Source: Bosea sp. AS-1 (GTDB lineage: Bacteria; Pseudomonadota; Alphaproteobacteria; Rhizobiales; Beijerinckiaceae). From it: a DNA stretch of 64,000 nucleotides. Below the pieces are notes generated by a model. It did not search any database. It was not told the origin of the DNA and worked only from the letters and a program-made list of their open reading frames with translations. Below are positions 1 to 64,000 of the stretch, piece after piece (position 1 is the stretch's first letter; each line of letters begins with the position of its first letter). A program made the position numbers and the translations under genes. Location: contig NZ_CP022372.1 of the NCBI RefSeq assembly GCF_002220095.1, positions 5,086,501-5,150,500 of the forward strand, in the 5' to 3' direction.

Positions 1-63
1 ATTGCGCTCGTTGACTTCGTAAGCAGCGACAGTTCGCACAAGTTCTTCGTCGGTAAAGGTCAA
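1..63 (-). CDS. Partial phage gene cut by the left edge of the window
   Basis: Only the first 21 codons are visible. It starts with TTG at 63, reads M-T-F-T-D-E-E-L-V-R and remains open to the window edge. A GAGGAA ribosome-binding site lies about 8 nt upstream, and the TTG overlaps the TGA of the preceding gene (TTGA). This tight coupling is the main evidence that it is real. Its function cannot be judged from this fragment. It shows that the prophage continues to the left. Confidence 0.5.
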   Translation of the reverse strand, partial: MTFTDEELVRTVAAYEVNERN

Positions 64-317
64 ATGTCGTTTCCTCGAGTGATTTTGCCGAACACGTCGC
101 AGACATCGCCCCGCTCAAGCGCCGCTGCGATTTCTTGGCGATTGGCGACTGCCCCTGCGCGCCGCATGACGTAATCAACACAGCGCCGACGCTCTGCGAG
201 GACGGCGCTGGCGATGGCGTCGATCAGGGGAATTGGCACGGAGGCTGGATTCTGCCAATCATCGATCGCCCGCTGCGCCGCCATCCAAACGTCAGCCGGT
301 ATTTCGGAAGCGGTCAC
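60..317 (-). CDS. Hypothetical phage protein, 85 aa
   Basis: A soluble protein of 85 residues that I do not recognise. It begins with GTG at 317, overlapping the TGA of the preceding membrane-protein gene (GTGA), so the two are translationally coupled. The middle is helical with an Arg/Ala-rich stretch (IASAVLAERRRCVDYVMRR). It resembles the small accessory proteins at the right end of this prophage, but I see no diagnostic motif. Confidence 0.55.
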   Translation of the reverse strand: MTASEIPADVWMAAQRAIDDWQNPASVPIPLIDAIASAVLAERRRCVDYVMRRAGAVANRQEIAAALERGDVCDVFGKITRGNDI

Positions 318-535
318 GGCACGCGCTTCCAGATGACCTTGCTGTCATCAAGTGCGGTGAGGAGAAAAGTCAAAAGCGCAACCAAGATTGCAATCGGCCC
401 CATCAATGACAGTAAGCCTAAGATCGCGGCATCTTGCGCAGTAACGTCAAACTCGCGACGCCAGCCGCGTACAAATAACCAGAATGCGAGCGCGCCGGCC
501 GCAGCCCAAATTCCCATAACAGCCGCTAGTTCCAT
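314..535 (-). CDS. Small membrane protein, two predicted TM segments
   Basis: 73 residues when started at the ATG at 535, which has a strong GGAGGGTGGG Shine-Dalgarno directly upstream; an ATG six codons earlier would lie over that site. Two hydrophobic segments are visible: about 5–20 (VMGIWAAAGALAFWLFV) and about 38–60 (LGLLSLMGPIAILVALLTFL). The linker carries RGWRREFD. The gene lies downstream of the terminator that ends the protease gene, so it needs another promoter or read-through. No function is assigned; a role in lysis or superinfection is only a possibility from its position. Confidence 0.6.
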   Translation of the reverse strand: MELAAVMGIWAAAGALAFWLFVRGWRREFDVTAQDAAILGLLSLMGPIAILVALLTFLLTALDDSKVIWKRVP

Positions 536-545
536 CCCACCCTCC

Positions 546-585
546 AAAAACAAAAACAGCCCCGCAGCCTCACGGCCACGGGGCT
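546..585 (-). terminator. Rho-independent terminator after the lipoprotein protease gene
   Basis: On the minus strand a 7-bp stem AGCCCCG/CGGGGCT (579–585 with 558–564) is followed by GTTTTTGTTTTTG. It begins at the stop codon of the protease gene. With the promoter at 1293–1322 it makes that gene an independent transcription unit. Confidence 0.75.
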
Positions 586-1264
586 AATCAACACGAGCCA
601 GCAGCATGCAAACGGTGCTGCCCGGCACGATGAAAGAAACCGGAAGGTAGCTGACGCCACCCATCGCGGTCGGAAGCTGCATAAGCGCAGACACAAGGCC
701 GACGACGCGACCATCGGCGTCAAACACCGGGCCGCCGCTCATCCCAGGCGCAACTGTGGCGTCAACCACCATGACGCTTTCCAGACCGCCGACCTTTCGG
801 GCCTTGCCTGCGATTCGTCCGTATGTCGTGATGAATTCAAGGCTGGCTGGGTTCCCAGCCAGCGACACATTCTCGCCGACTGCGGGCTCGCGGCAGCCAA
901 GGCTTGCAACGGAAATGCCCATCTCGTCTTTGATGCGCAGAAGAGCGACGTCGAAGTCAGCGTTAATCCAAAGCACGCGCGCCGCGCGCTCCTTGTCGTC
1001 ATCCGACTTGACGGTTACGGCCGCGCCGCCAGCAACCACATGCGCCGCCGTGACGATATAGCCGTCTCCGATATATGCCCCGCTTCCGTGCCCTCCGCCT
1101 GTGCGGAGCAGCACCGTCGCGCCCGCCAGCTTTACCGCGGGAACGTCGGCAAGGGCAGCATATTCAATGGCGGGCGGCTGGTCGGCGGCTACCAGAGCCG
1201 GGGACCCCGCAGCGCAGGAAGCCAGGACAGCACACAAGGCCGTAGACATCAGAAGCTTGCGCAT
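584..1264 (-). CDS. Lipoprotein trypsin-like serine protease
   Basis: 226 residues. A basic N-terminus and short hydrophobic segment end in a lipobox (L-A-S-C, Cys17), so the protein should be a lipid-anchored envelope protein. The S1/HtrA-type catalytic triad is in order: His75 in TAAHVV, Asp105 in DFDVALL and Ser176 in GMSGGPVF. No PDZ domain follows, so it is a bare protease domain. Start is the ATG at 1264 with AAGGG upstream. The gene has its own repressor-type promoter and its own terminator, typical of a moron. Peptide bond cleavage in the periplasm is well supported by the triad; the target (host envelope protein, phage protein or superinfection step) is unknown. Confidence 0.85.
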   Translation of the reverse strand: MRKLLMSTALCAVLASCAAGSPALVAADQPPAIEYAALADVPAVKLAGATVLLRTGGGHGSGAYIGDGYIVTAAHVVAGGAAVTVKSDDDKERAARVLWINADFDVALLRIKDEMGISVASLGCREPAVGENVSLAGNPASLEFITTYGRIAGKARKVGGLESVMVVDATVAPGMSGGPVFDADGRVVGLVSALMQLPTAMGGVSYLPVSFIVPGSTVCMLLARVD

Positions 1265-1292
1265 GGGAGTCGCCCTTGGTTAAGACGACTCC

Positions 1293-1322
1293 GTTATAGC
1301 GATGTTTGACGTCAAAAGTCAA
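1293..1322 (-). promoter_or_regulatory. Repressor-type promoter/operator P1, drives the protease gene
   Basis: Read on the minus strand: TTGACT (-35, 1322–1317), an 18-bp spacer containing the palindrome TTTGACGTCAAA, then TATAAC (-10, 1298–1293). It matches the early promoter at 35300–35329 over almost the whole 30 bp. The predicted transcript start is about 20 nt before the protease ATG. Confidence 0.8.
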
Positions 1323-1657
1323 GTACTCGTGCGCCGTGGCGCCCGCCCCTCGATCACCCGATCCAGCCGTTCGGTCACGTGCGCGAGCGTGTCGGAAATT
1401 CCCTTGATAGCCGCCATAATCTGCTCAGTCTGCTCTCGCAGCCCAGCCTTTGACACGTAAACTTCCGCAACATGGAGTTTGTGGGCGGCCAAGGAGTCCG
1501 CAAGGACGTCAACCTTTGTCGATGCCAGTACGGCCGCCTGCATGGCGTCCTGCTTCGCGCGTTGAATTGCCCCGTCTATCTTCCACCAAACGCCCCACAA
1601 GGCGCCAAGCACTGTCAAGGCAAAGCCGACTACGGCCATAAGCTCCGGACCGCTCAT
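1319..1657 (-). CDS. Membrane-anchored coiled-coil protein of the lysis region
   Basis: 112 residues: one N-terminal transmembrane segment (about 6–25, VVGFALTVLGALWGVWW) followed by a long helical, probably coiled-coil, region and a basic tail (RAPRRTST). The ATG at 1657 overlaps the stop of the o-spanin gene (ATGA), so it belongs to the lysis operon. The stop codon lies inside promoter P1. Similar single-TM coiled-coil proteins accompany phage lysis genes, but I cannot name the family. It could be a second holin or pinholin-like protein. Confidence 0.65.
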   Translation of the reverse strand: MSGPELMAVVGFALTVLGALWGVWWKIDGAIQRAKQDAMQAAVLASTKVDVLADSLAAHKLHVAEVYVSKAGLREQTEQIMAAIKGISDTLAHVTERLDRVIEGRAPRRTST

Positions 1658-1932
1658 CGAGGCACCGGAAGGCCAATGACGCCAACAACTGCTTTATGCC
1701 GCGCCCGGCATGAGACGAGTTCGCGTCTATCCGAGCCCCAAAGGTTGACGACGTCCTTCTCTGTCAAGCGACGCTTTGGAATCGAAACTGGGCCGCTGCA
1801 CTCCTTGCGCATCTCATCCGACAACTTCGGCACGACTAATTCAGTCCTAATCACCGGCTTATCGGATCTCGTCGAGCAGCCCGCCGCGCTCAGCGCTAAC
1901 GCCGCAACCATCGCCATCAGGCAACGCTTCAT
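1654..1932 (-). CDS. Outer-membrane spanin lipoprotein (Rz1-like)
   Basis: 92 residues with a signal peptide ending in the lipobox L-S-A-A-G-C (Cys19), so it should be an outer-membrane lipoprotein. It begins inside the inner-spanin gene in another frame (overlap 1859–1932), the classic Rz/Rz1 arrangement, although here it extends well beyond the i-spanin stop. The o-spanin partners with the i-spanin to fuse inner and outer membranes in the last step of lysis. The call rests on lipobox plus overlap; sequence conservation in this family is weak. Confidence 0.75.
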   Translation of the reverse strand: MKRCLMAMVAALALSAAGCSTRSDKPVIRTELVVPKLSDEMRKECSGPVSIPKRRLTEKDVVNLWGSDRRELVSCRARHKAVVGVIGLPVPR

Positions 1933-2230
1933 TCTTGTTCCTCAGTTTTTCATATGCGTCAGCTGCGGCTGCGTCTGCGGCGCCCCGTGCCGCTTCGGCG
2001 TCAATGACTCGCTCTGCGATTGTGGCGCGCTCTTTTTCTGCAGCAGCGTTGCTTGTGGCGATTTGCTCGCGCCAATAGGAATCGCGGGTTTCGATTGCAG
2101 ATGCGACGGCGGCCTCTCGCGCATTGTCGATCGCTGCCATCCCGCGCCAGAAGCCTAGTCCTGCAAGCGCTAGGACGGCGGCGACGACTAGCGCATAGAA
2201 CGCCGGCTTGCTCAGTGTCAGTCCGAACAT
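1859..2230 (-). CDS. Inner-membrane spanin (Rz-like)
   Basis: 123 residues from the ATG at 2230, which overlaps the TGA of the endolysin gene by one base (TGATG). One N-terminal transmembrane segment (about 9–27, FYALVVAAVLALAGLGFW) is followed by an Ala/Glu/Arg-rich periplasmic coiled coil, the topology expected of a Rz-type i-spanin. The 3' end overlaps the o-spanin gene out of frame. The C-terminus is less helical and would be the part contacting the o-spanin. Confidence 0.75.
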   Translation of the reverse strand: MFGLTLSKPAFYALVVAAVLALAGLGFWRGMAAIDNAREAAVASAIETRDSYWREQIATSNAAAEKERATIAERVIDAEAARGAADAAAADAYEKLRNKNEALPDGDGCGVSAERGGLLDEIR

Positions 2231-2733
2231 CAAAGCCCAGCCTCACACAGTTCCTGCTCGCCGATACGGGTCGCGTCGCCGTTCGTGCGGCGCTTGACGA
2301 GGCCTCCGACAACCTCACCACCGGCTCGGTTAAACCGTGTCATGGCCTGGCAGCTCTCTTTGTAACGGCCCTCTCGAGCCAGGCGCGCCGCAGTGGAATT
2401 GCAAACCTCACCGACACCGACATTGTAGGACAGCGACACTGCGGCGGCCTGCCAACTTAAGGGCTTGTCTTCGAACCTAGCGATGCATCTAGTCAGCGGA
2501 ATGTAGAAATCCTGCATGACGCGCTTATCAAGCATCGCGTCACACTCCGCTTTCGTTTTGACCATGCCCGCCGTGACGCCCTTGGTCTCGCCGTAGCAAA
2601 TGTCCCAGATTTTCGCGTACCGATCCCAGTGGCTCTTTAGGACAAGCCCCTCCCATGGCTGGATCAACGCCGTCGTCGCGAGCGCGACCGCTCCGACCGC
2701 GCCAGCTAGCGCGGCCTTCGCTCTCTTACTCAT
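2230..2733 (-). CDS. SAR endolysin, GH24 lysozyme (R21-like)
   Basis: 167 residues from the ATG at 2733; a longer frame upstream only overlaps the holin gene. Residues 7–24 are a weakly hydrophobic Ala/Gly-rich signal-arrest-release segment. The lysozyme catalytic Glu28 lies in QPWEGL and Asp37 follows nine residues later, as in T4-type lysozymes. The third family position, usually Thr, appears to be Asp44 (WDICYGET). The protein should cut the glycan strands of peptidoglycan after release from the inner membrane. It overlaps the holin gene by 8 nt and is followed directly by the spanins. Confidence 0.88.
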   Translation of the reverse strand: MSKRAKAALAGAVGAVALATTALIQPWEGLVLKSHWDRYAKIWDICYGETKGVTAGMVKTKAECDAMLDKRVMQDFYIPLTRCIARFEDKPLSWQAAAVSLSYNVGVGEVCNSTAARLAREGRYKESCQAMTRFNRAGGEVVGGLVKRRTNGDATRIGEQELCEAGL

Positions 2734-2953
2734 CCAATTTTCCTGAAAGTTCGGGCTGGGCCAGCAACCTGGCGATGGTCGCACCAAGCGACACAAGGGC
2801 CGCCAGCGCAGCAAAAAGCCCGCGGTGGAATGGCGGGCTGTCGAAAAACATCGGCAATATGAATTCAATGGCGCCGAGGACTGCAGCCGCCACGTTGAGC
2901 TTTATGCTCCACGCATAGCGCAGCACCTCGCGCCAGTTATGGACGCGGGTCAT
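2726..2953 (-). CDS. Putative phage holin, 75 aa
   Basis: A small protein with two hydrophobic segments, about 17–38 (IKLNVAAAVLGAIEFILP) and 45–66 (GLFAALAALVSLGATIARLL), a Trp/Arg-rich N-terminus and an acidic C-terminus. It is the first gene of the lysis cassette and overlaps the endolysin start. Its pattern resembles the small holins of alphaproteobacterial siphophages (WxxVLRYAWSIKLN). Expected role: timed permeabilisation or depolarisation of the inner membrane. RBS AGGAAC lies just before the ATG. Confidence 0.7.
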   Translation of the reverse strand: MTRVHNWREVLRYAWSIKLNVAAAVLGAIEFILPMFFDSPPFHRGLFAALAALVSLGATIARLLAQPELSGKLDE

Positions 2954-3038
2954 GTGTTCCTAGAAAAAAGTGAGCCGTTGGTGCGCGCGGTGGCTCTGAT
3001 TTGCTGAAGGACCAGGCAAAAAAGTGGACGAATGGGCG

Positions 3039-3087
3039 TTGACTTAGCCAATTCGGGATGTAGATTTTCGCCAATCAAACTTGATTA
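3039..3087 (+). promoter_or_regulatory. Candidate promoter with adjacent inverted repeat
   Basis: TTGACT (about 3039) and TAGATT (about 3061) are 16 bp apart, followed by the inverted repeat AATCAA-ac-TTGATT just before the plus-strand gene at 3101. This lacks the GACGTC palindrome of the six repressor-type promoters, so it could stay active in the lysogen. The call is by eye only. Confidence 0.4.
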
Positions 3088-3100
3088 GACGGGGCGGCGG

Positions 3101-3406
3101 ATGAGCGAGACCTCCTTCAGCGAGGACGTCGGTGCGTTATTAGACGATTTAATCGATCGCCTGAAATCCAGGGCCGTGAAAGTGGCCCGCAGCGCCCTTC
3201 TATCCCTCTCGGCAGTGGTTGTCGCGACCAGCCAGACCTTCTTCGACTACTCGGCTTGGCGGGTCGGACTTATTGTTTTTCTTCTCAGTTCATTTCGCCA
3301 CACAAGCTGGCTTGCAGTCGCAATCCTGGCGTGGCTGGTTGTCCTTTACTTTGCTCCGCCCGACATCGCATCCCGGATCGCAATCGTCGCCGCGGCGACG
3401 AAGTGA
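3101..3406 (+). CDS. Membrane protein encoded against the late operon (moron candidate)
   Basis: 101 residues with an acidic N-terminal helix and hydrophobic segments around 34–50, 52–66 and 71–86 (WLAVAILAWLVVLYFAPP). It is on the plus strand within a block of minus-strand late genes and has its own candidate promoter. That placement is typical of morons expressed from the prophage. I do not recognise the family. Superinfection exclusion is one possible role for such proteins, but nothing in the sequence proves it. Confidence 0.55.
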   Translation: MSETSFSEDVGALLDDLIDRLKSRAVKVARSALLSLSAVVVATSQTFFDYSAWRVGLIVFLLSSFRHTSWLAVAILAWLVVLYFAPPDIASRIAIVAAATK

Positions 3407-3508
3407 TATGCGCAAGGGGCGTCTCGACAGTGTAGTTAAGATTGAATAACAACGTTGCGCGCCGTTTGGTTGACCCGGCGGCGCGCCTAGGTCAGGGTGG
3501 GAAGCGAC

Positions 3509-3721
3509 ATGAGCGCCTATGATGAGCGCCTGATTGAATGGGCGATGCGAGAAGCCGAGCGCGTCTTGGAGGGACTGTCCATCACGAGCGCCTTGAATGG
3601 AACAGATGCCCGCGCTTTCGTACAGCATAAGCTGAAATTCTCCCTCATCGCCTCCGTTCAAAACGCCGACAAGATTGAGAAACAGGTACGAGCACAGATC
3701 CGTGCGAGCCAACCGGTCTAG
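3509..3721 (+). CDS. Small hypothetical protein, plus-strand moron pair
   Basis: 70 residues from the ATG at 3509, preceded by GGTGGGAAG. It is soluble, mostly helical and basic at the C-terminus (KIEKQVRAQIRAS). It follows the membrane-protein gene at 3101–3406 after about 100 nt and is probably co-transcribed with it. It converges on and slightly overlaps the minus-strand gene ending at 3718. Function unknown. Confidence 0.5.
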   Translation: MSAYDERLIEWAMREAERVLEGLSITSALNGTDARAFVQHKLKFSLIASVQNADKIEKQVRAQIRASQPV

Positions 3722-4059
3722 CCCTCACGCCCACTCACGAAGTGGTGGCCGGGGACACAGAGGCGCTTCAGGAACTGCATGGCTCGAATCGTCATGTCGC
3801 GACTGACGCCGTCGCGAGCGATGGCGAAATTGATGTCGTCGGCGCGCGGCAAGGTGCGCATTTCCGCTTCTATCTCGCGAGCGAAACCCTTGATCTCGTC
3901 AAGGGCGCCCTTCTTCACGATCCAGACCTCATCTGGTGTGTAAGGGCTGCGGACGTTCCCGCCCCTGACCTCAACCTTACCGCTGGCGCGCCGCACGATC
4001 TGCGCCTCGAACAGGTCGATCCTGTCCGCTGAAGCGCAACGTAAAGCCCATACTGCCAT
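3718..4059 (-). CDS. Hypothetical protein downstream of the tail fibre gene
   Basis: 113 residues, soluble, no signal peptide. It contains a helix-rich segment (GALDEIKGFAREIEAEM) and the C-terminal MTIRAMQFLKRLCVPGHHF. It sits 13 nt after the tail fibre gene and is probably the last gene of the tail operon. A tail fibre assembly role would fit its position but no motif supports it. Confidence 0.5.
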   Translation of the reverse strand: MAVWALRCASADRIDLFEAQIVRRASGKVEVRGGNVRSPYTPDEVWIVKKGALDEIKGFAREIEAEMRTLPRADDINFAIARDGVSRDMTIRAMQFLKRLCVPGHHFVSGREG

Positions 4060-4071
4060 CGTTAACCCCTC

Positions 4072-6174
4072 TCAAAGAAATTGCGACCTGCCGTTAGCGC
4101 CAAGCGCGCCGATAAACCCGCCGGACATGTTCAGGAACAGGTCGTAGAAGTCAAAAGATGTAGCGGCGACGAGGTTGACGCACTTGCCCTGGATCGTGAC
4201 ATCGACGGCATTCGTCAAATTCAGTTCATTGCCCACCGTCAGAGCCCGGATATCGAGCTGTGTCGTGTTGGTGTTAGCGGCGCCGCCGCCCCCGACATAT
4301 ACGTTGTTGCCGAGCGAGCCTGTGCCTGAATAGATGCCGAGATTGCTGATGTCGCCCTGAACAACATTGAAGAAACCGACCGCGTAACCGCCTGCCGCAC
4401 CGCACTTGAAGATCTGGATATTGCGGCCGGAAACGACGCGCAGACCCTGTGGGCTGGTGCGGGACTGCCCGTTGCAGACCAGGCCGGATCCCCAAAACCC
4501 AGAGCCGATCGCCGTGCAGTAAATGTCCTCGACCTCGAACTGATCGGGCTGCCCGGTCGCATCCCCCTGCAGGTTCATTGCGGAGACGTTTGTCGAGAAG
4601 CCGTCCTCGCGCATAAGGGTCAGATGGCGCCATGCGCCTCCGGTAAAATCCCCCGCCCCGTTGCAGTAGAGCAGATTACCGGCCGCCGACGAGATGATTT
4701 TACCCGCCTGCGAATGGATGCCCTCGATCGTCATGCCGGAGAGCTTGGCCGGATCGATGACGGTCTTGGCCAGCCACGACCCAGGCGGGATCAGTACGCG
4801 ACCGCGCCCATAGGCCGCGCGCAGCCGATCAAGGCCGATCGTCAGAGCCGGAACGATGTCTGAGCCAATATTGACCCCAGTCCGCTGCGTCCACGCTCCA
4901 GCGCCGTATTGCTCATCCATCAGGTCGCGCAGGTCGATCGTGCAGTCTTTCGGCGCAGCCCAGGCATGGATGTACGTGCTCGACGCGGCGTCCCAGAACA
5001 GCCCCTTACCATCGGCCCGTAGCGAGGTGTTGACGTCTGATGCCAAACCGACGGTTATCGCCCTCCACGAGCCACCGCCAGATAGAAACTTGGCGGCATC
5101 CCCCGCGGCCGGCGCCGGAACAAGCCCCTTCGTGCCGCCCGATCCGCTGTCGCCCACCACGGCGCTAAGGAGCGCCGTTGCCTGAGATCCAGTCAGGTCT
5201 TCAGGATCGCCCGTTCCTGCGGTCGCGCGGCCCTTGAACGTACCATCAGCCATATTGGCGAGCTTGGCATTGCTGACGGCGTCATTATCGATCGTCCACG
5301 CCGCGCCGGCCCCCGACACGACGACATCGCCCTTGTCGCCGTCGGTAACCGAACCCGAGGGGCCTTGCGGGCCTCGGATATCGACTGCGCTGGCGATGCT
5401 TGAAACAAGCCCCGTCGGCCCGACATAGTCACCCGACGCGGGCTTTGTGCCTGCTCCCCCGACCCAGTCCGAAACCTGAAGGACACGCCGAGCGCTATCC
5501 GTGACTACGGCAAGCACGGGCGACCAGCCTTTGTCGCCTTGTGCGCCAGTATTGCCGGTGTTTCCAATCGTTCCTTGCGGGCCGCGGATGTCGACGGCGT
5601 CAACGATGTTGGACACCAGTCCAGTGGCACCGACATATGCTCCGACAACCGGCTTGGTTCCCGCACCGCCGACCCAGTCTGCAACTTGCAGAACGCGACG
5701 AGCGCCGTCTGAAATCGCAGCGAAGGCTGGCGACCAACCCTTGTCGCCCTGAACGCCTTTTGGTCCGACGGGTCCGATGGCACCGGTAGCAGTGACAACG
5801 GCGGTGTTATTGCCCCACGTAACAAAAGCCTTACGGTCCTTGACGCCGCCGACCAGCCGCCCAGGCAGGTCCAGAACAAACCGCACAGCCATAATGCGAG
5901 CATGCGTGCCCCCGGTGATATCGACCACGTCCGCCGTGTACTCCCCCCGCGGCCAACCGGTCATGCCGTCCTTGGCATAGGCCACCTCGAGCACATTCGT
6001 GCCGGTGATGGTAATGCCGCTGCCGTTGGTAAGTGTGGCCCTAATGGTGCCGGAGGCCCTGTCTTTAATCAGAACCTGAAAGTTGCGACCCGATAGATCG
6101 AGGCCGGAAAATTCAAGAACGTAACTAAGGTCTTCGTCAGTCGAAATCGGAAAGAAGAAAATGTCTTTGATCAT
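4072..6174 (-). CDS. Tail fibre/spike protein with collagen-like repeats and a beta-helix-like C-terminus
   Basis: 700 residues. The first ~110 residues look like a structural attachment domain (BppU-like fold is possible). Residues ~133–275 contain Gly-X-Y collagen-like stretches (GPVGPKGVQGDKG) and a 60-residue unit present twice (142–201 and 212–271). A chaperone-like or linker region follows, then from ~440 a repetitive beta-strand region that resembles right-handed beta-helix spike domains. It probably forms the trimeric receptor-binding fibre or spike. It lies between the tail-tip genes and the lysis region, as usual for host-range genes. Confidence 0.8.
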   Translation of the reverse strand: MIKDIFFFPISTDEDLSYVLEFSGLDLSGRNFQVLIKDRASGTIRATLTNGSGITITGTNVLEVAYAKDGMTGWPRGEYTADVVDITGGTHARIMAVRFVLDLPGRLVGGVKDRKAFVTWGNNTAVVTATGAIGPVGPKGVQGDKGWSPAFAAISDGARRVLQVADWVGGAGTKPVVGAYVGATGLVSNIVDAVDIRGPQGTIGNTGNTGAQGDKGWSPVLAVVTDSARRVLQVSDWVGGAGTKPASGDYVGPTGLVSSIASAVDIRGPQGPSGSVTDGDKGDVVVSGAGAAWTIDNDAVSNAKLANMADGTFKGRATAGTGDPEDLTGSQATALLSAVVGDSGSGGTKGLVPAPAAGDAAKFLSGGGSWRAITVGLASDVNTSLRADGKGLFWDAASSTYIHAWAAPKDCTIDLRDLMDEQYGAGAWTQRTGVNIGSDIVPALTIGLDRLRAAYGRGRVLIPPGSWLAKTVIDPAKLSGMTIEGIHSQAGKIISSAAGNLLYCNGAGDFTGGAWRHLTLMREDGFSTNVSAMNLQGDATGQPDQFEVEDIYCTAIGSGFWGSGLVCNGQSRTSPQGLRVVSGRNIQIFKCGAAGGYAVGFFNVVQGDISNLGIYSGTGSLGNNVYVGGGGAANTNTTQLDIRALTVGNELNLTNAVDVTIQGKCVNLVAATSFDFYDLFLNMSGGFIGALGANGRSQFL

Positions 6175-6178
6175 TAAC

Positions 6179-6847
6179 TTAAGATAGTCCAGTTACGTCT
6201 ATAGCGGCGTAAAGCCCGAGATTTGTGTAAGCGCCGGCAGTAGCGAAAGCGCCTCCAAGCATTGTGTAAGACGGAGTTATCACGTTGCCACTGGTTCTCA
6301 GGCAATACATGAGATTTCTGTATCCAACCCCGCCAATGAAATCACTGCAGAGAGGATTTGAAAGAATAACTGGGACGTAGGATTTGCCGGAAGCACCCGT
6401 GAATCCAACAGAACAATTATTCACGGCGCCAAGCTTCATAACTGGAGCATCGGAGTGAAACGTTCTAATCCCAGACGCGTTAAAGACCTCAAGCCCTACG
6501 TTGGAATAGGACGCGTCCATAGTGTCGAAAATATAGAATTGGACTGTCTCAGTTACGGCTGTTGCCCCGGGGACAATAAAAATCCAGTTGAACGTCCAAT
6601 TCGTACCGTCATAGTATTGATGTGTCTTGGCTGGAATTAGCTGCTCCGCCTTGCACCCGATAAGAAGTGCAGCAGACCCGGGAACAGTCATGGAATACGT
6701 CATCCCGGCATAGCCAGGCGGGTTTGGTGGGGATGTATAGTAAGCAGTAATCGTTGCCGGAATAACCTGCCTAAACCCGTAGTTCCTCCAGTTTTCGTCA
6801 ACCTGGACGGTATTATCTGTATTGAAAACAGTTAGACCAGCCGGCAC
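6179..6847 (-). CDS. Tail-tip-associated protein, DUF6453-like
   Basis: 222 residues. The N-terminus (MPAGLTVFNTDNTVQVDENW) is homologous to that of the next gene upstream (MPQGLQIFDQFGNLKVDISE), the signature of small tail proteins that accompany gpJ-like tail-tip proteins. The remainder is beta-rich with many Tyr, Asn, Gly and Ser. It is visibly more AT-rich than its neighbours, as exchanged host-range modules often are. A structural or receptor-facing accessory role is inferred. Confidence 0.6.
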   Translation of the reverse strand: MPAGLTVFNTDNTVQVDENWRNYGFRQVIPATITAYYTSPPNPPGYAGMTYSMTVPGSAALLIGCKAEQLIPAKTHQYYDGTNWTFNWIFIVPGATAVTETVQFYIFDTMDASYSNVGLEVFNASGIRTFHSDAPVMKLGAVNNCSVGFTGASGKSYVPVILSNPLCSDFIGGVGYRNLMYCLRTSGNVITPSYTMLGGAFATAGAYTNLGLYAAIDVTGLS

Positions 6848-7150
6848 TCAATAAACACCATATTGGATCACCTGCGTACCAACAAACGAAGGAATCGAGT
6901 AAGATAAAACGTTACCGGATATAATTACCGATGGCGGATATAGGGTTTCGCCAGGGAAATAAGAACTACCGCCAGAGTTGAACGCATTGCCCATCCAGAA
7001 CGGAGTTCCGGTTAGTAAGCCGTCGTTCGTAATAGAGCCTGAAGTCCCGGCTCCTGCAATAATAGGATCACCCAAAAACCGCAGGAGCCGTTCGCTAATA
7101 TCAACCTTCAGATTTCCGAACTGATCGAAAATCTGTAACCCTTGAGGCAT
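6848..7150 (-). CDS. Tail-tip-associated protein, DUF6453-like, short
   Basis: 100 residues starting MPQGLQIFDQFGNLKVDISE, closely similar to the start of the following gene; the two are likely paralogues with different C-terminal parts. The region after residue 30 is Gly/Ser/Tyr-rich beta structure (AGAGTSGSITNDGLL). It directly follows the gpJ-like gene, and all genes here are packed within a few bases. Function beyond tail tip association unknown. Confidence 0.6.
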   Translation of the reverse strand: MPQGLQIFDQFGNLKVDISERLLRFLGDPIIAGAGTSGSITNDGLLTGTPFWMGNAFNSGGSSYFPGETLYPPSVIISGNVLSYSIPSFVGTQVIQYGVY

Positions 7151-10100
7151 TTACCAGATACCCAATCTCACTCGCAGAACGTTGCTAGCGTCGTATACCT
7201 GTAATAGAGTGTTGGTGATAACCAGCCTAGCTCCTGTTGCTGCATTTTTAATGGTGACTGTTCCATCAGCGGCGACGGAAAATCTGCCGTTGATGTCCAT
7301 TGCGCCAGCCGTTACATAGCCCATATTGGCGGTAATCGCCGACAACTCGTCGACATTCATAGCCGTTGCGGTGATCGCTCCGGCCTGCACTGCGGCTGCA
7401 GTAATGCTGTTGGCCACATAATCTGCAGCCGCCGCCGGTTCCCACGCCGTTCCGGCTGCGTTCAGATTGTAGAGAACAAGCTTATTGCCTGTGGTCGCGT
7501 TCTTGAGCGCAACAACCTTAGGCCCCTGATACCCGAACAAGTCAGGAAGATCAGTAACCAGTCCGACCGGCTCCAAGCCCTCAAAGAAGGCTTGATATTG
7601 CAGCGAGCCAGGGGTTGCGTTGCCCAGGTCCAGAACGGCCGGCGCGACGCTGAAGGCGTTTTCTACTTCCGGCCCGAGATATCCCGTCCCGGAAATGCCG
7701 CGCGCGCGAATTCGGATAGTTCCGCTGGTCTCGCGTAGGGGGTGCGTGCCGCTGCTGTTGGGGCCGCGATATACGTCCTCGCTGGTTGCCCAGTCGTCGT
7801 AGCTGATGCGAACAGCATACTGCGTCGCGCCCGTGCTGCGACCAACGGCCCAGTCCATGAACATCGCGCCGTTGCGCTGCACTGCCTTGGCGCGCACATA
7901 GCTAACAGTGACGGATGCGTCGTTCTCGAGCCCACTACTGGGCGGGGGAGGCGGAACAACAATCGGCTCGTCAAGGGCGGACCACACTTGCGGAGCGTCG
8001 TAGACCGCCTCGACACCGACCTGCGTATCACCGCTAAAGCTCACCGCACGGATAAGCCAGGCGTCCTGAACCTCTGTCAGCGTGCCGACAACAACAGTCG
8101 TCAGAGCCTGTGTCTGGGTGCCCAAAACCTCGTCGAGCGATAGCCCACTAAGTGCTTCAGCCTGCGCGACGTCAGTGGCGTCCAGCGTTAACTGGTCTCC
8201 AACCAGCGTTACAGCAACCGGCCCCCATTCCCTGCCGTCGCGGGCTCGGAGGATGGCGTACGGCGATGCTGGCAACTCCATTTCGGAATCGACCGCGAGC
8301 ACCAGCCCGTCGCGATCCTGCACGCCTGCCGCATAGGTTGCGTCAAAATACCAGTTGTCGATAGCCGCCGAGTCGTTCGGTAGGAACAACCGGCCCGCAA
8401 GCTCTGTGGTCAGGCTGCGGCGCTCGCGGCGGTAATAAGCTGTCGCCGCCGCCCACGTCGCAATGTGGATGGCGTGCGCGCCATCTGTAACGCCCGTTGC
8501 CGACATCCGTTTGGGGGTCAGCGTTTGCGTGCCGAAAGTGACACGCTTTTCGCGCCTGCGCTTCGGATCACCATCCGCATACCACTCGACAATGACGTCA
8601 GCAGAGCCGTCGTTAATGTCGAGGTTGAATGTCTGGCCGCTGGAATCCGTCAGGATTTGTCGTCGGCTGATGACGTGCTTTCGAACCGCTTTCGGCTCAT
8701 CGCGGACAAGGGTCCAGATGCTGCCCAGTCGAAGCGGCGATGCCCGCATAACGCCGAGGACAGTCGTTGCGGCTTCATAGACCGAAACTGGGCCACGGAT
8801 AATCGCGCTAAACCGGTCATATTCTGACAGGTTGTCAGAATAGAATTTGAACCGGTCCAGATCCAAAAGGCCGTCATCGATAGCGGCGCCATAATCAGTG
8901 TTTCGAAGCACATCGACCGCGGCCCAGACGGCCTTGTCGGTTTCCTCTTCGACCCAGCCAGTAGTGCCACCATACCAGACGGGGAGGACGCGGCTCGTCA
9001 GAACCTCAACGTCACCATAAGTTGTGACGCCAAGCTGCTTGCCGGAGCGAATCCGCATGGCAAGCTCGGTCACGCCCGGGCGCGTGATGGTTTCAGCGTT
9101 ATGGGACCGAAGCCCCTCCCAGACGATTGCATTGGTGACTTCTGCGTCGAAGCCAGACGGATGCGAAACCGTATCCGCTGCCCCGATGTTTCGTGCGCGG
9201 ACCGTGTAGCGCCCTGATGGCACGTCAACGAGTCGCGTGAACCGCATCGGGCGCGTTGACAGCGTGTTTCCGCCGTCCGCGTAAAGCGTCGTAAATGCAC
9301 CGGTAGGTGTGCCGTCCTCGTCGCACGGGGCGTACTCGAAAATGACGCCCCAGTCAGTCGGGTACTGCTTACCCTCAAACTTGCCGCTCTGCGGGATAGC
9401 GTAGCAGCCAGACGCCAGCGAATAGTCCAGCTGAATGCGTGTCTGCAGCGGCGCGTCGGCTCCAAAATCAAACGGACCCGCATAGTTCGGAAAATCAGCA
9501 GCCTTCGGGATTTGGTTGTTGCTGACCGCCTGAACACTGACGACAGAGCCGGGGACAAGCGAAGAAACGCCCCCCGGCGAGATGACTTCAACAGCAGCAC
9601 CAGTGAACGGCGGCGTAAGTCCGCCGGTAGCAGTCCACATGGTGACGCCGGAAACGCGGATGGCCTTAACGGCATACTTGCCGCAGCCAAGCGTCATGCG
9701 CTTGTAAAGAACCTGATCGTCGCCGTCGTATGTGGTGTAGTCCGGCTGACTAAGGTCCGGCGCGTTCCAGCACTTGCCATAGATGACCGGAATTCGGTCT
9801 CCGCTGCGCGGCTGGTTGCCGCCGCCCGCAACGCCATAAACTGGCCGGTTGTCAGTGTCGTCAGCCTTGGCCTTCGTCGCCTTCGACAGTAGGTATGATG
9901 CGCCCGCCAGCAAGGCCGTCGTGCCGGCTGCCCAGATGACCCCGCCTACCGACGATGTCGCCGCCAGCCCGAGCGCGCCGTTCAGCGCGGCAATGCCCCA
10001 GAACTGTCCGACCGCGACAAGGGCGATAGCCGCTACGACGAGCCCGATTGACGCACCCTTGGATCCGCCGCCCCCGCCCCCAGAAGCGCCGCCGCCGCCC

Positions 10101-10348
10101 ATAGGTAGATAAACAATAACGACCGTGTCGTGTTTGCGAACACTGGTGCGCGACCACGTCTTTCGCAGGCAGATAGAGACATCCGCGGCGCTGTCCGCGC
10201 GCTTGCGCCTGCACAGCGACACGATGAACGGTCGGCTTTTGTCAGCATGTGCTTTGACGACGGCAGAAAGCAGCCGCCGCCCTTTAGACAGCACGATGCG
10301 CTCGCCGGCCTCAAGGCCGTCACAGCGACGAAACAGAATGTCAGCCAT
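7151..10348 (-). CDS. Tail tip protein (gpJ-like host specificity protein)
   Basis: 1065 residues. After an N-terminal region of about 80 residues comes a Gly-rich stretch (MGGGGASGGGGGGS) and two hydrophobic segments (about 100–160), as in lambdoid tail-tip proteins. The central region resembles phage tail protein domains with fibronectin-like segments around 800–900. The C-terminus (TAAAVQAGAITATAMNVDEL, then IKNAATGARLVI) is the DUF1983-type end of J-like proteins. It should form the central tip that contacts the receptor. It follows the NlpC/P60 gene exactly as J follows K/I in lambda. Confidence 0.85.
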   Translation of the reverse strand: MADILFRRCDGLEAGERIVLSKGRRLLSAVVKAHADKSRPFIVSLCRRKRADSAADVSICLRKTWSRTSVRKHDTVVIVYLPMGGGGASGGGGGGSKGASIGLVVAAIALVAVGQFWGIAALNGALGLAATSSVGGVIWAAGTTALLAGASYLLSKATKAKADDTDNRPVYGVAGGGNQPRSGDRIPVIYGKCWNAPDLSQPDYTTYDGDDQVLYKRMTLGCGKYAVKAIRVSGVTMWTATGGLTPPFTGAAVEVISPGGVSSLVPGSVVSVQAVSNNQIPKAADFPNYAGPFDFGADAPLQTRIQLDYSLASGCYAIPQSGKFEGKQYPTDWGVIFEYAPCDEDGTPTGAFTTLYADGGNTLSTRPMRFTRLVDVPSGRYTVRARNIGAADTVSHPSGFDAEVTNAIVWEGLRSHNAETITRPGVTELAMRIRSGKQLGVTTYGDVEVLTSRVLPVWYGGTTGWVEEETDKAVWAAVDVLRNTDYGAAIDDGLLDLDRFKFYSDNLSEYDRFSAIIRGPVSVYEAATTVLGVMRASPLRLGSIWTLVRDEPKAVRKHVISRRQILTDSSGQTFNLDINDGSADVIVEWYADGDPKRRREKRVTFGTQTLTPKRMSATGVTDGAHAIHIATWAAATAYYRRERRSLTTELAGRLFLPNDSAAIDNWYFDATYAAGVQDRDGLVLAVDSEMELPASPYAILRARDGREWGPVAVTLVGDQLTLDATDVAQAEALSGLSLDEVLGTQTQALTTVVVGTLTEVQDAWLIRAVSFSGDTQVGVEAVYDAPQVWSALDEPIVVPPPPPSSGLENDASVTVSYVRAKAVQRNGAMFMDWAVGRSTGATQYAVRISYDDWATSEDVYRGPNSSGTHPLRETSGTIRIRARGISGTGYLGPEVENAFSVAPAVLDLGNATPGSLQYQAFFEGLEPVGLVTDLPDLFGYQGPKVVALKNATTGNKLVLYNLNAAGTAWEPAAAADYVANSITAAAVQAGAITATAMNVDELSAITANMGYVTAGAMDINGRFSVAADGTVTIKNAATGARLVITNTLLQVYDASNVLRVRLGIW

Positions 10349-10753
10349 TTAATCCGGAATGTAGAATCCGCTAACGACCCAGTTCCGGGCGCGTAGCTCC
10401 ATCAAAGACTCGAACACGACGCCGTGCGGGTCGTCGGTATGAAGAATGCCGCCTACATCGACGGCAAGATAAACACCGCTGTGAATGGCGGCTCGCTCAG
10501 GGCCGTGCCCTTGGCGCGTCATGAAGACCACCGCGCCGTGCTTTGGCGCCTCTACGCGATGCCAGCCCTTGTGCCTGTCACGCCGCTGCATAAGCTTCGC
10601 GATTCCTACCTTGCTGCGGGGGTGCTCAATGACCGCAGGCAGAGTGCGCCCGAATATGTCGGCTTGGGCACGGCGCACCAGTTCCCAACAGTGAAGGCCG
10701 GTGTAGCTGTATGGCTTGCCGATGTTGGCTGTGATGAATGCGGCGGGGGTCAC
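10349..10753 (-). CDS. Tail assembly protein, NlpC/P60 peptidase family (gpK-like)
   Basis: 134 residues. The catalytic Cys lies in LHCWELVRR, the His in AAIHSGVYL and a third polar residue in GGILHTDDP, the usual order of NlpC/P60 cysteine peptidases. In lambda-like tails this domain in gpK is part of the tail tip and may open peptidoglycan during DNA entry. The gene overlaps the preceding DUF1833 gene by 4 nt and ends directly before the gpJ-like gene. Confidence 0.85.
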   Translation of the reverse strand: MTPAAFITANIGKPYSYTGLHCWELVRRAQADIFGRTLPAVIEHPRSKVGIAKLMQRRDRHKGWHRVEAPKHGAVVFMTRQGHGPERAAIHSGVYLAVDVGGILHTDDPHGVVFESLMELRARNWVVSGFYIPD

Positions 10754-11262
10754 TGATTGTACAATGCAGGATATGTGTCCAAATCATAAGTCCGCTTCGG
10801 AAACGCCTGCATTTCGACCTGTTCGTAATACAGATCGCCCTCGGCACTCAGAGCATTCACGGTAACGGATCCCATCTTCAGACCGTTATATTCGTCGGGA
10901 TGGTTGAGATCGTTCGTCGAATAGCACCGATACGTCACACTAAACGGCTGGTCCGACGAGATTGCATCGCGAAGTGCTTGCTGCAGAATGCGCGAGACGT
11001 TGTCGACTCGAATGCGGGCCTTTGACGATCCGCCCTCATCGAACCCCGGGCGCTGGAAACTGAAATCGACGACCGTAAAAGTGGCTGTTGGATTTCCGGG
11101 GACGGGTAAATCAAGAGTTTCGTACTCACCCGGAATACGGACTCCCTTAACAAAGCGAAGTGGCGCTTCTAGCGTTGGATGATTTATCTCGATCGTATCG
11201 TAAAGATCGCCGGAGACGTCGACAGCCGCGTACGCCTCCTCGAGCGCTTGGCTGAGGGCCAT
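10750..11262 (-). CDS. Tail tip protein, DUF1833 family
   Basis: 170 residues with the family features near the N-terminus (ALSQALEEAYA, then an EAPLRFVKG-type strand) and near the end (YEQVEMQAFPKRTYDL). In related phages and gene transfer agents this protein lies between the distal tail protein and the NlpC/P60 protein and corresponds to gpL. It should be a structural ring at the tail tip. Confidence 0.75.
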   Translation of the reverse strand: MALSQALEEAYAAVDVSGDLYDTIEINHPTLEAPLRFVKGVRIPGEYETLDLPVPGNPTATFTVVDFSFQRPGFDEGGSSKARIRVDNVSRILQQALRDAISSDQPFSVTYRCYSTNDLNHPDEYNGLKMGSVTVNALSAEGDLYYEQVEMQAFPKRTYDLDTYPALYNQ

Positions 11263-11265
11263 AAA

Positions 11266-11643
11266 CTACCAATTCCAAACAATAAGCGTGAAACTAACGC
11301 GCACTAAAGGCGCTTTACTGAAATCGCAGGTCCACGAGCCATCCTTAATCAGGCACGTGCGCTCGAGATAACAGCCATTGGGGCGCCAGACCGGCATAAT
11401 AAACGGCAGCGTGCCCTGCTTCAGATCGTAGCGGGCAAACTGCTCGAATGCCTCCCACTGGCCCTGCTTGAGCCACCCAGACTGCCACGGCATTTCTGTA
11501 GACCGCGGCCCGGGGCGAGGCCGCATAATCGGCGGCCCGCCCTCCGTGTCGCTCTTAACCGGGGCGCTATATGTCTGAACCGGAGCAAGGTTCGCCGACA
11601 GCGGCGCATAAGGCACCTCTGTCGGCCAAGTAACAATTGCCAT
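11266..11643 (-). CDS. Minor tail protein between tape measure and DUF1833 protein
   Basis: 125 residues with a Pro-rich N-terminus (IVTWPTEVPYAPLSANLAPV) and a C-terminal beta-strand ending SFTLIVWNW. It occupies the gpM position in the lambda-like order (tape measure, M, L, K, J), and I infer it is the distal-tail protein. The aromatic C-terminus and the core GQWEAFEQFARYDLKQG fit a small structural protein. Confidence 0.65.
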   Translation of the reverse strand: MAIVTWPTEVPYAPLSANLAPVQTYSAPVKSDTEGGPPIMRPRPGPRSTEMPWQSGWLKQGQWEAFEQFARYDLKQGTLPFIMPVWRPNGCYLERTCLIKDGSWTCDFSKAPLVRVSFTLIVWNW

Positions 11644-11651
11644 ATTATCCC

Positions 11652-14213
11652 TTAGCCGCGCAGTTGGCGGTTAGCCTGCTTGGCGCCAATCGCCGCATTA
11701 AGCGGGCCGCGGCCCCGCAGCATGTTGTCCGCCATACGCGCCTCGACCGCGCTGATAAGCACCGTGATGTCCCCGTTGGACTCCTGCTTCGGAGTTGCCT
11801 GGACGCTCTGAGACTGTGTGTTGTTCACGATGATCTTCGGAGCCGAGCCGCCGGATAGGCCAGAAGGGATCGACGGCACCGACATGCCCACCGGGCCGCC
11901 TGTCGCATAACCGCGCGACAAAGCCTCTAGGTTGCCCAGACCGAGCTTCTTAACTTGGGCCTTTGTGAAGACGTACTCGCCCTTGTGGACGACGCCCGCC
12001 GGGGTGTTCTTGCCGCCGGAACCTGTATAGCCGCCGGAGTCGAAGCCTTTGAGCAGTCCGCCCAGTAACCCGAATAGGCCACCTGCGGCGCCGTTCGTGC
12101 CGGTTGTCCCGAAGATGCCCGCCAGCGGGCCGGAGCCCATCAGCGCGGCCTGAAGGGCTGCCTTCGCGAGCTGTTTCACAAGGTTCTTGAGGACGTCTTC
12201 GGCCTTAGACCCATTTAGAATAAGGTCTTCAAGACTGTCAGTGATGGCGTCGCCGAAGAACTTGCTGGCGTCGTTGTATGCTTTCTTCTGATCCTCAAGG
12301 GACTTTAGCTTAGTTCGAAGCTCTTCAGATTTCTGCGTCTGCTCTGTGAGGCGCTTAATCATATCGGCGCGCGTTTCAGCGTCGAGCCGATTTAGGTCTA
12401 CGCCCGCCTTTGCCAATTCGATAGCCGCACGCTTTTCGGCGTTTGATTTCGAGAAATTGTCGATCTCGGCCTGCAGGACCAAGTTCTGTCGCGCCAGGCT
12501 ATCGATGTATCGGTTGAGCCGATCTTCTGCCTTGTCCTCTTCGGACTTACCGCCTCCCCCACCCTTCTCTTCCTTGGGTTTCCCAGGCTTTAATTTCTGG
12601 TCGAGTTTGCCAAGGTCCGTTTGACTGGCTGCCTCGCTGGCCCTGAAGTTGCGTCGGGCGCGATCCATCGCGCGCTTGTTGGCCTCGTCAGCCCACTTGT
12701 TCAGTGCCCCAGACGCGGCTCCTAAAGCATCACCGACATAGTCCTTTGAAAGGAGCTTAAAGTTCTCGCCGAACGCCTTTGCGCTTGCAGCGCCGGCGCC
12801 AGCGTAAGCATTTTCAATGCGTCCGAAATCCGGCGTGGGCAGCGCCGTGACGCCAATTCCGCTAAAAGCAGAATTGATCGCGCCGATAATCTTCTTAAGC
12901 GCGTTCTCGACCGTTGCAATGACGCCGTTCATGGCATTCACGGTGACCTCGGCCAGACCAGGCCCGATCGCCGTCCACGCCGTAACAATCTGCGCAGCGC
13001 AAAAGCTAAAAGCGCCAATAATCGAGTTTACGGTCTGTTTGACCACTTCGACAATCTTGCCGAGTGTGTCGCCGCCGCCCATGGCTTCAAAAGCCTGAGT
13101 CACCAAGTCCGCAGCGGCTGCGTATTTCTCCGCAAGGAACTGTGCGGCGTCGGCGCTGACTTCCTTGACAACGTTGAATGCTACCGCCGCGTAATCCGCG
13201 ATAGTCGCAATCTCGCCCGCGATTGGATGAATCTGATCGCTAAACAGGACTACCGCCGCGCCCGCCGCGGCTATAGATGCAGGGATGGCGCTAAAGCCCA
13301 GAATGGCTCCGCCCACCCCCGCCAACGCTATGCCGAGAACGACAAGCGCCTTGGAGGTAGTCTCAGCGTTATCGGCCGCAAACTGAATTCCAGACGCCAG
13401 CGCCCGTGACGCGCCCGTGGCCTTATCGGTCTGGCCGATGTAGCGAGTCAGCGCAGTCTGGAGGTTGGTGAAGCTCTGGCTAACCGTCGCGTTTGTTTTG
13501 GCAAACCGAGCGTCAATGTCTTTGGAAGAATCCAAAAGAGCCTTGAACACGCGGCCTGCAACAAGTTCTCCATCCTCGCCAAGCTTTTTCAGCTCACCGA
13601 TGGTGACGCCAAACTCTTTCGCGATAGCAGCCGCAATAGTGGGCGCATTCTCGCGAAGTGAGCGAAGTTCATCGCCCTGCAGAACACCAGAGCCCAGCGC
13701 CTGATTCAGCTGCAAGATTGCCGACGCCGCCTCTGACGACGACGCGCCACCGGCAACAAGAGCCTTATTTACGGTCTCAACGACGCGCAAAACCTGTGCT
13801 TGGCTAGCACCTAGCTCTTCCGAGGAGCGCGTTAGTCCAGCGTACAGACTGGCCGTAGCGCCGAGATCGGAGCGGGACGACAGAGCAATATCCGTAACCC
13901 GACTCTGCGCGCCCGCGATGTCTGTAATCTTATCGCTGGACGCGGCAATCTTGTTCGCCATGTCCGTCCAAGCGTCCGCATACTCGCGGATCTTGTTAAC
14001 CGACAGAACCGATGCAACCGAAGCGGCTGCTGCCGCAGCAGCCGGCCCCAGTTTACCAAGAGCAGCAGAAACACTGCTCTCCATATTGTCGGCGCGCTTG
14101 ACAATAGCGTTGAAATTCTTTTCAGTTACGCTATTGAGTTTGCGCATCTGATTTTCGTACTGCTTACTCTGGACTTCCAGCAGCAGCGAAAGGCGCTCAA
14201 GCTCTGTGGCCAA
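11652..14213 (-). CDS. Tail tape measure protein
   Basis: 853 residues. The first ~220 residues fit the tape-measure N-terminal domain (VNKIREYADAWTDMANKI, then LNQALGSGVLQGDELRSLRE). Membrane-like hydrophobic stretches occur at about 285–330, followed by an Ala-rich helical part, a Lys/Glu-rich coiled region at ~540–660 and a Gly-rich C-terminus. The length sets the tail length and the hydrophobic segments are thought to help DNA pass the inner membrane. It follows the chaperone genes, as expected for a siphophage. Confidence 0.9.
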   Translation of the reverse strand: MATELERLSLLLEVQSKQYENQMRKLNSVTEKNFNAIVKRADNMESSVSAALGKLGPAAAAAAASVASVLSVNKIREYADAWTDMANKIAASSDKITDIAGAQSRVTDIALSSRSDLGATASLYAGLTRSSEELGASQAQVLRVVETVNKALVAGGASSSEAASAILQLNQALGSGVLQGDELRSLRENAPTIAAAIAKEFGVTIGELKKLGEDGELVAGRVFKALLDSSKDIDARFAKTNATVSQSFTNLQTALTRYIGQTDKATGASRALASGIQFAADNAETTSKALVVLGIALAGVGGAILGFSAIPASIAAAGAAVVLFSDQIHPIAGEIATIADYAAVAFNVVKEVSADAAQFLAEKYAAAADLVTQAFEAMGGGDTLGKIVEVVKQTVNSIIGAFSFCAAQIVTAWTAIGPGLAEVTVNAMNGVIATVENALKKIIGAINSAFSGIGVTALPTPDFGRIENAYAGAGAASAKAFGENFKLLSKDYVGDALGAASGALNKWADEANKRAMDRARRNFRASEAASQTDLGKLDQKLKPGKPKEEKGGGGGKSEEDKAEDRLNRYIDSLARQNLVLQAEIDNFSKSNAEKRAAIELAKAGVDLNRLDAETRADMIKRLTEQTQKSEELRTKLKSLEDQKKAYNDASKFFGDAITDSLEDLILNGSKAEDVLKNLVKQLAKAALQAALMGSGPLAGIFGTTGTNGAAGGLFGLLGGLLKGFDSGGYTGSGGKNTPAGVVHKGEYVFTKAQVKKLGLGNLEALSRGYATGGPVGMSVPSIPSGLSGGSAPKIIVNNTQSQSVQATPKQESNGDITVLISAVEARMADNMLRGRGPLNAAIGAKQANRQLRG

Positions 14214-14233
14214 ATCAATCTCGGGCGGTTAAA

Positions 14234-14527
14234 ATGTCAAAAACAGTCATGACCGAGACTCGCAAGCGCGGAGTGTTCGGAAAATTGTTCAAGGGCCTAT
14301 TTGTGGCCTTCAATGTTGTGATGCTCGTAGGAGTCGGATTTTATTGGTGGGCAATGCTCAACCACATATCCGAAACACCCGAAATCGCTGGTCAGGCGGG
14401 CGCCTTTATTGGAACATCCGCCGTCACAACGATTATTCTTGTGTTTTGGCTTCTAGGCGCCGGCATTCTTGGAGCACTCACCGCGGCAACCCGCGGCAAG
14501 CGCATCCTTGTCGAGGCTAATTCCTAA
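14234..14527 (+). CDS. Two-TM membrane protein inserted between tape measure and tail chaperone (moron candidate)
   Basis: 97 residues on the opposite strand to the late operon. A basic N-terminus (KTVMTETRKRGVFGKLFKG) is followed by two transmembrane segments (about 23–43 and 60–83) and the tail GKRILVEANS. Small proteins of this shape are common in Hyphomicrobiales. The gene ends tail-to-tail with the frameshift extension of the chaperone gene (4-bp overlap at 14524–14527). Expression in the lysogen is likely from its orientation; function unknown. Confidence 0.65.
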   Translation: MSKTVMTETRKRGVFGKLFKGLFVAFNVVMLVGVGFYWWAMLNHISETPEIAGQAGAFIGTSAVTTIILVFWLLGAGILGALTAATRGKRILVEANS

Positions 14528-15107
14528 TCGATAGGAATCGCTAACAGTGCGTCAATGTTCTGCTCGTCTACCGCGCTAAGACCGTCGTCCTTATCACCGG
14601 TTTTCGACCTGACATAGCCGTCAACAGTTTCGTTGAACTGCCACCATGACATGGCTCGCATATCCCCAATCGGAATGCGCGCCGCGCCCGCAGCGGCGTA
14701 AAAATCGCCGAAGACAAGGCGACCATTCGGAAGGGTCAGACCTCCGTCTCGGCCTCCGGCGCGGACTCTTTTCCCGGCACCTCCTCCGGGGCGCCAATCA
14801 GCGCGGACTGAACAACGACGCGCGCGATAAGGGCGTTTTTAAGCCAGTCGGGGCGGTCATCGACATAGCGCCGAACTAGCTTAAGAGCGTCGGCAGCAGG
14901 CATTCCGCCGCCGACCAGGCCGAGACGTAGGGTCTCGCGGACATCCGTCGTGCGCCATTCATTGGACGCCAGCCGTTGCATGACGACAAATGGCCCGCAG
15001 TCAGTCTTTTCCTGCAGCTCTTCCAACTCGCCTAGTGCGAGCCTGAAGGTGTAGGTACCGTCGCCGAAGTCCTGGCTGATCGATCCGTTACGGTTTTCGC
15101 CGGACAT
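14524..15107 (-). CDS. Tail assembly chaperone fusion made by -1 frameshifting (gpGT-like)
   Basis: The -1 frame after the slippery heptamer at 14769–14775 stays open to the TAG at 14524 and adds 81 residues to the first 113 of the upstream protein, giving 194 aa. The added part (TLPNGRLVFGDFYAAAGA, then RAMSWWQFNETVDGYVR) resembles the tail assembly chaperone partner that follows the GTA-type chaperone gene in other alphaproteobacterial phages. It has no good start codon of its own near the beginning. In lambda the fusion is essential for loading the tail tube protein onto the tape measure. Confidence 0.7.
14736..15107 (-). CDS. Tail assembly chaperone (gpG-like; gene transfer agent family protein)
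   Basis: 123 residues. The N-terminus (NRNGSISQDFGDGTYTFRLA, then LGELEELQEKTDCGP) matches the small chaperone that follows the tail tube gene in RcGTA-like and related phages. It overlaps the tube gene by one base. Its 3' end carries the frameshift signal that produces the longer form; the short product ends at TGA 14736–14738. Confidence 0.8.
   Translation of the reverse strand: MSGENRNGSISQDFGDGTYTFRLALGELEELQEKTDCGPFVVMQRLASNEWRTTDVRETLRLGLVGGGMPAADALKLVRRYVDDRPDWLKNALIARVVVQSALIGAPEEVPGKESAPEAETEV
14769..14775 (-). promoter_or_regulatory. Programmed -1 ribosomal frameshift site GGGAAAA
   Basis: In the zero frame the heptamer reads G-GGA-AAA, codons 112 and 113 of the chaperone gene. 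This is a canonical X-XXY-YYZ slippery sequence and differs from the lambda G/T site (GGGAAAG) in one base. The -1 frame continues without a stop through the second chaperone domain. Confidence 0.72.
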
Positions 15108-15550
15108 TAGGTAGCCGCGGTATAGGTCACCGCGCCGTCGCTCTGCATAGTGACGTTCACAGTCACGCGCTCGCCACGGGTTCCCGAAGTCTCGAAGGTT
15201 TCAAGTGCGAAGGCGCCCTCCCAAGTTCCGACTTTAGAGCCAGACCGCCAGAGTTCGACGCGGGCATTGAAAGATTCGGTTGTCTCGAGCTTTCCAATCC
15301 AGATAGGAAGAGCGGTAGTTTCAAGAACGCCCTGACCGCTGATAGTTGCTGACTGGCTCGTTACATCGCGCTCCATCCAGGCGGGCGCGTCTTCGTCCGC
15401 GCAGTCGGGTGTCAGAGTCTCTGCAAGCTCGCGGTTAATCGAAAAACTTCTTTCGGTGAAACCACATGGGCTCGAAAAAACTTCTGGAGACGCACCGTCT
15501 CCAATCAGGACTCGATATCCGCTCCAGCGGAAGGTCTGGGCCTGTGCCAC
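15107..15550 (-). CDS. Major tail tube protein
   Basis: 147 residues, beta-rich. The N-terminal part (FRWSGYRVLIGDG, then CGFTERSFSINRELAETLTP) and the later RDVTSQSATISGQGVLE match tail tube proteins of siphophages and GTAs. It immediately precedes the chaperone genes, the standard order. Start ATG at 15550. It should polymerise as hexameric rings around the tape measure. Confidence 0.85.
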   Translation of the reverse strand: MAQAQTFRWSGYRVLIGDGASPEVFSSPCGFTERSFSINRELAETLTPDCADEDAPAWMERDVTSQSATISGQGVLETTALPIWIGKLETTESFNARVELWRSGSKVGTWEGAFALETFETSGTRGERVTVNVTMQSDGAVTYTAAT

Positions 15551-15568
15551 TAAATATAATCCTCGATT

Positions 15569-16360
15569 TTAAGCCGCGAGACCATGCTCTGCGGGGAAAT
15601 TCAAAGGGCTATTACCGAGCCCCCACGCGGTTATTACTGCCGAGTCATAGGCGCGGGCCGCGTCTTCGGCACTGACAAAGCACCCAAGATGGCCACGCTT
15701 GCCGTCGGGACGCGGCCCCAATACAACCCATTTTTTGTTTGACTTTTTGAACTGAACCCCGCGGTATCCTGATGTATTGTGCGGGTTCATTGGCTTATTC
15801 CGAGCCTTAAATTTAAGTGTTTCTTTGGTTTCCTCGGAATGCCTGTGCCCTAATGGGTTCTTGTTTCCAATCTTTCCGGCAGACAATTTTGCTATCGTCT
15901 CTGGTGAGTGTTTCTTGCCCCACATTGACGCCCTATCACCGCAATATTGAGCTAGCTTTATGCGAGCCTCCAAGGACATGATTTTGCCCTTATTTCCATC
16001 GCTGATTTTGCGCTTTGTCTCTTCGGACAATACGCGCCCCGAAACACCCTCTCCGCCGTCGGTCAGATTGGCGAGTTCGCCGGCTCCGAGGTTCTTTCGC
16101 CCGTGAGCCTGAATAAGCATCACCTCTAAGTCGAGTGCGTGCTTTTCGTCTAGGCCATCGCAAACAATCTCAACCGTGTATCCGTGCTTGGCGCAGCCTT
16201 TCCAGATTCTATTCTGGTATCGGCTCCAGTGCTCGTCCCACGCCCTATTCCCAGAGCCCTTTCCGATGTAGAAAATCGCCCCAGTATCATTTCGGCGATG
16301 CTGGTAGACGTAAAATTGGCGAACGTTATCGTTCGCCGCGGCAGGCGCCGTCGTCGTCAT
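15569..16360 (-). CDS. GIY-YIG homing endonuclease with NUMOD3 motifs and AP2 domain
   Basis: 263 residues from the ATG at 16360, with GAGAGGG upstream. Residues ~12–90 form a GIY-YIG nuclease domain (FYVYQHRR, then GAIFYIGKGSGNRAW). The middle has NUMOD3-type repeats (SEETKRKIS, SPETIAKLSAGKIGNKN, SEETKETLK). Residues ~190–255 are an AP2 DNA-binding domain (TSGYRGVQFKKSNKKWVV, then EDAARAYDSA). It lies between the tail terminator and tail tube genes, where it interrupts an otherwise tightly packed structural operon, and it is AT-richer than its neighbours. It looks like a free-standing homing endonuclease gene. Confidence 0.88.
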   Translation of the reverse strand: MTTTAPAAANDNVRQFYVYQHRRNDTGAIFYIGKGSGNRAWDEHWSRYQNRIWKGCAKHGYTVEIVCDGLDEKHALDLEVMLIQAHGRKNLGAGELANLTDGGEGVSGRVLSEETKRKISDGNKGKIMSLEARIKLAQYCGDRASMWGKKHSPETIAKLSAGKIGNKNPLGHRHSEETKETLKFKARNKPMNPHNTSGYRGVQFKKSNKKWVVLGPRPDGKRGHLGCFVSAEDAARAYDSAVITAWGLGNSPLNFPAEHGLAA

Positions 16361-16443
16361 GCAAGTATCCCTCTCGCAAATCCAAAGAAACACTCGGCAG
16401 GCGGTTGGATGGCCGCTCTTCGGGAGCTACCCTAGCCGAGTGA

Positions 16444-16851
16444 TTAGGTCGCGCTGTCAGTCAGCGCTTGAAAGTTGACAACGGCGCGCGTGGTTACGTT
16501 GTCCGTCTCGATGAAGTATTGAGTGCCGCGGTAGGAGATTTCAGTATTGTCCCAGCCTGCGGTTGCTGGCGCCAGACGATGCAACGCAGCCTTAACCGCG
16601 CCGGCTGTTTGTGCGGCTTGCGGCCTACCGACCGCAGTAGAGAAACACTGGACGTCAAAGAAGACCTCTGATGCATCAGAGCAATCCGTGCCGTCTTCGA
16701 TTTCCTGCCAACCGCTTATGCAAATATACGGCGGAACGGTATTCGGCGGAACCCGGTCGAAAACCTTGGCGCCGACGAGCGCCGCCAGCGGCGCGTACGC
16801 CTTCAGCGCCGCCACCACAGCCGCCTGGAGCGGCAGCGTTGCTTCTGACAT
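16444..16851 (-). CDS. Tail completion/terminator protein, DUF3168 family
   Basis: 135 residues with the DUF3168 pattern: an N-terminal helix (PLQAAVVAALKAYAPLAAL), then VGAKVFDRVPPNTVPPYICI and a C-terminal beta-strand region. In HK97-like phages this protein caps the tail tube and joins it to the head. It overlaps the HK97-gp10-like gene by one base. Confidence 0.82.
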   Translation of the reverse strand: MSEATLPLQAAVVAALKAYAPLAALVGAKVFDRVPPNTVPPYICISGWQEIEDGTDCSDASEVFFDVQCFSTAVGRPQAAQTAGAVKAALHRLAPATAGWDNTEISYRGTQYFIETDNVTTRAVVNFQALTDSAT

Positions 16852-17327
16852 CAGAGTTGCTTGATTGCCTTAGTGACGGCGCGGCTAATGCGTGAGCGGG
16901 CGCGCCTGCGCAGTTTGCGATAGGTCGGATAGAAGAACGGCTGTGCTGTCGTGCCAGGGTGCTCGGTGCCGGCGAAAAGGCCGCCGTTTATGTGCGGAGC
17001 CGTGCCGAATTCCACGAGGTGCGCGTACCTCACCTCCGAATTGCCTGCGCTAATCCGAACGCTCAAGTCGGGGTCGCCGGCCTCGCCAACATTTCCAGCC
17101 AGGCTCGAGTAACGAACCTTGCCGCCGCCCCATGTCTGCGCGACCGACTTCTTAAGCTTGCCGGTTTTGCCTTGCGGAGCCGCGTTTCGGATGGCCTCGG
17201 TTAGTTCGTCAGCGCTTTGAGCGAGCGCCTGCTTTGCCGCGCTGCGCACCGCTGGCGGTATCGCCGCCAGTTTCCGCAGTGCGGCTTCCCTGTTCTGAAG
17301 TCTTGCCAATAGCTTTCCCGGCGGCAA
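16851..17327 (-). CDS. HK97 gp10-like head-tail joining protein
   Basis: 158 residues. The family pattern is visible: AAPQGKTGKLKKSV in the middle, then EVRYAHLVEFGTAPH with a His/Gly turn and a basic C-terminus (RRRARSRISRAVTKAIKQL). It sits between the head closure region and the tail terminator gene. Its 5' end overlaps the preceding small gene by about 119 bp in another frame. Confidence 0.82.
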   Translation of the reverse strand: MPPGKLLARLQNREAALRKLAAIPPAVRSAAKQALAQSADELTEAIRNAAPQGKTGKLKKSVAQTWGGGKVRYSSLAGNVGEAGDPDLSVRISAGNSEVRYAHLVEFGTAPHINGGLFAGTEHPGTTAQPFFYPTYRKLRRRARSRISRAVTKAIKQL

Positions 17328-17451
17328 TGGCCGCAGTTGCGCAAGGCGTCGTCACCAGCCCCGCCCAGCCTGCCTTGTAAGCGACAAGCCACCGCCCGTT
17401 GAATTCCGGGGGCGCCCAGTCGAAATCTTGCGTGAATGCGACGCGCGGCAT
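17209..17451 (-). CDS. Small conserved head-tail module protein, overlapping gene
   Basis: 80 residues starting MPRVAFTQDFDWAPPEFN, then VAYKAGWAGLVTTPCATAAI. Short proteins of this pattern (FTxDFDW, YKAG, VT..CA) are common between head closure and gp10-like genes in HK97-type phages. The second half lies out of frame over the start of the gp10-like gene, an unusually long overlap. Function unknown. Confidence 0.62.
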   Translation of the reverse strand: MPRVAFTQDFDWAPPEFNGRWLVAYKAGWAGLVTTPCATAAIAAGKAIGKTSEQGSRTAETGGDTASGAQRGKAGARSKR

Positions 17452-17810
17452 CAGGTTGCCTCGCCTTCCACCGCCATCATGTCGAGGTACGCACCTCGCT
17501 CATCGATATTGGAGATGGTCTTAATGTTGTAGATCGCGCCGGTTCTGGTGTTCACGGCGCGCCAGTCGACTCCGACGCGGCGCGTGCGCGCCGAACTGCG
17601 AACACGCAGCACATACGGCTGCACTTTCGTCAGTCGGGCGGCCAGAACCGGCTCGCCACCCTTCAAGGGCTGCAGCCGGCACGGCTCAAAAAATTGGGTG
17701 GCGTATTCGCCCGTAATCGGGTTTCCGTAGCCGTCGTCGGCCTCAGACCTAACTTGGAAGGCGACAACCTGGTTGAGCGCGCCAGCGCCCTCACGCTTTG
17801 CCGCCACCAT
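17451..17810 (-). CDS. Head closure/head-tail adaptor protein (SPP1 gp16-like)
   Basis: 119 residues with the family pattern: an N-terminal strand (NQVVAFQVRSEADDGYGNPI), an arginine-rich middle and the end INIDERG-like (TISNIDERGAYLDMMAVEG). It should form the stopper ring under the portal-connector complex. It overlaps its downstream neighbour by one base and lies directly after the decoration protein gene. Confidence 0.78.
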   Translation of the reverse strand: MVAAKREGAGALNQVVAFQVRSEADDGYGNPITGEYATQFFEPCRLQPLKGGEPVLAARLTKVQPYVLRVRSSARTRRVGVDWRAVNTRTGAIYNIKTISNIDERGAYLDMMAVEGEAT

Positions 17811-17811
17811 G

Positions 17812-18222
17812 TTAGAGGCTCACGCCCGGGAACTGGATTCCGATCGACATCACCGTGGTCGACTTGGCTAGGCCCAAAAGGCAGACGTACTCACCGGCGG
17901 CCAGGTCCGCCGCCGGCTGGATACCGCCTGGCGTCTCCGAGAGGTAATAGGCAGATCCCGCGACAAGCGTTCCGCCGATGGTGATGTCGCCGCTCGTCTG
18001 CGCTGAAACCGGCTGGTTCAGCGATGCGCCGTTGAGCGCAATACCCTTGGCCTGCCGCGCTTCGGACGTGGCGCTATTGGAGTCAGCCAGCATCCACTTC
18101 TTACTGGTGCTGGATAGGTATACGGCCTGACCGGCGGTGATGGTTTCGCCAGCAGTGCCGCTAGCAATGGAGGCGTTGGAGCCGGAGACGACATTCGCCG
18201 GCGTAATCGTGATATCGGCCAT
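17812..18222 (-). CDS. Capsid decoration/stabilising protein (putative)
   Basis: 136 residues, Ala/Gly/Ser/Thr-rich and beta-structured, with ITAGQAVYLSSTSKKWMLAD and IGGTLVAGSAYYLSETPGGI. This pattern fits phage head decoration or cement proteins of the trimeric beta type. It lies in the head module between connector genes. The call is from composition and position. Confidence 0.6.
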   Translation of the reverse strand: MADITITPANVVSGSNASIASGTAGETITAGQAVYLSSTSKKWMLADSNSATSEARQAKGIALNGASLNQPVSAQTSGDITIGGTLVAGSAYYLSETPGGIQPAADLAAGEYVCLLGLAKSTTVMSIGIQFPGVSL

Positions 18223-18267
18223 TTAATTCCTTGATGAATACGTTCAATAACACGTGTTCTGTTGAGA

Positions 18268-19416
18268 TCAGTAGATTAACCCCGCGAAGGCCGGATCTGG
18301 CGCATAGCCGAGGCAGCGGTCGAACAGCGCGCCCTTCGGGCCGTCCATCTCCTGGTTGCCTGCGGTCATGAGGTGGACGGTGTCGTTCTGAAAGATCGTC
18401 GGGTTGAGTACATTGGCGGGTATCGTGGGCGACAACGCCGCAATCTGCGTCGTGTCGATGCCGAACTTGATGCCGACCCCCGCCTTGTTCGCCTTGAGAT
18501 AGTTCATCACTTCGACGTTCTTGGCGCAGAGGACCGGATCGGTGGTTCCCACGCCAGCGCCGCGCGCATACATGCCGCAGTGGACGAAGACGAGATCCGC
18601 CACGGCGGCATAGCGCGTCTTCAGGGCCGCGATGAACGGCTTCAGGCAGCTATCAATATAGTTGATCGCGCCGGTATAGGTCGCACCAGGCGTGCCGATC
18701 GGTACGGCGGCGAGGCCGGGATTTCCGTTCGTGCTGCCGTAGGGGATATCATTCGTGTCGTGGATCGCGATGACGAGCTGCTGGCGCGGCCCGACGACCA
18801 TGTCAACCATCTGCTCGATGTTGTCGAGCCAGTTGAAGCCGATCGTGTAGGTCCAGCCGGAGATGTTGACGAGGCGCCCGCTGTCCCGACCAAAATTCCA
18901 GATCAGGCGGGATTTTCCGTGCGACCAGCGGTAGTTATAGGCGAATTTCTCGGTCGTGGTTGTCGGCGAGAAGAACGTCGCCAGTCCGTTCCTTGTGATC
19001 CCCTGCGCCCACATCTGGTCCTGCGCGTTCGGAGAGACGCTGCCGATTGCAGAGTTGCAGCGGCTGTCCCCGACGCAAATGATCACCTGCCGGCGCAGGC
19101 CATCATTGCGCAAATAGGGGATAACGGAGGTATTCCCGTAGCTTCCCCGCGCCGTCGACGAATTGTAGCGGAAATCCGAGACATCCAGCCCGAGCGCAGT
19201 CGCGGCGGTATAGACCGCATCTGGCACGGCCAGGTCGTATTCGGTGCTGTTGAGGAGCCGCATCGTGCCGTACTGCGTCGTTCCCGGCATCGGGCCGAAC
19301 AGGGCGGAGAGCCGCCGGTGAAGGCTGCGCTGATCCTTGTCCTCGGTTCCCTGCGACTGTGCGACAGCAGCAGCGACGGCCGGAACAGCGATGGCGGGGC
19401 GAATGTATTGCGTCAT
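18268..19416 (-). CDS. SGNH/GDSL-like hydrolase in the head module
   Basis: 382 residues. SGNH family blocks are visible: GDS with the nucleophile Ser (IICVGDSRCNSA), a block III-like AIHDTNDIPYG, and the C-terminal Asp-x-x-His (NDTVHLMTAGNQ). The first ~100 residues (with SLHRRLSALFGPMPGTTQYG) may attach it to another protein. Members of this fold remove acyl groups from glycans or lipids. It overlaps the preceding LamG-like gene by 4 nt, so the two probably work together on the virion surface. Location among head genes rather than tail fibres is unusual. Confidence 0.7.
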   Translation of the reverse strand: MTQYIRPAIAVPAVAAAVAQSQGTEDKDQRSLHRRLSALFGPMPGTTQYGTMRLLNSTEYDLAVPDAVYTAATALGLDVSDFRYNSSTARGSYGNTSVIPYLRNDGLRRQVIICVGDSRCNSAIGSVSPNAQDQMWAQGITRNGLATFFSPTTTTEKFAYNYRWSHGKSRLIWNFGRDSGRLVNISGWTYTIGFNWLDNIEQMVDMVVGPRQQLVIAIHDTNDIPYGSTNGNPGLAAVPIGTPGATYTGAINYIDSCLKPFIAALKTRYAAVADLVFVHCGMYARGAGVGTTDPVLCAKNVEVMNYLKANKAGVGIKFGIDTTQIAALSPTIPANVLNPTIFQNDTVHLMTAGNQEMDGPKGALFDRCLGYAPDPAFAGLIY

Positions 19417-20288
19417 GCCGCACCATCCATCTCGGCCTTCATCTGGCCGCGCTCAGTGGCGTCAATGTTGGATTTGAAGACCCAGCCGGCGATCTCGCAG
19501 AGGCTGGGGCTGTTGTTGGCGCCGTTGTCGCCAATCGAGATGACCGCACTGTCGGCCGTATTGAAGGCCCACGGAGCAGTCTCTGCCGGCGTCCAACTCT
19601 CGCTGTAGGGGCCTGATGTGCTGTTCAGGTAGAGCGAGATCGTGGCTTGCGCTCCGGTCCAATCCAATTCGACCCCGACCGTGCTGAACAGGTCGTTCGC
19701 GAGCTGCGGGCCGGAGGTGATCGTTGTGGACTTCTGAGCGCCATCGGCCGCCGACATCACGGCATAGAGCCGCCGCCCGGTCGTGCCGCCTTGCAGATAG
19801 AGCGCGAACCGCTCCACGCCAGTTCCGTTCCCTGGCGGTGTTGCCGTGGATGGCGCTTCCGAAACGCAGATCAGGCAGCGCTTCGACCCGGTAACAGCGA
19901 GATCACTGCGGGGCTTGACCCGCATCCAGCCAGAGAGCTTGCCGAGGCCGTTGGCAAGCGAGAGCCGTTCCATCAGAAGCGAATGGCCGGCAATGTCCGT
20001 CACAAGGCCGCCGGAAGCCCCCTTGAGGGGTTGCAGCGCCTTGTCGCCGCGGCGCACGCCATAGCCGCTACCGCTCAGATCCTCCACGGCCGACACGGTG
20101 TCGAAGGCGACAGTGTCGTAATAGACGGAGGCCTGATCGACGCCGTTCCAGTCCTTCCATGTTTTGGCGATATTGCTCCAGGCGAGCAGATTGGTTGAAC
20201 CGAAGGCCGGTGTGGGTAGAACCGCGTCGCGCGGACCCGACGGCGTGCCACGACCATTCCCAGAAATCGACAAACTTAAAGAAAACAA
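19413..20288 (-). CDS. LamG/concanavalin-like beta-sandwich protein of the head module
   Basis: 291 residues. The region ~60–260 has the alternating strands and motifs of laminin-G/concanavalin-like domains (LSLANGLGKLSGWMRVKP, TVGVELDWTGAQATISLYLN, ISIGDNGANNSPS). The C-terminus (TERGQMKAEMDGAA) resembles the end of phage carbohydrate-binding proteins that carry such domains. It is coupled to the SGNH-like gene. I infer a glycan-binding or decoration role on the capsid; this is not proven. Confidence 0.6.
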   Translation of the reverse strand: MFSLSLSISGNGRGTPSGPRDAVLPTPAFGSTNLLAWSNIAKTWKDWNGVDQASVYYDTVAFDTVSAVEDLSGSGYGVRRGDKALQPLKGASGGLVTDIAGHSLLMERLSLANGLGKLSGWMRVKPRSDLAVTGSKRCLICVSEAPSTATPPGNGTGVERFALYLQGGTTGRRLYAVMSAADGAQKSTTITSGPQLANDLFSTVGVELDWTGAQATISLYLNSTSGPYSESWTPAETAPWAFNTADSAVISIGDNGANNSPSLCEIAGWVFKSNIDATERGQMKAEMDGAA

Positions 20289-20297
20289 CCGCGCTGC

Positions 20298-20834
20298 CTA
20301 ATAATATCGATAGTTGCTCAACAGGCTATCGAACGAAGACCATTTGCTGTCTTCCTCCGAGCCGCGATGCTCGTAAAAATCTTCAATGCGCAATAGGATT
20401 GCGTGCTTAACCGCAGGCGGCGCCGAGTCTGTTCCGACCGTCGCCGTGAGCGCAATACGCGATCCAGATTGCTTTGTAGGCCAGTGCTGTCCGATCTTTA
20501 GAACGACTGCGCGAGCATCGGCGCGGAACTCGTAAACAGCGGCGTCAACTACCGCGGGCGCGCCGTCAGCATCGGTGTAGGCAATGGACGAAACGGCTGT
20601 AACCGGCGCGAATGGCAAGAAGCCTAGATCACACCAGTCATCACAGTTGGCAACCAGTCCGGCCTCAACCCAATGAGCACCGCAGTATTTCTCAACATGG
20701 TCGCGCGCCGTAGAAATCAAGGCGCCGATATAGTCGTCGTCGTCGTCGTGCATAACGCGAAGATGGCGCTTGGCGTCATCTAGGCTAACAGGCTCATTCG
20801 CCGGCGCCACTGTCTCCGTCGGCGGATACCACAT
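20298..20834 (-). CDS. Head-tail connector protein (gp6-like)
   Basis: 178 residues from the ATG at 20834, preceded by GAGGAAG. The family pattern is clear: EPVSLDDAKRHLRVMHDDDD, then LISTARDHVEKYCG, and a C-terminal helix (VKHAILLRIEDFYEHRG). It should form the connector ring beneath the portal. Its 5' end overlaps the preceding small gene out of frame. Confidence 0.85.
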   Translation of the reverse strand: MWYPPTETVAPANEPVSLDDAKRHLRVMHDDDDDYIGALISTARDHVEKYCGAHWVEAGLVANCDDWCDLGFLPFAPVTAVSSIAYTDADGAPAVVDAAVYEFRADARAVVLKIGQHWPTKQSGSRIALTATVGTDSAPPAVKHAILLRIEDFYEHRGSEEDSKWSSFDSLLSNYRYY

Positions 20835-21033
20835 CTTCTTGCTTCCTCTGGCGTCCGCGGCGCTTTTCATTGCCGGAAGTGTCTACCGTCGCCGTTTCGA
20901 TCACAGGAGTAACGGCAACTGCGAATCCCGCTTCGACGAGGCGCGCGGCCTCGTCGTCCGGAAAGTGGAACTCATCACCCGGATCCAGCGTGTAGAACGG
21001 GCCGGAGATGCCCACTGACATCTTAACAAGCAT
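20794..21033 (-). CDS. Small head-module protein, 79 aa
   Basis: It starts at the ATG at 21033 (MLVKMSVGISGPFYTLDPGD), overlapping the stop of the preceding gene. The pattern (SG..YTLDPGDEF.FPDDEAARLVEAGFA) is a small beta/helix domain seen beside capsid genes in many HK97-like phages. The second half is charged and disordered (GNEKRRGRQRKQEDV). Function unknown. Confidence 0.62.
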   Translation of the reverse strand: MLVKMSVGISGPFYTLDPGDEFHFPDDEAARLVEAGFAVAVTPVIETATVDTSGNEKRRGRQRKQEDVVSADGDSGAGE

Positions 21034-21233
21034 TAGGTATCGACGGTCAGAACGCCGGCATTGTTCCAAAGCGCGCCGGAGATGTTTGGCTTCGCCGTGG
21101 GAAGCCCAGTCACAACAACCTGCCCCGCTGCGTTCGCGGTGAAAATAGCGTTTCCGATCTTAATGGAGCCGCCGGCGACAACCGTCTCACGGTCGCCACC
21201 CTGCTCCTTGTAAACCTTGGGTTGATAGCTCAA
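21033..21233 (-). CDS. Small hypothetical protein downstream of the major capsid gene
   Basis: 66 residues with a beta-rich Gly/Ala pattern (ETVVAGGSIKIGNAIF). It lies 47 nt after the capsid gene and overlaps the next gene. A minor head protein is the best guess from position. Confidence 0.5.
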   Translation of the reverse strand: MSYQPKVYKEQGGDRETVVAGGSIKIGNAIFTANAAGQVVVTGLPTAKPNISGALWNNAGVLTVDT

Positions 21234-21280
21234 AAGCCACCTCCAGTTAGGAGGGGTGCCCTTGCGAGCACCCCGTTAAA

Positions 21281-22567
21281 TCAGGCCTGGATGAGGTGCT
21301 TGACCGCAGCGGTGTCGCCGAGTTCGCCGTCCAGATAGATCAGGCCAGCGATACCGAGATCCGGCCAATACGACTCGCGCTTGACGCCAATCATCGGAGA
21401 GCCGACCTTGCGGACATAGTACTTGCCGAAGTCACCGAACAGCATGGTCTTGTTGCCGGTTGCAAGGTTCGCCATGGCCTGGTTGACGCTGTAGCGATAG
21501 CCAAGCAGCGTGCCCGGGACGCCGCCCTGAACATCGCCAGCGGTCCAGATGTACTTACCGTCGCCGTCCTTGAGCTTGCGGATGGCCGCCAGCGTCAGGT
21601 CGTTGAACATAAAGCGGGCCTTCGGGGACTGGCGATAAGCCGGGTCAACCGAGTGGATCAGGTCAACGATCTCGTCGTAGGTGACAGCAGCAACAGCCGC
21701 GGCAGTCTTGCCGAGCGAGGACGCCGTAACGATGCCGTTCGGGTCGCCTGTGCCGTCGCCAGTGGTGAGCTGCAGGTTGGCGATGCGACCAAGACGCTCA
21801 CCGAGGAGCGAGCCAAGCAGCGACTCCATATTGAAGATGGAGTCGCGCGCCAGTTCGAGCGAGAACTTAACCCACTCGGTGTCGTAGCCGTAGGACTCGA
21901 GCGACTTCTGGCCGAACGTGACGTCCTTCGCGCCCGTATCGCCCATCGCGGCACCCTCAGAGTGCTGGCCGGCAGTAACAGCGGTGTCGTCCACGGTCGG
22001 GATCTTGATGGTGACGCCGTTGCTGGTCGCGATGACGGAGCAGATGTCCTCGTCATACATTGGACCCCAAGCCTTCATGGACTTGACGATCTGATTCGAC
22101 AGCTCGACCGGAACAGTATAGCCGCCGGCCGTGGTGGACGTGCCCTGCGTGGAGACCTGAACGCGCTTTTCGGCGTCCGCAACGACGCCGGCCTTCAGGA
22201 CGGCGCGCTCCTCACCGGAAAGCTCGTCAAGCGACGCGCCGGAGGCAAGGTACTTGTAGAACACGGAACGATACTCGGGCTTGTTGCCCTCGTCAGACCC
22301 GCGAGCCTCGCCGTCGTCGCCGTTCGGGCGCTTGCGGGCGCGGGCCTCGTCCTCGGCGGCCTTGATCGCGGCCTCGGCGGCGGCAACCTTCTGCTCGCGG
22401 GCAATCAGCGCCTCGACCTTGTCGAAGTCAGCCATGATCGTATCGTGGCGGGCCTCAAGCTCTGCGGCGCGCGCCTCGTCGGTGTTCTTCTTGATCTCGT
22501 CGAGGGCCGAGCGAGCGTCAACGACAAGCTTCTGGCGCTTGTCGTTCAGTTCTTTAATGGTGGACAA
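21281..22567 (-). CDS. Major capsid protein, HK97 family
   Basis: 428 residues when started at the TTG at 22567 (STIKELNDKRQKLVVDARSA), where an AGG lies upstream; the frame stays open further upstream but runs through a terminator. Residues ~1–110 are a charged coiled-coil delta/scaffold domain expected to be removed by the prohead protease. The rest shows the HK97 pattern, with GGYTVPVELSNQIVKSM at the start of the mature shell domain and SIFNMESLLGSLLGERLGR later. It follows portal and protease genes, as expected. Confidence 0.9.
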   Translation of the reverse strand: MSTIKELNDKRQKLVVDARSALDEIKKNTDEARAAELEARHDTIMADFDKVEALIAREQKVAAAEAAIKAAEDEARARKRPNGDDGEARGSDEGNKPEYRSVFYKYLASGASLDELSGEERAVLKAGVVADAEKRVQVSTQGTSTTAGGYTVPVELSNQIVKSMKAWGPMYDEDICSVIATSNGVTIKIPTVDDTAVTAGQHSEGAAMGDTGAKDVTFGQKSLESYGYDTEWVKFSLELARDSIFNMESLLGSLLGERLGRIANLQLTTGDGTGDPNGIVTASSLGKTAAAVAAVTYDEIVDLIHSVDPAYRQSPKARFMFNDLTLAAIRKLKDGDGKYIWTAGDVQGGVPGTLLGYRYSVNQAMANLATGNKTMLFGDFGKYYVRKVGSPMIGVKRESYWPDLGIAGLIYLDGELGDTAAVKHLIQA

Positions 22568-22580
22568 TGTTTTGCCTATG

Positions 22581-22602
22581 AAAAAGCCCGCAATGGCGGG
22601 GG
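22581..22602 (-). terminator. Hairpin-T tract between prohead protease and capsid gene
   Basis: On the minus strand the stem CCCGC-CATT-GCGGG is followed by CTTTTT, about 14 nt before the capsid start codon. It has the form of an intrinsic terminator. Since the capsid gene must be highly expressed, it may be an attenuator, an RNA-processing site, or be read through by an antiterminated polymerase. Confidence 0.6.
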
Positions 22603-22691
22603 ATTGCGAAATATGTGTGCGGGTATTACTGGCAGGACTCGCCGTCCGTGCCCTCCGGCGCTGCCGGGTGACTATGCAGCCGTAGCTGCAT

Positions 22692-23321
22692 TCACGGAGC
22701 GTCCTGCCGGATGCCCCGAATTCTTTGATTGGTGATGGCTTCGCGTTCGGCAATCCGGCGGGCGGCAGCAGCCGCGTTCTGGCGCCTGCGCTCCTCGTCG
22801 GCCTTGGCCTTGCCAGCCTCGGCGCGCGCGGCTTCTAGATCGCGTTTGCCGATCGACGTGTCGTCGTAGGCAGGGAAGGCAACCGCGGACACTTCGTAAA
22901 GGTCTACCGCCTCAATCGTGCGGATTGGCGTGTCGCCGGTCTCGTCCCATGACTGCTTTGTGACGCGGAAGCCAAACGACATTCCGCTGATATCGCCACG
23001 CTCAACCAGCTCCCATAGGTCGTTGCCGTCCGTGGTGTTCGGAACGTCCACCTCAACCTTCAGCCCGCGCTCGTCTTCGACAAGACGTAGCGTGCCGCTT
23101 TTTGTGCGCCCGATCACGCGCCCCCAGTCATGGTCGACAAGGGCGCGAATATCGCCGCCTAGCGTGCCGCTAAATGCGCCCGGGGCAATCCGCTCCACAA
23201 AGTAGTCGCCGATTGCTGTATCGCTCTGGAATACAGCAGCGTATCCCGTCAGTGTGCGCTTGTCGCCACCGGCGCGCGTTTCAACGCCTAGGTTGCCGCC
23301 GCGCTTTTCTAGTTCAGTCAT
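22692..23321 (-). CDS. Prohead protease, HK97 family
   Basis: 209 residues. Characteristic pieces: LTGYAAVFQSDTAIGDYFVE, the catalytic His in ALVDHDWGRVIGR and the catalytic Ser in ISGMSFGFRV, then AFPAYDDTSIGKRD. After residue ~155 comes a charged, probably dispensable, helical tail. It cuts the scaffold domain from the capsid protein during maturation. It overlaps the portal gene by 4 nt. Confidence 0.9.
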   Translation of the reverse strand: MTELEKRGGNLGVETRAGGDKRTLTGYAAVFQSDTAIGDYFVERIAPGAFSGTLGGDIRALVDHDWGRVIGRTKSGTLRLVEDERGLKVEVDVPNTTDGNDLWELVERGDISGMSFGFRVTKQSWDETGDTPIRTIEAVDLYEVSAVAFPAYDDTSIGKRDLEAARAEAGKAKADEERRRQNAAAAARRIAEREAITNQRIRGIRQDAP

Positions 23322-24592
23322 GCGGCTTGCGCCCCGTCACCGTTATTTGTGTTGTCGTTAGCGGGCGGGGGCTGATTGCCCCCGCTATTTGTCTGCTGCG
23401 TTCCAAGCACCACCGTTGCGCCCTGCACCAGCAGGTTGTCTGCGTCTGGGTTGTCGTGCTTCGGTCTGTTCTCGAGCGCCCGCGCCTCGTTTGGCGTCAG
23501 CTGGGACGTTTGAATTGCCCTTGCCAAACCTTCCATGCGTGTCTTGAAGTCGCCGCGAAGCAACCCGTCGAGATTATGCTCCACATACCGTCCGGTTGCG
23601 CCGCGCCCGAACAGTTTCAGGTTCATCTCGCCCTCAAGTGCCTCGGCCCATTGACCGATCAGGTGCTTGACTAGGTGCAAGTCCTGCTGCTCGGCATTCG
23701 AGAACGTCGCGCGCGACAAGTCCTGCAGAAACACTGGCGGCAACTGGTAAGCGCGGGCAATTTCCTCAACCTGAAACCGTCGCGCCTCGAGCATCTGGCT
23801 TTTGGCCGGGTCTATGCCGACAGCGTTCAGTTTGTATCCCGGCGGAACTGGGAAGATTGCCTCCCCACCGCCCTTGGCCGCATCGATCGACCGCTTAATG
23901 TCGGCCTGAGCGCGCTTCATTGCATCCGCACCGGCTGGAAGCGGCCCCTCAAGCACCAACGGAGGGACGCCGCCACCGGCAAAGAAGCTCGATCCATACT
24001 CATTCATGGCCAACGCAAGTTGGATAGCCTTACTGGCCAGGTTAATCGGGCCGTAGTGACCGAGGCCGTCCGAACGCAGCATAAACGGCACGTCGATGAC
24101 GTCCGTGGCGGGGTATTCCTTGCCGTCGAAGTCGTAGAACAGCCGCCCGCCAACGCGCTTGATCGTCGTCTTGTTCGGGTCCATCGGCCAAAGCGCCTCA
24201 ACGCTCTGCGCCGACCGCTCAATCCACGCTAGACCACGCCCGCCGGTGAAGACCTGCTGCCAGAAATACTGCCGGAACTTGAAACTGTCCTGCCCGTCGT
24301 TCGGGGCGTCGTGGACAATCGTCTCAACCTTGCCTGTGAGGCGCTGCGCGCCCTCCTTCGTGTTCTTGTACGCATGGAACGGCAGCGCCGCCATGGTCCG
24401 CGAAAGAAATGCTACCGCCGCAGCCACGGCGGGAACTGTAAGAGCTGTATCTGTCGTTACAGCAGGCAAATTTGCCTGCGTCAGCCCAAAAAAACCGAGG
24501 AATTCGTTATATCCGGCTGAAACATGGATAGTTTCACTGGATTTTTGCTCGGTTTTGGGCGGTCTTGATAGCTCAAAACCGAAGATTTTCAT
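23318..24592 (-). CDS. Portal protein, HK97 family
   Basis: 424 residues from the ATG at 24592, which overlaps the terminase TAA by one base. Characteristic segments are TVPAVAAAVAFLSRTMAALP, YFWQQVFTGGRGLAWIER and VEEIARAYQLPPVFLQDL. It should form the dodecameric portal for DNA entry and exit. The C-terminus is Gln/Asn/Gly-rich and disordered. Confidence 0.9.
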   Translation of the reverse strand: MKIFGFELSRPPKTEQKSSETIHVSAGYNEFLGFFGLTQANLPAVTTDTALTVPAVAAAVAFLSRTMAALPFHAYKNTKEGAQRLTGKVETIVHDAPNDGQDSFKFRQYFWQQVFTGGRGLAWIERSAQSVEALWPMDPNKTTIKRVGGRLFYDFDGKEYPATDVIDVPFMLRSDGLGHYGPINLASKAIQLALAMNEYGSSFFAGGGVPPLVLEGPLPAGADAMKRAQADIKRSIDAAKGGGEAIFPVPPGYKLNAVGIDPAKSQMLEARRFQVEEIARAYQLPPVFLQDLSRATFSNAEQQDLHLVKHLIGQWAEALEGEMNLKLFGRGATGRYVEHNLDGLLRGDFKTRMEGLARAIQTSQLTPNEARALENRPKHDNPDADNLLVQGATVVLGTQQTNSGGNQPPPANDNTNNGDGAQAA

Positions 24593-26280
24593 TATGCCGC
24601 CAGAGAAAATTGTGGATCGTCCCACGGTGATGTCGGGTTGATGTGCCCTTCAGGATTTCGGCTCATCAGCATGGCGGCATTGAACGTTGCCACCAGAGGA
24701 TCGATCTTCGCGCGCCCAGCTGTCTGCTTTGTAATCAGAACAGCCCCGCCCCGGACTTCCGTCTTCGCGTTGCCTACGCACCACGCCATAAGACGCGATG
24801 CACCGTGCTTGAACGTGCCGTCCTTAAGCTTGCGCTCGAGCCCCCACGTCGCCGGCGACAATGCTGCGCCCTGTCGGACAGCCACCAGAGCGGAGCCAAC
24901 CACGCCTCGCGTCGCAAGTTCGTCGACAAGAGTGGCGACGCCGTATGGATCAAGCCCGACCGCATTCGCCTCAGGCAGTAACCCGGCGAGAAAAAGCTTC
25001 TCTACAATGTCAGCAGCCTCGCAAATATCCTGCGTGGCATCCTCACAAATAACCAAGTCCTGATCGCGCTCAAAGTCACGCAATACGGAAACGATGTCCT
25101 TTCGCCGCGAGATTACGTCGTCATGCGCCCATGCCTTATTCCAGCATAGCCAGTCGCGTGTCTCGCGACAGCGACCAATAACTGCTAGGCCGAATAGATC
25201 ATCGAGGCCGCCGCCATCAATGCCGATTGTGGCAACGTCTGAGCGCCTGATAATCTCGTCAAGCGTAAGCGTCTTGTCGCCCGCTGCTTCCCAATGGTCC
25301 GCGCCGGGCCATCGGTCGGAGCGTAGGTTTAATCCGATCTCAACGTTGAGATGCTTTGACAGGAACGTCCGGCGCGTGTCACCGTCGCCAGCCATCTCTT
25401 TGCGAAGCTCGTCCTCAATCCACTCCTGACTAACAGACCGCCCCATATTTGGGTTGGTGATATAGGCATTGGCAGGATTTAGGTACGCCTCGGCATCAAG
25501 CATATGCCGCGGAAACTCGTACAGCGCTCCAAGACTCTTGTTATCTGCGATCGTGCCGTCGCGGACGCCGCGAAAATAATCAAGCTTCGCCTTAAACACG
25601 CCGGCAGGCGGAGCGTCGGATTGCGTCGAAAGATAGATAACGAAACCTTCCGGCCGTGAAACGAGGCCGCCTGTGGCCTCGCGAAGCATGGCGTCGGCGT
25701 TCTCCTTCTTGCCGAACAGCCAAAGTTCGTCGACCAGCACGAACGACGCCTTCTTACCGCCCACCGTTTCATTGTCCGCCGCAACCACCTTAAGCGTCGC
25801 TCCAGTCGTGCGATGCTTAATCGTCTTGTAGTGGTCCTGAACGTGCATCATATCCCTGAGCACTGGGTCAGCTCGGATCATATCCGAGGCTGGCTTATAG
25901 GCGTTGTCAGCAACTTCCTTGGTGGGCGCCAGGATCAGAAGTTCGGCCGACTTTCGCCAGTTGCGAACCAGAGCCGTCACCATGATGCCGGCCGCCAGCG
26001 TGCTCTTTGAGTTCTTTTTGCTGATGAGCAGAAAGAAATCTCGGATCAACCGCTTACCAGTCTCGGCATCGTACGCGCCAAAGATGGCCGCGACGAAATC
26101 AAAAACCCACTGCTCACAAGCCTCGCCAAACGTAGGTTGCCCGGGGGCATCAACGATCCTAAGCGCCTTGAAAACCCTGAGGGCCTCTTCGGCTTCGCCA
26201 GCGAACAGCGGCTTTGGTATCAGCGACTCACGCCTGACGATGCGGTCCTCCCAGTCAGGGCAGGCCGTAGTCCAATCCAT
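24592..26280 (-). CDS. Terminase large subunit
   Basis: 562 residues. The ATPase Walker A-like segment is [15 protein letters not shown] and Walker B is [11 protein letters not shown]; the C-terminal nuclease domain has acidic residues in [11 protein letters not shown] and [10 protein letters not shown]. It belongs to the Terminase_1 type used by HK97-like cos phages. It packages DNA together with the small subunit and probably the HNH protein at 26777–27142. It lies 2 nt after the small subunit gene. Confidence 0.92.
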
Positions 26281-26282
26281 AA

Positions 26283-26603
26283 TTACCCTTTAGGCGCCTC
26301 CGGCGTGGCAAACGGGCTGGCCTCCGCCAACCTCTCAGCCTCGGCCTGCTGCTGCTCTTTTTTACCGCCTGCTGCAGACTCGGCTCGTGCATGGCAGAAC
26401 GGCGCAGCAGCCACAGCCATACGGTCGCGGCGGTCATTATCCGCCTCGCCGTCGTTCATCACAGTGAGCATGTAGTCGAGCGGCGTCATCCCCGATTGAC
26501 GCGCCGCCTTCTTGATATCCGGAGCAACCTTGATAGGCTTTGCCTTTGGGGCTTTCGCGCCTTTAGGGCGTCCGGCCCCCGCGCGAAATCCGCCGCTGGC
26601 CAT
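26283..26603 (-). CDS. Terminase small subunit
   Basis: 106 residues. The basic, Gly-rich N-terminus ([16 protein letters not shown]) is typical of small terminase or packaging DNA-binding proteins, followed by a helical core ([20 protein letters not shown]). Its position directly before the large subunit supports the call. The C-terminus is Ala/Glu/Gln-rich. Confidence 0.82.
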
Positions 26604-26746
26604 GGTCTTGTTTTCGGCTCTCGCCGACTCCTAAAAAATCAAAGATTCGGATTTTAGTTGCGAATGAGTTCACCGCGGGTGCGGCGAATCGGCGTGTCTT
26701 TCAGGACACACCCACCCCCTCCGCCCCAAAACGGCACATGCTGCAT

Positions 26747-26760
26747 TGCATCATGATGCA
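26747..26760. promoter_or_regulatory. Perfect 14-bp palindrome between HNH and terminase genes
   Basis: TGCATCATGATGCA is fully self-complementary and lies in the 173-bp gap between the HNH gene and the terminase small subunit gene. The gap also holds a hairpin GTGTC-tttcag-GACAC near 26695. This is where packaging sites often lie in cos phages. A regulatory role is also possible. Confidence 0.35.
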
Positions 26761-26776
26761 TTTTCGCAACACTCGA

Positions 26777-27142
26777 TCAATCCCACACTCCGACTGGCTC
26801 GGCTTTCTCTTCCCGCTGCTTGACCGTGTCGTGGCACTCCTTGCAGAGGCACTGAATGTTGTTTCGGTCCCAGAACAACGCTGCCCTGCCGCGGTGAGGC
26901 TTGATGTGGTCGGCAACCAGCAAGGATGTATCGCCCTCGATGCGACCGCACCGCTGACAGGAGTACAGCGCATCGAGCAACACCTCGGCGCGCATGTCCT
27001 TCCATCGCTTGAGGCCGTACCACTTGCGCCACGCCTGTGTGGCATAGCGCTGCGCACTGCGCGTGCGCTCTTGTGATGCGTTAGCAGTCAGCGTGTGTGG
27101 TAGTCTGTTCAGCGTTGGGCCTAGCGTGGTGAGCTTAGTCAT
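26777..27142 (-). CDS. HNH endonuclease of the packaging module
   Basis: 121 residues. The HNH core is visible: CQRCG zinc knuckle, LLVADHIKPHRG with the catalytic His, and NIQCLCKECHDTVK with the second knuckle. HNH proteins beside terminase genes are an established part of many cos-phage packaging machines, helping cut cos. The N-terminal ~50 residues are basic. A homing nuclease is the less likely alternative because it sits at the canonical place. Confidence 0.88.
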   Translation of the reverse strand: MTKLTTLGPTLNRLPHTLTANASQERTRSAQRYATQAWRKWYGLKRWKDMRAEVLLDALYSCQRCGRIEGDTSLLVADHIKPHRGRAALFWDRNNIQCLCKECHDTVKQREEKAEPVGVWD

Positions 27143-27153
27143 ACCTCAACCAG

Positions 27154-27354
27154 CTAGTTGTCATCCCGTCGCTTGAACTGGACGACGGTCGATTGCTCTT
27201 CGAAAACGCAATCTTTCAAAGGGATATGCACCACCGCAACAAGCTCCTCGCCGTTGCTAGCAATGCTGATGACCCGCGAGCCCAGCGCATAATGCCCGGC
27301 GACGGCCAGGTTCATGTGGCCTTCGTTGTTTCTGACTATGGCTACGTTGGGCAA
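27154..27354 (-). CDS. Small hypothetical protein between tRNA and HNH gene
   Basis: 66 residues, starting with TTG at 27354 and a good GGAG about 6 nt upstream. Beta-rich (SRVISIASNGEELVAVVHIP) with a basic end (FKRRDDN). The sequence composition is AT-richer than the terminase genes. Function unknown. Confidence 0.5.
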   Translation of the reverse strand: MPNVAIVRNNEGHMNLAVAGHYALGSRVISIASNGEELVAVVHIPLKDCVFEEQSTVVQFKRRDDN

Positions 27355-27379
27355 TGGCGTCTCCTTACGCTTGCGGTGA

Positions 27380-27454
27380 TGGTGCCGGCGGAGAGGATCA
27401 AACTCCCGACCCGCGAATTACAAAAACGCCGCTCTACCACTGAGCTACGCCGGC
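27380..27454 (-). tRNA. tRNA-Thr(UGU)-like gene
   Basis: Read on the minus strand: acceptor GCCGGCG paired with CGCCGGC, an encoded ACCA end, D arm GCTC-AGTGGTA-GAGC, T arm GGGAG-TTTGATC-CTCTC and anticodon loop TTTGTAA, giving anticodon TGT. Arm lengths match bacterial tRNA-Thr(UGU). Two of the five anticodon-stem pairs are T-T mismatches (GCGTT with TTCGC), and the T loop has T where C56 is expected. It may be a working but unusual phage tRNA or a decaying one. Confidence 0.75.
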
Positions 27455-27827
27455 ATTGGCGCCCGTCCGCCATCCGGCGGCAATCTGCGCACATGGCCCG
27501 AACCACGGGCCGAATATCGAAGGCGGGTAGGGAATGCGCTGGCAAGCCAGCATGCAGCAGCCCTTCACCACGCCGCTACTCGGCGATCAACCCGAGTGCC
27601 CGGTTTGTACCCGGTGACAAGTTTGGGGTGGCTGACAGCGTTGCCTACTCGCTTCAGCGGTATACTTGCCTGGAACCGTAGACACATCCAAGCGCAGAAA
27701 GGACACCGTTACCGGGCCTCGCGCACCCCAAGAAAGAAGGCAATGGAACGGTCCTGCCAAAGCCAACCAGAAGACCACACACCTTACGGCGCATCGGGAC
27801 TCTCCGAACCCTTTTGCCCTTGCGGGT

Positions 27828-27880
27828 GGGTGGCCATAATCACGTTGCCCATTCGGGCGAATAAGTGTGCGTGGCCACCC
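27828..27880. repeat. Nested inverted repeat, 53 bp
   Basis: Outer stem GGGTGGCCA (27828–27836) with TGGCCACCC (27872–27880), 9 bp perfect; inner hairpin GCCC-ATTC-GGGC (27847–27858). No ORF uses it. It could form a stable RNA or a DNA-recognition structure. Confidence 0.55.
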
Positions 27881-27974
27881 CTACGGCCGCAGCCGGCAAT
27901 CCTTGTGCCCGCGCCACGCTAAGAATGCTCGCCTGTCCGGCGTGCGAGCTTTAAAGGTGCGCCGGCACCATAAG

Positions 27975-28042
27975 AGCCGGGGAGACCGTCACGGTACTGC
28001 CGCTATATGCGGGCTCGCGCGCTGCCGTCTTTGTCCCCGGCT
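27975..28042. repeat. Three-way-junction-like element, 68 bp
   Basis: A perfect 8-bp outer stem AGCCGGGG/CCCCGGCT (27975–27982 with 28035–28042) encloses two hairpins, ACCG-TCA-CGGT (about 27985–27995) and CCGC-TATAT-GCGG (about 27999–28011). It is tRNA-sized but has no valid D loop, anticodon loop or T arm, so I do not call it a tRNA. Confidence 0.5.
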
Positions 28043-28093
28043 GACACCGCGAGGGGGCCTTTTCGGCGCGTGTCTCGCAGCTAGAATAAGAAA

Positions 28094-28113
28094 GGCAAGG
28101 CCGAAGCCTCGCC
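28094..28113 (-). terminator. Candidate intrinsic terminator in the structured region
   Basis: The stem GGCGAGGC-TTCG-GCCTTGCC (one mismatch) is followed on the minus strand by TTTCTTATTC. It would end or attenuate transcripts coming leftward from the gene at 28543–29451. The T tract is imperfect. Confidence 0.45.
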
Positions 28114-28164
28114 AGTTTTAGCGCGATGCGTCCAGAGGGGACAACCCGCACCGCAATCTCGAAA

Positions 28165-28223
28165 GCCCCGGGGAGCTAGGCCAATCGGCCAACGCCGCAC
28201 CAGCAGCGCGCTCTACCCGGGGC
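28165..28223. repeat. tRNA-sized stem-closed element, 59 bp
   Basis: Outer stem GCCCCGG/CCGGGGC (28165–28171 with 28217–28223) continues inward as GAGC/GCTC, and contains a hairpin GGCC-AATC-GGCC (about 28178–28189). The fragments GGTAGAGC and TAGCTC on the minus strand look like tRNA D-arm pieces, but they are in the wrong order for a tRNA. Confidence 0.45.
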
Positions 28224-28315
28224 GAACCGGCAAACGCGGGAAGGAGAGGCCCGCAAGCCGGTTGGTTAGGAAGGCGACCGGGTAACAATAGGGTCCGGCT
28301 CCAGCCTTCCAATCT

Positions 28316-28471
28316 TCATTCGTCTTCTTCGTCGTCGCCAACACGATAACGAACGCGCTTGCCTTCAAGCGCATCAACGTCGTAACCAAGGTCAAGGAGT
28401 CGCATGGCCAGATCTACCGGCAGAGGTTGACCGCGCGCCAACAGGCGCCGCGCCATTTCGATAAAAGACAT
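28316..28471 (-). CDS. Small acidic-tailed protein, 51 aa
   Basis: Begins at the ATG at 28471 (MSFIEMARRLLARGQPLPVD) and ends in an acidic run (DDEEDE). Codon use is normal for this phage and the amphipathic helix pattern (LAMRLLDLGYDVDAL) looks protein-like. The ribosome-binding site is weak. It follows the HTH-like protein gene and may be part of its transcript. Function unknown. Confidence 0.45.
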   Translation of the reverse strand: MSFIEMARRLLARGQPLPVDLAMRLLDLGYDVDALEGKRVRYRVGDDEEDE

Positions 28472-28542
28472 TCACGAAATCTTGTCGCTTCGTTCTTGCG
28501 ACCCCTTCACCCTACACCGGACAACTCGGCGAAATCCCTACC

Positions 28543-29451
28543 CTAAGCAGAATATTTTCTTAGGGCGGCGGAAAGATTATCGTTCGCAGCCTGCAGGCGC
28601 TTTCGCCCACCGCTCTTTTTGTCCGCATAGGATGGAGATTGCCCAGCAGCGATACCAACTTCGGTATACGTTCCGGCCTCCATCGCAACGTCCAGCGTCG
28701 CAACGTCCTCCGCCTTCATTTCCGCCATGGCAGCATCCCAAATCTCGCGCTGCACGATCGCTCCGACCATGTCCTGCCATGGCGCAGGAACTTCGGATCC
28801 ACCACCAACGGCAGTCTGCATTCCGTTGAAATTCTCCGCCACGCGCTCAGCGACGGCCGGCAGTCCAGCCGGATAGCGCTTCACTGGAGGCATGTTGGTC
28901 GTATTGGCAATCGCCTCGTCCAGCATCGCTTGCGCTTCGTCGCGACTGAAACCGCGCCCATTCCTGCGCTTGTTGCGTTTGGTTCGCGTCGGCACATCCA
29001 CATCAAAAGACTCGGCGAAATACTCGTTGCTGCGGCGGAGGTAATCGCCCCCGTAGCCGCGCCCGCCGAGTGCTGTTTCCGCCTTCTCGCGGCAACCAAG
29101 CATTGCGCCGACAGGCATGACGCGGTCGTACTCGATGACGGATCGATCAGCGCCGCGCTTGAAGTCCTTCTCCGTCTGCGTGCCGTCTGAGAAGCGCAGC
29201 CTGCCTATGCGGATCGTCTGGCCCTCGGCGTTGCGCTCGATATCGCCCGTCGCAACCTGCCGCATAATCTCGTCAACAGACGGCGTCATGCGGATGTCGC
29301 GCTCCTGGCTGAATGCCAAAACGTCTTCGTCGTTGCTATTGGCAGGCGTCGTCGCCCAGTTGCTGCCGAGAGGTTCATGCGGCCCTTCGGGCCGATTGCG
29401 GTACGCCATAAGGGCGGCGAGCTGTTCAGCGAGTGAGCCGTGCCGTGCCAT
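28543..29451 (-). CDS. Repressor-controlled protein with HTH-like C-terminus, candidate late regulator
   Basis: 302 residues from the ATG at 29451 (MARHGSLAEQLAALMAYRNR). The frame is open further upstream, but that part is the operator read as codons, so I reject it. The middle has a basic segment (TRTKRNKRRNGRG). The last ~70 residues (AEDVATLDVAMEAGT, then YTEVGIAAGQSPSYADKK) resemble a helix-turn-helix or sigma region 4-like domain. It has a repressor-type promoter and stands upstream of the packaging and structural genes, the place of a late-gene activator. That role is inference. Confidence 0.6.
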   Translation of the reverse strand: MARHGSLAEQLAALMAYRNRPEGPHEPLGSNWATTPANSNDEDVLAFSQERDIRMTPSVDEIMRQVATGDIERNAEGQTIRIGRLRFSDGTQTEKDFKRGADRSVIEYDRVMPVGAMLGCREKAETALGGRGYGGDYLRRSNEYFAESFDVDVPTRTKRNKRRNGRGFSRDEAQAMLDEAIANTTNMPPVKRYPAGLPAVAERVAENFNGMQTAVGGGSEVPAPWQDMVGAIVQREIWDAAMAEMKAEDVATLDVAMEAGTYTEVGIAAGQSPSYADKKSGGRKRLQAANDNLSAALRKYSA

Positions 29452-29543
29452 GCTTGTGTCCTGTGAATATGGGCGGATGGCGCTGCGCAGCGTTGACTCA
29501 CGGCCAGGACATCCCCAACCCCTCGGAACCATCCGACTCCCTT

Positions 29544-29574
29544 CACTATGGCTATGTTTGACGTCAAAAGTCAA
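29544..29574 (-). promoter_or_regulatory. Repressor-type promoter/operator P2
   Basis: Minus strand: TTGACT (29574–29569), 18-bp spacer containing TTTGACGTCAAA, then CATAGT (29549–29544). The -10 is weaker than in the other copies. It drives the HTH-like gene at 28543–29451 with a leader of about 85 nt. Confidence 0.75.
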
Positions 29575-29579
29575 GAGTG

Positions 29580-30026
29580 CTAAACAGGACGGTTGTCATT
29601 CGCCGGCGGCTCCCAGTGCGGGATCGGCAAGCCGAGCCGGGAGGAGACGAGTGCCGTGGTTAGTTCGATAGCTTCGTCCTCGGATGATGGCGCCAGCACG
29701 ACTACGTCGTGCCCGAGATTAGTTAGCTCCAAGTGCGCCTCGTCCTGCTCGTCGCTGGTCGTGCCGTCGCTGCGCTTGAACTCGATCAGCAGCAGCTTGC
29801 CTTGTGGGAGGTAGACACGAACGTCCGGCTCGCCGGCGTTTATGCCCGTCGCCGACGCGTGCCCTTGCTCGCGGAGAGTGCGCCGGGCCGAGTTCATGTC
29901 CCCCGCCACACGAATGGGCCAGCCGACCTGCCGGTAGCGGCGCAGCCATTTCACTGCCGCAGCCTGCAGGTGCCACTCCTTGAGCGGCGCGCCGGATTTT
30001 GCTGTGGGTTTGGGTTTTCGGGCCAT
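29580..30026 (-). CDS. VRR-NUC domain nuclease
   Basis: 148 residues from the ATG at 30026 with AAGGA upstream. The PD-(D/E)XK-type core is visible: GINAGEPDVRVYLP (acidic residue) and KLLLIEFKRSDG (E-x-K), then a Gln/Glu pair in TSDEQDEAHLELTN. Stand-alone phage VRR-NUC proteins are thought to be Holliday-junction or structure-specific nucleases. It lies just downstream of the IS element and ends 6 nt before promoter P2. Confidence 0.82.
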   Translation of the reverse strand: MARKPKPTAKSGAPLKEWHLQAAAVKWLRRYRQVGWPIRVAGDMNSARRTLREQGHASATGINAGEPDVRVYLPQGKLLLIEFKRSDGTTSDEQDEAHLELTNLGHDVVVLAPSSEDEAIELTTALVSSRLGLPIPHWEPPANDNRPV

Positions 30027-30185
30027 TGTTGTCCTTGTACGTGTATAATCCAACCACTTAAAAACCATAGGGTATGAGATACTAACTACAATACGTCTTA
30101 TATATATGTGTGTTATTATATAAGAGTATTGATTTTATTGATGATTTTTAATTTATTCCCGTTGTAAATGGGGTTACAACGGTTG
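30027..30185. promoter_or_regulatory. AT-rich intergenic region with GTTGTAA/TTACAAC sites
   Basis: Much more AT-rich than the prophage average (tatatatatgtgtgtta and similar). It contains GTTGTAA-N6-TTACAAC (30161–30180) and, next to it, the left half of a GTTGTACAAC palindrome cut by the IS insertion. A TATAAT on the minus strand (near 30112–30117) could be the -10 of a promoter for the VRR-NUC gene. These look like operators of a second regulator. Confidence 0.5.
30181..30185. repeat. Left target-site duplication GGTTG of the IS element
   Basis: GGTTG immediately precedes the left end of the IS (TGTTGTAGCCCCC) and is repeated at 31514–31518. A 5-bp duplication fits IS3-family insertion. 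Confidence 0.8.
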
Positions 30186-30215
30186 TGTTGTAGCCCCCAA
30201 AAGCCCGGACATTTC

Positions 30216-31450
30216 TCACGGTGCTGCATGGGCCGCGATGAACTCGCGGGGTGAACGATATCCGAGCGACCTGTGCGGGTGAAGCTCGTTGTAGTGGTCG
30301 AACCATTCCGGCAGGGCGAGCATGACGGTTTTGGCATCGGGGATGGGATTCACCGAGACGTAGTCGCGCTTGAAGGTTCGCACGAAGGCTTCGGCCATGC
30401 CGTTGCTCTGCGGGCTCTGGACCGGAGTTGTGAGCGGCTCCAGGCCGATATCGCGGGCAAAGCGGCGGGTCGGACCTGCGATGTAGCAGGAGCCGTTATC
30501 GGTCAGCCATTCGATGGTCTGCGGCAGGCGGTTGACCTTGCCGAAGCGGTGCTCGACGGCGGTGACCATCAGGTCGCAGACATCTTCGCCCTTGATGCCC
30601 TCGGTGGTGGCGACATGGCCAATGGCTTCCCGGTCGCAGCAATCGAGCGCGAAGGCGACGCGGACCTTTTCGCCGTTGTCGCAGCCGATCTCGAAGCCGT
30701 CCGAGCACCAGCGCAGGTTGGAGCGTTCGACGGCGATGCGGCCGTCGTGACGGCGCTCGACCCCGCCAGCATGGCGTTCGAGCAGAAGGCCATGGACCTT
30801 CATCACCCGATAGACGCGCTTGCGATTGGCGGGCGCACGGCCCTCGGTCAGGGCTTTGCGGCGCAATCTGGCCCAGACGCGAGCATAGCCGTAGGTTGGC
30901 ATGTCCTCGATGACCGTCTCGATCTCGGACAGGAGCGCCTCTTCCGGCAGGGGCGGACGGCCTCTGCGCTGGGGAGAGCGCCCGGCCGTCCGCTGCGCCA
31001 GCCGGGCGGCGAGATGCGAACGGGCCACGTCCAGCGTCGCGGCGACGGTGTTCATGGCAAACCGTCCTTGGGCAGCGACAGCGACCGCAATCTCCGTTTT
31101 TTTATATCCTCCGCCAGTTCGAGGGCGTCCTTCAGGATTTCCACCTCCAGGGTCTTCTTGCCCAGGAGCCGCTGCAATTCGCGGATTTGCTCCTGCTGCG
31201 CCCGGAAGGCGGAGGCCGGGACCACTTCCTCCTCGGCCGCCGTCGCGGTCAGCGCCCCTTGCTCGGCAAGCCGCCGCCACGTGAAAAGCTGGTTCGGCGA
31301 CACGCCGCACCGGCGTGCCACAAGGCTGACCGTGACACCCGCCTCGCGCGTCTGCGCGACGATCTCCAACTTCTCCGCAACCGACCACCGGCGACGCCGC
31401 TCAGGCCCGGTCAGGACCTCAACCTTCGGATAAGAACCAGTCATAGACAC
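30216..31450 (-). CDS. IS3-family transposase OrfAB (programmed -1 frameshift)
   Basis: OrfA (31052–31450, 132 aa) has an N-terminal helix-turn-helix (VSLVARRCGVSPNQLFTWRR) and a leucine-zipper-like helix. OrfB carries the rve/DDE integrase core: SNLRWCSDGFEI, IEWLTDNGSC and QSPQSNGMAEAFVRTFKRDY. The frames meet at A7 (31097–31103), read A-AAA-AAA in the OrfA frame (codons 117–118). Slipping -1 gives a 411-residue OrfAB, the active transposase of this family. Confidence 0.92.
31097..31103 (-). promoter_or_regulatory. Transposase frameshift site A7
   Basis: Seven A residues on the minus strand in the phase A-AAA-AAA, followed in the -1 frame by ACG GAG ATT. This is the standard IS3-family -1 slippery site. 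Confidence 0.85.
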
Positions 31451-31513
31451 GACATTACTCCCAACCCTTATTTTAAGGGTGAGACCTGTCCGGGGAATTC
31501 GGGGGCCGTTTCA

Positions 31514-31518
31514 GGTTG
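31514..31518. repeat. Right target-site duplication GGTTG of the IS element
   Basis: Directly follows the right terminal repeat and matches 30181–30185. Together with the next bases it restores an intact GTTGTACAAC palindrome at 31515–31524. Confidence 0.8.
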
Positions 31519-31570
31519 TACAACGAGTGCCCTGTAGAGAGGCGCCCGTTGCAGTTCTTACAAGGATCCC

Positions 31571-32023
31571 TCAATGAGTGGTGCTGTTTTTCTCCATGTG
31601 GAGTCGCAGGCTTTCGCCGAGGCCGCCTGGCCTAGGTCGACTAAGTATCTCATTGACTTCCTTGTTGCTGAGTTTTGGCCGCAATGTCTTGGCGCTTATT
31701 GACTTAGCCTCGGCCTCAGCCTTGGGTCTCTCGATTTTAATGTTACCCTCGGCCATCCTATAGATAACCTCCGGAAAATCGGAGAACCATTCTCCCTTGC
31801 GCCATTTGCGCTTCGCCGCGTCAAGTGCGACTGTTTCGATTGCTGCAGCGGCAGCCCTCGAGTGGCATTTTACAGTCTTGAAAACGTAACAATCATACGG
31901 ATTATTCGCGTTGATCTGCGACAATCGCGAAGTGACGTTCTCCGACAAGCCGATCTTACAGAACGGCATGGGACGCCCTTGGCTTCTCATCCCAATAAAG
32001 TAGACATAACACGGCTTAGTCAC
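31571..32023 (-). CDS. T5orf172/GIY-YIG-like nuclease domain protein
   Basis: 150 residues. The N-terminus (CYVYFIGMRSQGRPMPFCKI, then GLSENVTSRLSQINANNP) and the later RKGEWFSDFPEVI are typical of T5orf172 domains, a GIY-YIG-related fold found in many phage proteins. The C-terminal third is basic and probably unstructured. It overlaps the preceding gene by 4 nt (ATGA) and so belongs to the operon of promoter P3. Exact substrate unknown. Confidence 0.78.
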   Translation of the reverse strand: MTKPCYVYFIGMRSQGRPMPFCKIGLSENVTSRLSQINANNPYDCYVFKTVKCHSRAAAAAIETVALDAAKRKWRKGEWFSDFPEVIYRMAEGNIKIERPKAEAEAKSISAKTLRPKLSNKEVNEILSRPRPGGLGESLRLHMEKNSTTH

Positions 32024-32343
32024 GCGCGGTTCCTCTTCTGTTTCACCTCGCTAAGCGGCACGCTGATCCCAAGAGCCGCCTTCCTGCAGTCCAGCGTATT
32101 TCCTTGCGATTTAACCCTCTTTCCGGGTGCAGGCTTCACGAACATCCTGCGCATGTAGAGCGTCTCACCTTTGACGCTGGTAACGGCATAAACGTTCTTG
32201 CCTGCTACCATGGCGGACCAAGGGTACGATGCGATTGCCGGCACATCCTCCGCGTCGATGATCGCCTCGTACCCCTTCGTCAGGGGCACATAAGCCACCT
32301 TCCCTTCAATGCGAATTGGCCTGTCTGGCGTTTTCCGACCCAT
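32020..32343 (-). CDS. Degenerate HNH-like DNA-binding protein
   Basis: 107 residues from the ATG at 32343, which has a perfect GGAGGG 6 nt upstream. The layout (AIIDAEDVPAIASYPWSAM, then KNVYAVTSVKGETLYMRRMF) follows the N-terminal half of small phage HNH/AP2-type endonucleases. Where these have an Asp-His-x-Asn core the present protein reads VKSQGNTLDCRKAALG, so the catalytic His is missing. It may be a DNA-binding remnant reused for regulation. It is the first gene after promoter P3. Confidence 0.55.
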   Translation of the reverse strand: MGRKTPDRPIRIEGKVAYVPLTKGYEAIIDAEDVPAIASYPWSAMVAGKNVYAVTSVKGETLYMRRMFVKPAPGKRVKSQGNTLDCRKAALGISVPLSEVKQKRNRA

Positions 32344-32387
32344 ATTCCCTCCAAACAAAAAAGCGCCGGCTGATGCCGACGCTCGTT

Positions 32388-32417
32388 AATATAGTAATGT
32401 TTGACGTCAAAAGTCAA
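32388..32417 (-). promoter_or_regulatory. Repressor-type promoter/operator P3
   Basis: Minus strand: TTGACT (32417–32412), 18-bp spacer with TTTGACGTCAAA, then TATATT (32393–32388). It lies 45 nt upstream of the ATG at 32343 and 24 nt after the stop of the sigma-like gene. Confidence 0.8.
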
Positions 32418-32440
32418 GTTTAGTAAATTCCCACCCTCCC

Positions 32441-33040
32441 CTAAGCCGCCAGCGCGCGGCGTGTGTCGGCGTCCCACAGCGCATCGGCATTGCCTGCCGC
32501 CCTAGTCAAAGCCGCCCGAGCCGTCTCAACGCGCTGCCTGGCGCGCTCGACGCTTATGCCGCGCTCTGCTGCTGTCTCCCGGTAAAACGCACCCATACCG
32601 ATCGCCACGATGTCGTCGACCCTATTCCACGGCACGCGGGACAGGACGAGCGACACATCCGTTGCGTGCTCCTGATTGGGCGGCGTCCTCCTAACGGCGC
32701 GGTGCATCAGTTCGGGACGATGCTTGGCTGCAGTCTTGGCCTTGCTGATGGCGTCCTGATTGATGCCGCGCATCAGGAACTGCAGCCACGTGTAGGGGCT
32801 CTTGCCGGGGCGATATGACTGCCAGCGCTCAAGAGCGCGCAATAGCGTGGCCTGCAGTAGGTCTTCGCGTTCGTGCTGCGGCTTCGTGGGCAGGAGCTTG
32901 GCGGCGAGTTTTTTCAAGGCTGGGGTGTAGGCCAGCAACTGTGCGTCAAACTCGGCGGGGCGGTTGTCGTTGGAGCGGGCGGGGATGTAGGGCGCGTGGT
33001 TACGCTGGGCGTAACTGGGCGCCGGGAGATAGGACGTCAT
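32441..33040 (-). CDS. Phage-encoded sigma-70/ECF-like factor
   Basis: 199 residues. Residues ~30–105 match sigma region 2 (LLAYTPALKKLAAKLLP, EREDLLQATLLRALERW, YTWLQFLMRGINQDAISK). Residues ~133–185 resemble region 4 with a helix-turn-helix (FYRETAAERGISVERARQR). There is no zinc-binding anti-sigma domain. It is the last gene of the operon starting at promoter P4. A role in directing host RNA polymerase to late phage promoters is inferred from the domain pair and position. Confidence 0.75.
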   Translation of the reverse strand: MTSYLPAPSYAQRNHAPYIPARSNDNRPAEFDAQLLAYTPALKKLAAKLLPTKPQHEREDLLQATLLRALERWQSYRPGKSPYTWLQFLMRGINQDAISKAKTAAKHRPELMHRAVRRTPPNQEHATDVSLVLSRVPWNRVDDIVAIGMGAFYRETAAERGISVERARQRVETARAALTRAAGNADALWDADTRRALAA

Positions 33041-33050
33041 GCTGCAGTAC

Positions 33051-33434
33051 TCACGAAAACAGGAACTGGACGCCGGCGGCTACGGTGATGAGCACGAAAA
33101 CTGCTGCCGCCACCACGACTGCCCCGATAAAAGAGCCTATTGCAGCCATGATTGGCCCGTCGTCGCGCCAGCCCAGCCACCCGCCTATTGCGGCCCCAAT
33201 GAACGCCAGCACGATCATGCCCTTGATCAGGAGCGCGGCGCTGGCACTCATCGGCTCTCCCGTGCCGTGGAGCGTGAACACGCAGTTCGCGTATTCCCGC
33301 ATGTCAGCAACTGTCGCGGTAGCTGGCGCGTAGTTTTTGGTGATGCTGATACACACGGATCGCTCCGCAGCCGCTTGTGCAGCAGCGGCTTGAGCTTGTG
33401 CGGCGGCGCTAATCGCAATGCTGGCGCTATCCAT
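33051..33434 (-). CDS. Membrane protein of the P4 operon
   Basis: 127 residues. An Ala/Gln-rich N-terminal helix (AISAAAQAQAAAAQAAAE) is followed by a soluble part and two transmembrane segments (about 65–88 and 95–125, IGAVVVAAAVFVLITVAAGV). Its start overlaps the end of the previous gene. Unknown function; an early host-takeover membrane protein is a possibility. Confidence 0.55.
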   Translation of the reverse strand: MDSASIAISAAAQAQAAAAQAAAERSVCISITKNYAPATATVADMREYANCVFTLHGTGEPMSASAALLIKGMIVLAFIGAAIGGWLGWRDDGPIMAAIGSFIGAVVVAAAVFVLITVAAGVQFLFS

Positions 33435-33621
33435 GACTTGCAGCCCTCACCATGTCGGCCCTAACCCAGTTCATGACGCGCATGACCATGCGGCGGGCTT
33501 TTTGGGAAATGTGGTTGGCGAGCCCCAAGGCTCGGCGAAGAGCGCGAAGGGCTTGCGGCAACGCGCCGCCCATCAGCCAGATTTGTGCCGCGCGGATTGC
33601 GCTGTTGAATTGCGCGGTCAT
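33427..33621 (-). CDS. Small basic protein of the P4 operon
   Basis: 64 residues, strongly basic and amphipathic (RALRRALGLANHISQKARRM). Overlaps both neighbours by 4–8 nt, which supports translation. No recognised family. Confidence 0.5.
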   Translation of the reverse strand: MTAQFNSAIRAAQIWLMGGALPQALRALRRALGLANHISQKARRMVMRVMNWVRADMVRAASHG

Positions 33622-33908
33622 GGCTTGGCGCCTTTCACGCTAGCGCCGGCGACGAACGCCGCGATCATGTTCCCGGTGGCGCGTTCGGTATCAATGACGC
33701 GCTGATTGACCGATTCCGCGTAGGCGCCGGCGGCACGCTCTGTCGCCGTGTCGATTGCAGTCGTAGCGTCGCAGAGCCTGCTGGCGGCATCGCGGAGGCC
33801 GAGAATGCCCATGGCCTTGGCGATGCGCTCAATATCGTCGATCGCGTCCATGCAGACGCGGCGCATATCAAAGATGGCGTCGACTGCCTGAAGGTGTGCG
33901 TCCGCCAT
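33618..33908 (-). CDS. Small helical protein of the P4 operon
   Basis: 96 residues from the ATG at 33908, which overlaps the preceding stop by one base (TGATG). All-helical with DAASRLCDATTAIDTATERA in the middle. No recognised motif. Confidence 0.5.
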   Translation of the reverse strand: MADAHLQAVDAIFDMRRVCMDAIDDIERIAKAMGILGLRDAASRLCDATTAIDTATERAAGAYAESVNQRVIDTERATGNMIAAFVAGASVKGAKP

Positions 33909-34132
33909 CACCGCATCTCCTCGATGGCGGCGAACGCGGCTTCCCGCAGTTCGCGGATGCGGCGAATGCCTTCTGAATGCGAAAGCGTCGGGATGCTGAT
34001 CGTGTTTCCGATGAAGCATAGGTCCCGCTCAACAAGGTCCAGTGCAGCTTTCACCAGCCGTTCGGTGGCTGTCTCCGGAACGTGGTTATGCCCAGCGTAA
34101 CAGGGTGCCGTGTGTGCTTGCGCTCCCATCAC
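33908..34132 (-). CDS. Small hypothetical protein of the P4 operon, 74 aa
   Basis: Contains HTAPCYAGHNHVPETATERL and a helical C-terminus (IRRIRELREAAFAAIEEM). Starts inside the stop of the previous gene (4-nt overlap). Function unknown. Confidence 0.5.
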   Translation of the reverse strand: MMGAQAHTAPCYAGHNHVPETATERLVKAALDLVERDLCFIGNTISIPTLSHSEGIRRIRELREAAFAAIEEMR

Positions 34133-34407
34133 ACAACCTCCCCGGTGGCGGCTGCGATGGCGGCGCGGGCAGCGAAGCAGTCGGCCAGGGTCAGGAGGCG
34201 CCTTCCACCACGTCCGGCGTAAAGCTCGATCTGGTCGGGCGGCGTCTCGTTGCGGTGTTCAAGGTGAATACCCCAGAACTTGCGCGCCTCGTCGTCAAGC
34301 TGGTTGGCGTCGTAGGCGTCAGCGATACGGGCCAGCGGGCGCAGTGCGTTTATCAGCGCCCCGTTCTGCCCCGCAGAACCCGGCGCGGTGTTGGTGGTGG
34401 CGGTCAT
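34129..34407 (-). CDS. Small hypothetical protein of the P4 operon, 92 aa
   Basis: Helical protein with LARIADAYDANQLDDEARKF, a pattern seen in Ea22/Ead-type accessory proteins, and a C-terminal helix (LADCFAARAAIAAATGE). Overlaps the first gene of the operon by 4 nt (ATGA). Confidence 0.55.
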   Translation of the reverse strand: MTATTNTAPGSAGQNGALINALRPLARIADAYDANQLDDEARKFWGIHLEHRNETPPDQIELYAGRGGRRLLTLADCFAARAAIAAATGEVV

Positions 34408-34577
34408 GAGCGCGCTCCCGCAAGGAAGCGCTCAGCAGCGGCGCGGCAGGCATCCTTGCCAGCCTTGCGGCGAATGTATGCCCCGGCCTGCGAGGGCGAG
34501 GTGAAGAGCTGCGAGTACTCGCCGGTGGCTTCGTTGACTGCGCGGAAGAAGTAGCCGTCGCGGATGATCTGGAACAT
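34404..34577 (-). CDS. First gene of the P4 operon, 57 aa
   Basis: Starts at the ATG at 34577 with GGGAGAGACGGAA upstream and reads MFQIIRDGYFFRAVNEATGE. Ends in a 4-nt overlap with the next gene. It looks like a small beta-strand/helix protein with a basic C-terminal helix (YIRRKAGKDACRAAAERF). Function unknown, but spacing to P4 and coupling make it real. Confidence 0.6.
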   Translation of the reverse strand: MFQIIRDGYFFRAVNEATGEYSQLFTSPSQAGAYIRRKAGKDACRAAAERFLAGARS

Positions 34578-34628
34578 TTCCGTCTCTCCCCTGCGGCCAT
34601 GAAAAAGGCCGCGTCGTTTCCGATGCGG

Positions 34629-34658
34629 CCTTTATGGTACTTTTGACGTCAGACGTCA
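34629..34658 (-). promoter_or_regulatory. Repressor-type promoter/operator P4
   Basis: Minus strand: TTGACG (34658–34653) followed after 17–18 bp by CATAAA/ATAAAG (34629–34635). The spacer and -35 together form a perfect interrupted palindrome TTGACGTC-A/T-GACGTCAA (34642–34658), so the operator here has a second GACGTC half-site. It drives the seven-gene operon ending in the sigma-like gene and lies just beyond the repressor stop codon. Confidence 0.75.
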
Positions 34659-34668
34659 ATAGTGATTT

Positions 34669-35253
34669 TCAGACGACCCGATAAATTATCGTCGGGGTGT
34701 CGTCGTCGGGGCTGCCTAGCCCAATGCGCGTCATTGTGCGCGTCTTCAAATCCTCCACGACAGCCTCGTTGCGCGCCTCGTCAATGCGAACCAGGCGCCG
34801 AACCAAGCAATCCACCTCCGCCCCGCGAATCGCGACGATATCCCCGGCCCGTGCAGGCTCGAGCGTCTCGGCCCAAACCTCGTCGCCCTTCATATAGGCG
34901 GGCTCCATCGAATCGTCAGGCATCTTGCAGATGAGCTTGCGCTTGTTGGCGACAGCGGTTGGATCTTTCAGGAACCCCACCGGCCCGAGATCTTCGGACG
35001 GCTTGGGGTTACGCCGGCCGCGCCTTGTTTCGTTCAACGCTTTTTCCCGCTGCTCCGTCGTCATGTCGGCGAGATAGTCGTCTTCACTCAACCCCAACAC
35101 GGCCAGAACCGCGCGCCATCGGTCGGGGGTGGGAATCGCCCCGCCCTCCATGGAAACGTACTGCGTTCGGGATATCCCGGCCGCGGTAGCGACCTGTTCC
35201 TGCGTGAGGCCGAGATTGTTGCGTGCCTGCGTAAGCCTATGATGATACGTCAC
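34669..35253 (-). CDS. Prophage repressor, XRE HTH with S24 peptidase-like domain
   Basis: 194 residues from the GTG at 35253 (AGGGG about 8 nt upstream). Residues ~8–60 are an XRE helix-turn-helix (LTQEQVATAAGISRTQYVSM). Residues ~100–194 are an S24/LexA-type domain with Ser115 in MPDDSMEPAYMKGDEVWAE. The segment that normally carries the general-base Lys reads LVRRL (150–154), with Arg152 in its place, and no obvious Ala-Gly cleavage site is seen in the linker. It may therefore not self-cleave. It is divergent from the early promoter at 35300–35329 and is the likely ligand of the six shared operators. Confidence 0.88.
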   Translation of the reverse strand: MTYHHRLTQARNNLGLTQEQVATAAGISRTQYVSMEGGAIPTPDRWRAVLAVLGLSEDDYLADMTTEQREKALNETRRGRRNPKPSEDLGPVGFLKDPTAVANKRKLICKMPDDSMEPAYMKGDEVWAETLEPARAGDIVAIRGAEVDCLVRRLVRIDEARNEAVVEDLKTRTMTRIGLGSPDDDTPTIIYRVV

Positions 35254-35299
35254 TTTTGAACCCCTGCCACTAACTGAGTGTCTGTTTCACATTCATACA

Positions 35300-35329
35300 T
35301 TGACTTTTGACGTCAAACATCGCTATAAA
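35300..35329 (+). promoter_or_regulatory. Repressor-type early promoter/operator P5 (PR-like)
   Basis: TTGACT (35300–35305), 18-bp spacer containing TTTGACGTCAAA, TATAAA (35324–35329). It lies in the 104-bp gap between the divergent repressor and the first early gene. It is the prototype of the six copies, placed like lambda PR. Confidence 0.85.
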
Positions 35330-35357
35330 CGAATCGTGCTTAACGAGGTTCCAAGCA

Positions 35358-35690
35358 ATGCGTGAAAAATCCTTCGGTGGTCGATATCCGCAATCGAGCC
35401 TTCCTGTTCAGACAATCGAACGTTGTGTGTCGTCGTTCCGGAACGGCGCCTCGCTGCGCGCCACCGCAGCCCTGGTCGGCTACCCGATTGACGCAACGGC
35501 ACGCGCGGTCCGGCGATATATACCAAATGCGTGGAGACGTCAAACGTCCAACGTCAGAAGTGTCGCCGCGAATGACAGCACCGTTCAGCGCGTCATGCCG
35601 CATCAAATCGGATGGAGCACAGATCCAGTAAGCCACCATGCGGTTAGCTTGCCGCGGCTTCGGTGCCTGGAGGCTACTGCCGCGCAGTGA
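35358..35690 (+). CDS. First early gene, Cro-like candidate
   Basis: 110 residues from the ATG at 35358 with GAGG upstream. The region SFRNGASLRATAALVGYPID, then ATARAVRRYIPNAW looks like a helix-turn-helix. It is the first gene after the early promoter, divergent from the repressor, so a Cro- or CII-like role is the natural guess. The C-terminal part is low in recognisable structure. Inside the gene (35535–35556) are three spaced ACGTC units. Confidence 0.55.
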   Translation: MREKSFGGRYPQSSLPVQTIERCVSSFRNGASLRATAALVGYPIDATARAVRRYIPNAWRRQTSNVRSVAANDSTVQRVMPHQIGWSTDPVSHHAVSLPRLRCLEATAAQ

Positions 35691-35727
35691 CGCGCAATAG
35701 GATTACATTCACATAAAGGATCGAAGA

Positions 35728-35949
35728 ATGCGAGATTTCATGATCGGCGACACCGTTGCGACGTTCATCGCCGGGCCGATTGTTGGCACGCGGCGTGACG
35801 AAAACGGCGTCGCCTACAAAGTCGAGTACGAGGACGGCGAAGGGGTTATCCGCCGCCGCTGGCTCTACGAATCCGAGATCTACCACGACGACGAAGACGA
35901 AGATGACGGTGGGTGTGAGATTACCCGTGCTGCTGCTGCTTTGAATTGA
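35728..35949 (+). CDS. Small acidic early protein, 73 aa
   Basis: Beta-strand pattern of a small SH3-like fold (MIGDTVATFIAGPIVGTRRD, then AYKVEYEDGEGVIRRRWLYE) with an acidic tail (DDEDEDDGG). AGGATCGAAG precedes the ATG. It overlaps the next frame by 4 nt. Function unknown. Confidence 0.6.
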   Translation: MRDFMIGDTVATFIAGPIVGTRRDENGVAYKVEYEDGEGVIRRRWLYESEIYHDDEDEDDGGCEITRAAAALN

Positions 35950-35960
35950 GGGAGGAAGAG

Positions 35961-36716
35961 ATGGCTAAGTTTAAGGTTGGCGATCGGGTGCGCGCCGTAG
36001 GTGAAACGGCTATTATAGAGCGTGGCCGCGAATACACGGTTGCGGAAGCAACTTTTTACGCCCCGCTGCACCATGTTTTTGTTCATACGGGAACGTCGCA
36101 TGGCGTTCTGAATTACACTGACGACATGTTCGAACTCGTCGAACCCGTTGCCGTTGCCCACGCAACCGCAACGCTGCAGATCGAAGCCGGCAAGTACTAC
36201 AAGACGCGCGATGGCCGGAAGGTCGGGCCGATGGAGCATTGGAACTTCTACAACGAACAGTTCTTTCATGCTCCATCTAGCGAATTGAACGGCGAGTACT
36301 GGCAGAAAAACGGCGTAAACAGCGAGCCGCATATTGGCCAGGACCGTGACCTAGATCTCATCGCCGAATGGGTAGACGAGCCCGCCATCACCACCCCGCC
36401 ACACGTCACACTCGGCATCGACCTGAGCCCGCCGACGGCGCCTCAGGTTGGCGACGCGGTTCTGATCAAGGGCACGCTTGCCGGTATCACCACCAGCCAC
36501 CGCGGCACGAACTACAACATCGTGTTTGAGACGCAGAACCGGCGCGTCAGCCTGCACTTCCTCGAGGAAGATTTCATTCTCGACGATCGCGACTGCGGCC
36601 CCGATTGCGCCTTCGCCACCAACGACAACGGCCCGGTGCCTAGCACCGACACGGCCAAGGCATTTGACGCTCTTGGTTCGTGGATGAACAGCCTGGCCGT
36701 CAGCCGCGCCGCATAA
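35961..36716 (+). CDS. Hypothetical early protein with two SH3-like repeats
   Basis: 251 residues from the ATG at 35961, with GGAGGAAGAG upstream. It starts MAKFKVGDRVRAVGETAI, a KOW/SH3-like start, and has a similar second strand set (PQVGDAVLIKGTLAGITTSH). The middle contains YYKTRDGRKVGPMEHWNFYN. It ends before the Sak4-like gene and probably belongs to the early operon. Unknown role, perhaps nucleic-acid binding. Confidence 0.55.
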   Translation: MAKFKVGDRVRAVGETAIIERGREYTVAEATFYAPLHHVFVHTGTSHGVLNYTDDMFELVEPVAVAHATATLQIEAGKYYKTRDGRKVGPMEHWNFYNEQFFHAPSSELNGEYWQKNGVNSEPHIGQDRDLDLIAEWVDEPAITTPPHVTLGIDLSPPTAPQVGDAVLIKGTLAGITTSHRGTNYNIVFETQNRRVSLHFLEEDFILDDRDCGPDCAFATNDNGPVPSTDTAKAFDALGSWMNSLAVSRAA

Positions 36717-36742
36717 ATTTCCAAGACGACAGCCTCGCACAA

Positions 36743-36771
36743 GCTACGGCGCGTAGACACGGGGCCGTAGC
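36743..36771. repeat. Intercistronic hairpin 1
   Basis: GCTACGGC (36743–36750) with GCCGTAGC (36764–36771), 8 bp perfect, 13-nt loop, no T tract. It lies just upstream of the Sak4-like gene. Confidence 0.6.
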
Positions 36772-36794
36772 AAATCCCAAACAGAGGACGATTG

Positions 36795-37625
36795 ATGGCT
36801 ATTGCGCTTAACACGCTGAACAAACGGACGGGCCGAGATCACCCGCCGGTTATCAGCATCTACGGCACGGGCGGCGTCGGTAAGACCACGCTGGCGCTCG
36901 AATTTCCCGATCCGCTGTATCTCTCCACGGACGGCGAGGCGCCGCCGGACGGCATCGGCTACACCCCGGCGCCCATCGAGTCCTATGCCGACCTGATGGA
37001 CCCGGAAGAGGGTTATTTCGCGCAGCTGCTTGCCGGCGACCATCAGTTCAAGACGGTTGTGGTAGACAGCGCCGACGCTTTCGAGCCCATGCTTTGGGCC
37101 GCTACCTGCGCCAGGAACGGCTGGGACTCGATCGATAGCAACGACAAGGGCTCCCCTACCGCCTTCGGCAAGGGATACTTGGCCGCGGACGACGAGTGGC
37201 GGGACGTTATGGCTGCTGCCAGCGCTGTTGCTCGCAGCGGCCTGTACGTCATCTTCATCCTGCACAGCGAGGCCAAGTCTTTCAACGACCCGCTTGTTGA
37301 CGCCTATGACCGCTACAAGCCTAAGCTTCAGAAGCGGGCCGTGGACATCGTCACCGAAAAGTCCGACGCGCTGCTGTTCCTGAACCGCCGACATACGCTC
37401 AAGACGGTCGACGGCAAGGGCTTCGGCGCGAAGAAGGAAACCAAGCCGGACGGCCGGTCTGGCGAGGAACGGCAGATCCACACCGACGAACGGGCTGGCT
37501 TTCTGGCCAAAAACCGCATGAACCTGCCTGCGACCATTACCTATAAGGCTGGCCAGGGGTTCACGGAGTTGGCGAAGCACTTCAAGCACGCCAACGACAA
37601 TTCGACGCTGCGCGCGGCGGCCTAA
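36795..37625 (+). CDS. Sak4/AAA_24-type recombination ATPase
   Basis: 276 residues from the ATG at 36795 with GAGGA upstream. Walker A is GTGGVGKTT (24–32) and Walker B is in FKTVVVDSADAF. The RecA-like core and its position before a DUF669 protein match phage Sak4-type single-strand annealing or recombination ATPases. It should act with the DUF669 protein in phage recombination and replication. Confidence 0.82.
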   Translation: MAIALNTLNKRTGRDHPPVISIYGTGGVGKTTLALEFPDPLYLSTDGEAPPDGIGYTPAPIESYADLMDPEEGYFAQLLAGDHQFKTVVVDSADAFEPMLWAATCARNGWDSIDSNDKGSPTAFGKGYLAADDEWRDVMAAASAVARSGLYVIFILHSEAKSFNDPLVDAYDRYKPKLQKRAVDIVTEKSDALLFLNRRHTLKTVDGKGFGAKKETKPDGRSGEERQIHTDERAGFLAKNRMNLPATITYKAGQGFTELAKHFKHANDNSTLRAAA

Positions 37626-37743
37626 CGAAAGCAGCTAAGAGGTCTGCTGCAATAAAAAGCGGATATCATCAACCGAAATCCATAGTTAAGGATGACAGTT
37701 GATTAACGTCGCATAAGAAAGACCCACATTTCAAACTTTAGAT

Positions 37744-37768
37744 TGCGGCTTATTTGTGTTGCGCCGCA
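37744..37768. repeat. Intercistronic hairpin 2
   Basis: TGCGGC (37744–37749) with GCCGCA (37763–37768), 13-nt AT-rich loop. It lies in the 172-bp gap between the Sak4-like and DUF669 genes. Otherwise I see only an AT-rich stretch there that might hold a promoter. Confidence 0.45.
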
Positions 37769-37797
37769 GCATTCATCATCGAAGGAGTGAAGTTAAA

Positions 37798-38292
37798 TTG
37801 GCTAGCATTGCAGGTTCTTACGACGAGAATGCCGAACCGTCATCGGGCTATACCCCGCTTCCGGTCGGTGAATATCAGCTTGAGATTGTGGAATCCGACT
37901 ACGTTGCGACGCAGTCCGGCAATGGCATGATCCTCAAGTGCAAGGCGCAGGTTGTGGGCGGAGACTTTGACGGTCGTCCGTTCTACATCAACTACAACCT
38001 CGAAAACGCCAACGAACAGGCGCAGGAGATCGGGCAGCGTGACTTCGCTGGCTTGCGACGCGCGACCGGTGTGCTCGCTCCGCAGGACACGGAAGAACTG
38101 CACTTCAAGGCGTTCGGCGTGAAAATCGGCCAGCGGAAGCGCAAGGACACGGGCGAGCTGGAAAACAACATCGTCAAATACCTGTTTGACGGCGAGCAGA
38201 GCGCGCCGCCAGCGGCCAACAACAACCGGCCCGCTGCTCAGCAGCAGCGACCGGCGGCTGCATCAGGTGGTTCTAAGCCCTGGCGTAAATAG
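37798..38292 (+). CDS. DUF669 family ssDNA-binding-like protein
   Basis: 164 residues from a TTG at 37798, preceded by GGAGTGA; a frame reaching further upstream has no ribosome-binding site. The DUF669 pattern is clear: SIAGSYDENAEPSSGYTPLP, VGEYQLEIVESDY, DGRPFYINYNLENANEQAQE. The C-terminus is Asn/Gln/Pro-rich and ends SGGSKPWRK. Members are coded next to Sak4-type ATPases and are thought to bind single-stranded DNA. Confidence 0.82.
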   Translation: MASIAGSYDENAEPSSGYTPLPVGEYQLEIVESDYVATQSGNGMILKCKAQVVGGDFDGRPFYINYNLENANEQAQEIGQRDFAGLRRATGVLAPQDTEELHFKAFGVKIGQRKRKDTGELENNIVKYLFDGEQSAPPAANNNRPAAQQQRPAAASGGSKPWRK

Positions 38293-38299
38293 CGCCGCC

Positions 38300-38339
38300 G
38301 GGAGAGGGCACCAGTCCTGGCAGATAGCTGCCCTCTCCC
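38300..38339. repeat. Intercistronic hairpin 3
   Basis: GGGAGAGGGCA (38300–38310) with TGCCCTCTCCC (38329–38339), a perfect 11-bp stem with 18-nt loop. C-rich sequence rather than a T tract follows. Confidence 0.65.
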
Positions 38340-38374
38340 ATCCCCCCCCTACATAAGTAGAAGGAGAGCGCTAT

Positions 38375-39148
38375 ATGGCGCAGGTCGGCAACGCGGACAA
38401 CCCCCGCGCGGTTCCGGGGAATAATGGGCCGCCCGATATTATCGACGACGCTTGGTCAGTCTACCGGTCAGTAGCGGAATGGATGGAAGGCGCGCCGGTT
38501 ATTTCGGACGAGGCGACGGCCAGAGAAGCTAAGCTGTTCTGGGACCGGGCAAAGGCTGCACTGGACGACTTGGAGCAGGCGCGCGACGGGCGCGTGCGGC
38601 CCTTGAACACGCAGGTCAAGGAGATCAACGCGGAATTCAAGAAGGTCTCCGAGCCGCTGGGCAAGCTGCGGCAGGAACTGCAGGCCCGCATGTCGGCCTT
38701 TGCGCTGGCGGAAGAGCGGCGGAAGGCTGCGGAAGCTGCGGAGGCGCGCCGCATTCTCGAGGAAAAGGAAGCCGCCGCACGGGCCGCTGATGCCGCTGAG
38801 CGGGCCGCTAAGGAAGATGCCGCGGTCGGTGTTGTGGTCGACGTAGGCGCGGCGATTGGTGACGCGGACGAGGCTTTCGCGGAGTACCAGGCGGCACAAA
38901 GGGAAGCGGCTCGAGCCGAGCGCGACGTCAAGGGTCGCATCGCTGGCGGGTTCGGTCGTGCGTTTTCGGTGAAGACGACGGAATTGCTAACCGTAGTGGA
39001 CCCGCCAGCAGTTATTCGTTCGTGGCTAGACCGGACTGAGGGTGTGCCCGACGATCTCCGCGAAGCAATCGTTAAGTCGGCCAGACTGTTCCGCAAGACC
39101 TTCGGCGTGCTGCCTGCGGGTGTGAACGTAGAGCACGTCCGCGGTTAA
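38375..39148 (+). CDS. Coiled-coil protein of the recombination module
   Basis: 257 residues. Residues ~50–185 form a long charged coiled coil (LDDLEQARDGRVRPLNTQVK, LEEKEAAARAADAAERAAKE). The C-terminal ~65 residues are globular (VDPPAVIRSWLDRTEGVPDD) with FRKTFGVLPAGVNV. Proteins of this kind lie between DUF669 and other replication genes in alphaproteobacterial phages. AGGAGAG precedes the ATG. Function unknown; a structural partner in recombination is possible. Confidence 0.62.
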   Translation: MAQVGNADNPRAVPGNNGPPDIIDDAWSVYRSVAEWMEGAPVISDEATAREAKLFWDRAKAALDDLEQARDGRVRPLNTQVKEINAEFKKVSEPLGKLRQELQARMSAFALAEERRKAAEAAEARRILEEKEAAARAADAAERAAKEDAAVGVVVDVGAAIGDADEAFAEYQAAQREAARAERDVKGRIAGGFGRAFSVKTTELLTVVDPPAVIRSWLDRTEGVPDDLREAIVKSARLFRKTFGVLPAGVNVEHVRG

Positions 39149-39154
39149 CTCCCA

Positions 39155-39182
39155 CTACTGCGCAGCGTACCGCGCGCAGTAG
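39155..39182. repeat. Intercistronic hairpin 4
   Basis: CTACTGCGC (39155–39163) with GCGCAGTAG (39174–39182), 9 bp perfect, 10-nt loop. It lies immediately upstream of the sliding-clamp gene. Confidence 0.6.
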
Positions 39183-39207
39183 TCCCTCTCAAATTTCAGG
39201 AGCTTTT

Positions 39208-40272
39208 ATGCGCGCGTCTTTCGAGCGCAGCGAACTGCTGCGCCTATTGGGACCGGTGGCGAAGGCCATTGAGTCTCGCAATACCCTGCCAATTCTTGGC
39301 AACGTCCTCCTATCCGTCAAGGACAACGCCGTGAGCGTCGCCGGAACGGATATGGACATCCGCGTCACTGCTTCCGGCACGGCAACCGTCGATGAGCCCG
39401 GTACGGTCACGGTCGACGCCAGGCGGTTTGAGGACATCGTTCGCAAGCTCCCGGCCGGCGCTACGGTTTCCGTTGCCGCAGAGCCCAATACGCTTATCGT
39501 CAAGTCTGGACGCAGCCGGTTCAAGCTGCCGACGCTGCCCGTTTCGGAATTCCCGAACATCGTGGTTGGCGACTTCGACGCTACTTTCACCACGGACCTT
39601 GCTGCCCTGCTCAAGCCGGTTCAGTACGCGATGTCGGACGAATCGACCCGCTATTATCTCTGCGGCGTCTACCTGCACGTCGCCGGAGATAAGCTGCGGG
39701 CCGTGGCCACAACCGGGCATGTCCTGGCTCAGCATGACGCAGCCCTTCCAGCCGGCGCCGAGACCATGCCGGGCATCATCGTTCCGCGCAAAGTCGTGCC
39801 GATGGTGCCGGCTGGCGAGGTCACGGTTTCGGTGTCGGCTACCAAAATCCGCTTTGCCGCCGACGGAATCGAAATCGTGTCCAAAGTCGTCGAGGGCACT
39901 TACCCCGACTATCAGCGGGTTATTCCCACGGCCAACGACAACGTGGCTCGAGTTGAGCGCGCCGCCTTGTCTGCCGCTAATGACCGCGTTGCCACCGTCG
40001 TGTCCGAGCGCGGTCGAGCCGTGAAGCTGTCATTTACGGCGGGCGCTGTTGAGCTTTCGACGCGCAACGAAGGAAGCGAGGCGCAGGACGAGCTTGTCGC
40101 CGAGTACGCAAGCGAGCCGATCGATATCGGCTTTCAGACTGGGTACGTGTCCAGCACGCTCGCTGCGTTCTCCGGCGACACTATCGAGATCGCCATGAAC
40201 GATCCAGGTAGCCCGGCGATCTTCCGAGATGGCGGGCCGCTGCTCACCCTAATCATGCCGATGAGGGTCTGA
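39208..40272 (+). CDS. Phage-encoded DNA sliding clamp (DnaN-like)
   Basis: 354 residues, near the usual ~370 of bacterial beta clamps. Typical segments: AIESRNTLPILGNVLLSV near the start, VSEFPNIVVGDF in the first linker, YYLCGVYLHVAGDKLRAVAT (TDGHRL equivalent is TTGHVL), GTYPDYQRVIPTANDN, and the terminal LLTLIMPMRV. The three-domain order is complete. It should tether the replicative polymerase, most likely the host one as no phage DNA polymerase III gene is seen. AGGAG precedes the ATG. Confidence 0.9.
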   Translation: MRASFERSELLRLLGPVAKAIESRNTLPILGNVLLSVKDNAVSVAGTDMDIRVTASGTATVDEPGTVTVDARRFEDIVRKLPAGATVSVAAEPNTLIVKSGRSRFKLPTLPVSEFPNIVVGDFDATFTTDLAALLKPVQYAMSDESTRYYLCGVYLHVAGDKLRAVATTGHVLAQHDAALPAGAETMPGIIVPRKVVPMVPAGEVTVSVSATKIRFAADGIEIVSKVVEGTYPDYQRVIPTANDNVARVERAALSAANDRVATVVSERGRAVKLSFTAGAVELSTRNEGSEAQDELVAEYASEPIDIGFQTGYVSSTLAAFSGDTIEIAMNDPGSPAIFRDGGPLLTLIMPMRV

Positions 40273-40275
40273 GCG

Positions 40276-40518
40276 ATGGGGCGGTGGATAGACATCGAGG
40301 TCAGCGTCTTAGCTGACGACATCCTTGAGAAGTTCCGCGACGACGAAATTCTAGAAGAGGCCCGGAGCCGTCAAATCGGCCTTGTGCCGGACCTCCTTGA
40401 AGAGCTTCGCCGCGCCGACCTCGCCGACTTCATGACTATTGCAGAACGAATGCTGAGTCCGAAGTGGACCAGCACCAAAGCCTGCAAAGATCAATACAAT
40501 CTGGAGATGGGACGATGA
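40276..40518 (+). CDS. Small acidic helical protein after the clamp gene
   Basis: 80 residues, starting 4 nt after the clamp stop. Helical and acidic (ADDILEKFRDDEILEEARSR). It overlaps the next gene by 4 nt. No family recognised. Confidence 0.55.
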   Translation: MGRWIDIEVSVLADDILEKFRDDEILEEARSRQIGLVPDLLEELRRADLADFMTIAERMLSPKWTSTKACKDQYNLEMGR

Positions 40519-40886
40519 GAGACGCCAACCTTCGCGCTTTTCACAACACTGTCCGCAAACTTTACAACATCGAGTGGGAGCAGCTTGGCTTTCTGACGGA
40601 TGTGCAGAAAGACAACTTCTTCGAAAACCCGCCGATGTTCTTCATTCGGGCCGATGACGAAACGGCGACGAAGCTTTGGGACGTCATGCACCCGAAAGCG
40701 CCGGAGCCCGTCGCGGGTGAGTTGCGCGGTAATGTCATCTATCCGCGCGAGTGGGCGGCAAAGCAGACGGACTTCGAATACGACACCGGCAAGCCATTTC
40801 CGGATATGGGCGGCACCGCTCCCAACCCAGCCTTCACCTACATCGTCAACGGCGTGACTGGCGATGTCACGGCGCGCGCCGGTTAG
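40515..40886 (+). CDS. Hypothetical early protein, 123 aa
   Basis: Starts at the ATG at 40515 inside the previous stop (ATGA). Contains AFHNTVRKLYNIEWEQLGFL and FFIRADDETATKLWDVMH. A small globular protein without a recognised motif. Confidence 0.5.
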   Translation: MRDANLRAFHNTVRKLYNIEWEQLGFLTDVQKDNFFENPPMFFIRADDETATKLWDVMHPKAPEPVAGELRGNVIYPREWAAKQTDFEYDTGKPFPDMGGTAPNPAFTYIVNGVTGDVTARAG

Positions 40887-40888
40887 CC

Positions 40889-40911
40889 GTTGCTACGCCG
40901 CGCGTAGCAAC
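40889..40911. repeat. Intercistronic hairpin 5
   Basis: GTTGCTACGC-CGC-GCGTAGCAAC: a perfect 10-bp stem with a 3-nt loop. Its layout is nearly the same as hairpin 6 at 45257–45279. No T tract. Confidence 0.65.
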
Positions 40912-40931
40912 CTGTAACGGCAGGAGGACAT

Positions 40932-41207
40932 ATGCCCAAGTATCAGTATAGCGCCGGCGACCATCCCGATTACCACCAGCCACATAGCTGGTGCGACGCC
41001 CACGAAATCAAGCACTTTGCAGACGACCTCGAATTCGTCGCGGAGCAGTGCGCCGAAAACTACCACGATAACGGTGGGTATGAGGATCGCTGGCCGGTTG
41101 AGTTCCGTATTTATACGAACGGCACCGAAGTAGCGCGCTTCAACATCGAGCGTGAATACGAGCCGAGCTTTTGTGCTTGGCCGGTCGAAATCCCGGTGGT
41201 GGCGTGA
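40932..41207 (+). CDS. Hypothetical early protein, 91 aa
   Basis: His/Tyr/Asp-rich small protein (YSAGDHPDYHQPHSWCDAHE) followed by an alpha/beta end (EFRIYTNGTEVARFNIERE). AGGAGG precedes the ATG. It overlaps the next gene by 4 nt (GTGA). Confidence 0.55.
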   Translation: MPKYQYSAGDHPDYHQPHSWCDAHEIKHFADDLEFVAEQCAENYHDNGGYEDRWPVEFRIYTNGTEVARFNIEREYEPSFCAWPVEIPVVA

Positions 41208-41497
41208 TCGCGCCCGACGACGATCGCCTTGTCTACCTGCCGGAAGACAAGGTCACGTCCGCGAACGGCATGTGCCAGGTTCTTCGTGATCGCTGGTTCA
41301 GCGTTCACCCGGAACGAGGCTTGCTGTTCTGGCAAGTCAACAAGCGGCGCAAGGGCGTGCTTCGCGGAGCAAGCCCGCAGTGCAACGGCTCTGATGTCAT
41401 AGCGCGCAAGCTTGCAGAGCAAATGTACCCGTGGGCTGAGACGCGCTTTTACCCGCTTGTCCTTCTGCCCATCCACCTGAACGACTACGTCAACTAG
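41204..41497 (+). CDS. Hypothetical early protein, 97 aa
   Basis: Starts with GTG at 41204, overlapping the previous TGA. Contains DDRLVYLPEDKVTSANGM and SVHPERGLLFWQVNKRRKGV. No family recognised; the tight coupling and codon use support it. Confidence 0.5.
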   Translation: MIAPDDDRLVYLPEDKVTSANGMCQVLRDRWFSVHPERGLLFWQVNKRRKGVLRGASPQCNGSDVIARKLAEQMYPWAETRFYPLVLLPIHLNDYVN

Positions 41498-41506
41498 GTA
41501 TCTGCC

Positions 41507-42439
41507 TTGGCACCCCTCCCCCAAACCACCACCATCAGCCCGACCGTCCTGGCGATCTATGCCGCCTACGAAGCCGCCGCGACGGACTGGGATTCGTGGG
41601 GCATCTCGGTCGGTGACATCGGCCTTGAGTGCGACCGAGCACTCTGGCTGGCCATGCGGTGGGTCAGTGAGCGCGAATTCATCGACGGCCGTAAGCGGTC
41701 GATCTTTGAAACCGGCAACATCTGGGAGGAGCGGCTCGTCGCGAACCTTGAAGCGGCGGGCTGCGAGGTCACCGGCACGCAGGACAAGATGCGGTTTGCC
41801 CACGGTCATTTGCGCGGAAAGCGCGACGGCGCGGTGTCTGGGCTGGCGGAAGCGCCAGTCACTGAACATCTGCTCGAGGTGAAGTCGCACAAGGACGACA
41901 AATTCAGGGAAGTCGTCAAAAAAGGCGTCAAGGTCGCGCAGCCAACCCACTATGGGCAGCTTCAGCTGGGATGCCACGCGTTCGGGCACAGCCGCTGGTG
42001 CTATGCGATCGTCAACAAGAACACGGACGAGCGGCACATTGAACGCGGCGAGTACGATCACGACTATTGCATCCGTCAGATCGCCCGGGCCGAGCGTATC
42101 GCGCTGAGTCCGGAGCCGCCCGGCCGTGTGTGCAAGGATCAAACCGACTTCCGCGGGATGTTCTGCCGGCAGAAAGACGTTTGCTGGGGCGAGGCGATGC
42201 CACGGGTGCATTGCCGGTCGTGTTTGCACAGCTCCGCCGAGCCGCATGGTGACGCCGCCTGGTCGTGCGGGCGCTGGATGAAGCCGCTCAGCATCGACGA
42301 GCAGCGCGAAGGATGCCCGAACCATTTGCATATTCCGGCGCTCGTGCCGGCTGAACAGATCGACGTGGACGAAGAAAACGAGACGATTTCGTACCGCCTA
42401 GCAGACGGCAGCATTTGGATTGATGGGGCGAGCGCGTGA
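41507..42439 (+). CDS. Cas4/RecB-like PD-(D/E)XK nuclease with Cys cluster
   Basis: 310 residues, TTG start. The nuclease core is visible: GKRDGAV with Asp107, LLEVKSH with Glu124/Lys126, and HYGQLQLG with Gln151. Cysteines at 42 (ECDRALWL), 209, 220, 226, 236, 239, 254 and 270 may hold an iron-sulphur cluster or zinc, as in Cas4-like phage exonucleases. It should process DNA ends for the Sak4/DUF669 recombination system. It overlaps the cytosine methyltransferase gene by 4 nt. Confidence 0.75.
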   Translation: MAPLPQTTTISPTVLAIYAAYEAAATDWDSWGISVGDIGLECDRALWLAMRWVSEREFIDGRKRSIFETGNIWEERLVANLEAAGCEVTGTQDKMRFAHGHLRGKRDGAVSGLAEAPVTEHLLEVKSHKDDKFREVVKKGVKVAQPTHYGQLQLGCHAFGHSRWCYAIVNKNTDERHIERGEYDHDYCIRQIARAERIALSPEPPGRVCKDQTDFRGMFCRQKDVCWGEAMPRVHCRSCLHSSAEPHGDAAWSCGRWMKPLSIDEQREGCPNHLHIPALVPAEQIDVDEENETISYRLADGSIWIDGASA

Positions 42440-43611
42440 AAGTTCTGGATCTCTTCAGCGCTGCCGCCGGCGGCTGGTCGCTCGGAATGCACCGCGCCGG
42501 ATACCGCACCGTTGCCGCATGCGAAGTCATTGACTGGCGCCGCGCCCTCTATTTGCAGAACAACCCCGGAGTTCCGGTTTATGACGACGTCACAACCCTT
42601 ACAGCAGACCGACTTGTTCGGGACGGTATTGGGCTTCCCGACATCATCGTCGGCTCGCCGCCCTGCCAGGACATCAGCAGCGCAAACACCAAGGGCAAAG
42701 GCGTCGACGGAGAGCGCAGCGGACTTTACTTCGAGGCCATCCGGCTCATTGGCGAATGCCGACCTCGTTGGTTCGCTCTTGAGAATAGCGCTAATCTCCG
42801 AACTCGAGGCGCAGACCGGGTCATCGATGCGCTGGCGGCAATCGGCTACACCTGCTGGCCATTCGTGGTCAGTGCTGGAGACATCGGCGCCAATCACGAG
42901 CGCAAGCGAAGCTGGCTTGTCGGGTTCTGTATTGCCGACGCCGATGGCCTCGGACGGGATGGCGGGCGGCAAGGGTGGTGGAGCGGGCTCGACATTCCCC
43001 TTTCGATCGATCCTAGGCACGCCAACGAAGTCGTCCAAGGTCCGGTCAGAGTCCTTCATGGAAGGTCGTGCGCCATCGATCAAGGAGGCGTTGTTCCATA
43101 CACCGACGACGAAAGCGAACTTCGCGGCGCCGAGCATGCAGAAATGGGAAAGCTGCAAGCCGTGGCAGGAGATGTTGGAAACACTGCCAACGCCGACGAA
43201 GCGGGACAAAAGGCTGGACTCCTGGAGTCCAGCCTACGATCGACGCAAGAGCCCGACGATGGATGCTGTGATGGACGGCGCCATGACGGGTCGGGCGTCG
43301 GACAAATGGGCGGGTGCGAGGGCGCTGGCCGCGCTCCTGCAGAGCCATGGGCTGAGTGGAACGGCGGCCTTGCCCATCACCTACGGGTGGATGATGGGCT
43401 ATCCAGCTGGGTGGCTCAGTCGCGCATTGCAGTCGGCGGTCCACGCGGGACAGTTGCAGCTAGCCTCATCGTCGAAGCGTTCGGCGACGCAGTCCTACCG
43501 CAAATCCCAGAGGCCATCGGCCGCGCCATCTGGCGCGTAGAGGCTGCGCTGGCTGCCCTCCACATGCCCGCCGCCAACGATAACGACAAGACTAAGGAGA
43601 CTGCTGCGTGA
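42436..43611 (+). CDS. C5 cytosine DNA methyltransferase (Dcm-like), with a second coding-like frame
   Basis: 391 residues. Family motifs: VLDLFSAAAGGWSLG (motif I), GSPPCQDIS with catalytic Cys77 (IV), FALENSAN (VI), ANHERKRSW (VIII-like) and EAFGDAVLPQIPEAIG (X). Methylation of phage DNA to escape host restriction is the likely purpose. Oddity: the +1 frame, open from 42512 to 43540, carries pieces typical of the variable region of other phage Dcm proteins (SVLPTPMASDGMAGG, ETLPTPTKRDKRLDSW, GWMMGYPAGW) with high GC at third positions. Compensating frameshifts or overprinting are possible, so the middle ~160 residues are uncertain. Confidence 0.82.
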   Translation: MKVLDLFSAAAGGWSLGMHRAGYRTVAACEVIDWRRALYLQNNPGVPVYDDVTTLTADRLVRDGIGLPDIIVGSPPCQDISSANTKGKGVDGERSGLYFEAIRLIGECRPRWFALENSANLRTRGADRVIDALAAIGYTCWPFVVSAGDIGANHERKRSWLVGFCIADADGLGRDGGRQGWWSGLDIPLSIDPRHANEVVQGPVRVLHGRSCAIDQGGVVPYTDDESELRGAEHAEMGKLQAVAGDVGNTANADEAGQKAGLLESSLRSTQEPDDGCCDGRRHDGSGVGQMGGCEGAGRAPAEPWAEWNGGLAHHLRVDDGLSSWVAQSRIAVGGPRGTVAASLIVEAFGDAVLPQIPEAIGRAIWRVEAALAALHMPAANDNDKTKETAA

Positions 43612-45257
43612 CCATTCAGCTTCGCCCGTATCAACGAGAGGCGGTCGACGCCGTCAAGGCGGAGCTTGAGACTGTCGATTCCACGCTGCTTGTCGCATCG
43701 GTTGGCGCCGGCAAGACGATTATGCAGGCCGCGTTTATTCAGGACGTGCTGGCCGACTACCCAGGTGCTCGCTTCATCTGCGCCGTTCATACGCGCGAGC
43801 TTGTGCAGCAGAACGCACAAGCGATGTATGACCTGATGCCTTGGGCAGATGTTGGCGTGAACAGCGCCGCGCTAGGGTCGCGCAAGACAAACTCGCAAAT
43901 TCTGTTCTGCTCGGTCCAGTCTGTTTTTCGCGACGTAGCTAAACTTGGCTATGCCGATGCGCTCATTATCGATGAGTGCCATCTAATCTCGAAAAACTCC
44001 GACGCGATGTATCACGCGCTCATCAATGGGCTGCGTGAGCTTAATCCTGATCTGCGTATTCTTGGGATGTCCGGCACGCCGTACCGCATGGATAGCGGCT
44101 ATCTGACGTCCGGCGATGACCCGCTGTTCAAGACGATCGCTTATGAATTCGGTCTTGGCCAGGCGATCGAGGCAGGCTTTCTCGTTCCGCCGTCCGGCAA
44201 GCAGACTGCCGTTACGTTTGACACGACAGGCGTTCACACCCGCGCTGGCGATTTCATCACATCGGAACTTTCGCGCGCCGTCAATCAGGAGGCCATCACC
44301 CGCGAGGCTGTGACGGAGATCGTGCGGTATGGCGCCGACCGCAAGGCATGGATTTGCTTCTGCGTCGATGTGGAGCACGCCATTGCTGTCCGCGACGAGA
44401 TGCGCCGCCAGGGCGTGACGTGTGAGACGGTTGAGGGCGCCATGGACGCAGGCAGCCGCAAGCGCATCCTGGCCGCATATAAGGCCGGCGAAATTCGCTG
44501 CCTGACCAACGTGAACGTGCTGTCGATCGGGTTCAATCATCCGCCGATCGATCTAATCGCGCTGATGAGGCCGACGAAATCCTGCGCCTTGTATGTCCAG
44601 CAAGTGGGGCGCGGGCTCCGTTTGTCGCCGGGTAAGACCAACTGCCTGGTGCTGGACTACGGCAACGTTGTCCGCACCCTCGGACCGGTTGACCTTGTGA
44701 AGCCGCGCGAGCCCGGTAAGGGCCAAGGCGAGGCACCAGTGCGAGTCTGCCCCAACTGCTTCGAAATCAATTACGCCGCAGCGCGCCAGTGCGTCTGTTG
44801 CGGACACCAGTTTGAGATAGAAGAAAAGCCGCTCCATGAGGCGCGGGCCGACCACCTGCCTATCCTATCCACGCAGAGCGAATGGCTTCCTGTCCGGCGC
44901 AGGAAGTTCAAGTATCACGAGAAGCTCGGTGGGTTGCCTTCGGTAAGGGTCGAACTGGCTTCGGGCCTGACGACCTACAAGACCTGGCTGTGCCCGCAAC
45001 ACACGGGCTTCGCCAAGTCCAAGGCGGATCGCTGGTGGCGCCAGCACGGGGGGCAGACGCCGTTTCCGGCGAGCGTGGATGAGTGGCTTAGCCGTGAGAG
45101 CGAGCTGGTCGCAACGGCAGAAATCGCGATCAAACCTAAGCCAGGCAGCAAGTTCTTTGACGTAACCGACTTCCGGCCCGCGAACGATAACGCGCCTGAA
45201 GCGAGCAACGATAATCGACCGGCGTCTGAAATATTGGATGACGAAATTGCGTTTTAG
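43608..45257 (+). CDS. SF2 (DEAD/DEAH-type) helicase with zinc ribbon
   Basis: 549 residues. Helicase motifs: ASVGAGKTIMQ (I), ALIIDECHLISK (II), ILGMSGTPYR (III), then VLSIGFNHPPIDLIAL and YVQQVGRGLR (V–VI). A Cys4 zinc ribbon follows at ~380–402 (RVCPNCFEINYAAARQCVCC). It resembles the phage SSL2/RadD-like helicases of replication modules. It begins in a 4-nt overlap with the methyltransferase gene. Probable roles are unwinding in replication or recombination. Confidence 0.88.
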   Translation: MTIQLRPYQREAVDAVKAELETVDSTLLVASVGAGKTIMQAAFIQDVLADYPGARFICAVHTRELVQQNAQAMYDLMPWADVGVNSAALGSRKTNSQILFCSVQSVFRDVAKLGYADALIIDECHLISKNSDAMYHALINGLRELNPDLRILGMSGTPYRMDSGYLTSGDDPLFKTIAYEFGLGQAIEAGFLVPPSGKQTAVTFDTTGVHTRAGDFITSELSRAVNQEAITREAVTEIVRYGADRKAWICFCVDVEHAIAVRDEMRRQGVTCETVEGAMDAGSRKRILAAYKAGEIRCLTNVNVLSIGFNHPPIDLIALMRPTKSCALYVQQVGRGLRLSPGKTNCLVLDYGNVVRTLGPVDLVKPREPGKGQGEAPVRVCPNCFEINYAAARQCVCCGHQFEIEEKPLHEARADHLPILSTQSEWLPVRRRKFKYHEKLGGLPSVRVELASGLTTYKTWLCPQHTGFAKSKADRWWRQHGGQTPFPASVDEWLSRESELVATAEIAIKPKPGSKFFDVTDFRPANDNAPEASNDNRPASEILDDEIAF

Positions 45258-45279
45258 TTGATGCGCATAGCGCATCAAC
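45257..45279. repeat. Intercistronic hairpin 6
   Basis: GTTGATGCGC-ATA-GCGCATCAAC: a perfect 10-bp stem with 3-nt loop directly after the helicase stop codon. Same size and flanking bases as hairpin 5 (GTTG...CAAC). No T tract follows. Confidence 0.65.
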
Positions 45280-45297
45280 GTGAACAAGGGGAACTCT

Positions 45298-45450
45298 ATG
45301 ACACAAACCACACCACAAGAAGCTATTGTCCGAATGCTCGCGAACAACCCTCAACCCATGTCTTTCCCAACGCTGGCGGCTGCCATCTTGGCCGTTCTGG
45401 CGCATGAGGGCTGGACGGTCGTGCGCCGGGAGACTGTTGATGCGGAGTGA
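45298..45450 (+). CDS. Small protein upstream of the methyltransferase, 50 aa
   Basis: Starts at 45298 with AAGGGGAAC upstream (MTQTTPQEAIVRMLANNPQP) and ends overlapping the start of the methyltransferase gene by 11 nt. Sequence fits a short helical protein (FPTLAAAILAVLAHEGWTVV). Function unknown; it may serve translational coupling. Confidence 0.55.
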   Translation: MTQTTPQEAIVRMLANNPQPMSFPTLAAAILAVLAHEGWTVVRRETVDAE

Positions 45451-47002
45451 GCATCTAGACGGGCGCGTTGTGCTGCATGGCGGTGATAGCCGCGAGGTGC
45501 TGAAGGGGCTCGCGGACTGCAGCATTGATAGTGTTGTCACGGATCCGCCGTATGCTTTGGTGTCGATCGTCAAGCGGTTCGGCGGGGAGAACGCCGCGCC
45601 GGCCAACGACAACGACGTGTACGCCCGATCCAGCGCCGGCTTCATGGGCAAGCAGTGGGATACCGGCGAGACGGCGTTTGCTGTCGAGTTCTGGGCCGAG
45701 ATTATGCGCGTGCTCAAGCCTGGCGGCCACGTCGTCGCGTTCAGCGGGACGCGCACCTATCACCGGCTTGCCGTCGCGATCGAGGATGCCGGCTTTGAAA
45801 TCCGCGATCAGTTGGCATGGGCCTATGGCTCGGGGTTTCCGAAGTCGCATGATGTCAGCAAGGGGATTGATAAGAAAGCCAATGAAACTCCGCTGTTTGC
45901 GTCGATCCGCAGTCACATCCGCGCATGGCGCGATGAACGCGGAATGACGAACAAAGACTTGAACGCGGCGGTTGGCAGCGCCACCAACGGATGCGGAATG
46001 GCGCGCCACTGGACGAGCGAAAACGGCAACCAGCACTCAATCCCAAGCAAAGAGCAGTGGCGAAACCTTAAGGCGGTTCTCGGTTGGCCCGACTGCGACT
46101 TGGACGCTGTGTATGACACAGTGAAGGACGGCGCCGAGCGCCCTGTCGTTAGAAGCCAATCCGGAACATTATTGGCTGTTGCGCCGGGCCAAGACAACGA
46201 CCGCTCCGCAACCACTCTAGCCATCACCGCCCCAGCAACCGACGCCGCCCGCCAATGGCAGGGCTGGGGCACGGCGCTTAAGCCAGCGTGGGAGCCGATC
46301 GTCCTTGCTAGGAAACCCCTCACGGGCACGGTTGCTGCCAACGTTTTGGAATACAAAACGGGCGCGTTGAATATCGACGGGTGCCGGGTTGGGGATGAGG
46401 CGCGCACGAATCCTAGCGCCGGCAGCAACGATATCTATGGCCAGTTCAAGGGAGCAGAGAATAGTGGCCGCGTCGCCACCGGCCGCTGGCCAGCCAACAT
46501 CGTCCACGACGGCAGCGACGAGGTGGTGCGGTGCTTTCCTGAGGCGGGCGGCGGCTTCGGCAAGCGCGGAGGAAACCCGGACTCTACGTCTTACGGCTTC
46601 GCGGAAGGCACTATGCAGACTGTAGGTTTTGGCGACTCCGGCTCCGCCGCCCGCTTCTTCTACAGCGCCAAAGCCGACAAGCAGGACCGCATTGGCAGCA
46701 AGCACCCGACGGTAAAGCCGGTCGACCTGATGCAGTGGCTATGCCGCCTAGTGACGCCGCCAGGCGGTACGGTGCTGGACCCGTTTGCGGGATCCGGCTC
46801 AACGGGCGAAGCCGCGTGGCGGGAGGGTTTCCAGTGCGTCCTGATCGAGCGCGAGCCGGAATACCAAGCCGACATCGCGGAGCGTCTGCGCCTCGCCGAC
46901 AAGGGGCCGCTGGAGCGCCGCCAACGAGCAATCAAACAGACCGCTGACATCGGCGGCCTCTTCGCCAACGACAATACCAAGGACGCCAACATTGCCGCGT
47001 GA
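45440..47002 (+). CDS. N6-adenine or N4-cytosine DNA methyltransferase
   Basis: 520 residues from the ATG at 45440; a longer frame upstream only overlaps the small gene. Catalytic DPPY is at 35–38 (VVTDPPYAL); the AdoMet site VLDPFAGSGSTGEA is near the C-terminus after KHPTVKPVDLMQWL, the order of beta-class enzymes. Residues ~150–240 form an insertion with an HTH-like piece (IRAWRDERGMTNKDLNAAVG), likely the target recognition region. It should protect phage DNA from restriction or act in regulation. Confidence 0.85.
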   Translation: MRSEHLDGRVVLHGGDSREVLKGLADCSIDSVVTDPPYALVSIVKRFGGENAAPANDNDVYARSSAGFMGKQWDTGETAFAVEFWAEIMRVLKPGGHVVAFSGTRTYHRLAVAIEDAGFEIRDQLAWAYGSGFPKSHDVSKGIDKKANETPLFASIRSHIRAWRDERGMTNKDLNAAVGSATNGCGMARHWTSENGNQHSIPSKEQWRNLKAVLGWPDCDLDAVYDTVKDGAERPVVRSQSGTLLAVAPGQDNDRSATTLAITAPATDAARQWQGWGTALKPAWEPIVLARKPLTGTVAANVLEYKTGALNIDGCRVGDEARTNPSAGSNDIYGQFKGAENSGRVATGRWPANIVHDGSDEVVRCFPEAGGGFGKRGGNPDSTSYGFAEGTMQTVGFGDSGSAARFFYSAKADKQDRIGSKHPTVKPVDLMQWLCRLVTPPGGTVLDPFAGSGSTGEAAWREGFQCVLIEREPEYQADIAERLRLADKGPLERRQRAIKQTADIGGLFANDNTKDANIAA

Positions 47003-47330
47003 ACGCCTTTCCAACCGCCGCGAGTCTGAGAACATCACCTTCTGGCACGCGGGCCGCGAGTACACGGCGCGCGTTAGCTTTTACCCAGACGGCCGCCTAG
47101 CCGAAGTCTTCTTGGACAACGGCAAGGTCGGGTCAGACGCGCAGGTAAACTGCCGCGATGCCGCTGTGGCAATGTCCATGTTGCTTCAGCATGGGTGCGA
47201 CGCGGCCACGGTTCGCAAAAGCCTGTCCCGCACGGAGCGCGGCGAGGCCGAGTCCGCGATCGGCGCCCTGTTGGACCTATTGGCGGCGGAGCCCGCCAAT
47301 ACCAACCAACCGGCTGCCGCGCATGGCTAG
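46992..47330 (+). CDS. Small TSCPD-like phage protein
   Basis: 112 residues, TTG start overlapping the methyltransferase end. The pattern REYTARVSFYPDGRLAEVFL, then GKVGSDAQVNCRDAAVAMSM and LLQHGCDAATV resembles the TSCPD domain known from ribonucleotide reductase C-termini and also found as a stand-alone phage protein. The role is unknown. Confidence 0.6.
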   Translation: MPRERLSNRRESENITFWHAGREYTARVSFYPDGRLAEVFLDNGKVGSDAQVNCRDAAVAMSMLLQHGCDAATVRKSLSRTERGEAESAIGALLDLLAAEPANTNQPAAAHG

Positions 47331-47658
47331 CCCCCACATCAACGACCCAGCCGAATGCTTCCTCTGCAAGCGGCACGCGGTCGGCATCGGAGCCGGCGAC
47401 GGGCGTCGGCCTCGATGGGTCTGTGACGATTGTATTCCTCACATTCGGGAGATTCGGCAGGTGCGAAACTTCAATCCATACGAGGCCCGAGCGCGTGCCG
47501 ACGCGAAGGAGAAGGTCGGCGAATTCTTGGACAAAATAGGCAAGACCGACCTTGGCGAGTTCTCGGAGGAAGAGGCCGAAGAACTGCTGACGGTTGTCAT
47601 CCACGAATTCGGCGAGAGCCTGCGCAGTCAGGTTGCCGAGTTGAGGGCTCCGTTCTGA
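47323..47658 (+). CDS. Zinc-finger phage protein, DUF6511-like
   Basis: 111 residues from the ATG at 47323 (overlap of 8 nt). Two Cys pairs are visible, ECFLCKRHAVGIGAG and PRWVCDDC, as in small phage proteins that follow TSCPD-like genes. The C-terminal half is helical and acidic (EFSEEEAEELLTVVIHEF). Function unknown, probably nucleic-acid related. Confidence 0.6.
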   Translation: MASPHINDPAECFLCKRHAVGIGAGDGRRPRWVCDDCIPHIREIRQVRNFNPYEARARADAKEKVGEFLDKIGKTDLGEFSEEEAEELLTVVIHEFGESLRSQVAELRAPF

Positions 47659-48014
47659 TGCGGCTGCTGGTTACGGGTGGTCGCGATTTTACCAACCGAG
47701 AGTTGGCGTTCTCAGCCTTGAACAAACTCGATGCCGAGAACTGCATAGACGTCGTGATACACGGCGCGGCCAAGGGTGCGGACACGCTTGCTGCGCGGTG
47801 GTGCGCAGCAATGAATGTCCCGGTGTGGCCATTCCCCGCCGAATGGAGACGCCACCAAAACGCGGCTGGGCCAATCCGCAATCAGCGAATGATCGACGAG
47901 GCCGCCCCCAGCCACGTCCTAGCCTTTTCCGGCGGCAACGGCACCGCCGACATGGTGCGCCGTGCGCGCGCCGCAAATATCCCCGTTATCGAGGTTCCTG
48001 CGCATGTTCACTAA
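47658..48014 (+). CDS. DUF2493/YspA-like SLOG-family protein
   Basis: 118 residues from the ATG at 47658 (TGATG). The Rossmann-like SLOG pattern is clear: MRLLVTGGRDFTNRE, IHGAAKGADTLAARW, and LAFSGGNGTADMVRRA. This family is thought to bind nucleotides or nucleotide-derived ligands and is often found in phage and defence contexts. Its specific role here is not known. Confidence 0.78.
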   Translation: MRLLVTGGRDFTNRELAFSALNKLDAENCIDVVIHGAAKGADTLAARWCAAMNVPVWPFPAEWRRHQNAAGPIRNQRMIDEAAPSHVLAFSGGNGTADMVRRARAANIPVIEVPAHVH

Positions 48015-50292
48015 GCCCGCCGCCGAAGCACCCTACGCCCTTCATGGCGAGCGCATTGCAGACCTCGGCTATAGCGTGATTCCGTGCCGCCCGGGATCCA
48101 AGCGGCCCGGCGACTATAAGGCCGGGTCTTGGTATGGTCGCTTTGACTGGGGCCAGTACTGCGACCGCGCGCCGACGGAGTACGAACTGCGGACGTGGAC
48201 CCGCTGGCCAGATGCCGGCCTGTGTGTCGCGCTAGGCTTCAACGACGTCATCGCGGTCGACGTGGATACCGACGACGACGCCATGCGTGCCGCGCTGTCT
48301 GCCGTCCTGCCGCACTCCACGGTGACCAAGCGCGGTGAGAAGGGCTTTACGGCGTTCTATCGCGGCAGCCGGAAGATCGAGCCGCGTCACTTTGACATCA
48401 ATAAGAGCCGGGTGGTCGACCTGCTGGCGTACGGCACACAGACCGTTATTCCGCCGACCGTTCACCCCGACACGCAGCGCCCCTATGTCTGGCTGACGGA
48501 CGACACGCTTGAGAACACCCATCCGCACGACCTGCCAGAACTACCGGACGACATCGCCGACCAGATTGCGGACGCGCTAGAGCCGTTCGGGTACTTCGCG
48601 CCGGCGCACGTCACCCGTGTCTCAGACGGCCTTGGTGGCGGCATCTGGCGCGACCTGAACACACAGGCGCTCGGCAAGCTAGACCTGTGGGTTCCTGAAT
48701 TGGACCTGCCAAAGCTCAGCCGCAACCGGCGCGGCGGCTACGTGGCCGTGCCGCACTGGCGCCCGTCTCACCGCGGCAGGCCGCTTCATGATCGCAATCC
48801 GAACCTCAAGATTTCGGAACAGGGCATCCGCGACTTCCACGACGGAGAGAAGGGCTACACGCCCGTTGATCTCGTAATGTGCGCCATGGGCTGCACGTTC
48901 GATTTTGCGGCGGACTGGCTGAAGGCCAAGATTGGGTTTGAGGAGCCCGGTTTGCTGGGGCTCGAGCCGTGGTTTCCCAAGCGGCCCGAGCCCGTAGCGG
49001 AAAACGATAACGTGCCCGCGGCACCCGCCCAGCCGACTGAAGTTGCCGCGCCGCGAAGCAAGGTGAACCCATTCCCCCCGAAGTCAGCCGGTGGGCTGAT
49101 CGAGGCCATTGCGCGCTGGACGCTTGAGACGGGACGCCGTCCCGTGCCGGAGTTCGCCATGATGACGGCAATTGCGTTCGCGGCTGGCCTGTACGGGCGG
49201 CGCTTCGTCGGTCCGACGGGCGTTGGGTTGAACGTGTATTTGGTCGGGCTCGGCGCGTCGGCTCTAGGCAAGGGCCATCCGTTGAAGGCGCTGCGCACGA
49301 TCGCGAACGACTGCAACATGCTGCATATGGTGGCGGCGGGCGTGCCGACGTCTGACTCCGCGATTGAGCGCATCCTACGCAAGCTGCCTAGCCAGGTTTT
49401 GCCGCTGGATGAGTTCGGCCTGCTTATGCAGTCGGTCAACGGGCGCAATAGCTCGTCGTGGTCACAGACGGTGCGGCGTGCGTTGCTCGAGATCTATTCT
49501 CTCAGCACTGACATGTGGATGGGCAAGCAGTTCTCCGACCCGAAGCGGCCGGATCCAGAGCCGCTGCACTGCCCTACCCTGACTTTGATGTCCGTGACGA
49601 CGCCGACGACGTTCTATGACGGGCTTTCGGAAGCGAACCTGTCCGACGGCTTCCTGAACCGTATGACGGTCATTCACGCGACAGAGATGCCGGACAGGCA
49701 GGAGGCGGAACCGATCATGACGGCGCCGCCGTCTTTGGTTGCGGCGGTGAAACGCGCAGAGGAAGACGCCAGGCCAACTGGCTTTGGCGGCGCGGCGTAC
49801 CGCGACCCCAACCAGCGCCCGAAGATGGCAGCTGTTGGGTGGGCCACTGACGAAGCCAAGCGCCGGTGGCTGGAAATCGAAGATTGGCAGATTGGCCAGA
49901 TTGAGGAGCGCAACGGGCACGAAGGCATTGTCGGACGCGCCGCGGAGCAGACGCAGAAGTTTGCGACGCTGCGGGCGCTTTCACGGGATGGCAAGGCGGC
50001 CCGCGTGACACTGGACGACGTCGAATGGGGCTATGCCATCGTTCAACGCTCAATCGACTGCCTGGACAAGGGCATTGCCGAGAACATGTCCGGCTCGGAG
50101 TTCGAGGCCGTCATGAAATCGATCTTGGCCGCACTGCGTAAGGCCAAGGGCGGAAACCTGCCGCGTTCGGTCTTGCTTCGGCAGCGCGGAGTGTCCAAGG
50201 CCGACACGCGCATGGTCAACGGCGCTTTGGACCGGCTGGTGGAAACTGGCGAGGTGGTTAGGTCCGGTGGGGCGGTGAAACTTGCCGCATAG
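48004..50292 (+). CDS. Bifunctional primase-polymerase with DUF3987 helicase-like domain
   Basis: 762 residues from the ATG at 48004. The N-terminal Prim-Pol domain shows VIPCRPGSKRPG, AVDVDTDDDA (metal-binding acidic pair), STVTKRGEKGFTAFY and AYGTQTVIPPTVHP. After a linker at ~340–370 comes a DUF3987-like domain with a degenerate P-loop (GLGASALGKGHPLKAL) and VLPLDEFGLLMQ. The C-terminal ~60 residues resemble a winged helix (RQRGVSKADTRMVNGALDRL). It is the probable replication initiator and primase of the phage. Confidence 0.88.
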   Translation: MFTKPAAEAPYALHGERIADLGYSVIPCRPGSKRPGDYKAGSWYGRFDWGQYCDRAPTEYELRTWTRWPDAGLCVALGFNDVIAVDVDTDDDAMRAALSAVLPHSTVTKRGEKGFTAFYRGSRKIEPRHFDINKSRVVDLLAYGTQTVIPPTVHPDTQRPYVWLTDDTLENTHPHDLPELPDDIADQIADALEPFGYFAPAHVTRVSDGLGGGIWRDLNTQALGKLDLWVPELDLPKLSRNRRGGYVAVPHWRPSHRGRPLHDRNPNLKISEQGIRDFHDGEKGYTPVDLVMCAMGCTFDFAADWLKAKIGFEEPGLLGLEPWFPKRPEPVAENDNVPAAPAQPTEVAAPRSKVNPFPPKSAGGLIEAIARWTLETGRRPVPEFAMMTAIAFAAGLYGRRFVGPTGVGLNVYLVGLGASALGKGHPLKALRTIANDCNMLHMVAAGVPTSDSAIERILRKLPSQVLPLDEFGLLMQSVNGRNSSSWSQTVRRALLEIYSLSTDMWMGKQFSDPKRPDPEPLHCPTLTLMSVTTPTTFYDGLSEANLSDGFLNRMTVIHATEMPDRQEAEPIMTAPPSLVAAVKRAEEDARPTGFGGAAYRDPNQRPKMAAVGWATDEAKRRWLEIEDWQIGQIEERNGHEGIVGRAAEQTQKFATLRALSRDGKAARVTLDDVEWGYAIVQRSIDCLDKGIAENMSGSEFEAVMKSILAALRKAKGGNLPRSVLLRQRGVSKADTRMVNGALDRLVETGEVVRSGGAVKLAA

Positions 50293-50295
50293 TAC

Positions 50296-50325
50296 TTGAC
50301 TTTTGACGTCAGACATCACTATAAC
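50296..50325 (+). promoter_or_regulatory. Repressor-type promoter/operator P6
   Basis: TTGACT (50296–50301), 18-bp spacer with TTTGACGTCAGA, TATAAC (50320–50325). It starts a few bases after the stop of the primase gene and drives the accessory cassette ending in the Xis-like and integrase genes. Confidence 0.8.
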
Positions 50326-50350
50326 GACTCCCACACAGGGAGTCGTTTCC

Positions 50351-50485
50351 ATGAACTTCGACTTTATCGCGGGATTTGTAGGCGGAGGCTTGGCGGCGTT
50401 TCTGGTGCCTGTCGTCATGCGTTGGTGGGATTCTTGGATGGCTGACGAGGCTGATCCGCTCGACGATCCTAAGAATTGGCATTGA
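50351..50485 (+). CDS. Small single-TM protein, 44 aa, first gene after P6
   Basis: Starts at the ATG at 50351 with AGGGAG upstream. One transmembrane segment (FIAGFVGGGLAAFLVPVVMR) followed by a Trp-rich, acidic end (WWDSWMADEADPLDDPK). Its place directly behind a repressor-controlled promoter suggests early expression after induction. Function unknown. Confidence 0.6.
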   Translation: MNFDFIAGFVGGGLAAFLVPVVMRWWDSWMADEADPLDDPKNWH

Positions 50486-50495
50486 GGTCCGCAGC

Positions 50496-51092
50496 ATGAT
50501 CCCTGACACCCCCTCAAGCGCAGCCTCTGGGATGGGCGCGGACCACGAACGCATCTGGCTTGAGCCGATGGCGCCGGTCTACGGCTGTGAAGGCCGCCAG
50601 TGGTGCCAAGATAAAGTCTGGCCGGACTGCGACGGTGATCCAGAGCCGACCGAGTACATTCGCGCCGACCTGCATCGCCAAGCCCTCTCTGCCAAGGACC
50701 GCGAGCTGGCGGAGGCGCAACGTCCTGAGGTCCGTTGCGACGGCTGCGGGTCTTCGTGGACCGAGGCCGATCTGGCGCGAGAGCGCGCTGCCAATCCCAA
50801 CCTCCTGTCGTGCTGCCCAGAGCGGAAGCCTCTGACGATCGATCAGTGGAAGGCTCGTGCCGACGAAGCCCTGTCCGCGCTGCGGGAGAAGGAGGAGCGG
50901 GTCAGGGTGTTGGAGGCCTGTGTCTCCGGCGGCTTGAATGCCGTCAACGCCGCATATCAGCAGGCTAGCGCTGAACAGCTAGGCCACGACCGCACAGCGG
51001 ACCGGCTCGACAAAATCGTGATGGACTGGCGCACACAGGCCCGTTCCCTCCTCACCCCCGTCTCGCGTGAACAGCGCGGGGAGGAGGCGTGA
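50496..51092 (+). CDS. Ead/Ea22-like accessory protein
   Basis: 198 residues. Contains HERIWLEPMAPVYGCEGRQW and PEPTEYIRADL, the pattern of phage early accessory (Ead/Ea22-like) proteins, a Cys-rich middle (VRCDGCGSSWTEADLARE) and a coiled-coil C-terminus. These proteins are mosaic and of unknown function. Confidence 0.55.
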   Translation: MIPDTPSSAASGMGADHERIWLEPMAPVYGCEGRQWCQDKVWPDCDGDPEPTEYIRADLHRQALSAKDRELAEAQRPEVRCDGCGSSWTEADLARERAANPNLLSCCPERKPLTIDQWKARADEALSALREKEERVRVLEACVSGGLNAVNAAYQQASAEQLGHDRTADRLDKIVMDWRTQARSLLTPVSREQRGEEA

Positions 51093-51235
51093 TGGCTCTC
51101 GTTCAACTGCACGGCGCCGAAGCCATCCTCTACCGCGCGTGGCTTGAGCGCTTCGCTAAGCGCGGCCCTGTCACCTTTGTCGAACGGACGGCCGCATTCT
51201 TAGCGGCCAAGCGCGGAGAACGTCCCCATGTCTGA
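51092..51235 (+). CDS. Small accessory protein, 47 aa
   Basis: Starts at 51092 with GAGGAGG upstream, overlapping the previous stop, and ends overlapping the next start by 8 nt. Helical and basic (EAILYRAWLERFAKRG, FLAAKRGERP). Function unknown. Confidence 0.55.
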   Translation: MALVQLHGAEAILYRAWLERFAKRGPVTFVERTAAFLAAKRGERPHV

Positions 51236-52070
51236 ACCCATGACGCCCTCTACCAACCCGGCGCACGATGAGGCGGTGCTGCCGATCACGCCCGAACGTC
51301 TGGCCGAAGTCAGAGAGCGATTTAACGCCATCCCGCATGCCGATCCGGACAGTCTCACCGGCCATGTGAAAGGCATGTTGGCTCTTATCGACAGCATCGC
51401 CGCCGCCCCAGCCCCTGCGAGCGGGGTGGATGCGGTGAAGCACGAGGCCAATGAATGGGCCGACCTCGCATCGACCGGCTTCCAGTGGCTGAAGAACATT
51501 CGTGACGGCATTTCAACCGTCGACGACGCAATCACCAACATGGAAGAAGGCTTCAAGCACTGCCGCGAGGTTCAGGCCCTCTCCCCGGCCGCGACGAGCG
51601 GGTCGGAGGCTGGGGTTCGCTGCACCTACTGCGGCGACACCAAGATGATCGTGGATCGTGTCGATGGCGAGATCACATGTCCCGAGTGCGGCTACGCCAA
51701 GCCCTCTTCGCCTGCGGTGGTGCGGGAACCCATGGAGACCCAAGGGCCGTACGAGGCGTGGTTCTGCAAGGATACCCCGGCTGACTGCTGCGACTATGGC
51801 GTCGTCTCGCTGAGCGAAAGGCGTGAAGTTTGTCGCGTGTGGCGTGAACAGGACGCTAGGGCAATTGCCGCCACCCTATCTCCGTCCACCTCTGCCGCTG
51901 AGCCGGTGGCGTGGCGCTGGCGAGCACATAATAGCTTGAATTGGGTGTCAGGCCCCTATCAGCCTGCGAACCCAAATGGGCACCTCGTAATCCAGCCCCT
52001 CTACGCCACGCCACCCGCGCCCGCTGCGGTCGAGAGCGCGCAGGGGGTGAAGGAGGCCTGCGATGGCTGA
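51228..52070 (+). CDS. Ead/Ea22-like accessory protein with zinc ribbon
   Basis: 280 residues, mosaic. An N-terminal Ea22-like part (ITPERLAEVRERFNAIPHAD), a Cys4 ribbon in the middle (VRCTYCGDTKMIVDRVDGEI, then TCPECGY), and a C-terminal Ead-like module (EPVAWRWRAHNSLNW, VIQPLYATPPAP). Such proteins recombine freely between phages. Function unknown. Confidence 0.6.
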   Translation: MSEPMTPSTNPAHDEAVLPITPERLAEVRERFNAIPHADPDSLTGHVKGMLALIDSIAAAPAPASGVDAVKHEANEWADLASTGFQWLKNIRDGISTVDDAITNMEEGFKHCREVQALSPAATSGSEAGVRCTYCGDTKMIVDRVDGEITCPECGYAKPSSPAVVREPMETQGPYEAWFCKDTPADCCDYGVVSLSERREVCRVWREQDARAIAATLSPSTSAAEPVAWRWRAHNSLNWVSGPYQPANPNGHLVIQPLYATPPAPAAVESAQGVKEACDG

Positions 52071-52287
52071 AATCGCGGCTTGCTCAGCCTATGTCGTTCG
52101 GAGCGCTTTTTGCTCCAATGGCTTCCCGCAGACGCCAGCCTGCCGGCCGATGCGATGCCACGGATGCGGTCGATTCTCTGATGCCCGGCCGTGGTGCCAG
52201 CGTGAAGACATTCCCGAAATTTGGCTGCGACCTGACGGAAGCACCTTCATTGGCCGCGCCTCCCTCGCCACCGAGAAGGAGGGGTGA
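52063..52287 (+). CDS. Small Cys-rich accessory protein, 74 aa
   Basis: Overlaps the previous gene by 8 nt. Cys pattern MRCHGCGRFSDARPWCQRED suggests a metal-binding knuckle; the end reads IWLRPDGSTFIGRASLA. Unknown function. Confidence 0.5.
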   Translation: MAEIAACSAYVVRSAFCSNGFPQTPACRPMRCHGCGRFSDARPWCQREDIPEIWLRPDGSTFIGRASLATEKEG

Positions 52288-52290
52288 ACG

Positions 52291-52581
52291 ATGGCCAGCG
52301 CAACATGGCGCAAGGTGGCGCGCGAAGCCATCGACAAGGCACATGCGGGTCTGGATCGCGATATCGCGATGAAGGACAGGAAAGCCGCGATCGATGCAGT
52401 CTATCCCTTCGGGCCTCGAATGTACCACCCGTACAAGATCTGGCTGAGCGAACGGAAAGCTTATCTGGCGCGCTGGTCTGACGAGCCAGCCGGACCGCTC
52501 TTGAGCCCGCTGGACCGTGCGAAGGCCGCTTACGAGGCAGCCCGCCCGCGCCCCGCCAAGGAGAACGAAGGACATGGCTGA
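52291..52581 (+). CDS. Small accessory protein, 96 aa
   Basis: Basic helical protein (ATWRKVAREAIDKAHAGLDR) with YPFGPRMYHPYKIWLSERKA. It starts 4 nt after the previous gene and overlaps the next by 8 nt. Unknown function. Confidence 0.55.
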   Translation: MASATWRKVAREAIDKAHAGLDRDIAMKDRKAAIDAVYPFGPRMYHPYKIWLSERKAYLARWSDEPAGPLLSPLDRAKAAYEAARPRPAKENEGHG

Positions 52582-52828
52582 GAAGCTGACGCGCGAGCAG
52601 GCCGAGGCGTTCCTCGCGACGCTCTGGCCGTGCGGGCACATGGCCCACCTCGACAACCCCACGCGGACGTTCTTCGCGGCGCTGATCGGGCGTGTCCCGC
52701 AGGGCATCCCCTACGAAGATCATCCCTACAATGGGGCTGACGATATGGCGAAGCTCCGCACCATGGCGGAGATCATGCGGCAGATCGCCAGCCATATCGA
52801 GACGCCCGGTCAGGAGGCAGTGCCGTGA
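52574..52828 (+). CDS. Small accessory protein, 84 aa
   Basis: From the ATG at 52574 (MAEKLTREQAEAFLATLWPC). Mostly helical, ending in IMRQIASHIETPG. Overlaps both neighbours by a few nucleotides. Unknown function. Confidence 0.55.
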   Translation: MAEKLTREQAEAFLATLWPCGHMAHLDNPTRTFFAALIGRVPQGIPYEDHPYNGADDMAKLRTMAEIMRQIASHIETPGQEAVP

Positions 52829-53034
52829 AGCTGAGCAAGGTCAAATTCGCGCAACAGGCGTCATACATCTCGAAAAATGCGGCGGCGTGGGCGTCTGACT
52901 GTCTCGACCTGATCGATATCTATCCCGACATGCGGCCGGAAGACGTCTTCCGGTTCACCGAGGAAATGCGTGCCCGCCTTGCCAATCTGGACGGGTTGGC
53001 CCGCGCCGCCCTGGAGGCCAGCCATGATCGATGA
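52825..53034 (+). CDS. Small accessory protein, 69 aa
   Basis: Helical (MKLSKVKFAQQASYISKNAA, then EDVFRFTEEMRARLANLDG), 4-nt overlap with the previous gene and 11-nt overlap with the next. Unknown function. Confidence 0.5.
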   Translation: MKLSKVKFAQQASYISKNAAAWASDCLDLIDIYPDMRPEDVFRFTEEMRARLANLDGLARAALEASHDR

Positions 53035-53320
53035 GAAGGCGCTTTCGAGCGCGATGGAAGCGTACAGCCCGCAGACGCAGAGTCAGCCGGATCGCGATAG
53101 GCTCGCTCGAGCAATTGCCGCCTACCTCCAAGCCCTCAGCCCCGGCTCTACCGGAGAGACGGACGGGTGGGTGCTCGTGCCGAAGGACGCTCTCAGCTGG
53201 CTCAACGGCGAACACGAAGACGGCTTTGAACGCCCTGCCCATGCTCGGGGTAATTTCTGGTGGCGAACCGAATTCAAGCGCCGCGCCATGCTCGCTGCGG
53301 CGGGAGGGCGCGATGAGTGA
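53024..53320 (+). CDS. Ead-like accessory protein, 98 aa
   Basis: From the ATG at 53024 (MIDEKALSSAMEAYSPQTQS). Contains LARAIAAYLQAL and ETDGWVLVPKDALSWLNGEH, the phrase typical of short Ead-like phage proteins. Overlaps the next gene by 8 nt. Confidence 0.55.
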   Translation: MIDEKALSSAMEAYSPQTQSQPDRDRLARAIAAYLQALSPGSTGETDGWVLVPKDALSWLNGEHEDGFERPAHARGNFWWRTEFKRRAMLAAAGGRDE

Positions 53321-53714
53321 GCCGGTGCGTCTTCAGCTTTCGCGTCGGAAGGGTTTCGACCTGCAGGTTCTATCGCAAGCCACAAACGGTCTTTTGGCCG
53401 TCAATGTGTCGCGTCCCGGCTGGTTTGGAAACCCGTTTACGCGCGCGTCCGCCATCGAGAGCGGATACGCCACCGACGATACATGGCAGGCATTCGTCGT
53501 TGAGTGCTTCCGAGATTGGCTAGGGCCAAGTCAGTCGGGACGGGATTGGTGGCAGGGGCATCAGAGTGATGAGCGCCGTCGCGGGATACTCAAAGACCTT
53601 CCGACATTGCGCGGCAAGAACCTCGCCTGCTGGTGCAAGCCTGACGCGCCCTGCCATGCCGATGTCCTGCTCGAACTAGCGAACCGGCCGATCTGCGAAG
53701 AGGTGTCCCCATGA
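53313..53714 (+). CDS. DUF4326 family protein
   Basis: 133 residues from the ATG at 53313. Family pattern: AVNVSRPGWFGNPFTRASAI, ECFRDWLGP, and LPTLRGKNLACWCKPDAPCH with a Cys/His-rich end. DUF4326 proteins are widespread in phages and bacteria; some are thought to bind nucleotides. Exact role unknown. The gene is coupled to both neighbours. Confidence 0.8.
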   Translation: MSEPVRLQLSRRKGFDLQVLSQATNGLLAVNVSRPGWFGNPFTRASAIESGYATDDTWQAFVVECFRDWLGPSQSGRDWWQGHQSDERRRGILKDLPTLRGKNLACWCKPDAPCHADVLLELANRPICEEVSP

Positions 53715-54178
53715 CCGCCCCTGCCGCGATGCCGAGCCGAGAGCAGGTCGAGGCCGAAATCCTGCCGATGACCTACGAAGGCGCGGACCTCACCGAATGC
53801 GTGGAAAGAGTGCTCGCCCTCTTCGCCCCGATCCTGGCGGAGAAGGAGCGGGAGATCGAGGCTTCCATCGAAAGCCATGATGCATGGGCCACGATCTGGA
53901 ACGACAAGCTTGAAGCAGCCGAAGCCCGCGCCCTAGCCGCAGAAGCCGCTTTGGAGAACGCGCTGGATGCTTTGAAGCCATTTAGCGCACTCGCTGACTC
54001 CTATTTCTATCGATACGAAACGCGCCCCGGTGTGTTCCGGGAAAGCCACGAGGACGACCACGACGAGAGGGCCGTTTACGGGATAAACCGAGTCGAGATC
54101 ACGACCGGACACCTCCGCCGTGCCCGCGCCGCCATAGCGCAAATTGCTGCGCCAGGCGCAGCAATGGAGGCGCAGTGA
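53711..54178 (+). CDS. Coiled-coil accessory protein, 155 aa
   Basis: Contains a coiled coil at ~45–90 (ILAEKEREIEASIESHDAWA, EAAEARALAAEAALENALDA) and the later YGINRVEITTGHLRRARAAI, a pattern common in phage Ead-like proteins. 4-nt overlaps with both neighbours. Unknown function. Confidence 0.55.
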   Translation: MTAPAAMPSREQVEAEILPMTYEGADLTECVERVLALFAPILAEKEREIEASIESHDAWATIWNDKLEAAEARALAAEAALENALDALKPFSALADSYFYRYETRPGVFRESHEDDHDERAVYGINRVEITTGHLRRARAAIAQIAAPGAAMEAQ

Positions 54179-54381
54179 TGTACGGCGACGACGAAGATTG
54201 CGAAGCTTTTCGCAACGGCTGGATGGCTCGCGAGAACGACGTTGACGGCGACCTCAACCCGTACAGCGAGACCGCGCAGGCATATTCGCACGCGCAATGG
54301 GATAGCGGCTGGTGTCGCTGCTACAGCACATACAAACACCGCGAGGAAATCGGGCCGGTTTCGCGGCCTTGGGAGCACTAG
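54175..54381 (+). CDS. Small RMF-like phage protein, 68 aa
   Basis: The pattern AFRNGWMARENDVDGDLNPY, then AYSHAQWDSGWCRCYS resembles the short phage proteins related to ribosome modulation factor (G-W-x-A, N-P-Y, W-x-x-G-W). This similarity is weak evidence for ribosome binding. Overlaps the previous gene by 4 nt. Confidence 0.55.
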   Translation: MMYGDDEDCEAFRNGWMARENDVDGDLNPYSETAQAYSHAQWDSGWCRCYSTYKHREEIGPVSRPWEH

Positions 54382-54383
54382 CC

Positions 54384-54638
54384 ATGACCCCCGCGAATGA
54401 TAACCGCCCTGTCTTCGTCGATCGAAAGACGGCGGCAGCAATGCTCATGATCAGTGTCGACACCTTTGACCTGTGGCTGCGCCAGGGTTTCATTCCGCCG
54501 GCGAACGTCAACCGCGGCCAAATTGTCCGTTGGCATTGGCCGAGCGTCGAGCAAAAGTTGGTTGGCGTGACCGCGACACAAGACGAGGGCCGTAAGATGA
54601 TGGAAGGACCGTACGTTCGGAAGAGACGAAATGCCTAA
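54384..54638 (+). CDS. Excisionase-like HTH protein
   Basis: 84 residues from the ATG at 54384. A MerR/Xis-type helix-turn-helix is visible: VDRKTAAAMLMISVDTFDLW, then LRQGFIPPANVNRGQIVRWH. It overlaps the integrase gene by 8 nt, the usual place of a recombination directionality factor. Expected role: bend DNA at attL/attR to favour excision. Confidence 0.75.
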   Translation: MTPANDNRPVFVDRKTAAAMLMISVDTFDLWLRQGFIPPANVNRGQIVRWHWPSVEQKLVGVTATQDEGRKMMEGPYVRKRRNA

Positions 54639-55644
54639 GCGCAAGTTCGACGATGACGTGCCGATTGGTGTGGTGTGCATCCGCAAACCCGGTGGCAAAA
54701 CGTATTGGTACTACACGCCGAACCGCGGCAAGCCGAACGAAGGCAAGCGGGTGCGCTTGCCCGAATACGGCACGCCAGAGTGGCATGAAGAACTTGCGCG
54801 GATAAAGCGTGGCGACAAGGCTGCGGCATACGACATGCGCGCGCTGGTGGATGATTACAAGGCGAGCCCCGCGTGGACGGGCAAGGCTGATTCCACAAAG
54901 GCAACCTATCTGTCGGCAATCGGCCCGATCCTTGACCATTGGGGCGACTGGGAGCCGTCAGAGATCACGGTCACTCACGTTATCACGCTGATGAGCAATC
55001 TGGCGGACACGCCGTCGATGGCCAACATGGCTCTGACCGTGACCAAGTTCCTCATGAAGTACGCCGTGCAGAAGGGTCTGAGGGCCGACAACCCGGCTCG
55101 AGAGGTGGACACGCTAGACGAGGCCGAAGACGGCGCGAAGCCGATCACGCCAGCCGCATGGGCCGCCCTCCGCGACCCGGCGTGCCCGGTAGCTGTGCAC
55201 CGTCTCGGAGTGCTTGGCCGCTATACGGGTCAGCGGATTTCGGATCTGATCACGATGCGGCCTTGCGACCGAGACGAGGATGGCATCAGCCACAAAATCA
55301 AGAAGCTCAAGAACCGGCCGCATTGGTCGTTCTTGACGCCCGATCAGGCTGCGGAGGTTGACGGTTGGAGCGCGCCACCGATCACGCCGTACATAATTCG
55401 CCCCGACGGTAAGGCGTACATCACCGACCGCCTGCGGGACGCCTGGAATGCTTATGCGCGGACAGATGCGGGCAAGGCGCTTGCGGAGTTTAGCCCTCAC
55501 GACCTGCGCGCGACGAAGGTTTGTGATGAGCGAATCGCCGGCAAGACACACCAGCAGATTGCAGCCATGGTCGGCATGTCGATTCAGAAAGTGATGCACT
55601 ACAGCAAGCACATCGACCAACGCCAAGCGGCACGAGGAGCTTGA
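54631..55644 (+). CDS. Phage integrase, tyrosine recombinase
   Basis: 337 residues. Catalytic residues are in order: Arg in YTGQRISDLITM, Lys in the HKIKKLKNRPH strand, HDLR in FSPHDLRATKV, the second His in THQQIAAMVGM and the nucleophile Tyr in VMHYSKHIDQ. An N-terminal arm-binding domain and a SAM-like core-binding domain (ADSTKATYLSAIGPILDHWG) precede it. It is the last large prophage gene; the attachment site should lie between it and 56266. Confidence 0.92.
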   Translation: MPKRKFDDDVPIGVVCIRKPGGKTYWYYTPNRGKPNEGKRVRLPEYGTPEWHEELARIKRGDKAAAYDMRALVDDYKASPAWTGKADSTKATYLSAIGPILDHWGDWEPSEITVTHVITLMSNLADTPSMANMALTVTKFLMKYAVQKGLRADNPAREVDTLDEAEDGAKPITPAAWAALRDPACPVAVHRLGVLGRYTGQRISDLITMRPCDRDEDGISHKIKKLKNRPHWSFLTPDQAAEVDGWSAPPITPYIIRPDGKAYITDRLRDAWNAYARTDAGKALAEFSPHDLRATKVCDERIAGKTHQQIAAMVGMSIQKVMHYSKHIDQRQAARGA

Positions 55645-55868
55645 GGGTAGTGGTATTAACATGGACACCTACAGCGAAGGCGAACGCTTACGAGCTTGTC
55701 GCCAACTGGCACGACGATCAAGGGCGCGGTTTTGCGAAGATGGCAGACGATGAGCCGCGCATTGACGCGGCGACTCGTGAGAAGGCCAGGGCCGCATCAG
55801 CCCACCACTTCGGATCCGCAGCGGCTTTGCGGAATAAGGCTTACGACACCAGGCGCCGAGCCCTCTAA
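55641..55868 (+). CDS. Small protein after the integrase, 75 aa
   Basis: TTG start overlapping the integrase TGA (TTGA). Reads RVVVLTWTPTAKANAYELVA with an Arg/Ala-rich helical end. A terminator follows directly. It may be a genuine coupled gene or just open sequence; its function is unknown. Confidence 0.4.
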   Translation: MRVVVLTWTPTAKANAYELVANWHDDQGRGFAKMADDEPRIDAATREKARAASAHHFGSAAALRNKAYDTRRRAL

Positions 55869-55875
55869 GAACCAC

Positions 55876-55906
55876 AAAGCCCGCCGCCACTAAGGCAGCG
55901 GGCTTT
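55876..55906 (+). terminator. Hairpin at the end of the prophage gene block
   Basis: AAAGCCCGC (55876–55884) with GCGGGCTTT (55898–55906), 9 bp perfect, 13-nt loop, with T or A residues at each side. It can serve as a terminator in both directions. Confidence 0.65.
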
Positions 55907-56265
55907 CCCGCTTTAAGGCTTTTGCAATTCCGCAAGCGTCCACAAGGAACCAAAAACGCCCCTCAAAAGCGGTTTACAGAGTGCCGGTTAGTTCCGCCTA
56001 AGTTCCCCGGCTGTTCCGGTAAACCAGTAAACCGGACTCTAGCAATATCAGTTACTTAGCCAATAATTGCATAAGGGTTCGTAAAGCGTGCGCTGCGGTA
56101 AGAATAACACAGCCGTCGCGGGAACGTGATTGATTTTGCAGAAACGCAAGCGACCCAGATCGAGTTCTGGATATTGCGCAAAATCGGAAGCCCTGCCTAA
56201 AAGCCGGCAGGAAACGCACAGGAACCGATCGACCCTACCTTCACCTGCTTCGACAGAGGATTCAG
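55907..56265. other. Prophage-host junction region, candidate att site
   Basis: No credible gene in these 359 bases and no tRNA or tRNA fragment. Between 55968 and 56036 are several related short repeats, GGTTTAC (inverted), GGTAAACC and AGTAAACCGG, of the type that integrase arm sites show. The sequence from about 56040 is AT-rich and then reaches the ribosome-binding region of the DoxX gene. I place the prophage end here, but the exact core cannot be named without the other end. Confidence 0.45.
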
Positions 56266-56658
56266 ATGAACTCGCTTAATCGCTATGCGCCGCAGGCACT
56301 CGGCCTGCTGCGCATCATCACCGCGCTGATTTTCATCCTGCACGGCCTGCAAAAACTGTTCGGTTTCCCCGCCCCGCCCGCCGGCGGCGCACTGCCCGCA
56401 GCCTTCACGCTCTACTGGTTCGCGGGCATGCTCGAATTCGTCGGCGGCCTGCTCGTGCTCGTCGGATTCCAGACCCGGATCGTCGCCTTCATCCTCTCGG
56501 GCCAGATGGCCTTCGCCTATTGGATGGCTCACGCGCCGAAGAGCATTTACCCCGCGCTGAACAGCGGCGACGCGGCGATCCTCTACTGCTTCATCTTCCT
56601 CTATCTCGTCTTCGCCGGCGCCGGCGCCTTCGCGATCGACAAGGGAAGCCGCGGCTGA
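56266..56658 (+). CDS. DoxX family membrane protein (host)
   Basis: 130 residues with four predicted transmembrane segments and the family pattern (LRIITALIFILHGLQKLFGF, FAGMLEFVGGLLVLVGFQTR, GQMAFAYWMAHAP). DoxX-like proteins are quinone-related membrane proteins of poorly known function. AGAGGA lies before the ATG. It is the first host gene after the prophage and its promoter may lie in the junction region. Confidence 0.88.
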   Translation: MNSLNRYAPQALGLLRIITALIFILHGLQKLFGFPAPPAGGALPAAFTLYWFAGMLEFVGGLLVLVGFQTRIVAFILSGQMAFAYWMAHAPKSIYPALNSGDAAILYCFIFLYLVFAGAGAFAIDKGSRG

Positions 56659-56702
56659 GGCCAAGACTGTCGCCCTTAACAAGGCTGTCACCCTGAAGCA
56701 GA

Positions 56703-56736
56703 AAGGCCCGCCTCCGAAGGGAAGCGGGCCTTTTTT
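56703..56736 (+). terminator. Rho-independent terminator after doxX-like gene
   Basis: AAGGCCCGC/GCGGGCCTT (56703–56711 with 56724–56732) followed by TTTTTTCTTG. Strong on the plus strand; on the minus strand, GGGCCTTTC also allows weak termination after trxA. Confidence 0.88.
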
Positions 56737-56757
56737 CTTGCGTCGATCAGGCGCGAA

Positions 56758-57078
56758 TCAGACGGCGGCCGAGATCCAGCGCGAGAGATCGCTCTTGGGA
56801 GCGGCGCCGACCTTCTGCGAAGCGAGCTTGCCGTCCTTGAACAGCATCAGCGTCGGGATCGAGCGGATGCCGAACTGAGCCGGGATCTGCTGATTCTCGT
56901 CGACGTTCATCTTCACGATCTTGACCTTGCCCTGCAGCTCGGTCGCGATCTCTTCGAGCGCCGGGCCGATCATGCGGCAGGGACCGCACCACTCCGCCCA
57001 GAAATCCACCACGACCGGCTCCGAGGACTTCAGGACATCGGCCTCGAAGCTCTGATCGGTTACCTTGTTCGTCGCCAT
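56758..57078 (-). CDS. trxA: Thioredoxin
   Basis: 106 residues from the ATG at 57078. The active site [13 protein letters not shown] and the cis-Pro region [15 protein letters not shown] are those of thioredoxin 1. It reduces protein disulfides in the cytoplasm with thioredoxin reductase. It lies downstream of addA, an arrangement common in Hyphomicrobiales, with one gene between. Confidence 0.95.
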
Positions 57079-57195
57079 GACTGGCCGCCTTTCGGTTTCA
57101 ATGGGCGGCAAGACCACCCTTCGCCAGCGAAGCTATGAACGACCGCCCTTCCGGTCAAGGCGCGCGCAGGGCAGGGCTGAAACGTGCCGCGTGCG

Positions 57196-57852
57196 TTACG
57201 ACCCGGCGGACAGCAGACTCGCCCCGACATTGATCGCCATCGCCAGGATCGAGGTGTTGAAGATGAAGGTCAGCACGGATTGCAGCAGCACGATGGCGCG
57301 CGCGTGATGCGTGGTCACGGCGATGTCGGAGGTCTGGGACGTACAGCCGATCGTATAGGAGAAGTACAGAAAATCGACATAGTTGGGGTCGGCCTTGCCC
57401 GGGAAATCCAGGCAGGGCTGAGCCTTGCCGTCCCGGTAGTAGAGATAGGCGTAATGCAGGGTGAAAAAGGCGTGCAGCAGCGTCCATGAGCACACGATCG
57501 TGATGCCGGCCAAGGCAAGATGGCCGCTTCGCTCGCCGGCAGAGACAGCCCCGAGACCCGAGAGCTGAAACGCAATCGCGGCAAGGCTCGCGCTCGCGGC
57601 GAGGCAGGCGATGACGAGGATGGCGAAGGCGCCTTCATCCTGCCTTTCGGCCCGCGTCCGGATTTGATGCACCGACTCCCGGAAGGTGGTCGATGCATGG
57701 AGCACCAGGAAGAGCAGCGCGCCCACATCCCAGGCGACGACGAGGCGCGTCGCCCAGCGCCAGTGGCCGGGCAACACCGCGGCCAGCACGGCGCCCGCCG
57801 CCAGCGCCAGCAGAAGGCGGGGGCGCAGCAGCAAAGATGGCAGGATCTTCAT
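57196..57852 (-). CDS. DUF1345 membrane protein (host)
   Basis: 218 residues from the ATG at 57852, overlapping the addA stop by 4 nt. Several transmembrane segments and the DUF1345 signature near the middle and end (LHYAYLYYRD, DPNYVDFLYFSYTIGCTSQT, VLTFIFNTSILAMAINV). The pore-like TIG segment resembles ion channel filters, but the substrate is unknown. It is co-transcribed with addAB. Confidence 0.85.
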   Translation of the reverse strand: MKILPSLLLRPRLLLALAAGAVLAAVLPGHWRWATRLVVAWDVGALLFLVLHASTTFRESVHQIRTRAERQDEGAFAILVIACLAASASLAAIAFQLSGLGAVSAGERSGHLALAGITIVCSWTLLHAFFTLHYAYLYYRDGKAQPCLDFPGKADPNYVDFLYFSYTIGCTSQTSDIAVTTHHARAIVLLQSVLTFIFNTSILAMAINVGASLLSAGS

Positions 57853-60800
57853 GGCGGGAGCAGTCCGTGCGAGGCGGTTAGAGTATCGTCCGATACCTCG
57901 CACGCCAAGGCCGCCAGGGCTGCATCGAGCCTTTCGGCTCCGATCTCGAAACAGGACAGATTGGCCGTATAGACCAGCAGAGCCCGTATCCTGCGACCGG
58001 GATAGATCTCCCGCAGCAGCGCCGCATAGGCGGCGAGCTGAGCGACCGTCGTCGCCGGAATTGCATCGGCGCTCGCCGGTGGACGAGCCGCCGTCTTGAA
58101 GTCGGCGATGATCACTCTGTCCGACGTGACGGCAAGCCGGTCGATACGCCCGGATACCGCACGCACCGACCCATCCGGCAGCCTGATTGCGCCGGAAACG
58201 GGTGCTTCTGCCAGAGCATCATCGGCGAATAATTCCTCAAGCGCGGGCGCCTTGAGCAGATCCAGCGCCATCGCGGCGATCTCGTTGCGCCGCGCCGGTC
58301 GCAGGGCGCGGCCACGGGCTTCGGCCAATGTCCGCACCGTCTCCTCGCGGCGGTTCTCCGGGACTTCCGGCAGGACCTGCAGCAGGAGATGCGCCAGCCG
58401 GCCAGCCGTGGCCGCCTCGGCCAGAAACGGCCCATCGCCCGGTCGCTCCTCGCCATTGGCGGCAGCGAGCGCGCCAGAGGGCTTCAAAGGCGGCAAGGGC
58501 TCGGCCTCGCGCGGAACCGGGCGGGCGAGCCAACCTGGAGCCATGACCTTGGCGGCGCCGGTTTTCGTTGCGATGTCTTCAGACGGCGCCGGCGGTGTCA
58601 CGCTGAAACGCTGGATCGCCCCGTCGCCTCCCCCGACCTCCTGCAACCCGGCCTCGGAAGCAGCCAGGCCCTCTGCGATCATCGCGTACCAGCTTCCCTT
58701 CGGCGCCTCGCCCTTGGGTTGCGCGGCGCAGACGATCAGCCGGTCCTCGGCGCGGGTCATCGCGACATAGAGCAGGCGATGATGTTCCTCGACCATCTGG
58801 TCGACGACCCTGGCCTTGGCGCCCGACGTCGCGGGCGTGTCCTCGGCGCTGGCCGGCGGCCAAATCGGGACCAGCACCCCGTTGGACGCTGGCACGGCAA
58901 GAATCTTGGGAAGACGTTTCGCACCCGGTTCAGGGCCGAGATCGGCAAGGATGACGATTTTCGCCTCCAGCCCCTTCGAGCCGTGCACGGTCATGACACG
59001 GACCTCGCCGGCGCTGGCCGAGAGATCGCGCTTCACATCGGCGGCGCTGCCGGTGACATGCTGGAGGAAGCCGGCGAGCGATGGGCCATAACGCCGCTCA
59101 TGGTCGAGCGCGGCGTTGAGAAAAGCGTCGAGTGCGTCACCCGCCTCGGCGCCGAGCCGCGCCAGTGCCAGATTGCGCCCACCGCCCGGGCCGAGCAGGT
59201 CGGCGAAGAAGCGGAACGGTCCGCAGCGTCCCGCCTCACTTGTCCAGTGAACGAGCTTTGCTTCGGCGGCGGCATAGCGCGGCTCGTTTTCGGCAGCCTC
59301 CTGCAAGGCGGCGCGCAGCGAACCTTTGCGGCCCGGCGCGAGACGCAGCAGATCGTCGTCGTTCAGATCGATCAGCGGCGTCTTGAGCGCGGTCGCCAAG
59401 GTTAGGTCGTCGTCCGGTAGCAGCAGAGCGCGGCCGAGTACGACCAAATCCTCCACCGCGGGGTGTTCGGCGAGCGTCAGGCGATCACGGCCGGCGACAG
59501 GAACGCCGGCATCCTTCAACGCCTTGACGATCGCCTCGAACAGCGCGCCGCGCTGGCGCAGCAGGATCATGACGTCGCCGGCCTCGAACGGATGGCCGCG
59601 ATCGTCGCGACGATCGCGATGCCAGCGCTGCAGAGTATCAGCGATCCGCCCGGCGAGCTTGACGGTGCCGCTGCGCCGCTCCGGCGCGTCGACCGGCGTG
59701 GTCCAGGCATCGGGCGGCTCGCCCGTATCGTTGGCGGCAATTGGCCAGATATCGACTGTGCCGGGCGCGCTGCGGCGCACCGTGTCGTGCGTCTCGGGCC
59801 GTGCCGCGCCGTCGAAGACGAGGCCGCGCGCATGTTCCGGCAGGGCGAAGACCGCATCGACCGCCTGCATGATGTCCGGCGCCGAGCGGAAGGAGGTGTT
59901 GAGGCTGATCGCCTCAAAAGCGAGCTCGGCGGCGGCGACCCGTGTTTCGAGTGCGCGTCGTTCTTCGCCGAAGGCGGCGGGCGCAGCCCCCTGGAAACCA
60001 TAGATCGACTGCTTCTCGTCGCCGACGACGAAGATGGTGCGCGGTTTCAGCCTGAGATCGCCGCCGCTGACGAACTCCTCGGCGAGCTTGCGCAAAATGG
60101 CCCATTGCGCCTCGCCGGTATCCTGCGCCTCGTCGAGCAGGATATGGTCGATGCCGGCATCGAGCTTGTAGAGCACCCAGGCCGCCTCGACTCGCTCCAG
60201 CAGCGAGCGCGTGCGCGCGATCAGGTCGTCGTAATCGAGCAACGAGCGCAGACTCTTCTGGCGCTGGTAGGATGCCAGCATCCGCGTCACCAGCAGGGCC
60301 AGCGCCGCGCTGCGATCGCGGATGGCGATGGCGTTCAACCGGTCCGCCGCCGCGAGCAGGCAATCCGCCAGCGCTTCCAGCGTCGCAAGCAGAGCGCCGT
60401 CGAAGGCGGAACTCCCCCGCCCGCGCACATTGCTGTTGATCGTGCCGGCCTCGGTGATGAAGCCGCGCCGGCAGAAGGCGACGGGATCGCCATCATCCTG
60501 CCCGGCCAGCAGCGTGCGCAGGTTCGCAGCGAAATCCTGCCGGGTCTTGCTGCCACCGCCCAGCACCTCGATCAGCGCCGTCAGACCCGGCAACGTGGCA
60601 AGCTCGGCACGGAACGCAGCCTTGACCGTCTCGGCGTCGAGATCGGGTGCGATGCCGAGGAAGGTGGCGATGCCGGCGCGCATTTCCTCCGGATCACGAG
60701 CCCGGCCATTCTCGTCGCTGAACAAGGCACGCTGGCGCAGGGCCTCCTGCACCATGCTCTCGAAGGAATCCTGCGCCGCCAGCCGCGCCAGCAGGTCGAG

Positions 60801-61346
60801 CGCCCTGGCCTCCGCCCCCTGTGGATCGGCGGCGACGAGAGCGAGCAGGTCGCGGCGCGCCTCGCGCAGCATCTCGGCCTGGGCCAGATCATCCGCCACC
60901 TCGAAGCGCGGCGGGACATTGGCCTCGAAGGGCGCGGCCTGCAGCACGCGGGTGCAGAAGGCATGGATCGTCTCGATCCTGAGACCGCCGGGCGTCTCCA
61001 GCGATTCCGCGAAAAGCCGGCGAGCCTTGGCCTGCTCGGCCAGGGTCGGCGCCCGGCCGGTCAGTTGCGTCAGCGCGCGGCGCAAAGCCTCCGCATCGAG
61101 CGTCGCCCAGTTGCCGAGCGCCTTGAAGATGCGGTTCGCCATATTGGCGGCCGCCGCCTTGGTATAGGTGATGCAGAGCATGCGGCCGGGCGGAACGCCG
61201 TCGAGCAAGAGCCGCAGGACGCGGTTGACCAGCACATGGGTCTTGCCCGAGCCGGCATTGGCCGAAACCCAGGCGGAGAGCCCCGGATCGGCGGCCTGCG
61301 CCTGCCTCTGGTTGGTCAGCGGCGGGACGATCCAGCCCGGCTTCAC
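57849..61346 (-). CDS. addA: Double-strand break repair helicase-nuclease AddA
   Basis: 1165 residues. UvrD-type helicase motifs: SANAGSGKTHVL (Walker A), ILLDEAQDTGEAQW (Walker B), VGDEKQSIYGFQGA, VMTVHGSKGLEAKIVIL, and LLYVAMTRAEDRLIV. The C-terminal RecB-like nuclease has VIIADFKTA with the D...E/D-x-K arrangement. With AddB it resects DNA ends for RecA-dependent repair. It overlaps addB by 4 nt and the DUF1345 gene by 4 nt. Confidence 0.95.
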   Translation of the reverse strand: MKPGWIVPPLTNQRQAQAADPGLSAWVSANAGSGKTHVLVNRVLRLLLDGVPPGRMLCITYTKAAAANMANRIFKALGNWATLDAEALRRALTQLTGRAPTLAEQAKARRLFAESLETPGGLRIETIHAFCTRVLQAAPFEANVPPRFEVADDLAQAEMLREARRDLLALVAADPQGAEARALDLLARLAAQDSFESMVQEALRQRALFSDENGRARDPEEMRAGIATFLGIAPDLDAETVKAAFRAELATLPGLTALIEVLGGGSKTRQDFAANLRTLLAGQDDGDPVAFCRRGFITEAGTINSNVRGRGSSAFDGALLATLEALADCLLAAADRLNAIAIRDRSAALALLVTRMLASYQRQKSLRSLLDYDDLIARTRSLLERVEAAWVLYKLDAGIDHILLDEAQDTGEAQWAILRKLAEEFVSGGDLRLKPRTIFVVGDEKQSIYGFQGAAPAAFGEERRALETRVAAAELAFEAISLNTSFRSAPDIMQAVDAVFALPEHARGLVFDGAARPETHDTVRRSAPGTVDIWPIAANDTGEPPDAWTTPVDAPERRSGTVKLAGRIADTLQRWHRDRRDDRGHPFEAGDVMILLRQRGALFEAIVKALKDAGVPVAGRDRLTLAEHPAVEDLVVLGRALLLPDDDLTLATALKTPLIDLNDDDLLRLAPGRKGSLRAALQEAAENEPRYAAAEAKLVHWTSEAGRCGPFRFFADLLGPGGGRNLALARLGAEAGDALDAFLNAALDHERRYGPSLAGFLQHVTGSAADVKRDLSASAGEVRVMTVHGSKGLEAKIVILADLGPEPGAKRLPKILAVPASNGVLVPIWPPASAEDTPATSGAKARVVDQMVEEHHRLLYVAMTRAEDRLIVCAAQPKGEAPKGSWYAMIAEGLAASEAGLQEVGGGDGAIQRFSVTPPAPSEDIATKTGAAKVMAPGWLARPVPREAEPLPPLKPSGALAAANGEERPGDGPFLAEAATAGRLAHLLLQVLPEVPENRREETVRTLAEARGRALRPARRNEIAAMALDLLKAPALEELFADDALAEAPVSGAIRLPDGSVRAVSGRIDRLAVTSDRVIIADFKTAARPPASADAIPATTVAQLAAYAALLREIYPGRRIRALLVYTANLSCFEIGAERLDAALAALACEVSDDTLTASHGLLPP

Positions 61347-64000
61347 GGCTCGCCCCCGTCGTCACCTTCGGATGCCGCCGACCATTCCTTGACCCGCGCG
61401 AGATGGTCATAGGGGCTGGCATAGCGGATGTAATCGGGCGCCCGGCGCGAGACGTAGGGCTCGCGGCCGGAACGCAGCGCGTCGAGATGCTTGAGCAGGT
61501 TTTCGAGATGGCGGGCGGCCACGTCGGCCAGCGGCTCGCCGTCGAATTCGAGCGGCTTGTCCTTGGCCCAGCCCTTCGGATCGTGATGCAGCTTCATGTA
61601 GAGCAAGGCGGAAACCGGCATCGGTCCGGCGAGCCCCTTGAAGCCGGTGCGAGCGGCGAGCTCGGCTTCAAGTGTGAGTTGCGGTGCAAAGCCTTTCTCG
61701 ACCTGCGCCTTGCTCGGCGGCGCGCCGGTCTTGAAATCGACGATGCGCAAGCTCGGCTCGCGCGTCAGCTCGATGCGGTCGGCGCGGCCATGCAGGCGGA
61801 ACTCGCTGCCATCGGCCAATTTGAAGCTCGCGCCGGTGCCGAGTTCGACGCCGATGCGTGCGATATCGCCCCGACGGCGCTCCTCCCAGCGGATGAAATG
61901 GCCAGCCGTCAGCAGGAAGCGCGGCCACCAGAAGGCGCGTACCTCGGGCACATCGTCATAGGCGTGGAACAGGCGGTTGCCGATGGCGACCACCTGCCCC
62001 AGCGCATCGGCGGGCAATTGCTCGGGGTAGGTCTTGGTGAAGTCCTCGACGATGCCGTGCAGCAGCTTGCCGCGGTCCTGCGCGGTCGGGTCCTCGATCA
62101 ATTTGTCGAGCGCATCGAGCCCCAGGATCTTGCGGGCATGGATCTGGTATGGGTCGCGATAGAGCGTCTCGACCTCGGTGACGCTGAGGGAAAGCGGCTG
62201 CAACTCGCGCGGCGGACGTGGCGCCGGGCGTCCGACCGGCTTCGCATGGGCGGGAGCGCTGAGGAGGCCGGCGAGGCCGCGCAGCTTTTCGCCCTCCGCC
62301 ATCGCCTTCTGCCAGACCGGTGCCGGCGTCACCGCCTGCAGGCGCTGCCAGAAACGCGAGGCGATGGTTTCCGCCTCGCCGGCCTTGCGCGGGCGTGTCA
62401 GCGTGACAGAGCGCGCCATCAGCGCCTGCACGAAATCATGCGCCGTCTGGCCGATGCGTCGCTCCGGCGGCGTCAGACCCAGCTCGGCGCGCATCGGCCG
62501 GTTGATGAAGGAATCGGTCGTGGTCTGCGGCGGCCAGACGGTTTCGTTCAGCCCGCCGAGCACGATATGGTCGGCTTCGAGCAAGCGCGCTTCGAGCAGC
62601 CCCCAGATCGCCACGCGGGGGTGGCCAGGCGCTTTCCGTGTCACCGCGCGCTCGCCCAGCAATCCGTCGAGGATCGCGACGAAATCCTGCGCCCGGCCGC
62701 CCGGCGGCATTACGGTCTCGGCAGCGGTCAGCTCGTCGAACAGGCCCGAGAGGGCTTCGCCATCCGGCCCGGCGAAGGCGAGTGGCTGCCCTGCCTCGTC
62801 GGCGCTGAAGGCTGTAACGGCCTCGCGCGCGGCCTTGAAGACCGCAGCCAGCGACGGTTCTTCGAGGAAAAGCGCTTCAAGCAAGGGGGCGCTCGCCCGC
62901 TCGATGGCGCGGAGCAGCTCTGTTGCGGCGGAACGGTCCTCGATCGTCAGTCGCCCTCGGGGACCGGGTACATGCCGCCCTTCGCGCAATTCGTCCCATT
63001 GGTCGAGCGCGATATGCAGGCCGGCGAGGCCTCTGCCGACCGCGTTCCCGCGCCACACGCCGATTTCCAGTGCCGCCGCGCCAAGCTCGACCGCCCCGCG
63101 GCTCAAGCCCAACCGGCAGAGCGGATGGGCAAGCAGCGGAACCAATGTCGTCGGCGTCATCTGCGCCAGAGCCGCTTCGAGAATCAGCCGGAGCAGCGAG
63201 CCCGCCGGCCAGCGGCCGAGCGGCAAACCGGCGGAATCGTCGACCTCGACATCCCAGCGCCTGAGTTCCACGGCGACGCGCTCGGCAAGGCCGCGATCCG
63301 GCGTTACCAGCGCGGCATGATGGCCGGACTGCTCCAAGGCCTCACGCAGCGCCAAAGCGACGATCAGCGCCTCCTCGCGCTCATCCGCCGCCTCGACGAT
63401 GCGCAGTTCGGCGAAGGCCGCTTCGGCAGCCTCGGAGGGAATGCGCTGGCCGAGATCCGACCAGAGTTCGGTCACGGAGGCCGGCAGCATCGCCTCCCGA
63501 GCGAGGTCGGCGCGGGCAGCACGGGGCGCATCGGGCTTGGCGAGCTCGCGAACATCGTCGCGCGTCGCCTGAAGCACCTCCATCAGATGATGCAGGGCTG
63601 CCTGCGGGTGCGAAGGAGCGGGCTCGTCCTTGATCGCGCTCCAGGCTCGCTCTGGCAGGGCAAGGTCGATTCCGGGCAGCACGACCGCCCCATTCGGCAG
63701 GCGAGTGATAGCCGCCAGGAGCTCGGCCGTTGCGGGCACCGTGCCGGTCGAACCGGCCGCGATGATCGGCCCCTTGGCTCCGCCGGCGAGCAAACGCTCG
63801 CGTTCGGCCGCCAGCATGCGGTTGCGGAAGGCGGCAGGATCGCAGGCGCCGAGATCGGCGAGGATCTGCGGCCAGGCCTCGCCCAGAATGCCGAGGAAGC
63901 CGGCATTGAGCTGCCAGACCTTGTCGAAGCGGGCGGCATCGAGGCTGCCCAGCCTTTCGACCGGAACACGCTCGGTCTGCATCTGGTCGAGCAGCGCCGC
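61343..64000 (-). CDS. addB: Double-strand break repair protein AddB, 5' end outside the window
   Basis: The frame is open to the right edge, about 885 codons; alphaproteobacterial AddB is usually a little over 1000 residues, so the N-terminus is missing. Visible parts include the inactivated helicase-like core (AEPRGPIIAAGSTGTVPATA-type region at 63.7 kb, HIVLGGLNETVWPPQ) and the C-terminal nuclease (SLRIVDFKTGAPPSKAQVEK). It forms the AddAB complex. Confidence 0.92.
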   Translation of the reverse strand, partial: AALLDQMQTERVPVERLGSLDAARFDKVWQLNAGFLGILGEAWPQILADLGACDPAAFRNRMLAAERERLLAGGAKGPIIAAGSTGTVPATAELLAAITRLPNGAVVLPGIDLALPERAWSAIKDEPAPSHPQAALHHLMEVLQATRDDVRELAKPDAPRAARADLAREAMLPASVTELWSDLGQRIPSEAAEAAFAELRIVEAADEREEALIVALALREALEQSGHHAALVTPDRGLAERVAVELRRWDVEVDDSAGLPLGRWPAGSLLRLILEAALAQMTPTTLVPLLAHPLCRLGLSRGAVELGAAALEIGVWRGNAVGRGLAGLHIALDQWDELREGRHVPGPRGRLTIEDRSAATELLRAIERASAPLLEALFLEEPSLAAVFKAAREAVTAFSADEAGQPLAFAGPDGEALSGLFDELTAAETVMPPGGRAQDFVAILDGLLGERAVTRKAPGHPRVAIWGLLEARLLEADHIVLGGLNETVWPPQTTTDSFINRPMRAELGLTPPERRIGQTAHDFVQALMARSVTLTRPRKAGEAETIASRFWQRLQAVTPAPVWQKAMAEGEKLRGLAGLLSAPAHAKPVGRPAPRPPRELQPLSLSVTEVETLYRDPYQIHARKILGLDALDKLIEDPTAQDRGKLLHGIVEDFTKTYPEQLPADALGQVVAIGNRLFHAYDDVPEVRAFWWPRFLLTAGHFIRWEERRRGDIARIGVELGTGASFKLADGSEFRLHGRADRIELTREPSLRIVDFKTGAPPSKAQVEKGFAPQLTLEAELAARTGFKGLAGPMPVSALLYMKLHHDPKGWAKDKPLEFDGEPLADVAARHLENLLKHLDALRSGREPYVSRRAPDYIRYASPYDHLARVKEWSAASEGDDGGEP

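Follow-up and report, generated by a model that had tools for sequence, protein, structure and literature searches.

Six promoter-operator sites in one prophage

In the window, a 64,000-nucleotide stretch of the Bosea sp. AS-1 genome (NZ_CP022372.1, positions 5,086,501 to 5,150,500), six promoter-like sequences (P1 to P6) enclose one shared palindrome. Judged from sequence, they are probably the operator-promoters of one prophage regulon under a predicted regulator, the 194-aa HTH (XRE) and S24-like repressor encoded at 34669..35253 (minus strand). The regulon is the best reading because the sites are confined to the prophage, with one on each side of the repressor gene, and because phages like Rhizobium phage 16-3 have, at several orthologous places, a promoter-embedded palindrome of another sequence that accompanies an S24-like repressor of another type. 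The same three observations partly support the prophage-wide regulon proposed in the initial annotation; the S24 domain, which seems to be without a catalytic residue, fits that proposal less well.

All six sites combine a TTGACT or TTGACG -35 box, a TTTGACGTCAAA-type palindrome, and a -10 box. P1 (1293..1322, minus) reads TTGACT-N18-TATAAC, with the palindrome at 1305-1316; P2 (29545..29574, minus) reads TTGACT-N18-CATAGT (palindrome 29557-29568); P3 (32388..32417, minus) reads TTGACT-N18-TATATT (32400-32411); P4 (34631..34659, minus) reads TTGACG-N17-CATAAA (34642-34653, one mismatch); P5 (35300..35329, plus), before the early operon, reads TTGACT-N18-TATAAA (35306-35317); and P6 (50296..50325, plus) reads TTGACT-N18-TATAAC (50302-50313, one mismatch). 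The shared module of the initial annotation was recovered at every site, but P4 had been placed at 34629-34658 with a spacer of about 18 bp, which is corrected here. The TATAAC-like -10 box is good in four sites and weaker in P2 and P4. Every palindrome is intergenic and oriented with the next gene, in agreement with the claim that each site stands before a gene or operon; with a non-coding fraction of ~0.17 (own gene list), the chance of all six lying outside genes is ~2e-5. The commonest repeated 10-bp palindrome of the window is TTGACGTCAA.

The near identity of copies across ~30 bp might mean that a mobile or recombination element with no regulatory role was recently duplicated. This is extremely improbable, as identity stops near the promoter borders, the leaders differ, the intergenic position and orientation are kept in all six cases, and another palindrome is found at several orthologous places in relatives.

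All six sites lie within one prophage bounded by 77-bp direct repeats. The right copy (56006..56082, plus) is taken as attR; the other starts at G000:C3:5078167, ~8.3 kb left of the window start. The gene behind P1 (584..1264, minus; Pfam PF13365, E 7.3e-29) encodes a trypsin-like serine protease with a lipoprotein-like N-terminus (by reading). It is an ortholog of 16-3 p036, and is 36-41% identical to genes of five 16-3-like phages. P2 lies between an endonuclease-like gene (29580..30068, minus; VRR-NUC according to the annotation of orthologs) and a gene of unassigned function behind it (28543..29451, minus; PHROG 36072). P3 follows a sigma-70-like factor gene (32441..33040, minus; Pfam PF04542, E 2.6e-11; PHROG 1740), and precedes a small gene (32020..32343, minus) that matches neither PHROG nor Pfam. 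P5 and the repressor gene are divergently oriented, and the first early gene behind P5 is at 35358..35690 (plus). Behind P6, a small membrane-protein-like gene (50351..50485, plus; by reading) starts a run towards the integrase gene (54631..55644, plus; PHROG 1, E 6.7e-28), which lies 4.3 kb behind P6.

A terminator-like hairpin with a T-run stands directly behind the P3 -10 box (32361..32384, minus; folding of full and truncated RNAs). Another hairpin (GGCCGC..GCGGCC) with a T-run is predicted behind P4 by RNA folding (34607..34630, minus). It is followed by a 57-aa ORF (34404..34577, minus) that overlaps the next ORF (34129-34407) by 4 bases. The P4 hairpin is predicted to be intact in read-through repressor RNA and lost in RNA starting 6-9 nt behind the P4 -10 box. 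The repressor terminator may extend into the beginning of the next promoter; it would then halt repressor read-through and be cut off in RNA started at P4. Leader hairpins were rejected as a general part of the module: the mean folding energy of the six window sites is only marginally low (P ~0.05 for 45 nt; 0.10 for 40 nt with another offset), and leaders in five 16-3-like phages are not more folded than random windows.

Five of the six sites closely follow an upstream gene of the same orientation; P1 overlaps its stop codon, and the gaps to the stop codon are 5, 23, 9, and 3 bp for P2, P3, P4, and P6. The sites might therefore act mainly as stoperator-like roadblocks against upstream read-through, with a secondary promoter role. 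The hairpins just behind P3 and P4 agree with this, as do the L5-type stoperators, which in the available text of PMC9283540 and PMC6550527 occupy short intergenic spaces and are oriented with transcription. Such a role is nevertheless unlikely. Every site has promoter-like sequence, unlike most stoperators, and TTTGACGTCAAA is palindromic, whereas stoperators are asymmetric and have no dyad symmetry.

Several copies are also alike beyond the palindrome (ACAT..CTATA), the palindrome itself is enclosed by the two promoter boxes, and a sigma-70-like homolog is found in the window prophage and in two of three relatives compared. These features would suit promoters for a phage activator or sigma factor (the product of 32441-33040, or a MerR-type protein between the boxes), which would be switched on jointly and not repressed. 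This is improbable, since no activator is needed where the spacer is 17-18 bp and the -35 box is near consensus. Moreover, the repeats are palindromes with linkage to an HTH repressor gene, and a site occurs at the repressor/early divergent promoter in all five 16-3-like phages.

Under the preferred regulon, each site would be a promoter of the sigma-70 type whose -35 and -10 boxes enclose a palindromic operator. P1 to P6 would be bound by the 194-aa HTH/S24-like protein, whose gene is flanked by P4 and P5. The bound repressor would block the start of RNA polymerase at the early operon (P5), the trypsin-like moron (P1), the gene that precedes the late region (P2), and three further operons (P3, P4, and P6). 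It may limit its own transcription via P5 and P4 on either side of its gene. Loss of the repressor would open all six sites together.

Distribution of the motif

The 21-mer TTGACTTTTGACGTCAAACAT, searched with up to 3 mismatches, has five matches in the window (four exact and one with one mismatch; P4 is absent), against an expectation of 0.00 in 100 dinucleotide shuffles. A motif search over the host genome, as the initial annotation had advised, found exact TTTGACGTCARA at six places only, which are P1 to P6 (5,838,389 bases); its reversed control pattern gave two matches. With TTGACNNNNGACGTCAAAC and up to 2 mismatches, 14 rows were found in the same genome, versus 2 for the reversed control. 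The six sites account for seven of these rows, P4 being found on both strands. Of the rest, one is a host place with one mismatch, and six have two mismatches, including one inside the prophage at window position 5030. In its repeated occurrence between phage genes and its absence from the host, the motif resembles those of dispersed-operator regulons (P1, L5, and SPbeta). The TTGAC/GTCAA half-sites are short, which would allow a host regulator to bind them. This is very unlikely, as TTTGACGTCARA has no other copy in the 5.84-Mb host genome, and TTGACNTTTGACGTCARA has one further copy among 66 other genomes of the genus.

Of 397 genomes drawn from the order, the 396 besides the prophage's own contain no match to a stricter pattern that recovers four of the six sites; the draw left out G016 and G054, both with variant sites. 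G016 holds a degenerate prophage with three window-type sites, and the contig G054:C44 has one; no window-type repressor was found in that prophage or on that contig. Among viral contigs, an 18-base pattern matched IMGVR_UViG_2758568013_000002, which matches the window exactly wherever the two were compared, and three contigs with one site each. Two of these three appear to be the same phage, in which the site precedes a homolog of 37756-38292 and lacks a clear -10 box. A looser pattern added five more viral contigs with isolated sites, which were taken as chance. Repeats were also searched with no preset motif in the window, NV1.1.1, AP-16-3, TM3_3_14B, G054:C44, and G030:C25. Operator-type scattered repeats emerged in the first three, and no such repeats in the last three.

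The repressor and its relatives

The window repressor has seven relatives (58-75% identity) that are known as proteins alone. Relatives with readable DNA were found in no prophage besides its own among 298 genomes of the family and 397 of the order (own genome in both counts). There were also none in viral contigs or genome contigs (both searched via short peptide patterns), or in phage records. A PDB sequence search with a profile gave three weak matches, of which the two listed cover the HTH part; the single repressor sequence gave no match.

The catalytic residues of S24 domains are taken here to be a Ser and a Lys, and the LexA-type Lys position was used to place the Arg of the window repressor. 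The Ser is kept in the repressor and all its relatives (8/8; PDDSM/PDGSM), and Arg stands at the Lys position in seven of the eight, the eighth being unaligned there. The catalytic Ser and Lys pair of self-cleaving LexA/CI-type S24 domains therefore seems to be incomplete in the window repressor. The p070 relatives, described below, have Val and Gly at the two catalytic places (6/6). Both repressor types presumably do not self-cleave.

Relationship to phage 16-3 and a second operator type

The window prophage is related to Rhizobium phage 16-3. Of 43 window proteins compared by tblastn with TM3_3_14B, 16-3, and X2_25, 20 had a match. The core shared with the 16-3 lineage includes portal, capsid, AAA ATPase, beta clamp, helicase, primase, and the protease moron (gene order by eye). 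Like the window prophage, 16-3 and its relatives (AP-16-3, NV1.1.1, RHph_TM3_3_14B, and RHph_X2_25) have scattered promoter-embedded palindromes, an S24-like HTH repressor divergent from the early operon, and orthologous genes behind several sites. Unlike in the window, their palindrome is ACAAATTTGT, and they also have the C repressor, with four C operators annotated in 16-3; no C-repressor homolog was found within the window at E 1e-4.

The five 16-3-like phages have 34 scattered, promoter-embedded TTGACAAATTTGT copies, 6-8 in each (AP-16-3, 8; NV1.1.1, 7; TM3_3_14B, 6; 16-3, 7; X2_25, 6). One copy always adjoins the S24-like repressor gene (p070 in 16-3). Five of the seven sites in 16-3 are clear of every annotated CDS, and the other two are in the opposite-strand ORFs p062 and p102. 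In TM3_3_14B, four of six sites are fully intergenic, while the remaining two have a 4-base overlap with the upstream stop codon. Scattered TTGACAAATTTGT operators are not a feature of the window. The region upstream of p070-type genes (n=14) contains ACAAATTTGT in 12 and the variant TTGACAATTTTGTCAA in 2. These genes represent five viral loci (L054, L055, L057, L061, and L062) and nine bacterial-genome loci; the set leaves out L014 (the window prophage itself), L059, and L060, as well as L056, L058, and L063-L066, which have no p070 match. In the nine bacterial genomes with p070, the 13-mer had 43 matches versus 1 for the reversed control. Of these copies, 31 are on the p070 contig within 60 kb of p070, and 9 more are in one 35-kb cluster.

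The scattered ACAAATTTGT sites of 16-3 might instead be extra C operators, so that p070 would not be their regulator and the window repressor would replace C and not p070. The C operators in DQ500118 (ACAA-N4-TTGT and ACAA-N6-TTGT/TTGA) have similar half-sites, and a C homolog also occurs at all five viral p070 loci tested, so linkage cannot separate C from p070. This assignment is possible but doubtful: the four annotated C operators are only at gene c, the spacer of the scattered sites is 2 bp, and a scattered site always occurs directly upstream of p070.

Operator type and repressor type were compared for these two types. The trypsin-like gene has a site in four of the five 16-3-like phages by the distance rule, and in X2_25 the site is two genes upstream. 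The ortholog of the P2 gene is behind an operator in both phage records that have it (RHph_TM3_3_14B and NV1.1.1), and in the G054:C44 prophage; a partial ortholog in G030 has neither site type upstream. In 16-3, AP-16-3, and X2_25, an operator follows the orthologs of the endonuclease gene. A P4-like site directly behind the repressor gene also occurs in TM3_3_14B, G726, G727, and G729. Each of the five 16-3-like phages carries a site immediately behind its helicase gene, where the window has none; counterparts of P3 and P6 were not found in the relatives. Since orthologous genes (the trypsin-like protease and the P2 gene) are preceded by whichever operator type the phage in question carries, the operator set appears, from these comparisons, to have been exchanged together with the repressor, with several positions kept.

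For 16-3, the scattered sites would imply a second regulon beside C. As an evenly balanced possibility, the 16-3 family may have a second genome-wide regulon beside or instead of the lambda-like C switch, ruled by p070-type repressors. Their S24 fold would not self-cleave, so the usual RecA route of induction would not be used. The set of 6-8 operators would have been swapped for another code with the repressor at least once, several positions before orthologous genes being kept, and the terminator-promoter overlap at P4 would be part of the arrangement. If true, 16-3, a long-studied model of rhizobial lysogeny, would have a further layer, directly testable in that phage, consisting of an HTH gene with no named function (p070) and seven scattered operators. 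The window prophage and its relatives would be a natural case of a regulon that changed its DNA code and kept several gene targets, which is the step needed for a new immunity type.

The element avirT also belongs to 16-3 immunity. This immunity has been put down to the C repressor and immX in the available part of PMC10460002, and the operators named in that of PMC12429752 are oL1, oL2, oR1, and oR2 only. The available sections of PMC10460002, PMC3694467, PMC12429752, PMC6550527, PMC9283540, PMC10516654, and PMC8546580 do not mention scattered operators in 16-3, although an earlier description is possible.

Comparison with known dispersed operators

Lambda CI is also an HTH repressor with an S24-type domain, and has an operator in the divergent early promoter, as in the window. 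Unlike lambda OL/OR, the window operators are single and not confined to two control regions, and the repressor has Arg at the catalytic Lys position. The phiC31 inverted repeats are a further analogue. The rarity of dispersed operators implied by the initial annotation was overstated, because they are known from P1, L5-type phages, and SPbeta. Phage P1 is unrelated, and its C1 repressor has 22 dispersed operators according to the available text of PMC8546580; these operators are asymmetric and 17 bp long, unlike those of the window. The L5-type operators and stoperators resemble the window in having many repressor sites over the phage genome. As described in the available parts of PMC6550527 and PMC9283540, the site consensus and the repressor differ together between phages. 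The L5-type sites number 20-30 and are asymmetric, 13-14 bp long, mostly with no promoter, and bound by a monomer; the window has six palindromes, each in promoter-like sequence. In the Bacillus prophage SPbeta, the master repressor MrpR binds a repeated element (SPBRE) in several phage promoters (PMC10516654, available part), which is similar to the arrangement proposed for the window prophage. However, MrpR is related to tyrosine recombinases, and its element is another 15-bp motif.

Promoter-operator modules in the prophage

All six promoter-operator modules that the initial annotation had claimed are present in the sequence: P1 (1293-1322, minus), P2 (29545-29574, minus), P3 (32388-32417, minus), P4 (34631-34659, minus), P5 (35300-35329, plus), and P6 (50296-50325, plus). 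Five of them (P1, P2, P3, P5, and P6) have a TTGACT -35 box, an 18-bp spacer starting TTTGACGTCA(A/G)A, and then the -10 box; P4 deviates: its -35 box is TTGACG, its spacer measures 17 bp, and its palindrome contains one mismatch. The -10 boxes from P1 to P6 are TATAAC, CATAGT, TATATT, CATAAA, TATAAA, and TATAAC. The 21-mer TTGACTTTTGACGTCAAACAT gave five matches in the window at up to three mismatches, four of them exact, versus none in 100 shuffles. A whole-genome motif search found TTTGACGTCARA at exactly the six places in 5,838,389 bases. A 64-kb prophage contains all six modules, and is bounded by a 77-bp direct repeat with one copy at 56006-56082 and the other outside the window, some 8.3 kb to the left of its first base.

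According to our own gene list, the palindromes are intergenic in all six modules. P1 and the preceding gene's stop codon overlap; the distance from the stop codon of the co-oriented gene to the module start is 5, 23, 9, and 3 bp for P2, P3, P4, and P6, respectively; P5 and the repressor gene (34669-35253, minus) are divergent. The modules are followed by genes for a trypsin-like protease (P1; 584-1264, minus), a PHROG 36072 protein (P2; 28543-29451, minus), and a small protein with no assigned function (P3). P4 precedes a 57-aa ORF overlapping the next ORF, P5 precedes the early operon, and P6 precedes the gene for a small membrane-like protein, the first in a series leading to the integrase. 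In the interval separating the P2 operon from the P3 operon, the translation of 30216-31388 reads as a transposase-like protein with an integrase core. A tRNA-Thr(TGT) at 27380-27454 lies between the terminase genes and the P2 gene.

Candidate operators in the 16-3-like phages

The primase-like protein (47962-50292) led to the Rhizobium/Sinorhizobium phages of the 16-3 group, here 16-3, AP-16-3, NV1.1.1, RHph_TM3_3_14B (TM3_3_14B), and RHph_X2_25 (X2_25). Matches in TM3_3_14B, 16-3, or X2_25 were found for 20 of 43 window proteins. The portal shares 71%, 67%, and 26% identity with those of 16-3, TM3_3_14B, and X2_25, respectively; the beta clamp (46-47%) and the helicase (37-44%) are also among the matches. 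The DNA cytosine methyltransferase-like protein (42436-43611) has 93% identity over 166 aa in X2_25, where the next two window genes have 37% and 48%; the difference points to a recent exchange.

A repeat search without a preset motif recovered the window module in the window and another module, built on TTGACAAATTTGT, in NV1.1.1 and AP-16-3; no such module was found in TM3_3_14B or in the bacterial contigs G054:C44 and G030:C25. The most frequent perfect 10-bp palindrome is ACAAATTTGT in NV1.1.1 (7), TM3_3_14B (6), AP-16-3 (8), 16-3 (7), and X2_25 (8), and the full 13-mer occurs 7, 6, 8, 7, and 6 times, respectively. The first 50 kb of 16-3 contain this palindrome five times, versus 0.03 expected from 30 shuffles. 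Both groups have a TTGAC -35, with the palindrome overlapping or following it, ahead of the -10.

Operators were assigned to genes when located at most 450 bp upstream or 120 bp downstream. By this rule, an operator lies upstream of the trypsin-like gene in TM3_3_14B, AP-16-3, 16-3, and NV1.1.1; in X2_25 the site is two genes upstream. The P2-gene ortholog occurs in only two of 50,697 phage records, both with an operator upstream; in NV1.1.1, a tRNA-Met directly follows it. In the same-genus prophage G054:C44, the window-type promoter-operator TTGACAAACGACGTCAAACA (52753-52771) precedes the ortholog, and no window-type repressor was found on that contig; the partial ortholog in G030 has no operator upstream. 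An operator follows the ortholog of the endonuclease gene before P2 (29580-30068, minus) in X2_25, 16-3, and AP-16-3, and a small gene intervenes in TM3_3_14B. All five phages have a site at the divergent repressor/early region, and in TM3_3_14B the S24 repressor gene is followed, after about 20 bp, by a P4-like site. Behind the helicase gene, all five phages carry a site and the window carries none; no counterpart of P3 or P6 was found in the relatives.

Candidate repressors

The 16-3 record annotates four operators of the C repressor, all at gene c; the scattered sites carry no annotation. In all five phages, the HTH gene adjoining a scattered site is the S24-like p070, to which the two 16-3 records give no label beyond p070 or helix-turn-helix protein. 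Upstream of p070 relatives (14 loci), ACAAATTTGT was found within about 200 bp in 12 and TTGACAATTTTGTCAA in 2. The nine bacterial genomes behind nine of these loci gave 43 hits of the 13-mer, versus 1 for the reversed control: 31 are within 60 kb of p070 on the same contig, 9 form a 35-kb cluster on a different G725 contig, two rows represent a single palindromic site on a different G728 contig, and the last is elsewhere in G729. A P4-like site directly follows p070 in G726, G727, and G729. C may itself be the binder of the scattered 16-3 sites, since its half-sites (ACAA, TTGT) resemble theirs and these p070-bearing phages also encode C.

The 194-aa window repressor aligns with the p070 proteins at 19-26% identity and occupies the same position, and the window has no C homolog; it is therefore taken to correspond to p070 by position and probably also by role. 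A search of 5.8 billion proteins gave seven relatives (58-75% identity). The S24 Ser is present in all eight proteins; at the position of the LexA and CI Lys, seven have Arg, and the eighth does not align there. In 6 of 6 p070 relatives, these two places are occupied by Val and Gly. These replacements make self-cleavage appear doubtful for both types.

The predicted prophage-wide regulon of six sites under the window repressor, as initially annotated, is still the best reading and is partly supported; the rarity implied for it was overstated, as dispersed phage operators are already known. Described cases are 22 C1 operators in bacteriophage P1 (PMC8546580); 20-30 repressor sites oriented with transcription in L5-type phages, whose site consensus and repressor differ together among phages (PMC6550527, PMC9283540); and a repeated element bound by MrpR in SPbeta (PMC10516654). 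The window prophage adds a member with palindromes inside the promoters and an S24-like repressor; a second regulon is likely in the 16-3 family, and two operator codes are found at the same places.

Hairpins at P4 and P3

Behind P4, a GGCCGC...GCGGCC hairpin with a T-run begins at the first base past the -10. Folding predicted it intact in RNA from the repressor gene (-20.5 kcal/mol); RNA starting 6-9 bases past the -10 lacks the left arm (-7.3 to -8.7). The repressor-gene terminator thus seems to form part of the beginning of the following operon. The P3 hairpin is weakened, not lost (-18.3 vs -6.5 to -16.0), and leader hairpins were not significant as a general feature of the modules.

Window-type sites elsewhere

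Two metavirome contigs of another phage, L010 (1060-1077) and L012 (6217-6234), carry the exact window 21-mer, without a clear -10, before a homolog of 37756-38292. The bacterial genome G016 contains a small degenerate prophage (C1:5259674-5274500; loci L107 and L108) between genes reading like selD and selB/selA. It has three window-type sites (5260888+, 5260999-, and 5273738+), the first identical to P5 at 28 of 30 bases, and no window-type repressor there. These could be orphan operators, or the element could be controlled by the repressor of another phage. G016 has a fourth window-type site outside this prophage, at 481867.
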